Virus record (IMG/VR): IMGVR_UViG_3300031857_000906 | Span: 1 to 30,899 of that record | DNA: 30,899 nucleotides | Origin: a virus | Strand: one strand, 5' to 3' | Part shown: positions 1 to 30,899 of the stretch, one piece after another | How positions within the stretch are numbered: position 1 is the stretch's first letter | Layout: each line of letters starts with the position of its first letter | The notes under the pieces: generated by a model | The model's database searches: none | Told to the model about the DNA's origin: nothing | Seen by the model: only the letters and a program-made list of their open reading frames with translations | Translations under genes and position numbers: made by a program

Positions 1-122
1 TGTATTGTTATGGCTATAACACAAGCCAAAAATAAACTACCAGATGCCACTAAACTAAACCACATACTAAAACATTTACTACAAGTCAGTAAATAAACAA
101 TAAGTGTTTTAATGACCTGTAA
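1..122. repeat. Terminal direct repeat, copy 1 (circular overlap)
   Basis: These 122 bases are identical to positions 30778-30899. The repeat lies inside a reading frame that continues across the junction, so it is best read as assembly overlap of a circular or circularly permuted molecule rather than two real copies. A genuine short terminal repeat on linear phage DNA cannot be excluded from sequence alone. Confidence 0.95.
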
Positions 123-230
123 TGGTTTATTTTTAGTTGTGATAATAGTGTCTATCAACTCACCAATAAAGTTTGCTAAATCACTTAAGACATAGCAAAT
201 AATCAATAGTTTTAATCCTAATACAATCAT
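1..230 (-). CDS. Small membrane protein, 5' part of a gene spanning the circular junction
   Basis: ATG at 230-228 overlaps the stop of the sigma-like gene (ATGA). The frame runs to position 1 and, with the circle closed, continues from 30777 to a TAA at 30731-30729. This gives 92 residues. Hydrophobic stretches lie at about residues 5-21, 38-50 and 57-78; the last is the clearest membrane helix, followed by a charged tail (residues 79-92). The function is not recognised. A small phage membrane protein could be a holin or a superinfection/anti-defence factor, but nothing in the sequence decides this. It is translationally coupled to its upstream neighbour and followed after 7 bases by the next start, so it belongs to the early/middle operon. 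Confidence 0.75.
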   Translation of the reverse strand, partial: MIVLGLKLLIICYVLSDLANFIGELIDTIITTKNKPLQVIKTLIVYLLTCSKCFSMWFSLVASGSLFLACVIAITI

Positions 231-856
231 ATTTTCCTTAACCATTTTTTTATCTTCTCTATACTTCTTTGATGTGATATAGCAATAGTGTTTCTACTTA
301 TTCCTATTTTCTTTTCACCATCTAAAGGTGTTATAGTAAGTTTCTTTTCAATCTTTCTATAAGATGACATTTCTTTTTGACAAGAGGCATCTCTTAAATC
401 ACCTAACCATCTATCATACCTATCCCATTTGTAATAGAGTTTAAATAGTTCTCTATCAACAAGGTCAAGTTTATTATCAACAATCCATTTAATCTTCTCT
501 AATAACTCTATGTTTTCAAAGTCTATTTCTGTTTGTTCTAAATCTATATCTTCACCACATATCTCATCAATCACTATAAAATCACCTGACATTTCTTTTC
601 TCCACTTCTTAAAGAAAGGACTTGTTCCACTATGGTATTGTTTTTTAAGTATATTTACACACATATAAATAAGATAGTTATTATTGTGTGCTCCCTTTAT
701 TCTCGTTTCACTCATCTCAACTAAAATTAAAAACAACTCGGCTTTTAAATCATCTCTAAGTAATCTACCATTTGGTGAATTAGTTATCTTCCAAATGATT
801 TCGTCTAATAGAGGATTAGTGTATAAGTCAGTGAGTATTTCATTTTTGCTCTGCAC
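227..856 (-). CDS. Sigma-factor-like protein (phage-encoded)
   Basis: A 209-residue protein starting at GTG 856 (no upstream ATG fits; it overlaps the previous gene by 17 bases). The N-terminal half (residues about 19-90) resembles sigma region 2 as seen in Bacteroidota phages: an acidic-helical segment LRDDLKAELFLILVE followed by a basic stretch YLIYMCVNILKKQ and SPFFKKWRK. The C-terminal half (about 116-205) resembles region 4: a helix with RELFKLYY, then EKKIGISRNTIAISHQ as helix-turn-helix and a basic C-terminus. Its role would be to direct host RNA polymerase to phage promoters. It lies at the end of the early/middle operon, just before the late genes that carry the repeated promoter-like element. 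The fold assignment is by eye, and region 2 is the weaker match. Another HTH regulator is the main alternative. Confidence 0.62.
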   Translation of the reverse strand: MQSKNEILTDLYTNPLLDEIIWKITNSPNGRLLRDDLKAELFLILVEMSETRIKGAHNNNYLIYMCVNILKKQYHSGTSPFFKKWRKEMSGDFIVIDEICGEDIDLEQTEIDFENIELLEKIKWIVDNKLDLVDRELFKLYYKWDRYDRWLGDLRDASCQKEMSSYRKIEKKLTITPLDGEKKIGISRNTIAISHQRSIEKIKKWLRKI

Positions 857-1256
857 TGGCGTTTTTTAATTTTATATTGAATGCATTAAACCACATATCT
901 CTAAACTTTAATAAGTTAGAGGCACATTCATAATCAGTAATCCTTTCAGCTATCTTTATCAACTCATCAAATAATTCTACAATAACACTATAGACATTTC
1001 TTAAAACACCACCATCATTTGCTAAATCATTTAGATAAAATATATCTTGTCTTAACATAACCCAAGTCACATCTAATTCTCTTTGCTTAAAAAATCTACC
1101 TCTACTCAGTTTCTTTAATTGTCCAAATATAATTTCTATTTGTGTAAATAATCTAACTTGTATCTCTGTGTCGTGCTCTAATTCATCCATAGCATAAACA
1201 TCAAATGCTAAAGCACCTACAATGTCATCCCACTCTTTTTCATAACTTTTATTCAT
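840..1256 (-). CDS. Unknown helical protein next to terminase
   Basis: A 138-residue protein, ATG at 1256 overlapping the TerL stop (ATGA), so it is probably translated by coupling to terminase. It is predicted almost wholly alpha-helical, with many charged and aromatic residues and no cysteine cluster or membrane segment. I do not recognise a family. The position between TerL and the sigma-like gene suggests packaging or regulation, but that is only context. Confidence 0.7.
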   Translation of the reverse strand: MNKSYEKEWDDIVGALAFDVYAMDELEHDTEIQVRLFTQIEIIFGQLKKLSRGRFFKQRELDVTWVMLRQDIFYLNDLANDGGVLRNVYSVIVELFDELIKIAERITDYECASNLLKFRDMWFNAFNIKLKNASAEQK

Positions 1257-2455
1257 AATCTAAAAGGTAATTTTTTATCTCCACCTATAACAAACGGAGT
1301 TTTATTCACATTCCTTTTTCCTAATTTCATCATAAACAGATAACGAGTAGCATCTATTGCGTGATTAAACGCATCTATTGGTTTATTTGTTTTCATACCA
1401 GTTGTGTCTTTAATCCATTGATAGTTCTGTAATTCTTCAATTAGATTTGCACTTCTACTCGTTACTTTAAATGTGTATTCTTGCATAATAGATATACCCC
1501 ATACAATACTATCAGGTCCTTTTGTAACAGGAGCTATTCTCCAACCATAATTCTTTAATTCTCTAATTGACTTTTGGTCTGAGTTATCAGCCCATATCTC
1601 AGTAGATTTACTTATACCTAAATCGTTAAACATACTATTGATATAACTATTTAACATACCAGTCTGATAGAATAACTCATCTAAATAATAAACACCATCA
1701 GCTCTCCATACAGCAATAGCAGCAGTTGGGTCATTAGTAAAACCAAAGTCAAGTCCAATACCGATTAGTTCTGCTTCTTCAGGTATATAATCTATTCCAG
1801 ACCAATTATCAAATATAACTCCTTCTAATGAACCTACTTCACCATCAATATAAACCTTACACCAATTAGCCCAGTATTCACTTGTTAATGATTTCTGTCT
1901 GTTGATTTCAAATTGTTCTATTGTTGATTGTGATAAGGCTTCGTTATCTGTGTAACGGAGAATAATCTTTTCGGCATCAGGTTCGTGTGAGACTTCTGTT
2001 ATTGCCCAAAATTGTCTGTCTGGATTATAATCTAAATAAATTTCTTTGTGTGTTCTAATAGACAATTGTTGATAAGCTTCATAAGAGACATGGTTACACT
2101 CATTAATATAAAGTATATCTCTACGAGCTCCTTTTAGTTTATCAGGTGCATCAGCTGAGAAAAACTCTATATAACTACCATTAGCAAAGTTGTAGGTTAA
2201 ACTTGTTTTGTTAAAATGGTCTTCATAGTATCTACCAGTTGATTTCATTATATTAACAAAGTCTCTAATTGCACCTCTACGAAGATGTGGCATACTTTCA
2301 GAAACAACAGAGACAGATAGATTTGCTTCTCTGGCACATTTATCTATAAGTATTGTTAGAATAGCATAAGTCTTACCAGATGATGAACCACCTTGTATTA
2401 TCTTTTTTCGTTTTTCTATTCTTCTTATTTTGTCTATCGCAGTGGTGTAAATCAA
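1253..2455 (-). CDS. terL: Terminase large subunit (DNA packaging ATPase/nuclease)
   Basis: A 400-residue protein that powers DNA translocation into the prohead and cuts the concatemer. The ATPase domain has a Walker A GGSSSGKT at residues 22-29 and a Walker B-like strand ILYINE at 114-119, with E119 the likely catalytic glutamate. The RNase-H-fold nuclease has acidic residues D236 (in LDFGFTNDPTA), D290 (IWADNS) and D368 (HAIDATRY). It resembles PBSX-type large terminases and is near normal length. The start is TTG at 2455, two bases after the TerS stop. No in-frame ATG occurs before the Walker A motif and a stop lies four codons upstream, so a TTG start coupled to TerS translation is the best reading. 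Confidence 0.93.
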   Translation of the reverse strand: MIYTTAIDKIRRIEKRKKIIQGGSSSGKTYAILTILIDKCAREANLSVSVVSESMPHLRRGAIRDFVNIMKSTGRYYEDHFNKTSLTYNFANGSYIEFFSADAPDKLKGARRDILYINECNHVSYEAYQQLSIRTHKEIYLDYNPDRQFWAITEVSHEPDAEKIILRYTDNEALSQSTIEQFEINRQKSLTSEYWANWCKVYIDGEVGSLEGVIFDNWSGIDYIPEEAELIGIGLDFGFTNDPTAAIAVWRADGVYYLDELFYQTGMLNSYINSMFNDLGISKSTEIWADNSDQKSIRELKNYGWRIAPVTKGPDSIVWGISIMQEYTFKVTSRSANLIEELQNYQWIKDTTGMKTNKPIDAFNHAIDATRYLFMMKLGKRNVNKTPFVIGGDKKLPFRL

Positions 2456-2457
2456 GG

Positions 2458-2823
2458 TTAGTCTTCATTTTTTTCATCCTCATCTCTTTTTAGAGGTAGG
2501 AGTAGTGGTTGTTCTACCTTAACATTAGCGTTTATATTTAACTCTTCTGTGTATCCTCTTTTTCTCGCTTTATATCTCATATAAAAGAATATACTCTTTT
2601 CGCTTCCAGACCTTATATTCCTAAATAATTGACTTTCAACATAATCTAATGTTACTTCATCTATCTCATCAACTTTCTTCTTAAAGTCTTCATCTTCTTT
2701 ATACCATCTATAAAAAGTATCACGACTAATACCAGCATCTTTACAAGCTGGTGACACAATACCTAAATGGTTTTCAAGTGCTTGAAGAACTACTTCTTTT
2801 AAGTTTTCTTTTAGTGGTTTCAT
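2458..2823 (-). CDS. terS: Terminase small subunit
   Basis: A 121-residue protein. The N-terminal 45 residues form a helix-turn-helix (SPACKDAGISRDTFYRWYKE), which would bind the packaging site. The middle is helical and suits oligomerisation, with FYMRYKARKRGYTEE at the end of that region as in many phage small terminases. The C-terminus is acidic. It starts at ATG 2823, overlapping the previous stop (ATGA), and lies immediately upstream of the large subunit, which is the usual arrangement. Confidence 0.85.
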   Translation of the reverse strand: MKPLKENLKEVVLQALENHLGIVSPACKDAGISRDTFYRWYKEDEDFKKKVDEIDEVTLDYVESQLFRNIRSGSEKSIFFYMRYKARKRGYTEELNINANVKVEQPLLLPLKRDEDEKNED

Positions 2824-3053
2824 ATTACATATTTTTTATTGACTATCTCTGACGATATAGCTAATTTAACTTTTTGATAATCTTCTGGTGTAAAAAAGTG
2901 TAACTCCTCACCAAGAACTATCGGCATCGTTCTGCCTTCTTCTACTGCTTTATTCCAATTATCAACTGGAACTATAAATGTATCATCACCAATTTGTATA
3001 TTAACTACTGCAACAATCTCATCTATTACTTCTTCTTTCTTTTTCTTTTTCAT
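2820..3053 (-). CDS. Unknown small protein upstream of terminase
   Basis: A 77-residue protein with a lysine-rich N-terminus (five Lys in a row after Met) and a mixed alpha/beta body. ATG at 3053; its stop overlaps the TerS start, so the two are coupled. I recognise no family. A weak match to the late-promoter motif sits immediately before the start and is discussed among the rejected items. Confidence 0.65.
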   Translation of the reverse strand: MKKKKKEEVIDEIVAVVNIQIGDDTFIVPVDNWNKAVEEGRTMPIVLGEELHFFTPEDYQKVKLAISSEIVNKKYVI

Positions 3054-3074
3054 ACTATTATATATATTTTTTTG

Positions 3075-4151
3075 TCAATTGTCAGTAGTGTCTTTTGGAC
3101 AACTGGTAGTAGTGTCATTTTGTCTTTCCAACTTCCATATGTAGTTACCAACAGTTATTCTATTTCCTCTATAACATCTCATTATATCTTCTTCACATAA
3201 ACCAGTCTCTTTACCAGCAGCTGAACGATTTGGATATGATTTAATAAATTGACCATCTAATGTATATTGATTAACAACCCAATTCTCATCTAATATACCA
3301 TTCAACCTTTTTTTAGCAAAATCATTATAGGTTTCATTTAATTCATAACCAATATAATCTCTGTTGAATTCTTTACATGCTAATCCAGTTGTTGCTATAC
3401 CACTAAACGGGTCAAGAACAACATCACCTTCATCTGTTAAGTAGTTTATAAAGTAAAGTGGTAATTCTTTATGAAATGGTGCTGGATGTTTGATTAAATT
3501 GTCTCTTGCTGAACCAGCAGTTGGAAATCTAAATACATTATCAGGTCTAACCTTTTCTGGTATCTCTTGCTCAACATAAATATATTTAGATTGACCATCA
3601 ACCATTTTTCTTCGTGGGTATAGTGTTTTGTTTTTTACACGCTTTCCACTAACTATTTCACCTTGGTCAGTTACATCATACTTCATTCTTTCTTTTGTAG
3701 AGTTTGTTGCTTCTTCTAAAACTCTATCCATATAAAACTTCATTTGTTTAGCATCTTTACAAAAGTGAAATATAAATTCAGTATTGTTTCTAAATCTTTT
3801 AGCACCACCATTTGGTATTCCGTTCTTTTTATGCCAAATATAAGTATCATATAACTTTAATGGTGTTTCCTTATCATTACGACTAATCAATTCATAAATA
3901 TAAGTGCTTCTATAACCACCTTCGCATTTATCGTTTATATTTAAGATAAATGAGCCTGATGGTTTTAAAACACGATGTATCTCTCTAAATAATGGCAGTA
4001 TCCAATCACAATAATCACCTGGTTTTTTTGTTGAAACATTTTTACCATAATTTACAATGTCTGAGTAAGGTGGTGATGTTATAACTAAATCAACTGAATT
4101 ATCTGGTTGGTTTTTAATGAGCTCAAAGCAATCTCCTAATAATAATTTCAT
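3075..4151 (-). CDS. Site-specific DNA methyltransferase with C-terminal NUMOD1-like domain
   Basis: A 358-residue protein. The catalytic motif TSPPY is at residues 25-29 and the S-adenosylmethionine-binding motif DPFSGIATTG at 247-256. The catalytic motif comes first, which is the class-beta order. SPPY is usual for N4-cytosine enzymes, though N6-adenine activity cannot be excluded. The region KHPAPFHKELPLYFI before the SAM motif is typical of the family. Residues about 291-341 (NQYTLDGQFIKSYPNRSAA ... GNYIWKL) look like a NUMOD1 domain, a DNA-binding module usually found on homing endonucleases. No cognate restriction enzyme is adjacent, so it is probably an orphan enzyme protecting phage DNA. 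Its ATG is coupled to the preceding gene (4 bases overlap). Confidence 0.9.
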   Translation of the reverse strand: MKLLLGDCFELIKNQPDNSVDLVITSPPYSDIVNYGKNVSTKKPGDYCDWILPLFREIHRVLKPSGSFILNINDKCEGGYRSTYIYELISRNDKETPLKLYDTYIWHKKNGIPNGGAKRFRNNTEFIFHFCKDAKQMKFYMDRVLEEATNSTKERMKYDVTDQGEIVSGKRVKNKTLYPRRKMVDGQSKYIYVEQEIPEKVRPDNVFRFPTAGSARDNLIKHPAPFHKELPLYFINYLTDEGDVVLDPFSGIATTGLACKEFNRDYIGYELNETYNDFAKKRLNGILDENWVVNQYTLDGQFIKSYPNRSAAGKETGLCEEDIMRCYRGNRITVGNYIWKLERQNDTTTSCPKDTTDN

Positions 4152-4405
4152 ATTCCTAAACTATCTAATTTTATTTGCCTAAGCAATAAGGTATAATCAA
4201 AGTCATCTCTAACCAAATTACAATAAACACAGAAATCAGCGTCATCAAATTCTTCACTTGCATGTTCATCAAGTGGTAAGTAACTAATAACCTCATATTC
4301 GTAATTTTCAAAATAAAATCTTGAACCAGTTCCAATTAAAAATGGAAAGGCTGTGTCTGTAAAAGGTGGTTGATATGGATTTTCTAATAAGTATAGCCAA
4401 TTCAT
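4148..4405 (-). CDS. Unknown small acidic protein
   Basis: An 85-residue acidic protein, ATG at 4405 behind TTAGGATT, a leader shared with its neighbours. It has several aromatics and two cysteines two residues apart (CVYC), which could bind metal with a partner but are not a finger on their own. It overlaps both the gene before it and the methyltransferase by 4 bases, showing tight coupling. No family recognised. Confidence 0.65.
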   Translation of the reverse strand: MNWLYLLENPYQPPFTDTAFPFLIGTGSRFYFENYEYEVISYLPLDEHASEEFDDADFCVYCNLVRDDFDYTLLLRQIKLDSLGI

Positions 4406-4617
4406 AATCCTAATTCTATTAATTTTTTATTTCTCTCGTTTCTAAGAATAATCTTTTCAATCTTTTTAGATGTGTATTCCATAACTTCCTTACCAAATAT
4501 AACAAACTCTTTATCTCTAATTGTTAATAAGTATCTTGGTGTTTTTCCTGTTGGTGCTAACATTTCAACTTGGTATGAATAACCACCTTCTTTAATAAAT
4601 CTTTCTAATCTGTTCAT
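4402..4617 (-). CDS. Unknown small basic protein
   Basis: A 71-residue protein, ATG at 4617 with AAGGATT directly before it. It appears to be beta-rich in the first half and a basic helix in the second (KKIEKIILRNERNKKLIEL). Family unknown. It is part of the cassette of small genes before the methyltransferase. Confidence 0.65.
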   Translation of the reverse strand: MNRLERFIKEGGYSYQVEMLAPTGKTPRYLLTIRDKEFVIFGKEVMEYTSKKIEKIILRNERNKKLIELGL

Positions 4618-4636
4618 AATCCTTTTTTATTTTTGT

Positions 4637-5179
4637 TTATCTTAACTTACCTTTCATTTCTAAATGGTCTCTTTCATCAGCATACCATCTTGCTATTTTG
4701 TGAAACATGGTTATAACACTTTTTTCCATATCCATGTTATAGTTTGATAGATGAGGTAGGTTTAATTGTGTTGGAAACACTCTATCATACATATCAATCA
4801 GTCTCCAAACATCTACACCATCGCAATAATAGTGTTTAGCTTTCATGTAATAAACAAACTTCTTTACATCCTGATACAATTCCTTTTTATCTTCTTTTCT
4901 TTTAGTTGATTTATACATTTCTTTTTTACAATCTCTACATCTACTAACATTACCACCATTACATTTATGAAACTCTTGGTCTCTGTTTTTCCATTTACCA
5001 CAAAGATTACACTTTCTCATATCACCATTATCTTGTGTGGCTTTTCTTACTCTTGGTTTTCCTTTACCTCTTCTATAAGCTGAATACTTTGCAGAGCACA
5101 TTTTTGAGCATGTTGTTTTATCCACTCTTGTTGCTGTAAATGTTTCTTCACACCAATTGCATTCTCTAACCTCTTCCAT
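4637..5179 (-). CDS. Zinc-cluster protein, HNH-associated type
   Basis: A 180-residue protein with two cysteine clusters. The first is CNWC ... CSKMC (residues about 7-28); the second is CNLCGKWK ... CRDCKK (about 57-85). Paired CxxC clusters of this kind occur in phage proteins related to HNH endonucleases and recombination-endonuclease-like zinc ribbons, but I see no HNH histidine signature, so nuclease activity is not supported. The C-terminal half is helical with many aromatics. It overlaps the preceding gene by 14 bases. A DNA-binding role is the cautious reading. Confidence 0.7.
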   Translation of the reverse strand: MEEVRECNWCEETFTATRVDKTTCSKMCSAKYSAYRRGKGKPRVRKATQDNGDMRKCNLCGKWKNRDQEFHKCNGGNVSRCRDCKKEMYKSTKRKEDKKELYQDVKKFVYYMKAKHYYCDGVDVWRLIDMYDRVFPTQLNLPHLSNYNMDMEKSVITMFHKIARWYADERDHLEMKGKLR

Positions 5180-5432
5180 CTAATACGCTTTCTATGATTT
5201 TATGTCTTTTGACTTTAAGGACTTCAGCATCTATTGCATCTATACACTCATCCCATCTTTGAATTATCTTTCCTTCTTTAAGGATATAATTCTCATCACC
5301 TATTCTAATATAGAATATGTTTTGCTTGTTTATATTAGAGGTTTCTCTCCAATAGTGATATACTGATTTACCACGCTTTGTGATAACTAATCTTTTGATT
5401 TCTAAATCTGTTTGGATGTCAAAGTTAGCCAT
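5166..5432 (-). CDS. Unknown small protein
   Basis: An 88-residue protein if it starts at ATG 5432, which has GGAGACTGG before it. A GTG at 5453 would add 7 residues. It appears alpha/beta, basic in the first half, with no recognised motif. The 40 bases upstream are very AT-rich (5454-5500). It overlaps the zinc-cluster gene and is clearly in the same operon. Confidence 0.6.
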   Translation of the reverse strand: MANFDIQTDLEIKRLVITKRGKSVYHYWRETSNINKQNIFYIRIGDENYILKEGKIIQRWDECIDAIDAEVLKVKRHKIIESVLDGRG

Positions 5433-5500
5433 CCAGTCTCCAATTCTTCCCACTTCATAATCTTTATTTTTGTATATATTAAATATATATTATTCCCTTT

Positions 5501-5938
5501 TTACTTTTTTTTGTCCAACTCAGTAAAAAAGTCTTCATCTATCTTTTCAGTTAATTTCTTTTGTTGAACGATATATGCTAAACCATCAGCTGCTGCTTCT
5601 ATAGCCTCTGCTCTCATTCTTAACGATAAAATCATAGCACACATATCTTCTATTTCATAACTAACATAATAACCTTTTGATGTTGATATAATAGGTAAGA
5701 TAGAATTACATCTCATATGGTTAATCATCTTTCTTAATCTTGCTCCATTGATTTTAGGTATATCTATACCTGTCTCTTTAATTCTTTCCACTACTTTGTT
5801 TAATTCATCAGTTAGTTCATCATTAAACTTAGGTTTTGTTTTATTAGTTCTTAGTAGTGCTTTCTCTAAATAAGGTAGTAACAACTTTTCATCGGTTGTT
5901 AATGTTGCTGTGTGTGGTTTGTAGTTTTGTTTTTTCAT
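5501..5938 (-). CDS. Winged-helix-like protein of phage replication/regulation type
   Basis: A 145-residue protein. The central part (residues about 60-95) reads as a winged helix: a helix with KINGARLRKMINHMRCN, then LPIISTSKGYYVSY as the wing, followed by a long helix containing SLRMRAEAIEAAADGL. This pattern occurs in uncharacterised phage proteins carrying a small winged-helix domain. DNA binding is likely; whether it regulates transcription or replication is unknown. ATG at 5938 with an A/T-rich leader and no Shine-Dalgarno. Confidence 0.7.
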   Translation of the reverse strand: MKKQNYKPHTATLTTDEKLLLPYLEKALLRTNKTKPKFNDELTDELNKVVERIKETGIDIPKINGARLRKMINHMRCNSILPIISTSKGYYVSYEIEDMCAMILSLRMRAEAIEAAADGLAYIVQQKKLTEKIDEDFFTELDKKK

Positions 5939-5960
5939 AATAATAATTTATTTTTTTAGC

Positions 5961-6188
5961 TTATAGCTTACTTACGATGTTAATTTTAACACCATCTCTT
6001 AGTTGGTCAAGTTTTCTAAACTCACCTAACCATTTTACATCTTTTCTAAATTCTTGTGGTGATATATCTTTGTAGATATACTTACTTCTAAGGTTGTTTA
6101 GTTCAATTCTCCAAGCAGATTGGTTCCAACCTTTTCCATTTAGATAGTCAATATAGGCTATCACTTTAATCTTCATTTCATCCTTCAT
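5961..6188 (-). CDS. Unknown small protein, first gene of the early operon
   Basis: A 75-residue protein using ATG 6188, which is preceded by ACGGATT, the same GGATT-ATG leader seen at 4617 and 4405. The frame is open back to a TTG at 6251 with other ATGs at 6239 and 6218, but those lack a comparable leader. Basic, helical, family unknown. It is the first gene after the terminator at 6340-6378 and the promoter at 6311-6341. Confidence 0.6.
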   Translation of the reverse strand: MKDEMKIKVIAYIDYLNGKGWNQSAWRIELNNLRSKYIYKDISPQEFRKDVKWLGEFRKLDQLRDGVKINIVSKL

Positions 6189-6310
6189 AATCCGTTTTGT
6201 TTTTTTTAATCTATACATTATATATCTAATTAAAAACATTGTTTTTTCCAAAACCTTCGTTTTTTGTGAAATTTTGAGGGTAGTAAAAAAACTTTTTATT
6301 TTTTTTTAAT

Positions 6311-6341
6311 AAAAGTTATATTAACCACTAATCATAATCAA
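6311..6341 (-). promoter_or_regulatory. Candidate host-type (Bacteroidota) promoter for the early operon
   Basis: On the minus strand TTG (6341-6339) is followed by 20 bases and then TAACTTTT (6318-6311). This fits the known Bacteroidota vegetative pattern TTG-N19~21-TAnnTTTG except for the last base. It sits right after the terminator, as a new transcription unit requires. AT-rich sequence makes chance matches easy, so confidence is moderate. Confidence 0.45.
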
Positions 6342-6378
6342 AAAAGGGGAGACATTTTTTAAGTGTCTCCCCTTTTTT
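6340..6378. terminator. Bidirectional-looking intrinsic terminator
   Basis: A perfect inverted repeat: GGGGAGACA (6346-6354) and TGTCTCCCC (6364-6372) with a 9-base loop, flanked by six A and six T. On the minus strand the stem is followed by a U run, so it would end the polymerase-like gene unit. The A/T flanks make it potentially active in both directions. Confidence 0.9.
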
Positions 6379-6395
6379 GTGAGTAAAAGTAAGAT

Positions 6396-6581
6396 TTAGT
6401 TTAGCAAAAAGGCATATACTAAATCTTTAATCAAAAACCATTTGTTATATTCTAAATCATACTCTTCTAAATCATGTCTTAGTATATCTAATGACATCGG
6501 ATTAGTCCAAGTTTCTTTTTTATATCTATCTTTAATAATGTAGAGAGTATCTACTAATCTTTCTAATTCTTCTGTTTTCAT
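6396..6581 (-). CDS. Unknown small helical protein
   Basis: A 61-residue protein, ATG at 6581, three bases after the stop of the polymerase-like gene. Charged N-terminal helix, hydrophobic C-terminus (KWFLIKDLVYAFLLN). It is the last gene before the terminator at 6340-6378, so it is co-transcribed with the polymerase-like gene. Function unknown. Confidence 0.65.
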   Translation of the reverse strand: MKTEELERLVDTLYIIKDRYKKETWTNPMSLDILRHDLEEYDLEYNKWFLIKDLVYAFLLN

Positions 6582-6584
6582 AAA

Positions 6585-7562
6585 TTATAATTCTTTAAAA
6601 TCAAATTCTATTTGTGGGTATCTATTTTTACAATAACTTAGGACCTTATTAACATCAGTTATCTTAACTAATAAGGCATCGTGTATTGGTAGTGCAAAAT
6701 TAGTTGGTATATTTTCTAATAGGTCGTCAATCCATATCTTTGCCTCATATCTTTGTAAATAAGAAGACGCGTCTTTATAACTTCTTGTCTTTAATGATGC
6801 AATAAAGTTAGATGCTGTTGGGAATAATTGAAAGATACCTGTCTTTGGAACATAACCATCTGAGGAAGACCAATACATAAATAAGTCTTTTGCTTCTTTT
6901 CTTGTTTTTAGATTTAATTTTTCTATTAAGATGTTATAAAAGTCAATTCCATTTTCAAATATATCATAGTAATCCTTATCATAAATACCTTTTTCTTTCA
7001 TAATAAGATACAATAATCGTGGTTGTGAGCATTTAGCATCTATAATACTAAATCCTTTGTCTTTAAGATTAGATTTGTGGTCGTATATAGCTGGGTGATG
7101 AACTCTTCTACCAAATGTATCTCTTGTTATTTTAGGTTCATAACCAAGTGCTATTAGTGATGACTTTATAATTTCATACCATCTTTTACTATTTGGGTTC
7201 TCATTGTCAAAGTCATATTCTATTCCTATTTGTGTATCAATTAAGAATTTATATTTCATACAAAAGCCGAGTGTAGTATTATAGTATTTCTTTTCTACAC
7301 TATTGAATATATCATCTTCTATTGTAGGTCTTGAATAGTATTTGATTATACCATCTTCAATAAACTTATCAATTATTTTATAGTATCTTACATTTATTGA
7401 CTTAAGGTATTCTGATGGCATATCAAACCAGTTTGTGGTTGTATTCCTTCTTTCATTTCTTTCTAATAAAGCAGCCATAATTTTATATCCTGCTTTTCTA
7501 ACATCTTTTCTTTTGAAAGAATTAATGCTGTCAATTGCTTGTTGTGGTATTATTATCTTCAT
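6585..7562 (-). CDS. Winged-helix plus family-A-polymerase-like palm protein (putative replication protein)
   Basis: A 325-residue protein. Residues about 20-75 look like a winged helix (KAGYKIMAALLERN ... RYYKIIDKFIEDGIIKYY), as in replication initiators. The C-terminal half carries, in order, motifs like those of family A DNA polymerases: motif A IIDAKCSQPRLLYLIM with D175, S179 and Q180; motif B TRKEAKDLFMYW with R221, K225 and Y230; and motif C LPIHDALLV with H294-D295. FGRRVHHP at 150-157 also recurs in related phage and plasmid proteins. It lacks a recognisable 3'-5' exonuclease and is far shorter than Pol I or T7 polymerase. No helicase or primase is seen elsewhere, so this is probably the main phage replication protein. 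Polymerase activity is inferred from motifs only. Confidence 0.7.
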   Translation of the reverse strand: MKIIIPQQAIDSINSFKRKDVRKAGYKIMAALLERNERRNTTTNWFDMPSEYLKSINVRYYKIIDKFIEDGIIKYYSRPTIEDDIFNSVEKKYYNTTLGFCMKYKFLIDTQIGIEYDFDNENPNSKRWYEIIKSSLIALGYEPKITRDTFGRRVHHPAIYDHKSNLKDKGFSIIDAKCSQPRLLYLIMKEKGIYDKDYYDIFENGIDFYNILIEKLNLKTRKEAKDLFMYWSSSDGYVPKTGIFQLFPTASNFIASLKTRSYKDASSYLQRYEAKIWIDDLLENIPTNFALPIHDALLVKITDVNKVLSYCKNRYPQIEFDFKEL

Positions 7563-7779
7563 ATGTGTTATATATTAAATTGAATAACAAGTTTTATAAA
7601 GTGAGGATTATTTATGGTGTTTTTCTAAAATGATGGCAAAGTGAATAAGAGTAATAATGGATACTATATATCTATCTTGTTTTTTTCCCACCACCTCATC
7701 AAAAATCTTAACACGAGTTGAAGTGTGAGCCCACACGGAAACGAAACTCGTGAAACACGGATATATGAGCAAAAGTAGA
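7563..7779. other. Non-coding leader / possible origin region
   Basis: A 217-base gap between two minus-strand genes with no credible reading frame on either strand and no tRNA fold I can draw. It contains the nested inverted repeat at 7712-7752 and a repeated ACACGGA (7733-7739 and 7756-7762). It directly precedes the putative replication gene, so an origin or a structured mRNA leader are the two leading readings. Confidence 0.5.
7712..7752. repeat. Nested stem-loop
   Basis: Outer arms CACGAGTT (7712-7719) and AACTCGTG (7745-7752) pair over 8 bp. Inside them GTGTG (7723-7727) and CACAC (7732-7736) pair over 5 bp with loop AGCC. It is GC-richer than its surroundings, which suggests selection. 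There is no T-run, so it is not a terminator. Confidence 0.75.
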
Positions 7780-7971
7780 TTAATTCAACTTCTCAGTTAT
7801 CACCTCTATTATACAAGAGATTATGTTTTTACACTCCCAATGTGTTTCTGTTTCAAGCAGACCTTTCCAATAACCTAATATAGAATTAGGTATTTTGTTT
7901 GCTGGTAAATCTTCATACGACCAGTATTGTTGTATCAACTCATCTCTTCTTTTTTTAACCTTTGGTTCCAT
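7780..7971 (-). CDS. Unknown small protein
   Basis: A 63-residue protein from ATG 7971. The frame is open back to 8040, but that extension would run through the late terminator and is unlikely to be translated. Basic N-terminus (EPKVKKRRDEL), then a Trp/Tyr-rich middle (QQYWSYEDL) and a helical C-terminus. Family unknown. It is the first gene after the late terminator. Confidence 0.5.
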   Translation of the reverse strand: MEPKVKKRRDELIQQYWSYEDLPANKIPNSILGYWKGLLETETHWECKNIISCIIEVITEKLN

Positions 7972-8015
7972 AACATAATATATATATCTTTTATATATAA
8001 CAGGAAAGATAAGTT

Positions 8016-8053
8016 TATAGAAATAAAAAACCCCTAACAAAAAAGTTAAGGGT
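8016..8053 (-). terminator. Intrinsic terminator of the late region
   Basis: On the minus strand ACCCTTAAC (8053-8045), a six-T loop, and GTTAGGGGT (8038-8030) form a 9-bp stem with one G-U pair, followed by a T-rich tract (TTTTTATTT). It lies about 80 bases after the last late gene (stop at 8133). The 80 bases between hold no gene that I can see. Confidence 0.85.
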
Positions 8054-8132
8054 CTTATATCAGATAAACAAAACAGAAATTTATGTCACACAAACTTCTT
8101 ACTATTATATTCTTTGACTATAATTTGTTTTC

Positions 8133-8390
8133 TTATAAATCTTTTTTTTTGTTAATTTCCTTTGTTAGTGATTTAATCTCACTTGTTAAGTCTTTAACAG
8201 CACCATATAGTTCATCAAACTTGTCTGAAAGGTGAGCATGTTTATTAAGATAATCATTCTCAATAACAGCTAACTTATTCTTTACATCATAAGCAACTTC
8301 TTTAGTCTTTTTTAAGTCTTCCATAGTTTGTTTTAGAAAATAACCAATAACAGCTATTCCACCAGTTAAAGCAATTGACATTAAATCCAT
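8133..8390 (-). CDS. Membrane-anchored coiled-coil protein (possible holin-like or lysis accessory)
   Basis: An 85-residue protein with one N-terminal membrane helix (residues about 3-20, LMSIALTGGIAVIGYFL) and a long charged coiled coil to the C-terminus (SEIKSLTKEINKKKDL). This layout resembles XhlA-type phage proteins that help lysis, but the likeness is only in architecture. It is the last gene before the late terminator and the only late gene with a plausible membrane/lysis role. Confidence 0.6.
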   Translation of the reverse strand: MDLMSIALTGGIAVIGYFLKQTMEDLKKTKEVAYDVKNKLAVIENDYLNKHAHLSDKFDELYGAVKDLTSEIKSLTKEINKKKDL

Positions 8391-8405
8391 CTTTACAAAT
8401 TATTT

Positions 8406-8990
8406 TTATTTCTCAAATCCTCGTGGTATGATATAAGCAGTTCCTCTATCATCTAATCCCCACGAACAATCAGAACTTCTACCACCACCTAAATAAACTC
8501 CATTAAAGTAAGCTTTACTATTAGGAACGATTTTATCTAAACCACTATTAGTTGTGTATTCAGGGAATTGATTACTATATTGTCTTAAGTATCCAATTAT
8601 TCTTGTTCCATAAAATTCAGCTAAATCTCTAACTGTCTGTCTTAAATACTTTAAGTCATTCAAGTCACCTTCAGCCATATAATCAGCATTACCTCTACCA
8701 ATACTCTTATTTGTTATTTTAAGACTGATAAACGGCATAACTTCATAAAAAGTATATTCTATAAGGCAAGGTGTAATATAATCGTTTAGAAGTGTTAAAT
8801 AAGGTCCTGCTATACTATTAGCAACCACATCATTCATAATTCTATTATAAAGGTTAGTTCCTAAAATTTGTTGTATATGCGTTTCTTGTGCCTTAAAGAT
8901 ATAAGGATTTAACAAATCATCATCAACATTTTGTTGAATTGGAGTTTGTTTTTTTAATCTATAGGTGCTCGTAAGTAAAACTCTTCCCAT
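8406..8990 (-). CDS. Head-tail connector-like protein
   Basis: A 194-residue protein that shares the pattern of Bacteroidota phage neck/adaptor proteins: an N-terminal segment NPYIFKAQETHIQQILGTNLYNRI, then a helical part with YLTLLNDYITPCLIEYTFYE and an acidic/aromatic region. Such proteins sit under the portal and join it to the tail. ATG at 8990 overlaps the last base of the portal stop (TAATG), so its synthesis is coupled to portal. The exact ring it forms cannot be told from sequence. Confidence 0.65.
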   Translation of the reverse strand: MGRVLLTSTYRLKKQTPIQQNVDDDLLNPYIFKAQETHIQQILGTNLYNRIMNDVVANSIAGPYLTLLNDYITPCLIEYTFYEVMPFISLKITNKSIGRGNADYMAEGDLNDLKYLRQTVRDLAEFYGTRIIGYLRQYSNQFPEYTTNSGLDKIVPNSKAYFNGVYLGGGRSSDCSWGLDDRGTAYIIPRGFEK

Positions 8991-10138
8991 TATGCATTTG
9001 TTATTTTTTCTGTCACATTCGCTTCTATATTTCCAAAGTTAATTTGATAAGTCTTAAATTTAATCGGTTCTGTTACACCAGCATAGTAAGATAACTTATC
9101 TAATTGTTTTTCAATTAATTCTTGTCTTCTATTTACATATGTTGATTGAAAGATAGCCAAAGCTTCTAACATCTCATCTCTACCACCTAACTGACCTTCT
9201 GTTCTAATACCAAATAACATTGGAGAAACAACACCATGACCTACAAAAATCTCTTCTTTCATTTCAGCGTGTAACATAATAAATCTTTCATCACTATCAT
9301 TTAATTGAATAGCTGTTAATTCTGGTTTTTGGTCTGTTCCCTCACTAAATGTTAAAATGAATTTACCAGCATTTTCTGTTCCAGTATATTTTCTCTCAAA
9401 TTCTTTATAAGCCGCATCCATTTCTTCCATAGTTGGAATACCTGTAGCAAAGTTTAAGATAAAACCTGGCATAAAACCATTTCTAACAGATGAAAGGTGA
9501 AAGTTTCCTATCTCACCATCTAATTCAATCCAAGTTAAAGTAGATGAATAGTAAGGAGTTGGATAGTATTCTTGACCAGGACCATCACTTAAAAAGTAAA
9601 AGATTTGTGTTGGGTATTCTTTAGCCTTTTTTGGTGAAAATCTACAATGCTCTTTTGGTTTATTATCTTCTTTTCTTACATTAGACCAATCTTTACTAAT
9701 ATAAACTTTTGTTTCACATTGACTTAATCTACATTTTTGATAAGGAATATAATCTAAAGCTGCAATTCTTGTTCCATCTAAATTCCATCTTACTTGAATA
9801 GCAAAACCACTATAGATTTCTAAATCATAGTTTATTTTAACTGCTAATTCTTCTACATCATAATCACCAAAACTATTCTTTAAGAACTTTTGTAATTCAG
9901 CAGTTGTTGCTTCAACAATACCATTACCAGTTGTCATTTCAACTTTTCTGTTAATGATTGCTTTGTGTTTATTACTTCTATTATTATAAACTTCAAGTAG
10001 GTATTGTGGATAAAGGTTATTATCACCATAATCTACCCACAGACCATTTCTATTTTCTCTAAAAGTAGGATAAACCTGACCCTTAGCAAAGTTAAGAACT
10101 CTTACATTAAATCCAGTGGTTTCTTTTTTATCACTCAT
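8990..10138 (-). CDS. Portal protein
   Basis: A 382-residue protein, the dodecameric channel through which DNA enters and leaves the head. Supporting features are an N-terminal segment with NNLYPQYLLEVYNNRSNKH and a wing/stem region YYPTPYYSSTLTWIELDG with HLSSVRNGFMPGFILNF. These are followed by EIFVGHGVVSPMLFGI and an ending helix with FQSTYVNRRQELIEKQL. The order and spacing match portals of Bacteroidota phages. It is at the short end of the family. It opens the last late block, behind the promoter-like element at 10156-10187, and is far from the terminase genes with which portals usually sit. Confidence 0.82.
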   Translation of the reverse strand: MSDKKETTGFNVRVLNFAKGQVYPTFRENRNGLWVDYGDNNLYPQYLLEVYNNRSNKHKAIINRKVEMTTGNGIVEATTAELQKFLKNSFGDYDVEELAVKINYDLEIYSGFAIQVRWNLDGTRIAALDYIPYQKCRLSQCETKVYISKDWSNVRKEDNKPKEHCRFSPKKAKEYPTQIFYFLSDGPGQEYYPTPYYSSTLTWIELDGEIGNFHLSSVRNGFMPGFILNFATGIPTMEEMDAAYKEFERKYTGTENAGKFILTFSEGTDQKPELTAIQLNDSDERFIMLHAEMKEEIFVGHGVVSPMLFGIRTEGQLGGRDEMLEALAIFQSTYVNRRQELIEKQLDKLSYYAGVTEPIKFKTYQINFGNIEANVTEKITNA

Positions 10139-10155
10139 TAATTCTTATTTCTTTT

Positions 10156-10187
10156 TATATAAATATACTTTTTTATCTATTGTCTTT
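10156..10187 (-). promoter_or_regulatory. Late promoter-like element 1 (portal block)
   Basis: Minus strand AAAGACA (10187-10181), 13 bases ending in G, then TATATTTATATA (10167-10156). It lies 17 bases before the portal ATG. One of six copies with identical 13-base spacing. Confidence 0.72.
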
Positions 10188-10188
10188 T

Positions 10189-11469
10189 TTATTGAACGAA
10201 AGTCCAACTACCACCTCCACCACCACTTGCTAATGATGTATAGTTAGTAATGTTTGTAGTTCTTGTTAAGCTACTTCTAAATGTTGAAACAGGGCTTCCA
10301 AGGCTGGCATCTATATCAGAAAAAGATGCAGCAACAATAGAATGTGTTCCAGTAATTGCTAAAAATGCATTAGTTGATGATGTAAAGGACGAAAACTCAG
10401 GAAAAACTCTGGCCAAAGCACCAGTAGAACCATTTCCAGCAGTATATAATTGTGTAATTGAATGTGTTGGTCCTGATGATAGTTCAACTCTTGGAACTAA
10501 AGTATAGTTAATACCATCTGCTGCAATTTGATTTACTAATGTTGTATTAATAGACCCACCAATCATTCTATTACTACCAGCAAATCTTATTATACCAGGA
10601 TTTGTTGTCCCTGAACTTTGCTGAAGTTGATACAGTGTCATATTTTGAAAATTGAGATTACTATCTAAATTGACAGTAAATCTTGCACCATTATATAAAC
10701 GGTTCTCAAGATAAACTGTTCCTAATTGCAAAGTTGATGTATTAAAACTAAATGTTAGACCGGTTGTTCCTGATGGTGAAAAAAGATATACAGAAGGTGG
10801 TGTAGAAAAAGTTCCAGAGATATACCTAAAGGAAGGTATCTGCGCTGTGTTGGTTGTAAAATTGAATACACTACCAGCCGCAAGCGTTATATTCGCATTG
10901 GCATTTACCACAACAGGAACTGTAAATCCATTCGTAGAAACAGCTCCAGTGTTTAATGCCATTGATTGAGTTGGGTTTAAAACTACTGTTATAGTTGAAC
11001 CAGACGACTGACCAGATTGAAATGTTGTTGATGGTGCTGATATACTTAGCGTCGCTCCTAACATTATTACACCTGTCGTGCTACTAAATACATCAGTGAC
11101 TTGCATATCATCTAAAAGAGTTTTAGTCCCAGCTCCAATACCAAAAGCAACTCTTGGTATAGACTTACCATTAGTTCTTATCGAGTGTGCAGAGTTGAAT
11201 GTTATGTTTGCAGTTTGAACTATGTTCATCGCACTAACGAATGTTGATGTTAGTGATGCTCCACTTATAGTCCAAGCCGCATTAACAGTTAAAGTATTTG
11301 TGTAATTAGTAAAGTTAAAAGTCCTTGCGGCTGATGAAACATTCACAGTCAATTGACCTGATGTTGCAGTTGCTACAACATCATCAGCAGATGTAGGAAC
11401 TACACCTTCTACCCATGTTCCTGTTGCATTATAATTTCCTCCCGCGTTACTTATTGTTCTTGTAGCCAT
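10189..11469 (-). CDS. Beta-rich tail adhesin / fibre protein
   Basis: A 426-residue protein rich in Ser, Thr, Asn and Gly with short alternating hydrophobic strands throughout, as in beta-solenoid fibre proteins. The N-terminus (GGNYNATGTWVEGVVPTSAD) resembles the start motif of surface adhesins and phage fibres. The extreme C-terminus is a five-glycine tract followed by SWTFVQ. It probably binds the host surface together with the large fibre encoded just upstream. No enzymatic motif is seen. ATG at 11469 overlaps the preceding stop. Confidence 0.6.
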   Translation of the reverse strand: MATRTISNAGGNYNATGTWVEGVVPTSADDVVATATSGQLTVNVSSAARTFNFTNYTNTLTVNAAWTISGASLTSTFVSAMNIVQTANITFNSAHSIRTNGKSIPRVAFGIGAGTKTLLDDMQVTDVFSSTTGVIMLGATLSISAPSTTFQSGQSSGSTITVVLNPTQSMALNTGAVSTNGFTVPVVVNANANITLAAGSVFNFTTNTAQIPSFRYISGTFSTPPSVYLFSPSGTTGLTFSFNTSTLQLGTVYLENRLYNGARFTVNLDSNLNFQNMTLYQLQQSSGTTNPGIIRFAGSNRMIGGSINTTLVNQIAADGINYTLVPRVELSSGPTHSITQLYTAGNGSTGALARVFPEFSSFTSSTNAFLAITGTHSIVAASFSDIDASLGSPVSTFRSSLTRTTNITNYTSLASGGGGGSWTFVQ

Positions 11470-11696
11470 TAATTTATCACTTCATTTTTTGTAGTCCAAT
11501 CAACTATTAAATCTGAAAAATCATATGTTTGCTTTTCTAAAAACTCATCAGTTAATTCATCTATTCTTTTTAAGATAAATAGGTTTATTTCTCTATCAGA
11601 TAAACCTTTATTTAAAATTATTTCCCATTGTCTCTCATCATATGAGAATAGTATGTTTTGATAATCATCAACTTCGCTATTTACAATCCATTCCAT
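11469..11696 (-). CDS. Unknown small acidic protein in the fibre block
   Basis: A 75-residue acidic, mostly helical protein between the large fibre and the adhesin, overlapping both at start and stop. Size and place would suit a fibre chaperone or connector, but there is no motif to prove it. Confidence 0.6.
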   Translation of the reverse strand: MEWIVNSEVDDYQNILFSYDERQWEIILNKGLSDREINLFILKRIDELTDEFLEKQTYDFSDLIVDWTTKNEVIN

Positions 11697-14600
11697 TATA
11701 GTTTAGTTATTTTTATACTTAAAGTAACTCTTGTTACAGTAGAAGCACTATCAACATTAAATCCTATTATATCTCCAGCTGTTACAGAAGTAGTCCAAGT
11801 TGTTAAAGTTAAATCTTCATTTTTAATAGCTGATGATAAAGTTGGTTTTTCTGAGCCAGCAATCGTATCAGCGACTGTTGGTGGAAAGTTAGCATAAGTA
11901 TCTTTCCAAACATCTATCACACAAGAACCACTAACATCACCTAAAATAGTCCAACCAGTAATTGTTCCATCATAAGGTATCTCAACATAACCTTTAACAC
12001 CAGTTGTGATTGCAGAACCACCACCATCAATTGTAATTCCAAATGAACCTTGAGACAACACTCCCTTTAACGGAGATGCGGTAGCTACTAATCTACCATT
12101 TATACCAATAGCAACAAAGTCACCATCATTAGCTGATAGGTTATCAACTCTAACATCACTACCAAGTAAAGTAAGATATGCAGGTTCTACTGAAACCTCG
12201 TGTGTATTTATACCATCTGTTGAGGTTGTTGATACATATGCAGGTGTAATAGTTTGAGTTGATGTATTTGTTCCATCAGTTGATGTTGTTACTATTGTTC
12301 CGTCACTATTATAAAAAGTCTCACTATAAGTAGCTGAACCACTACTATTTGTTGATTTTAGTTGTAAGAAGGATGGACGGGTTGCTAAAAATGAATACTC
12401 ATCAACATTTACAGGACTTAAAGATTGTATTTGTGTCTCAAATTCTGAAAATAAATAAATTGCGTTAGTTGATGTAATTTCTGCAGTTGTTGGTGTTATT
12501 GTTTGTATTGAAGTATCAACACCATCAGTTGATGTTATTGTTACAGCAGCAGCATTTACTTCATGAGAAGTAGTATTTGTTCCATCACCAACACCTGATA
12601 TAACACTACTTGCTGCCAATGTAATTGATGAATTATCTGTTGATGTAAACACAGACCAACTCGGATTATCATATGTTGATATAAATTCTGAGTATTCAGT
12701 TACATCAGCAACATTTGTTGATTTAATTCTTGTATTTCCACCAACTTGGTCTGGGTCTAATATAATTTCATCAAATATAGTTGAACCAGTAATTGCTAAT
12801 TGTAATGTTTTATTAACAGTATCCTCTGTAATATAGGTATATGTTGAACCAGAACCAGTTGCTCCAGTAGCACCAATTGCACCAGCTTGAGACATAGTAG
12901 CCCAAATTGTTGGATTTGATGGTGGTGGTGGGTCAAGTGACGGAACATTCTGAATACAAATGTAAGAACTTCCATTATATTGAACTACATCATTTACATA
13001 ATAACCTAAATTAATGTCCCAATCTCCTTCCCAAGTAAAAGAAGTTCCTGATGTTCCACTTGTTCCAGCAGGACCAGTAGCACCAATCGCACCAGCTAAT
13101 TCAAAAATGTTAAAATCTGGACCATTTATGATAGGACTTTCATTTGCGCCAGTCCAGTTGGCAACATACACATCAAACCAATACTGAGTTGATGTTGATA
13201 ATCCTTTTATAATACCACTTAGATTTATAGGGTCTCTATAATTTGATTGTGCTGATGTTGAGGTATGTCCTATGTCTAATTTTATCTCAGAGTTTATACC
13301 AGTTGTAGCGTCTCCACTTGATGGCGCACTTCCAGTTCCGTATCTAACACCAACAATTAAACCACCACTTTGATAGTTTATTGCAAATAAAGAAGTTATA
13401 TAAACATCTCCTGTTGAACTTGGTGTGAAGTAAAATCCACCATTACCACCCATCATTTGACCAGTCGTATCAACATTTGTAAGTGATACAGTTCCACCTA
13501 AAAGTGAATTTTCCAAATTTATAGCTTGATTAGCACCATTAACACCTGATGTTCCCGATGTTCCACTTTCACCACTTGTTCCTGACGAACCATTTTGACC
13601 TGATGTTCCACTTGTTCCAGCAGGACCAGTAGCACCAATTGCACCAGCTAACTCAAATATATTTAAGTCAAATCCATTAATAACTGGGTTTTCATTTACT
13701 GATGCTAAGTTAGCAATTGAGGCATCAAACCAGTATTGAACACCTACTTGTAAATCAGTTATAATACCTGATAATGTAACTGATGTATTCCAAGTTAATG
13801 AACCAGATTGTTGAAGAACACCAGCTTGTAGTGAAATTTCTGAACTTATACCAGTTGTTGTTGCGCCTTGTGTTGGAGCAGAACCAGTTCCATACATTAC
13901 GGTATGTTTCATAGCTCCTTGATTTGCATTTAATGGACCTTGTGAATAAAGTATTGTTATACTTACATCACCAGTTGTTTGTGGTGTAAAATAAAAACCA
14001 CCATTACCACCAATCATTTGACCAGTTGTATCAACATTTGTAAATGAATAAGTTCCACTATTTTTACTTGTATTAAAATTAATTGCTTGATTAACACCAT
14101 TTATTCCTGATGTTCCTGACGAACCATTAGCTCCTGATGTTCCTGATGAACCAGAAGTTCCACTTGTTGAAGAAACAACACCAACAGATGTTAAAACGAA
14201 AGAATAATAAGATGTTCCTTCTGTGTAATAAACTATGCTGTGAGTATTGTTATCGTTATTATCTAAATATAATCTAACTATCATCCTATTAGTAGGGTCA
14301 ATAGTTGTTGTAGGTAGTGTTAAATCAACTGTAACTTCAACTGGTGTAGAAGCATCTACCCAACCAACTAAAGATTTTCCAGAAGATAAAGTTGGTCCTA
14401 TCGGTGTTCCTGAGCTATCTGCTAATTGTATTTCAACATAGTATTCAATACTATCATTACTTGCTTGCTTTAATAAGTGTGTGTGAAATCTTTGAACCCC
14501 ACCAGGTATAACAGCAAAACCTAATTGTGGTGTTATATAATCACTTATCATAACACCTTGTTGATTACTTGTTAAGTTAGTTGTTACAGTTTGTTGAGAA

Positions 14601-15562
14601 GCAGTTGATGGATTTATCGCTAAAACTTTATATCCACTAACATCTGAATTTTGACTTTCATTAAAGTAGTAGATTTGACCAGCTGATATACCAGCAGCAC
14701 CTTGAGCTCCTGATGTTCCAGAAGTTCCATTTGTTCCACTCACACCACTTGTTCCTGATGAACCGCTAATTCCTGATGTTCCTGATGAGCCATTAGCTCC
14801 TGATGTTCCTGACGAGCCATTAGCACCAGAAGTTCCTGATGAGCCATTTGCTCCACTAACACCAGAAGTTCCTGACGAACCATTTATTCCTGATGTTCCT
14901 GATGAACCGGCAATTCCATTTATTCCCGATGTTCCTGATGAACCGGCAATTCCATTTATTCCTGATGTTCCTGATGAACCGCTAATTCCATTTATTCCTG
15001 ATGTTCCCGAAGAACCACTAACACCAGAAGTTCCTGATGAACCGCTAATTCCTGATGTTCCTGATGTTCCATTAACACCTGATGTTCCATTTTGACCAGA
15101 AGTTCCACTTGTTCCAGCAGGGCCAGTTGGGCCAGTTGGGCCTGCAGCACCTGTAGCACCTGTAATACCATATACAGATGGACCTGAACACTCATCATAG
15201 TAAATATAATCTTGGTCTATCTCAGGTGAGTAACAAAAATCACCACCTAAAACAGTCATTAAACCTATTTCTAAAACACCACTTGCTGATGCCACATTCA
15301 AAACACCATTATATGGCGTCTGATAAATTTCATAATCATATGTGCCAGGATTAACAGTAAATCCACCAGCTGTTGAATAAGTTGAACCTTCAATAAACAT
15401 AAAGGCACTATATGCTGATGTAGATGATAAGTTATCACTCATCATTAATGTAACATTACCAGTGTCATTTGATATAAACTTAAATAAGTAATAAACTGGT
15501 GATATGCTTGGACTTAATGTAAAATAAACCTTTTTAGTTTCGCCTTTATTTATCAGTATCAT
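11696..15562 (-). CDS. Large collagen-like tail fibre
   Basis: A 1288-residue fibre. Residues 1-130 form a beta-rich attachment domain. About 132-292 is an uninterrupted Gly-X-Y collagen-like stretch, dominated by GTSG, GSSG and GING units, which would form a triple helix. Two copies of a roughly 155-residue domain follow (each with NVDTTGQM and GGNGGFYFTP), separated by short GTSG tracts. After these comes a segment like small carbohydrate-binding modules (YYVNDVVQYNGSSYICIQ ... PTIWATM), then repeated beta segments with STDGTNTS/STDGINTH. The ending (VIDVWKDTYANFPP) is like C-terminal knobs of phage fibres. It is the likely main receptor-binding protein. ATG 15562 overlaps the small gene before it. 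Confidence 0.85.
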   Translation of the reverse strand: MILINKGETKKVYFTLSPSISPVYYLFKFISNDTGNVTLMMSDNLSSTSAYSAFMFIEGSTYSTAGGFTVNPGTYDYEIYQTPYNGVLNVASASGVLEIGLMTVLGGDFCYSPEIDQDYIYYDECSGPSVYGITGATGAAGPTGPTGPAGTSGTSGQNGTSGVNGTSGTSGISGSSGTSGVSGSSGTSGINGISGSSGTSGINGIAGSSGTSGINGIAGSSGTSGINGSSGTSGVSGANGSSGTSGANGSSGTSGANGSSGTSGISGSSGTSGVSGTNGTSGTSGAQGAAGISAGQIYYFNESQNSDVSGYKVLAINPSTASQQTVTTNLTSNQQGVMISDYITPQLGFAVIPGGVQRFHTHLLKQASNDSIEYYVEIQLADSSGTPIGPTLSSGKSLVGWVDASTPVEVTVDLTLPTTTIDPTNRMIVRLYLDNNDNNTHSIVYYTEGTSYYSFVLTSVGVVSSTSGTSGSSGTSGANGSSGTSGINGVNQAINFNTSKNSGTYSFTNVDTTGQMIGGNGGFYFTPQTTGDVSITILYSQGPLNANQGAMKHTVMYGTGSAPTQGATTTGISSEISLQAGVLQQSGSLTWNTSVTLSGIITDLQVGVQYWFDASIANLASVNENPVINGFDLNIFELAGAIGATGPAGTSGTSGQNGSSGTSGESGTSGTSGVNGANQAINLENSLLGGTVSLTNVDTTGQMMGGNGGFYFTPSSTGDVYITSLFAINYQSGGLIVGVRYGTGSAPSSGDATTGINSEIKLDIGHTSTSAQSNYRDPINLSGIIKGLSTSTQYWFDVYVANWTGANESPIINGPDFNIFELAGAIGATGPAGTSGTSGTSFTWEGDWDINLGYYVNDVVQYNGSSYICIQNVPSLDPPPPSNPTIWATMSQAGAIGATGATGSGSTYTYITEDTVNKTLQLAITGSTIFDEIILDPDQVGGNTRIKSTNVADVTEYSEFISTYDNPSWSVFTSTDNSSITLAASSVISGVGDGTNTTSHEVNAAAVTITSTDGVDTSIQTITPTTAEITSTNAIYLFSEFETQIQSLSPVNVDEYSFLATRPSFLQLKSTNSSGSATYSETFYNSDGTIVTTSTDGTNTSTQTITPAYVSTTSTDGINTHEVSVEPAYLTLLGSDVRVDNLSANDGDFVAIGINGRLVATASPLKGVLSQGSFGITIDGGGSAITTGVKGYVEIPYDGTITGWTILGDVSGSCVIDVWKDTYANFPPTVADTIAGSEKPTLSSAIKNEDLTLTTWTTSVTAGDIIGFNVDSASTVTRVTLSIKITKL
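13070..13533 (-). repeat. Duplicated fibre domain, second copy
   Basis: Approximate limits. It encodes the second roughly 155-residue domain of the large fibre, sharing NQAIN, NVDTTGQM, GGNGGFYFTP, YGTGSAP and an identical ending FELAGAIGATGPAGTSGTSG with the copy at about 13617-14093. Middle residues have diverged, so the duplication is not recent. Confidence 0.75.
13617..14093 (-). repeat. Duplicated fibre domain, first copy
   Basis: Approximate limits. Partner of the domain at about 13070-13533 in the same protein. Both copies are followed by the same short collagen-like linker, as if domain plus linker were duplicated together. Confidence 0.75.
14687..15169 (-). repeat. Tandem collagen-like codon repeats
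   Basis: DNA coding Gly-X-Y triplets of the large fibre. Short near-identical units (for example CCTGATGTTCCTGATGAACC on the + strand) recur many times at 9-30 base steps. Such tracts change length easily by slippage or recombination. Confidence 0.85.
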
Positions 15563-15752
15563 CTTCTAAATCTAATTTTTCTATTTTTTCTTCTTTTTTA
15601 ACAATTGGTTTCTTTTCAACATCAAAGATGTAATCAAAACCATTATTAAACCAAAACTCTTTCTTTTCGTCATTCATTTCTATAAAGTAAATTCTTTTAC
15701 CTTTATAAAATATAGAATGTTCGGAGTATTCTTTTTTTATCTTTAGTTTCAT
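15546..15752 (-). CDS. Unknown small charged protein
   Basis: A 68-residue protein rich in Lys, Glu and Asp, with an aromatic middle (KEFWFNNGFDYIFDV) and an acidic C-terminus. ATG at 15752, first gene after late element 2; its end overlaps the fibre start. A fibre-associated role is suggested only by position. Confidence 0.6.
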   Translation of the reverse strand: MKLKIKKEYSEHSIFYKGKRIYFIEMNDEKKEFWFNNGFDYIFDVEKKPIVKKEEKIEKLDLEDDTDK

Positions 15753-15768
15753 ACTCTAACTTATTTTT

Positions 15769-15800
15769 TATATAAATATACAATTTTTGTTTTTGTCTTT
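15769..15800 (-). promoter_or_regulatory. Late promoter-like element 2 (fibre block)
   Basis: Minus strand AAAGACA (15800-15794), 13 bases ending in G, then TATATTTATATA (15780-15769), 16 bases before the ATG at 15752. It directly follows the terminator at 15817-15838, which supports a real new transcription start here. Confidence 0.75.
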
Positions 15801-15805
15801 TTTAT

Positions 15806-15838
15806 AAAACAGAAAACCCACAGTGGGGTAACTGTGGG
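15806..15838 (-). terminator. Intrinsic terminator after capsid/tail-tube block
   Basis: On the minus strand CCCACAGT (15838-15831), loop TACCCC, then ACTGTGGG (15824-15817): an 8-bp perfect stem followed by TTTTCTGTTTT. It lies 33 bases after the tail-tube stop and just before late element 2. Confidence 0.88.
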
Positions 15839-15870
15839 CTCTCTAAGGATATATGAAGTGTGTTATTATA

Positions 15871-16380
15871 TTAGATAATAACAAAGTCGTTTATATCATC
15901 AATTCTGTATGCAGGTTCTGGTTCTTTACCAGTCAAAGTGATTGTAACACCATTAAGGTCTCCAAACGCTTTACCAGTGTTCATAGCACCAGCAGTAACT
16001 CTTACACCATTTTGTTTTCCAACCAACCAGTATTCACCTCTTTGGTCTTTAACGATTACAGATAGATTAGCTTGTGATAAAATCAATAATTGATTTCTTA
16101 AAGCTGCATCATTTTTGTGGAATACTAAGCTCAAGTTTTGAGTAAAGAACACTGTTCCGTTCTCAGTTGAGTAAGCTCCTTCTTGTGCGAAAGAACCTGT
16201 TTCCATTTCTTGCTCAAAAGTGTAGTAAGACACTGTTGAACCTGTAACACCTGTGATGTTGTTGTTTCCATCAAGAGTATATAACTGGTCTGCGTCAAAA
16301 TTTCCAATATAAGCCAATGATATACCACCGATGCTATCTCTACATCCTAATGTATATCCTGTGTTTAATAAACATGCCAT
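15871..16380 (-). CDS. Major tail tube protein
   Basis: A 169-residue protein with the pattern of Bacteroidota siphovirus tube proteins: an N-terminal GCRDSIGGISLAYIGNF, a beta segment with SYYTFEQEMETGSFAQE, and LSVIVKDQRGEYWLVGKQNG near the C-terminus, ending in a beta strand with DLNGVTITLTGKEPEPAY. It would stack as hexamers around the tape measure. It follows the capsid gene after a short hairpin-bearing gap and is itself followed by a terminator, so its dosage can match that of the capsid protein. Confidence 0.75.
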   Translation of the reverse strand: MACLLNTGYTLGCRDSIGGISLAYIGNFDADQLYTLDGNNNITGVTGSTVSYYTFEQEMETGSFAQEGAYSTENGTVFFTQNLSLVFHKNDAALRNQLLILSQANLSVIVKDQRGEYWLVGKQNGVRVTAGAMNTGKAFGDLNGVTITLTGKEPEPAYRIDDINDFVII

Positions 16381-16411
16381 ATTATAATTTTTTTATTTTA
16401 TTTAACTCTAT

Positions 16412-16425
16412 GGGGCCGAAGCCCC
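16412..16425 (-). other. Hairpin with UUCG loop between capsid and tail-tube genes
   Basis: In the minus-strand RNA the sequence GGGGC-UUCG-GCCCC forms a 5-bp GC stem with the extra-stable cUUCGg tetraloop, 37 bases after the capsid stop. No U-run follows, so full termination is unlikely. Protection of the capsid mRNA 3' end or partial attenuation are better guesses. Confidence 0.7.
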
Positions 16426-16461
16426 TTTATGAGTTAATAGTTTTTTTTTATTCCAGTTATA

Positions 16462-17427
16462 TTAGAAACCTCTTGCCCAAACAACATTCTCAATGAATGC
16501 AACTTGAACTCCTAATTTGAATTTAGCTAAAAATCTAACTTCATCAAAATCTTGAGAATACCATACTTTGAAGTCTTCAGCATCAGACAATAAATCTGTT
16601 CCGATGTAAAGGTTAGAAGCCTCAGCTAAAAGAATTCTGTTAGCAGTATTCAATCCTCTTACAGCGATTACTCTGATGTTTGTGCCAGGGTGCATTTGAG
16701 AGAACTCTTGTCCTTGGTTTTCAGCACCAGTGTAAGCGAAATAGTTAGTATCTCTTAAGATTTTAGCATATGTTCTATAGTCAGCATATGACAAGAATAC
16801 ATGTAAGTCTGGTGTGTCAATAACATTAGTATTTACCAATCTTGCTAATTCGTCAATCAATTCAACGATGTTAGAAGTAGCAGCGTTATAAGCACCACCT
16901 GAACCAGTTCCAGCCAAAGCAGATGTTGAATAAGTGATATATCTTCCTGAAGAAGCAGTAACACCAGCATCAAATAATTTTACAAAACCATCACAAAGTG
17001 CTAAGTTTCCAGAACCTGTTGCAGTATTTCCTCTCCAGATAAGGTCTTCAATCATAGCCATGATTTGGTCTCTTTTGTTTTCAGCAAAGATTTGCTCAAA
17101 TGGGATAGCTGTGTTGTAAGAACCTGGGTTCATAGCTACTTGTGTGTAGTATGCTTCAAGGTCGTTAAGACAGATAGCCTCGTTAATTTTTACATCACAT
17201 ACTGTGATAGTTCTTTGGTCCAAAGTAGTTGTTCCAGCAGCGTTCCAACCACAAGCACCAGCCTGTCCTGTTAAAGATGTAGAAATTCTGTTGATAGTTT
17301 GTGCAGATTTAATACCACCTTGCACAGTTACTAAATCAACTGTTCTTCCTCTTAGGACCGCTTCTTTAATCAAATCCGACGCGTTTTGTTCAACATACGC
17401 CGTTAATCCTACTAAATTTAAGCTCAT
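16462..17427 (-). CDS. Major capsid protein (HK97-fold type)
   Basis: A 321-residue protein that builds the head shell. It fits Bacteroidota phage capsid proteins: an N-terminal arm with AYVEQNASDLIKEAVLRG, an E-loop/P-domain region including ICLNDLEAYYTQ, an A-domain with VFLSYADYRTYAKILRD, and a C-terminus with VWYSQDFDEVRFLAKFKLG and VQVAFIENVVWARGF. The 3' half of the gene uses a GC-richer codon choice than its neighbours, as high-expression genes often do. The gene follows the scaffold, and the protease lies one gene further upstream, the usual assembly trio. Confidence 0.88.
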   Translation of the reverse strand: MSLNLVGLTAYVEQNASDLIKEAVLRGRTVDLVTVQGGIKSAQTINRISTSLTGQAGACGWNAAGTTTLDQRTITVCDVKINEAICLNDLEAYYTQVAMNPGSYNTAIPFEQIFAENKRDQIMAMIEDLIWRGNTATGSGNLALCDGFVKLFDAGVTASSGRYITYSTSALAGTGSGGAYNAATSNIVELIDELARLVNTNVIDTPDLHVFLSYADYRTYAKILRDTNYFAYTGAENQGQEFSQMHPGTNIRVIAVRGLNTANRILLAEASNLYIGTDLLSDAEDFKVWYSQDFDEVRFLAKFKLGVQVAFIENVVWARGF

Positions 17428-17459
17428 TTTTTTATATTAATTTTTGTTCCTTTCGGATT

Positions 17460-18287
17460 TTATTTTTTAGCTCTTATGTTTCTAATAGCCTCTAAATTAT
17501 CGTTTTGTGTTTTCTTTTCAGTAATAACTTTATTACTAAATTCAGATTTCAAAGATTTAAATTCTAACTCAGCTGGAGTGTCTTTTACAAAACTTTCCAT
17601 TTTGTCTTCAACTGATTTAGTATATTTAGCCATTTCTTTTGTAACAGCTTCCATTTCTTTAATCTTTTCTTCCATGTCAGCCATTCTTTTTTCCATATCA
17701 CCGAACATTTCTTGTGTTACAGATGAAGTCATACCAGCAGTCTCATCAACATAAGCAGGTGCTTCAACAGCTACTTCTAATGCTACTTCGTCTTCTTTCT
17801 TAGTATCAGGTGTTTGTATTTCATTAATCAAACCTTCAGCATCAACATAGATTACTTTACCATCAGCTAAGTTGTGTTGTCCTTCTGGTGCTTGAACGAA
17901 TTCTCCGTCTTTTTCAACTAAAACTTTGTTACCTACAGCAACATCACCTTCAACTTTAACTTTAGTTCCATCAAGTAATTCAGTTTCTGCTAATTCAATT
18001 TCAATCTCAGGTCCTTCTTCCTCTTCTTCTTTAACTTCACCTTCAATTTTTTCAATCTTTCCAGCAGCAACTACTAATTCTCTTCCATCTTCTAATGGAT
18101 AAGCTCCATCCTCAACTGGGATTAAACCATCTTCTGTTACTAATGAGATTTCCATACCTTCAGCGAAGTCTTCACCTTCAACTCTTAAGATATAATCTCC
18201 AGACTTTGCTTCTTTAAAGCTTTTCATTTCTTCGGCTCCGAATAAAATTGCTTTTATTTCACCTAAAATTGACCTTTTATCTTTCAT
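17460..18287 (-). CDS. Capsid scaffolding protein
   Basis: A 275-residue acidic protein. Residues about 25-160 hold two copies of a beta-rich unit ending in EDGRELVVAAGKIEKIEG and ADGKVIYVDAEGLINEIQ. Residues about 190-250 are a coiled coil (MEKRMADMEEKIKEMEAV), and the C-terminus is basic (AIRNIRAKK), as scaffolds need to bind capsid. It sits directly before the capsid gene. The adjacent XkdF-like protease would remove it during head maturation. ATG at 18287 behind late element 3. Confidence 0.8.
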   Translation of the reverse strand: MKDKRSILGEIKAILFGAEEMKSFKEAKSGDYILRVEGEDFAEGMEISLVTEDGLIPVEDGAYPLEDGRELVVAAGKIEKIEGEVKEEEEEGPEIEIELAETELLDGTKVKVEGDVAVGNKVLVEKDGEFVQAPEGQHNLADGKVIYVDAEGLINEIQTPDTKKEDEVALEVAVEAPAYVDETAGMTSSVTQEMFGDMEKRMADMEEKIKEMEAVTKEMAKYTKSVEDKMESFVKDTPAELEFKSLKSEFSNKVITEKKTQNDNLEAIRNIRAKK

Positions 18288-18304
18288 AAAATTATCTTCT
18301 TTTT

Positions 18305-18336
18305 TATATAAATATACTTATTCCTTTTTTGTCATA
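18305..18336 (-). promoter_or_regulatory. Late promoter-like element 3 (scaffold/capsid block)
   Basis: Minus strand TATGACA (18336-18330), 13 bases ending in G, then TATATTTATATA (18316-18305), 17 bases before the scaffold ATG. The upstream block differs from the other copies by TAT in place of AAA before GACA. The protease gene ends a few bases further upstream. Confidence 0.7.
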
Positions 18337-18341
18337 TTTTT

Positions 18342-18953
18342 TTACGATTTCATAAGTTTTAAGAGCATTTCATACTTTAAGTCATCACTTATATCGTCCA
18401 TTAAAATTGACTTCATCTTATCCAAAATTTCAACTTCTGATGCCTTAACCTCAACACTAAAACCTCTAATAAGACCAGTCTTAAGATAGTTATTCCAAAC
18501 AGTTTCATTTTCAATCTTCATACTAACAAACCAATCACCAGCTTTTATATTCTTAAAACCTAATGCTTTTGCTTTATCCATCTCAGGGTCTTCAACAATC
18601 CAACTCTCAAATACATAAACACCATCAATCTCAAATTCGTGTTCAAGATTTGTGTTATTAGCATTAGAGTTTTTCTTAAAGAATAATTCGGCACATTTTC
18701 TAACAGTATCTTTTGAGAAAAAACCATAATAAAGATTACCTATCTCATCTTTTCTTGGAATGTTAATGTCTGGTCTCATTGCTGGACCAGTTAAAACTCT
18801 TTTTTCGTCATCAATTGTTTTGAATTTTAATGTTTGACTATTAAAAAGAAGGAAATCCTCTTCAATAGCAGGCTCACTAACAAGACTAATTCTTTTTAAC
18901 TCACCCATTACATCATCTAATTCCCACTCAATTAATTTTATTTCTTCATTCAT
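18342..18953 (-). CDS. Prohead protease, XkdF-like
   Basis: A 203-residue protein resembling the XkdF-type phage serine protease. H105 lies in NTNLEHEFEIDG and is the likely catalytic histidine. S117 in VFESWIVEDPEMDKAKALGF belongs to the conserved motif, and S166 in GLIRGFSVEV is the likely nucleophile. The N-terminal RISLVSEPAIEEDFLLFN is a family signature. It would cleave scaffold and possibly capsid. It follows the tape measure gene by 18 bases with no promoter element of its own, so it is read with the tape measure. Confidence 0.82.
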   Translation of the reverse strand: MNEEIKLIEWELDDVMGELKRISLVSEPAIEEDFLLFNSQTLKFKTIDDEKRVLTGPAMRPDINIPRKDEIGNLYYGFFSKDTVRKCAELFFKKNSNANNTNLEHEFEIDGVYVFESWIVEDPEMDKAKALGFKNIKAGDWFVSMKIENETVWNNYLKTGLIRGFSVEVKASEVEILDKMKSILMDDISDDLKYEMLLKLMKS

Positions 18954-18971
18954 AGTAGTTATTTATTTTTA

Positions 18972-21242
18972 TTAACCTATCTCAGACCTTTGCTGATAAG
19001 TATTCAATCTATTTTGTGTGTTTGTTATATCACTTTCAACAACATAACTTTTAACTGGTGTTTGTCTTGAACCATATAGTTGCAATCCACCACCTTCACT
19101 ACCACCCATAGCACTACCATTAATAGTTAAACTTGGAGGTGTAGGAGCTGTCATTGCTGAAGGACTTGGGCCTTCACCACCAGCAGGACTTGGAGATGGA
19201 GTTGAGCCACCACCATCAGCTTTGAATTGTGTTGAAGCAATTTTCTTTATATTTAATATACCAGCTGTAATAGCAGCGGCCGCAGCTACAGCACCTAAAA
19301 CTGGACCAACAACTGGAATTGATGACAGTGATGAATAAGCACCAGTTGCTGCTTTATAAGTGTCAATAGTAGCCTGTGCTATTTGAACACCTTTTTGTAA
19401 ATTAAATGCTTTTCTTTGTTGCTTCTCATTTTTACCAGCAAATAACTCAGCCAAATTACCAATAGTTGATAGTGTGTCACTAACAGCTTGTATTTTTTGG
19501 TCTCTTAATTCCTTAGCAGCTTCTTTTTCCTCTTCAGCTGACTTCTTATTAATAGCGGCAATCTCATCATTTCTTTTTTGAGTTGCATCTTTTGTTAGTT
19601 GGTCATATTGTTCTCTTGTAATCTTTTCTTCATCTAATTGATTTTGTAAGTCATATAATTCATCTTGATAAGCTGCTTCTCTAACTGCTTTTTCTTTGGC
19701 ATATCCTTCCTCCATAAGTGCGATTTTAGCATCACGCATCTCGGTTTCAGCTTTATAAACAGCGGCATCTTGGGCTCTCATATCTGCCAACATTTTAGCT
19801 TCAGCATCTTTGAGAGCTTGTTCTTTATCTTTTTGTATTTTATCCCATTTGTCTTTTGCTGCCTGGTCATCTTTGTCTCTTTGTGCATTGTAAGTATCAA
19901 CTAATTCTTGTGTTTGTTTATTAAGTTTAGTTTGACCTTTAGTAGCATCTTCAATAAGTCTTTCATATTTTAATCTATTACCCTCAACATCTTTAGCAAG
20001 ACTTTCATCCATAAGTTCAAGTTTAGCATCTTCTAACCTTCTTTTTTCAGCAAGTTCTCTTTCTGCTTCTGTCTTTGCTTTATCCATGGCATTTTTATAA
20101 TTCTCATCAGAAAGTCTTTTTCTTTCTTCAGCAGCTTTTTTATCCATGTTTTTTATCTCTAATTGATAGCCTGCTTGTTCATTTTGTAAATCAAGCAATT
20201 TACTTTCCATTTCTTTTATGGTTTTTTCACCTTCAACTTTTGTAGCTTCAGGGTCAAATAAGAAACTTGTAACCCAATTAGTAACATCATCAGCTAATGT
20301 AAGTTTTTCATCAATAACTCCAAGATAGGCTAATCCCTCACTAATCTTATCAACAGTTCCCAAAATCATTTGTAGTGGCATTGTTAAGAATTGTATAATA
20401 CCTTTTGTAATAGCAAAGTTTCTCTTTTCAGCGTCTATTTGACTATCTAATGTTATTTTGGCTTGTTTGATTTTAACATTAAGTGCTGAGATTTCTTTAC
20501 CAACTTGAGCTATTTTTAATTCAAGAATTTGTTTTTCACTCAACCCTTGCATTCTTAAAATGTTATCACTCGCTTTTAGCCTTTTTGTTTTTTCGCCTTC
20601 TATCTCAACATTTCTTTCGGCTTTAGCGTTAAGAGCTTCTTGTTCAGCTGAAACACCACTAACAGCAGCTTTTATATCATCCCAATAAGCAACAAGTGTT
20701 CCAACAGCAATTAGTAACAAACCAATACCAGTAGCAGCAACTGCTCCTTTGATACCTTGAAGTCCAGCTTTTGCTGATGTAAAGAATGCACCAAAACTTG
20801 CTTTCATATTTGTAACTTGGTCACCTAATGAACCGAATGCTTCTATTGCTTGTGTCATGGCCATAATACCTTGAAGTTTAGCCATGCCTTCTTGTAGGGC
20901 TTCACCTTTAGCACCAAATGCTTGCATTGCTCCTTGAATACCTTGAAAACCATTAAGACCAATTGTAGCAACACCTTGAAGACCTTTACCTAAATTCTCA
21001 ATAGGAGCACCAGCTGTTGCGTTAATAACAGCGTTAGTATCAGCGATAGTATCTCTTAATTGACCAGCTCTTTGTGATAATTCTTGAAATCTTGCACTAC
21101 CAGGCTCTAATCCTTGTAATTCTAATGTGATTTCTCTTAACTGTTGTTTTAAACTACCACTGGCATCTGCTGCCTCTTGTATATTCTGAGCTAATTGGTC
21201 ACCACCAGTTGTTTCTATCTTTATTTTAACTGTTTCAGCCAT
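18972..21242 (-). CDS. Tape measure protein
   Basis: A 756-residue protein that sets tail length. It is mostly long charged coiled coil (residues about 375-600, with many Glu/Lys/Ala heptads). A hydrophobic segment at about 167-186 (GAVAATGIGLLLIAVGTLVA) and another at about 640-665 (VLGAVAAAAAITAGILNI) are characteristic of tape measures. The motif KNEKQQRKAFNLQKGVQIAQAT before the second hydrophobic stretch is typical. At about 0.15 nm per residue, tail length would be near 110 nm. It opens a late block behind element 4. Confidence 0.9.
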   Translation of the reverse strand: MAETVKIKIETTGGDQLAQNIQEAADASGSLKQQLREITLELQGLEPGSARFQELSQRAGQLRDTIADTNAVINATAGAPIENLGKGLQGVATIGLNGFQGIQGAMQAFGAKGEALQEGMAKLQGIMAMTQAIEAFGSLGDQVTNMKASFGAFFTSAKAGLQGIKGAVAATGIGLLLIAVGTLVAYWDDIKAAVSGVSAEQEALNAKAERNVEIEGEKTKRLKASDNILRMQGLSEKQILELKIAQVGKEISALNVKIKQAKITLDSQIDAEKRNFAITKGIIQFLTMPLQMILGTVDKISEGLAYLGVIDEKLTLADDVTNWVTSFLFDPEATKVEGEKTIKEMESKLLDLQNEQAGYQLEIKNMDKKAAEERKRLSDENYKNAMDKAKTEAERELAEKRRLEDAKLELMDESLAKDVEGNRLKYERLIEDATKGQTKLNKQTQELVDTYNAQRDKDDQAAKDKWDKIQKDKEQALKDAEAKMLADMRAQDAAVYKAETEMRDAKIALMEEGYAKEKAVREAAYQDELYDLQNQLDEEKITREQYDQLTKDATQKRNDEIAAINKKSAEEEKEAAKELRDQKIQAVSDTLSTIGNLAELFAGKNEKQQRKAFNLQKGVQIAQATIDTYKAATGAYSSLSSIPVVGPVLGAVAAAAAITAGILNIKKIASTQFKADGGGSTPSPSPAGGEGPSPSAMTAPTPPSLTINGSAMGGSEGGGLQLYGSRQTPVKSYVVESDITNTQNRLNTYQQRSEIG

Positions 21243-21260
21243 TTACAAATTATTTCTTTT

Positions 21261-21292
21261 TATATAAATATACTTTTTTTAACTATGTCTTT
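21261..21292 (-). promoter_or_regulatory. Late promoter-like element 4 (tape-measure block)
   Basis: Minus strand AAAGACA (21292-21286), 13 bases ending in G, then TATATTTATATA (21272-21261), 18 bases before the ATG at 21242. The AAAGACA block abuts the stop of the hub gene. Confidence 0.72.
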
Positions 21293-24200
21293 TAGTTAGG
21301 AATTCTTAGGACTTTAAATCCAGTTCCACCACTATTAGCAGCTCCAATTGAAACTCTTTTCAATGTATTAGCTGATATATCCCACAACATAAATCCTGTC
21401 TCACCAGCTGTTGTGTTATTATCAAACTTTGAAGCTGTTATACCAGTATTTATTGTAACAGAAGCTGTTGATTGTATTATAGATGTTGTAAAAACACCAT
21501 TAATCAACTTAAGCATAATCTCATCTTCGGATAATGCAAATGCAGCTGAGTTACCAGCACCAGCATTATCCGAAGTTAATTGAATACCAGGCGTTAGGAG
21601 ATTATTTAATGATATATTATTATTAAATGTTGTTCCATCAGTAATTGTCAATTGTATAGATGTGTCTGACATATAAGAAGTGCTTAATACACCATTTGCT
21701 GAAATAGTTGTATCAATTCCATTCGGATAAAAGTCAATTCTACTTTCATCACCTATTACTGTTTCATATGACTTTATATAACTACCACCACCAGGAAATA
21801 AATTAATCGTATCTTGTCTTGTGTTAGCAACATTTGCCACACTGTCTAATGTTAATTGACCATCACTTGATACATTTTCTAAAACCACTGTAGATACAGC
21901 TGTAAGTGTTGCATTATCATAAACAATAGAACTCATATAAGTTGGCATACTTAACAATCTACTACTATTTGATGAGCCATCACCACTTTCTAATGCCAAA
22001 GATGAACTTTGTATAAATACACTTGAACCATTGCCAGTTAAGCCATCTAAAACATCGTGTTTGATATATTCAGAACCACTTGCTCCTCTTACCAAAGAAG
22101 TCAATGTTACATTATTATCATTTATAATCTGAATTTTAGCAGCTGGTATTGTTGTATCTTCAATATAATAAGATGGTGGAGACCATGGTGTTGATGATGT
22201 TCCAACAGTCACGGTTCCAGTAGTTGTATCAACAACATAAGCATCACCAATATAAACCTTACCACTTTGGGTTGCCGTTATACCATTAGAACCTATTAAT
22301 ATAATACCACCAGCATCACCCTCAACTATATTATCAGAACCACCTAAAACCATTGATGACCCAGATGTAATACTATTTCTATCACCAACAATCATAGAAT
22401 TATCACCAGTCATTATATTGTCTGAACCAACAATCATATTTTTTGCTAAAAACGATTGAGTGCTTCCATCAGCTAAAAATCTTGTAATTTTACCACCAGA
22501 AACATTACCATTACCAACAACAACTCCACCACCAGCTGATGAGTTTCCAAATCCAACTGCCAAATCAAAAAGAACATTAAATGGTCCAGTAGGTCTTGTA
22601 GGGTTTGATATAACAGTTTGTGTTCTTTGTCTTTCCCATCTAACACCATCAACTATTTTAAGTAATTCAACCTTTGTAACACCATTTTGTAAAGGTTTAT
22701 AATCAATAATTTTATTAACATAATAGTAACTATCAAGAATAAAAATCTTTGTATAGAAATTATCTTTGATATATCTAATGTCATATTCATCTAAATAAAA
22801 ATAAGATGTTATTAACCTACCAGTTTCAATTTGTCTGACATAATCACTCCAATAAGTGTTAAACATATTGTTATCTGTTATGAAATCCCAATCATCATAA
22901 TAATAGTATTTGTTTGTTCCAAAATTTATGTCAATTTCTGGTTCAATAGGGTCATCAAAGTGTCCAGCATATGGGTATTTGCTAAAACTTTCAGAAGCAG
23001 ACCCACCAGTAGTTGGTTGATAAGTCCAATTCCAACCATCACAATCTCTCAATCCACCATAGTAAAAAATTCTTGGTTGAACCTTTGGATTAGTTGGGTC
23101 AATGCCTGGAACAATTGCATTAAAAGGAGTTTTAACAAGTGGTGTTGGTGAAAATGAACTTTCAATTCTTTCTTCACCTTTAACAAAGTCATTATCAAAA
23201 TAGTATTTGTATTGACCATAAACATCACCTGTTACATCAGAATAGTTTTTATTATATTCATCATTATCAGCTTTATAACTCCAAATCATTAATTTAGATT
23301 GTAAGTCTGATAAAAGTTCAATCTCATCGGGTGATGAATAATCTTTTTTACTTGTCCAATCTACTATCTCACCTCTTTCATAGAAATCAGGCCTTGTATC
23401 AAAGATTAACTGCTTTGGATTTTCAGGATTTATCTGTATGTAGAGATTATACCTTCTAATCAAATCTGTTAGGAGGTCTTTTTGTTTAATTTTATCTGGT
23501 AGGTATTTAGCTAAATCAACATATTCGTTCTGTGTTATTTGTCCTACTATTGCCGTATTTCTAAAGAATGTTGGTTGGTCAGTGCTTCCAAATTTATTTC
23601 TAACCTCAACAGTAACTGTTATTGGTTGCGTAAAAAACCAAGATGCTGCGATTTTTATAGGTCTATATCTAACTCTGACTTTATTACCAACAGCTAAATT
23701 CACTTGTGGTAATGTAAACTGAACTGGTAAATCAAACTGTTGAGAACCACCAGGTGCTAATGTAATTGATGTTCCAGTATAACTATAAACACTTGTTTCA
23801 CCTGAGTTCCAAGTGCTCCAAGCAGTTCCACCCCATATCTCAACCTTAACTTCCATTTTCCACTGAGGCCATAAGTTAGGGTCAGCACTTGAAAATCTCG
23901 TAATTGTTGTAGATGAACCTGTATTATTTTGTAACTTTAATCTTGTTTTTAATAATAATTCACCACTATAAGCACCGTTATAATTTACATCCCATTGATA
24001 AGTTGTTGTATTCCAGTTATTGTCATTATCAAAATAATCATAACCAGTTGATGGAGTATCAGCATTAAATTGTGCAGTTGCGAAAGATGATACATAAGCA
24101 AAATCTTGATTAGCATTCCAATTAGGATATGCTGTATTAGTATAACTTTGTGTTCTACCAACTCTAAACTCTCTTTCTCTTCTATCAGCTTCATCAACCT

Positions 24201-24879
24201 TTGGCCTACCATCCGTCACATAAGAAATGCATTCGTGATTAAATTGGTCATTGTTTGCTAATGAACCAGTCCAGCCAAATCCTGCTTCTCTAATCATTTG
24301 GTCTAAAATAGCTCTATAATATATTGCTGGGTAAAAATAATCTACACTATATTGACTATCTTTTGTGTGAGTTCCAAACATAGGATAAACATAGCCATCT
24401 TCCCAAGTATGTGTCCAACTATTCTTAACATTAGTATTAGAAAAGGTATGGCCAAATTCCCTCATATCAAGAAGGTTAATTGTCTTTTCACCTATAACAG
24501 ACATCAAATCTACAGAGTTGTTATAAATTACAACCTCATAACCAATTTGATTACCTTGATTATCTACATTGTTTAGTTTAGTTATCTTTCTTAATTGTAA
24601 GAAACCATCCATTACAACCTCAGTATTAACAAGTAATTTAGCCGCTGTTCTTTTATTAGGATTAAACATTGTAAAATCTGCATTAACATCAAATAGATTT
24701 CCAAACCAATAGTTATTCTTTTTAGTTCCTGGCAAGACTATTGTCTTACTGTAAGCAGCATTTCTTTTTGAGATGTCTTTTATATCTGCTATACTATATT
24801 GTAAAGCAATCTCTATCTCCTGCGTCATATCTAACTCGGCAGTTGATGGCTCATTTATAAATAGTTGTATGTAATTCAT
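21292..24879 (-). CDS. Tail hub / adhesin protein
   Basis: A 1195-residue protein. The N-terminal third has the signature of Bacteroidota tail-tip proteins (DIKDISKRNAAYSKTIVLPG, then FGNLFDVNADFTMFNP and VVMDGFLQLRKI). This is followed by a long beta-rich middle with many Tyr and Trp. Residues about 800-890 contain head-repeat-like units (NSMIVGDRNSITSG, SSMVLGGSDNIVEG), as in YadA-type trimeric adhesins. The C-terminal part is beta-rich and ends GGTGFKVLRIPN, like other phage fibre ends. It probably forms the tail hub with a host-binding extension. ATG 24879 overlaps the stop of the previous gene. Confidence 0.75.
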   Translation of the reverse strand: MNYIQLFINEPSTAELDMTQEIEIALQYSIADIKDISKRNAAYSKTIVLPGTKKNNYWFGNLFDVNADFTMFNPNKRTAAKLLVNTEVVMDGFLQLRKITKLNNVDNQGNQIGYEVVIYNNSVDLMSVIGEKTINLLDMREFGHTFSNTNVKNSWTHTWEDGYVYPMFGTHTKDSQYSVDYFYPAIYYRAILDQMIREAGFGWTGSLANNDQFNHECISYVTDGRPKVDEADRREREFRVGRTQSYTNTAYPNWNANQDFAYVSSFATAQFNADTPSTGYDYFDNDNNWNTTTYQWDVNYNGAYSGELLLKTRLKLQNNTGSSTTITRFSSADPNLWPQWKMEVKVEIWGGTAWSTWNSGETSVYSYTGTSITLAPGGSQQFDLPVQFTLPQVNLAVGNKVRVRYRPIKIAASWFFTQPITVTVEVRNKFGSTDQPTFFRNTAIVGQITQNEYVDLAKYLPDKIKQKDLLTDLIRRYNLYIQINPENPKQLIFDTRPDFYERGEIVDWTSKKDYSSPDEIELLSDLQSKLMIWSYKADNDEYNKNYSDVTGDVYGQYKYYFDNDFVKGEERIESSFSPTPLVKTPFNAIVPGIDPTNPKVQPRIFYYGGLRDCDGWNWTYQPTTGGSASESFSKYPYAGHFDDPIEPEIDINFGTNKYYYYDDWDFITDNNMFNTYWSDYVRQIETGRLITSYFYLDEYDIRYIKDNFYTKIFILDSYYYVNKIIDYKPLQNGVTKVELLKIVDGVRWERQRTQTVISNPTRPTGPFNVLFDLAVGFGNSSAGGGVVVGNGNVSGGKITRFLADGSTQSFLAKNMIVGSDNIMTGDNSMIVGDRNSITSGSSMVLGGSDNIVEGDAGGIILIGSNGITATQSGKVYIGDAYVVDTTTGTVTVGTSSTPWSPPSYYIEDTTIPAAKIQIINDNNVTLTSLVRGASGSEYIKHDVLDGLTGNGSSVFIQSSSLALESGDGSSNSSRLLSMPTYMSSIVYDNATLTAVSTVVLENVSSDGQLTLDSVANVANTRQDTINLFPGGGSYIKSYETVIGDESRIDFYPNGIDTTISANGVLSTSYMSDTSIQLTITDGTTFNNNISLNNLLTPGIQLTSDNAGAGNSAAFALSEDEIMLKLINGVFTTSIIQSTASVTINTGITASKFDNNTTAGETGFMLWDISANTLKRVSIGAANSGGTGFKVLRIPN

Positions 24880-26678
24880 TATCCTCTTTGTTGCATATTT
24901 TTATTTGATAATTCAAATGTTAAAACATAATTTATCAATTGCTCGTTTATAACTTGCTTTCTTTCTATTGATGAAACATTTATATTAATCGCTAAAATAA
25001 CACCATCAGGTCTAACCCAATAAGCTTCTGGACTTTCAAATAACTCCATTAAGTAATCAGAAGTTGTTTGATTAACCCAATCACTATTTAATGTATATTG
25101 TTCTACAACAACAGTATCTAAACTCTTTCTACCTCTATCCCAAGTGTTATATGACCATTGTTGTGTTGCTGGTGCATAGGAACCATAGTTCTGTTGATAA
25201 TCAACTCTATTTATGTTTCTTGTTTCTCTATGAACCTTATCAAATGTGTATGGGATAAAACTTCCCATTTTATCCATAAAGATAATTTGCATCTTATCAT
25301 AAATACTACACTTATTAACAATAGTGAAGGTTTTACTTGCTATCGTCTTAACATTAGATGTATTTTCACACCATATTTCTAAAGTCGTTGTTGAGCCATT
25401 AACTATACCAGCATCAACTAAATCTTTTACACTTCCATTGATTTGTAGAAATCTTCTTTGGTCATTTGTGATAGTTGTAAATGAATTATTCACACTAAAT
25501 GTTCCAACATTAGTTTTAATTCTCAATCTACCAATTTCACTATTAGCATTTTGATATACATTTAAAAACATATAACTATCAACATCTAATTCGTAACCAT
25601 CAAAGACATTTGTAAAGAATTTACCATTACTAACTGTTTGTGCATCCCATTCGTCATAATTCCAACTAATGAAATCAACAAAATCTAAAACACCATTGAA
25701 AACATATTTCTCAGGAAATGAACTTGCTGTTGTAGTAACTAAACTACAATTTGTTGCTTCAGAAACTGTAAAAGATGTATATGTTGTAATAACTGGTAAT
25801 CCAGTTATTTGCCAATTTCCAACGGGAGGACAAGATGTAATACTTGATGTCGCAGCATGCCACTTACCATCAGGTGCTTGAATAACCCAGTATTGTGTTG
25901 ATGTTGGTGCATATGTTTCAACTCTCATAGAATAACTTAGTCCGTTCATCGTAAATGTAAAACTTGGATAACCATTAATAGTTCCAGTTGAACCTAAATT
26001 AGTAACACTCTGGGAGCCACCAGCAGTTACACCAGTAGCATTTATACAACAAGTTGGGTCTTCATAAATTGTTAATGTTCCAACTGGACTTGTAGTTAAT
26101 TGATAATCAGCATATGTTATAACACCACCTTCAGCTGGTGTGTTTTGAACATACAAATTATCTGTTCTAACAATCCATCTTGAACCTGTTGCTATAACAG
26201 CCGTTACATAGTGGGCTCCATTGTATTCTGGAACCGTATAACCTGGGTCTTGACTAACATAAATATAATCACCAACAGAAAACAATGGCTGCGGACCACC
26301 AGTTGGGCCTATAAATCCAATATAAGCTGTTGCTCCTACTGCTTGATAAATGTTATCATAGAATTCCCACTCTTCTCTGAACTCATCATAAAAAGTTACT
26401 GAATAACTCGCAAATGATTGTGTTGCTATATTCCAACCAGTTAAGCCTGGTGTGAAATCATAACTAACTCTATTTTCTAAATGTTTGTGTAAATCAACGA
26501 TAATATATCCTTCTGGATTGACAGGTGTTTTCATTCTTGTAACCATTTCACCTCTACAATAAACATCTGTAACCAATTGGTAGTTTAATCTACTTTGTTC
26601 TGATGAAGTAGCTACGATTATAACTTGATTATAAGTTGGCATCAACTCTTGCGGAGCTCTTCTAATTGTTAAACTCAT
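24879..26678 (-). CDS. Tail tip / distal tail protein
   Basis: A 599-residue protein. The N-terminus (SLTIRRAPQELMPTYNQVII and GYIIVDLHKHLENRVSYDF) and C-terminus (VRPDGVILAININVSSIERK) match tail proteins found just before the hub gene in Bacteroidota phages. The middle (about 110-300) is an inserted beta-rich region with several cysteines, perhaps a carbohydrate-binding insertion. FNGVLDFVDFISWNYDEWD near residue 330 marks the return to the core fold. It opens the tail-tip block behind element 5. Confidence 0.65.
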   Translation of the reverse strand: MSLTIRRAPQELMPTYNQVIIVATSSEQSRLNYQLVTDVYCRGEMVTRMKTPVNPEGYIIVDLHKHLENRVSYDFTPGLTGWNIATQSFASYSVTFYDEFREEWEFYDNIYQAVGATAYIGFIGPTGGPQPLFSVGDYIYVSQDPGYTVPEYNGAHYVTAVIATGSRWIVRTDNLYVQNTPAEGGVITYADYQLTTSPVGTLTIYEDPTCCINATGVTAGGSQSVTNLGSTGTINGYPSFTFTMNGLSYSMRVETYAPTSTQYWVIQAPDGKWHAATSSITSCPPVGNWQITGLPVITTYTSFTVSEATNCSLVTTTASSFPEKYVFNGVLDFVDFISWNYDEWDAQTVSNGKFFTNVFDGYELDVDSYMFLNVYQNANSEIGRLRIKTNVGTFSVNNSFTTITNDQRRFLQINGSVKDLVDAGIVNGSTTTLEIWCENTSNVKTIASKTFTIVNKCSIYDKMQIIFMDKMGSFIPYTFDKVHRETRNINRVDYQQNYGSYAPATQQWSYNTWDRGRKSLDTVVVEQYTLNSDWVNQTTSDYLMELFESPEAYWVRPDGVILAININVSSIERKQVINEQLINYVLTFELSNKNMQQRG

Positions 26679-26695
26679 ATACTTTTATATCTTTA

Positions 26696-26727
26696 TCAAT
26701 AAATATAGTTTATAACAAATTGTCTTT
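26696..26727 (-). promoter_or_regulatory. Late promoter-like element 5 (tail-tip block)
   Basis: Minus strand AAAGACA (26727-26721), 13 bases ending in C, then TATATTTATTGA (26707-26696), 17 bases before the ATG. It varies only in the last three bases of the second block, which helps define the conserved core as TATATTTAT. Confidence 0.7.
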
Positions 26728-27139
26728 AAGCTGTTGAGCTCACCTGCATCTGCTCTATCGGATTGACTTTCAAATCACTTGCGATAGTATGAGCTATACC
26801 TTTAGCTGTTAGTTCAGCAATCGCATCTATAAAGTCTTTATGTGTTGTAAATTCTTCTGTTAAAAACCATGGAGTTTTAATTCTTTCTGTTCCAGTATCT
26901 AAGTATTGATAGTATTTAACAACTTCTATATCAATAAGTAATTCACCATTTCTAACTTTAATAACTGGTTTAATACTATTTCTTAATTCACCACTATTTC
27001 TATTAAGTGTTCTTGCTGGGCCTCTTACACCTTCAGAAGTTGTTCCACCTTTTTTAGTATCAATGACTTTTTGCATTAAATCCTTTAAGGCTTTATCACA
27101 TCTTCTTATAGCCGATGACGGGTATTTTATCTTTTGCAT
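26726..27139 (-). CDS. HK97 gp10-like tail/neck protein
   Basis: A 137-residue protein. A basic N-terminal helix is followed by GELRNSIKPVIKVRNGELLIDI and YYQYLDTGTERIKTPWFLTEEF. This aromatic-Gly-Thr-Pro pattern is the signature of the gp10-like family that closes the head-tail joint. The C-terminal helix is followed by a short polar tail. ATG 27139 overlaps the stop of the previous gene (TAATG). Confidence 0.75.
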   Translation of the reverse strand: MQKIKYPSSAIRRCDKALKDLMQKVIDTKKGGTTSEGVRGPARTLNRNSGELRNSIKPVIKVRNGELLIDIEVVKYYQYLDTGTERIKTPWFLTEEFTTHKDFIDAIAELTAKGIAHTIASDLKVNPIEQMQVSSTA

Positions 27140-28053
27140 TATCTTAATGAACCTCCTTTTTTGTATGTTATACCACTTAGCACTAATCTCTCATAAACAG
27201 CAGCACCAACAGATGGTGTCTTACCAACAAACCATTCACCCCATTTGTTTTTACCTTCTGTTCTACAAACACCATTACCATCCATAATTTCTCTGAATAA
27301 ATTAAAATCAACATTTGTATAAGTGTAAATTGATTTATCATTGAATTGTAAAACTAATTCTCTTGTTTCGTCATTATACATTATCTTAGCAACATTAGAA
27401 CTATTAGGTGAGTTTCTCCATTTCTTAAAGTTCTCTGTATCAATTTGTTGTAGCTTTCTTTGTGCCCACTCAACACCAGCATCTCCTCCCCAAGCTAACC
27501 ACATAAGACGACCACAACCATCACCTAATTCTTTTTGAGAGTTTTGTCTATGTCTCTCAAATCCTGCCATACGAGAAATTGTTTCTCTACTTATATTCTC
27601 ACCATTTGCTAATTGATTTGCTCTTACTTTACCCACAGGTGTTCCACAAGAACCCCAACCATTTTTCTCAGCCCATCTCAAAGCTATTTTAGCATTTTCT
27701 TGTGCTTCTTTAGGATAATCATCATAAGTCTCAAACTTTAACAATTCATCTTCGTGATATAAGTATTCACTATCTTCGGTATGAACTTCACCAGTCATTA
27801 ATCTACCACTGGCATCTTTATGTGTAGGACCAGTCCATTCAATACCATCAGCTGTATAATGAGGAACTCCAGATTTAAAACTTAAGTATTTTCTTCTTCT
27901 AATCTTTCTTATATCTGATAGATTTTCACTGGTCCAGTAGCTATAACACATAGCTACTGCTTGTTCTTGTGGAAATCCACTTTCAACTTCCATAGGAACA
28001 CATCTATTTAGAAACTCTGTTTTAGTTTCACCTTTTTTCTTCTTGATTGGCAT
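27139..28053 (-). CDS. Phage structural-region protein with C-terminal KTSC domain
   Basis: A 304-residue protein with three parts. Residues 10-45 hold the motif EFLNRCVPMEVESGFPQEQA followed by AMCYSYW, found on many phage proteins. About 115-200 is a conserved phage module (NGWGSCGTPVGKVRANQLA, then RMAGFERHR and AWGGDAGVEWAQRKL). About 218-262 fits a KTSC domain (SSNVAKIMYNDETRELVLQF ... YTYTNVDFNLFREIM), a small fold named for its Lys-Thr-Ser-Cys family members. The biochemical role of the whole is unknown. Its place between tail genes suggests a virion or assembly role. Confidence 0.65.
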   Translation of the reverse strand: MPIKKKKGETKTEFLNRCVPMEVESGFPQEQAVAMCYSYWTSENLSDIRKIRRRKYLSFKSGVPHYTADGIEWTGPTHKDASGRLMTGEVHTEDSEYLYHEDELLKFETYDDYPKEAQENAKIALRWAEKNGWGSCGTPVGKVRANQLANGENISRETISRMAGFERHRQNSQKELGDGCGRLMWLAWGGDAGVEWAQRKLQQIDTENFKKWRNSPNSSNVAKIMYNDETRELVLQFNDKSIYTYTNVDFNLFREIMDGNGVCRTEGKNKWGEWFVGKTPSVGAAVYERLVLSGITYKKGGSLR

Positions 28054-28198
28054 TTTCTTTTAGTTCTTTCTTTTTATATCTGCTTCTTTTATATTCTCTT
28101 TGATAAGCGTTCCAAGCTTCTTTGTTTTTCTTTTTCCATTCTTTAGAACGAGCATCCATTAACTCTTTATGTTCTTCATAATAAGTTTTCTTTTCCAT
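28028..28198 (-). CDS. Small highly basic protein (56 residues)
   Basis: ATG at 28198, with AGGAAT directly before it, runs to TGA at 28030-28028, overlapping the next gene by 26 bases. The product is 56 residues, almost all charged or aromatic, with WKKKNKEAWNAYQREYKR in the middle, a pattern seen in tails of HNH-like and other nucleic-acid-binding phage proteins. Good leader and tight overlap support it; function unknown. Confidence 0.6.
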   Translation of the reverse strand: MEKKTYYEEHKELMDARSKEWKKKNKEAWNAYQREYKRSRYKKKELKENANQEEKR

Positions 28199-28215
28199 AT
28201 TCCTAATTTATTTTT

Positions 28216-29166
28216 TTAACTAACCACAAATGTCGTAAGTCCGAGCACACTTGTTATATCATAGTTACCAATTCCACAACTATCTCCGATGTTTGCTTCG
28301 TTATAAACAACTAAATCACCTTCGCCTGGTGTTAATGGTTGTAATTGATATAACAACCAATTATTTCCAATTTTACCCAAAGCCCAAGCATTTGTAAATG
28401 TTACTGGGCCAGCAGCAGACCAAGCAAAAGCATAGACTATATCAAGTGGTGCGTTTCCATTATAATCAAAAATACCATAAGCGTTGATTGATAGATAATC
28501 ATTCCAACTAATGCCATTTGGTTCATATACAAACTGTGTAGAAAGGTCATTATAGTTTTCGTAAGCTACTGGTTGTAGTGTAAAATCAATTTGGTAATCA
28601 ACATAATGTATCTCTGTTATTTCAGCACAACTTTGTGTAGGTGATTGTGTCGGACCAACTGGTGGGTATAAATCATCTGTAATAGGTGATATACAAGGGT
28701 TCTCAAGTGGTGCTCTCAATCTAATCTGAGCCATATGACCATTAACATCACCAGTATCTTCGTGAAAGAATGGTTCAATTTCTATGTCATCTAATAAAGC
28801 AAGACCAGTAAATAAACCTAAACTATCCTCACTAATAACATTTATCATATCAACTAAAATAGTAAAAGTATCAGATGATATATCTAAACCATTATTAGAG
28901 TTCTCACCATAAGCCTGATAAACATTTGGTTGGTCATTTACTTTATCACCAACTCTTAAAACAAAACTATACTCAATAGCTCTGTATTTATTTAGTTCTG
29001 TATAATTTACTCTATGAGGTATATCGTTTTGTATCCATAAATAAGGATAGTATTTTATATCATCTATAATGTCATAAAGTGGTCCATCACCAAATGCATT
29101 AATTCTTGGGTCAGCATTTGCCAGTTGTTTAAACCTATTCACTATATTAGCAATTGTTACAGCCAT
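28216..29166 (-). CDS. Tail-region protein of unknown function
   Basis: A 316-residue protein, ATG at 29166. The N-terminus (IVNRFKQLANADPRINAFGDG followed by YYPYLWI) resembles a family found in Bacteroidota phage tail clusters. The body is rich in aromatics and beta strands, with several Pro and Cys (CISPITDD, SCAEITEIHY, SCGIGNYD). A tail-completion or terminator role is plausible from position between the tail chaperone and gp10-like genes, but I cannot name it. Confidence 0.6.
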   Translation of the reverse strand: MAVTIANIVNRFKQLANADPRINAFGDGPLYDIIDDIKYYPYLWIQNDIPHRVNYTELNKYRAIEYSFVLRVGDKVNDQPNVYQAYGENSNNGLDISSDTFTILVDMINVISEDSLGLFTGLALLDDIEIEPFFHEDTGDVNGHMAQIRLRAPLENPCISPITDDLYPPVGPTQSPTQSCAEITEIHYVDYQIDFTLQPVAYENYNDLSTQFVYEPNGISWNDYLSINAYGIFDYNGNAPLDIVYAFAWSAAGPVTFTNAWALGKIGNNWLLYQLQPLTPGEGDLVVYNEANIGDSCGIGNYDITSVLGLTTFVVS

Positions 29167-29175
29167 TTTTCTTTT

Positions 29176-29448
29176 TTATTTTTTATTTTGTTTTCTTGTC
29201 ATCTCTACATGTTTGTCTCTTTGATGGAACATACTCAACCAATTAAGACAAGCAATATAGTTCATTTCATACACCTCTTCAGGTGTCAAATTTAATTCTT
29301 TTACCAACTTATGCACCATTAAGTGCCACTGCCATTTCTTATAATCAAAACTTCCAGTGTCGGGAGCTGTTGGTTGGCCTTCTTCTACAACTTTTCTTTT
29401 ACCAAAGTAACCTTCATAGTTATAAAAGACACCTTCCCTCCATCTTAA
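29176..29448 (-). CDS. Frameshift extension of tail assembly chaperone (gpT-like part)
   Basis: A 90-codon frame in the -1 phase that continues straight from the end of the chaperone frame and ends at TAA 29178-29176. It has no nearby start codon; its first in-frame ATG is deep inside at about codon 44. The product (LRWREGVFYNYEGYFGK ... EEVYEMNYIACLNWLSM) is a sensible helical protein with strong Trp/Tyr/Leu content, so the frame is under coding selection. It would be made only by slippage at 29448-29454, giving a 272-residue fusion. This parallels gpGT of phage lambda. Confidence 0.75.
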   Translation of the reverse strand, partial: LRWREGVFYNYEGYFGKRKVVEEGQPTAPDTGSFDYKKWQWHLMVHKLVKELNLTPEEVYEMNYIACLNWLSMFHQRDKHVEMTRKQNKK

Positions 29449-29993
29449 AAAAAATCCTTTAAGTGATTGACATCAGCCACACTTAAATTCTTTCTAAATA
29501 GTTCCTTCATCTCTTCATATTCCTCAGCAACGAATGGACCAGGAATTTTAACTTCCTTACCACCTCTATTTACTACCTTAACCTTTCTTATCAAAATAGG
29601 TAGCAGGTTTGTTAGTAATTTACTTACCTCAGTATTACCAATTAGTAATTCCATAGAAACCATATCACCCATTTCTAAACTATCCAAATTTTGAATAGCC
29701 ATATACTCTTGACCATCAATAACATAGTTCATTTTTCTTGTATTGATGACTTCAGTAGATGCCCATTCACAAGCTGTTGCCAATTCTTCAAATGACTTTT
29801 TAGTCATCTTACTTAAACCTTCTTGAGGCGCTCCTGTTAATATACTCAACATTTCAATTGAGTATTGATAACGAGATTTATACTCTGATAAAAGACCAGC
29901 TAAATCAACTATCTTTTCAAACATTTCTAAAGTAACCTCTTCCCAACTTTGTGGCATTTGGTATTCCACTCCTTCTAATTCAATTATTATCAT
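29445..29993 (-). CDS. Tail assembly chaperone (gpG-like part)
   Basis: A 182-residue protein. The N-terminus (MIIIELEGVEYQMPQSWEEV) and the helical body with an acidic C-terminal half are typical of Bacteroidota phage tail chaperones, which hold the tape measure during tube assembly. It starts at ATG 29993 behind AGGAAAT and late element 6. The zero frame ends in GAT TTT TTT TAA, and the run of eight T is a slippery site leading into the 29176-29448 frame. It is unusual that the tape measure lies five genes away and that tail tip and hub come in between. Confidence 0.75.
   Translation of the reverse strand: MIIIELEGVEYQMPQSWEEVTLEMFEKIVDLAGLLSEYKSRYQYSIEMLSILTGAPQEGLSKMTKKSFEELATACEWASTEVINTRKMNYVIDGQEYMAIQNLDSLEMGDMVSMELLIGNTEVSKLLTNLLPILIRKVKVVNRGGKEVKIPGPFVAEEYEEMKELFRKNLSVADVNHLKDFF
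29448..29454 (-). other. Programmed -1 frameshift site
   Basis: The heptamer T_TTT_TTT, in the correct X_XXY_YYZ phase, is followed at once by a zero-frame stop (TAA). Slipping back one base reads TTA AGA TGG and enters the open 90-codon frame. The purine-rich AAGATGGAGGGAAGG follows within a few bases; I did not find a clear stimulatory stem. Confidence 0.75.
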
Positions 29994-30013
29994 ATTTCCT
30001 TTTATAACTTTTT

Positions 30014-30045
30014 TATATAAATATAGTTTATTAAACTTTGTCTTT
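30014..30045 (-). promoter_or_regulatory. Late promoter-like element 6 (tail-chaperone block)
   Basis: Minus strand AAAGACA (30045-30039), 13 bases ending in C, then TATATTTATATA (30025-30014), 20 bases before the ATG at 29993. It is the first late element downstream of the sigma-like gene in transcription order. Confidence 0.72.
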
Positions 30046-30231
30046 GTTTTCCTCCCACCACATCTTTAACCTTCTAAACATAGCTCTTATTGATGGGTCG
30101 CAAGTCATACAATACTTTGCGCCTGGGTCAATATATCTTTGTATCAGGTCTTGTGCTAAATGTTTGTCTAACATCTTAGCAGTTGTGAGATTATACAATC
30201 TCTCAAATTCTTTTTTGTCGGTCTCGTTCAT
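30031..30231 (-). CDS. Small CxxC protein
   Basis: A 66-residue protein with one CMTC motif (residues about 41-44) followed by a basic amphipathic helix (SIRAMFRRLKMWWEENK). Similar short proteins are common in Bacteroidota phages without known function. It overlaps the end of the nuclease gene by 29 bases and contains part of late element 6 in its last codons. Confidence 0.65.
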   Translation of the reverse strand: MNETDKKEFERLYNLTTAKMLDKHLAQDLIQRYIDPGAKYCMTCDPSIRAMFRRLKMWWEENKDKV

Positions 30232-30721
30232 TCCACTTATTACTTTTTTTTATTCTTAATACTTTAAAGAATTGTTCCATATTTTGTCTATTACACAGAT
30301 AAGCTACAACTCTACCATTATCACCCACATTATCTTTTCTTCTAAATAAGTCAGGTCTTGTATTTAGAAGTTCTCTTAAATACTCACTCTTTATTATATA
30401 TATTAATTCCCACTCAGGAAAAAAATATATATAATAATCAGCTTTTGTAGCCATAATACCACTTGGTTTTCCCTTATGACTAACTTCAATAACCATATTG
30501 TTTGTAATACGATTAAACTTTTCCCACCTATCTGTTTTAACTTCTAATGTTTGTATCTCACCTTTTCTATTTTTTGCTTTTATATCCCACCAGTAATCAT
30601 CTCTTCGTTCTAAAATAGTATATCCTAATCCTTCTAAAAACTCACATACTAAGTCTTCACCAAAGTTACCATCACCTAAATCATCAACCCACTTTTCATA
30701 ATAATTCATAATCATAATCAT
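30203..30721 (-). CDS. PD-(D/E)XK nuclease-like protein
   Basis: A 172-residue protein from ATG 30721 (ATGs at 30715 and 30709 are possible; a TTG at 30763 lies inside the preceding gene and is unlikely). The PD-(D/E)XK core is visible: E22 in GNFGEDLVCEFLEGLGYTIL, D46 in WWDIKAKN, and E60-V-K62 in LEVKTD, in the right order and spacing. Such proteins include Holliday-junction resolvase-like and restriction-like enzymes. Trimming of replication intermediates or host-DNA attack are both possible. It follows the junction membrane gene by 7 bases. Confidence 0.75.
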   Translation of the reverse strand: MIMIMNYYEKWVDDLGDGNFGEDLVCEFLEGLGYTILERRDDYWWDIKAKNRKGEIQTLEVKTDRWEKFNRITNNMVIEVSHKGKPSGIMATKADYYIYFFPEWELIYIIKSEYLRELLNTRPDLFRRKDNVGDNGRVVAYLCNRQNMEQFFKVLRIKKSNKWNERDRQKRI

Positions 30722-30728
30722 TTTATCT

Positions 30729-30899
30729 TTAAATACTTGTATCACTAAAGAACTTGTATTCAATCTTTTTTAGATAGTGTATTGTTATGGCTATAACACA
30801 AGCCAAAAATAAACTACCAGATGCCACTAAACTAAACCACATACTAAAACATTTACTACAAGTCAGTAAATAAACAATAAGTGTTTTAATGACCTGTAA
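30729..30899 (-). CDS. Small membrane protein, 3' part of the junction-spanning gene
   Basis: This is the continuation of the gene that starts at 230 on the other side of the join. It encodes the last membrane helix and the charged C-terminus, ending in TAA at 30731-30729. Positions 30778-30899 duplicate the start of the window, so only 30729-30777 add new codons. An annotation that treats the contig as linear would miss the gene or split it. Confidence 0.72.
   Translation of the reverse strand, partial: LQVIKTLIVYLLTCSKCFSMWFSLVASGSLFLACVIAITIHYLKKIEYKFFSDTSI
30778..30899. repeat. Terminal direct repeat, copy 2 (circular overlap)
   Basis: Exact copy of positions 1-122. Removing one copy gives a unique circle of about 30,777 bp and restores an uninterrupted small gene over the join. 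Confidence 0.95.

Follow-up and report, generated by a model that had tools for sequence, protein, structure and literature searches.

The window analysed here (the whole stretch of 30,899 nucleotides) contains six copies of a two-part element, GACA-N13-TATATTTAT, all on the minus strand and each preceding a gene block, together with a gene of the sigma factor family. We consider it very probable that the phage's own two-domain sigma factor, encoded at 227-856, directs the host core RNA polymerase to these six elements, and to a degenerate seventh, as its late promoters. Both promoter function and lateness are what we infer from a motif that is repeated before late genes and absent elsewhere in a genome carrying its own sigma gene. 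The features concerned are listed below; GACA starts at 30042, 26724, 21289, 18333, 15797 and 10184 in the six copies.

30012-30042, minus strand: putative late promoter 1 (GACA 30042-30039, N13, TATATTTA 30025-30018), with orthologous sites in G003, G005, G006 and G016; predicted start A at 30012, 19-nt leader to the ATG at 29993
26694-26724, minus strand: putative late promoter 2, before 24879-26678 and 21292-24879; predicted start 26694, 16-nt leader
21259-21289, minus strand: putative late promoter 3, before the tape measure and protease genes; predicted start 21259, 17-nt leader
18972-21242 and 18342-18953, minus strand: tape measure and protease, behind putative late promoter 3
18303-18333, minus strand: putative late promoter 4, before 17460-18287, the capsid-type gene and 15871-16380; predicted start 18303, 16-nt leader
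16462-17427, minus strand: capsid-type gene, with 17460-18287 and 15871-16380 behind putative late promoter 4
15810-15845, minus strand: terminator-like hairpin of 15 pairs with a T-rich tail, between the capsid block and putative late promoter 5
15767-15797, minus strand: putative late promoter 5, before 15546-15752 and the tail fibre gene; predicted start 15767, 15-nt leader
11696-15562, minus strand: tail fibre of 1288 aa with collagen-like segments
10154-10184, minus strand: putative late promoter 6, before the portal and connector genes; predicted start 10154, 16-nt leader
8990-10138 and 8406-8990, minus strand: portal and connector, behind putative late promoter 6
3053-3083, minus strand: degenerate seventh site, GACA-N13-TATATATA (motif 3083-3059), with one mismatch, before gene 2820-3053
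2458-2823, minus strand: terminase small subunit, between the seventh site and the sigma gene
1253-2455, minus strand: terminase large subunit, between the seventh site and the sigma gene
227-856 including the stop, minus strand: sigma-70/ECF-like protein of 209 aa with a GTG start, assigned on TIGR02937 and family evidence

A sequence-only reading of this DNA had described the six elements, and all of them were found where it placed them, on the minus strand, with a spacer of exactly 13 in 6/6. Its further details were reproduced as well: TATATTTAT is preceded by G in four copies and by C in two, and the one copy without AAA before GACA, at 18333, has TAT instead. The distance to the genes required correction, as the second box had been put 16-20 bases before the start codon and TATATTTAT ends 19-23 nt before the ATG. 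No other copy occurs on either strand of the whole record, and a reversed-pattern control gave 0 matches; the comparison of matches inside genes with those before genes, which the same reading had proposed as a check, came out at 6/6 before genes. With a position weight matrix, the six sites score 33-43 bits, compared with 7.5 bits for the next best position in the window and 17.5 for the highest score in 300 simulated order-2 Markov sequences, but this matrix was built from the same six sites, and the pattern count is the cleaner statistic. Since the exact pattern occurs 0 times in the 300 simulations, the earlier judgement that six copies are hard to explain by chance holds, and the elements are real and far beyond chance.

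The window ends in an exact 122-bp direct repeat (1-122 and 30778-30899), and an identical contig (L007/G001) spans the junction. The viral genome is therefore complete at 30,777 bp, either as a circle or circularly permuted, and with the circle closed the gene list is complete as well. Essentially every gene is encoded on the minus strand. The genes identified include both terminase subunits, a methyltransferase, the connector (DUF6712), the portal, the collagen-like tail fibre, a capsid-type protein, an XkdF-type protease and the tape measure. Among named phages, Nonlabens P12024S/L come closest (portal 28% identity). No RNA polymerase gene was found among nearly all genes of this complete circle, MotA or AsiA homologues gave no match in Pfam or PHROG scans, in which several small genes match nothing, and scans for Rfam families and tRNAs were empty.

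The sigma gene, which was absent from the sequence-only reading, adjoins the terminase genes and, round the circle, lies shortly before the first putative late promoter. Its product matches NCBIfam TIGR02937 (sigma70-ECF) over residues 19-205 of 209 with an E-value of 4.7e-5 and a score of 23.1 bits, below the curated cut-off of 42.9; it has no Pfam match, and a scan for Sigma70_r2 (PF04542) was negative. In length and extent of the match it fits the layout expected of an ECF-like (group 4) factor, which has regions 2 and 4 in about 160-210 aa and no region 1.1. The family gives clearer matches than this single member. Homologues with a TSPF[HYF]KK signature were confirmed at no fewer than 102 places in IMG/VR (at least 102), and among 35 aligned members, 17 match TIGR02937 (E<=0.01, best 2.4e-14), 9 match a PHROG sigma family and some match Pfam Sigma70_r4_2 or Sigma70_r2. 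When the family profile was compared with PDB sequences, RpoE ranked first (7e-4), with other sigma factors close behind, the match lying in the C-terminal half. For an AlphaFold model of 227-856 (pLDDT 82.8), Foldseek returned nothing significant from the PDB (best E 0.49). With the model of a homologue from a Mucilaginibacter pedocola prophage (pLDDT 79.9), the leading matches are sigma factors (best E 5e-3, prob 0.97), and isolated region 4 structures are matched at prob 0.8-0.99. The top match of the family by both profile and structure is PDB 9n9q chain C, the RpoE of an RNA-guided transcription complex. We read 227-856 as a divergent two-domain sigma factor. The protein is conserved in G003, G005, G006 and G016, and no homologue of it, or of four other family members tested, was detected among 50,697 phage records.

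The motif, which the sequence-only reading had suggested looking for in related phages, recurs in related contigs before the same genes and in a strand-specific manner. Where the capsid protein is 67-93% identical, the genes that lead the blocks have orthologues with the element in front of them, and genes inside the blocks are, with few exceptions, without it; the site of putative late promoter 4 is also present in G006/L012. We scanned 21 contigs, 18 of which have a sigma homologue by tblastn, for [A/G]ACA-Ngap-TATA[T/C]TTA at gaps from 4 to 26. On the coding strand, 46 matches have gap 13 and 22 have gap 14 (68 together), with 0-6 at every other gap, as against 0 and 2, respectively, on the opposite strand; a [C/T]ACA control showed no spacing peak in the same contigs. 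The constant spacing claimed earlier thus stands for the window and not for its relatives, where it is 13 or 14. At these two spacings, the last base of the second box is A in 68 matches and G in 0. Sites lie within 45 nt of a start codon in 62 of 73 distinct cases, a count in which ORF starts were assigned as the first ATG, the IMG/VR contigs are mostly fragments and related contigs are not independent.

The upstream box varies with the sigma gene. GACA is typical of the window's sigma clade, and deeper branches mostly have AACA. On the sigma tree, GACA contigs fall in one supported clade (99/97), except for one tied case (G039); this clade also holds L067, which has a single AACA match that is not before a gene. 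The G label requires 3 changes on the tree, compared with 9.3 in shuffles, a clustering that is consistent with co-evolution of sigma and box and that plain descent would produce as well. Two distant sigma clades (C1 and C2) have no such sites, which argues against the motif being a general property of AT-rich phage DNA. The motif is present and no sigma gene was seen in G007, G009 and G011, all fragments of 12-18 kb, and G031 has a sigma homologue without the motif. De novo EM motif searches run per contig mostly returned coding repeats; the motif emerged clearly from just two sequences, the window and the Mucilaginibacter prophage, in the latter as AACA-N13-WATACTTA. Bipartite k-mer counts gave nothing usable for the distant sigma clades, and a scan for consensus sigma-70 promoters was uninformative, with fewer sites than in shuffles. 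Overall, the comparison supports the phage-specific regulon put forward by the sequence-only reading, as the motif travels with the phage sigma gene.

The prophage ties this system to a cultured host. A sigma homologue is encoded in a prophage of M. pedocola TBZ30 (Bacteroidota, Sphingobacteriaceae), and 5 of the 6 matches to AACA-N13-WATACTTAW in this 7-Mb genome lie in that prophage, on one strand and within an 11-kb stretch (reversed-pattern control 0); the pattern was derived from the same prophage, and the result tests specificity, not discovery. The prophage shares with the window a terminase, a tape measure, a phrog_24921 protease, a phrog_11320 capsid-type gene and a phrog_11226 portal. 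It fixes the host phylum for the sigma family, from which the host of the window's own virus would be of the same phylum.

The sixth base after TATA[T/C]TTA (TATATTTA) is a purine in 73/73 sites (A in 68, G in 5), and neighbouring positions are mixed. At ten sites it coincides with the first base of an ATG, but the remaining sites have a purine there too. We take it as the predicted transcription start; as host sigma-A boxes lie at -12 to -5 (PMC9723704, PMC6847099), a start at the fifth or sixth base would be expected independently. The distance to the ATG at the 62 start-linked sites is 3-6 nt in 16 and 12-28 nt in the others, with none at 7-11 nt. The 3-6 nt group would give leaders of 0-1 nt, except at one site, 3 nt from the ATG, where either the transcript would begin within the gene or a later start codon would be used. 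Accordingly, the ATG coincides with or adjoins the predicted start at about one quarter of the start-linked sites, which would make these messages leaderless. The very short leaders foreseen by the sequence-only reading are thus predicted both in the window (15-19 nt) and, down to 0-1 nt, in its relatives. In Flavobacterium psychrophilum, leaderless mRNAs make up 5.5%, and they are a small minority in cultured flavobacteria (PMC9723704).

In the mechanism that we propose, host sigma-A would transcribe the early genes, and the phage sigma would then be made from the terminase block, exert feedback via the seventh site on the block that encodes it, and open the six late transcription units at once. 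Its region 4 would contact the [A/G]ACA box at about -30 to -27 and its region 2 would melt TATATTTA at about -13 to -6, with RNA starting at the purine 6 nt downstream of TATATTTA; leaders would be 15-19 nt long and absent at the seventh site. Co-occurrence, tracking by clade and elimination are what link the sigma factor to the motif. The seventh site is the only one-mismatch copy at spacing 13 on the coding strand of the window, and an exact version precedes the orthologue of gene 2820-3053 in L056, L057, L058 and G006. The ATG of this gene begins exactly at the predicted start (leader 0), and the gene is the first of the TerS-TerL-sigma block, so sigma may amplify its own expression through this site. 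The hairpin at 15845-15810 is as expected for separate transcription units: its stem is longer than that of any other terminator-like site and it falls at the boundary of two blocks, although the overall number of such sites is not above that in shuffles.

Several observations count against this proposal: the low scores of the 227-856 protein itself in sigma models and structure searches, the contigs that have the motif or the sigma gene but not both, a gap of 13-14 between GACA and TATATTTA that is shorter than the usual sigma-70 or ECF geometry, and a difference of a single base between TATATTTA and the host -7 box. In one rival explanation, host sigma-A reads TATATTTA as a weak TAnnTTTG, a phage activator bound at [A/G]ACA recruits it and the sigma-like gene does something else. 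MotA of phage T4 at middle promoters is the model for such an activator. The single-base difference from the host box speaks for this rival; the upstream box also lies closer in than a -35 region normally does, a placement shared with activator boxes, and the window encodes other small uncharacterised proteins, such as 4637-5179 (weak TIGR00270 match). We nevertheless regard this explanation as unlikely. An activator that works with sigma-A would be expected to accept or even favour G as the final base of the box, where the sites at spacing 13/14 have A and never G (68 vs 0), and the motif and the sigma family travel together, with the upstream base changing by sigma clade. Unaided recognition by sigma-A can be set aside. 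Primary sigma promoters of Bacteroidota have the form TTTG/TAnnTTTG (-33/-7) (PMC6847099, PMC9723704), with a TTG box about 19-21 nt upstream of the TA, whereas [A/G]ACA lies at 13-14 nt. The resemblance to TAnnTTTG that had been pointed out earlier is real, since TATATTTA fits TAnnTTT and is similarly placed with respect to the start; its final base, however, is A where the host has G. With the G absent, the upstream box different and closer, and a virus-specific distribution, the elements are not host sigma-A promoters.

Signals of another kind at block borders, such as RNA processing sites, translation enhancers, or packaging or replication sites, would explain why the elements are close to start codons, and their A-rich flank also suits translation initiation in Bacteroidota (PMC6847099). 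The internal spacing, however, is constant although the ATG may be anywhere from 3 to 28 nt away, which places the start codon outside the element. Moreover, the element is missing before most genes within blocks, a site can extend into the end of the preceding gene, and the geometry with its purine at a fixed offset is promoter-like. We therefore judge such signals very improbable. A short, strong consensus repeated before late blocks would also be expected of promoters for a single-subunit, T7-like phage RNA polymerase, but no RNA polymerase gene was found among nearly all genes of the complete genome, and two-box sites with a 13-or-14 spacer are sigma-like; we rejected this candidate on gene content and give it next to no credence.

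The proposed recognition by the phage sigma has parallels among studied phages. Salmonella phage 7-11 encodes the late sigma SaPh711_gp47, which acts with the host core polymerase at eight dispersed bipartite promoters, GTAAtg-(16)-aCTA, before late genes, with starts 6-9 bp from the element (PMC8948821). The window resembles it in its phage-encoded sigma, its dispersed bipartite elements before late genes, the proposed use of host core polymerase and a predicted start at a like distance from the element, and differs in sequences, spacing, host phylum and an apparent leaderless class. Phage phiEco32 uses the sigma gp36 at six middle/late promoters, tAATGTAtA, with starts 6-8 bp downstream (PMC8948821); the window would share with it a phage sigma, six dispersed promoters and a start a few bp downstream of the element, but the phiEco32 promoters consist of a single element with no upstream box, unlike the two boxes of the window. 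The Nonlabens phages P12024S/L share the portal homologue and have a gene annotated as sigma-70 region 2 near their terminase, but their gp33 is without the TSPF signature and near-motif matches lie inside genes; the motif is not shared by P12024S or BS-TP3. In phage T4, gp55 directs late transcription from TATAAATA with no upstream box, and middle promoters have a MotA box near -30. The AT-rich -10 element before late genes and the box near -30 recall these two classes, respectively, while gp55 promoters are without an upstream box and no MotA or AsiA homologue was identified in the window.

In the literature searched, we found no description of the motif itself or of a phage sigma-promoter pair for Bacteroidota phages. 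It seems reasonably probable that phages of Bacteroidota have a widespread sigma factor family, so far undescribed, that recognises [A/G]ACA-N13/14-TATAyTTA, that the upstream base switched between G and A as sigma diverged and that many of the promoters fire at the start codon, which would leave a share of late virion mRNAs leaderless in what is, to our knowledge, a phylum without Shine-Dalgarno sites. Bacteroidota are a major phylum in gut, soil and water, with promoters unlike those of the E. coli type. The pair allows transcription starts to be predicted with single-base precision, offers many natural variants of one recognition system (G or A in the upstream box, spacer 13 or 14) and could serve in Bacteroidota genetics as an expression signal that is phage-specific and orthogonal. 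The switch would be common to many uncultured relatives and to the prophage of a culturable soil bacterium, in which it could be tested.

Several further sites were noted. An exact GACA-N12-GTATATTTATATAAA copy in L024 (6132-6102, minus strand) has a GC-rich hairpin and a T run no more than about 15 nt downstream, and near-identical stretches occur in nine contigs (L025, L027, L028, L030-L033, L036 and L037). This type of phage differs from that of the window and has no sigma homologue in the fetched stretch; the copy may be due to chance or be the promoter of a very short RNA, and we set the ten contigs aside as regulon members, with chance or unrelated use the probable explanation. In the window, a two-mismatch copy, GTAA-N13-TATATTTA, lies at 5504-5480 (minus strand) before gene 5166-5453 and is probably not functional, as it is not conserved in G016. 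A GC-rich hairpin, GGGGCTTCGGCCCC, at 16381-16461, just before 15871-16380 in an otherwise AT-rich region, is a possible attenuator or terminator within the capsid block. Finally, 6585-7562 (minus strand) encodes a 325-aa protein that has no Pfam or PHROG match and is 79% identical in G005, and the conserved stretch upstream of it, TTTGTTATTCA...TTTAATATATA, could be an early promoter.
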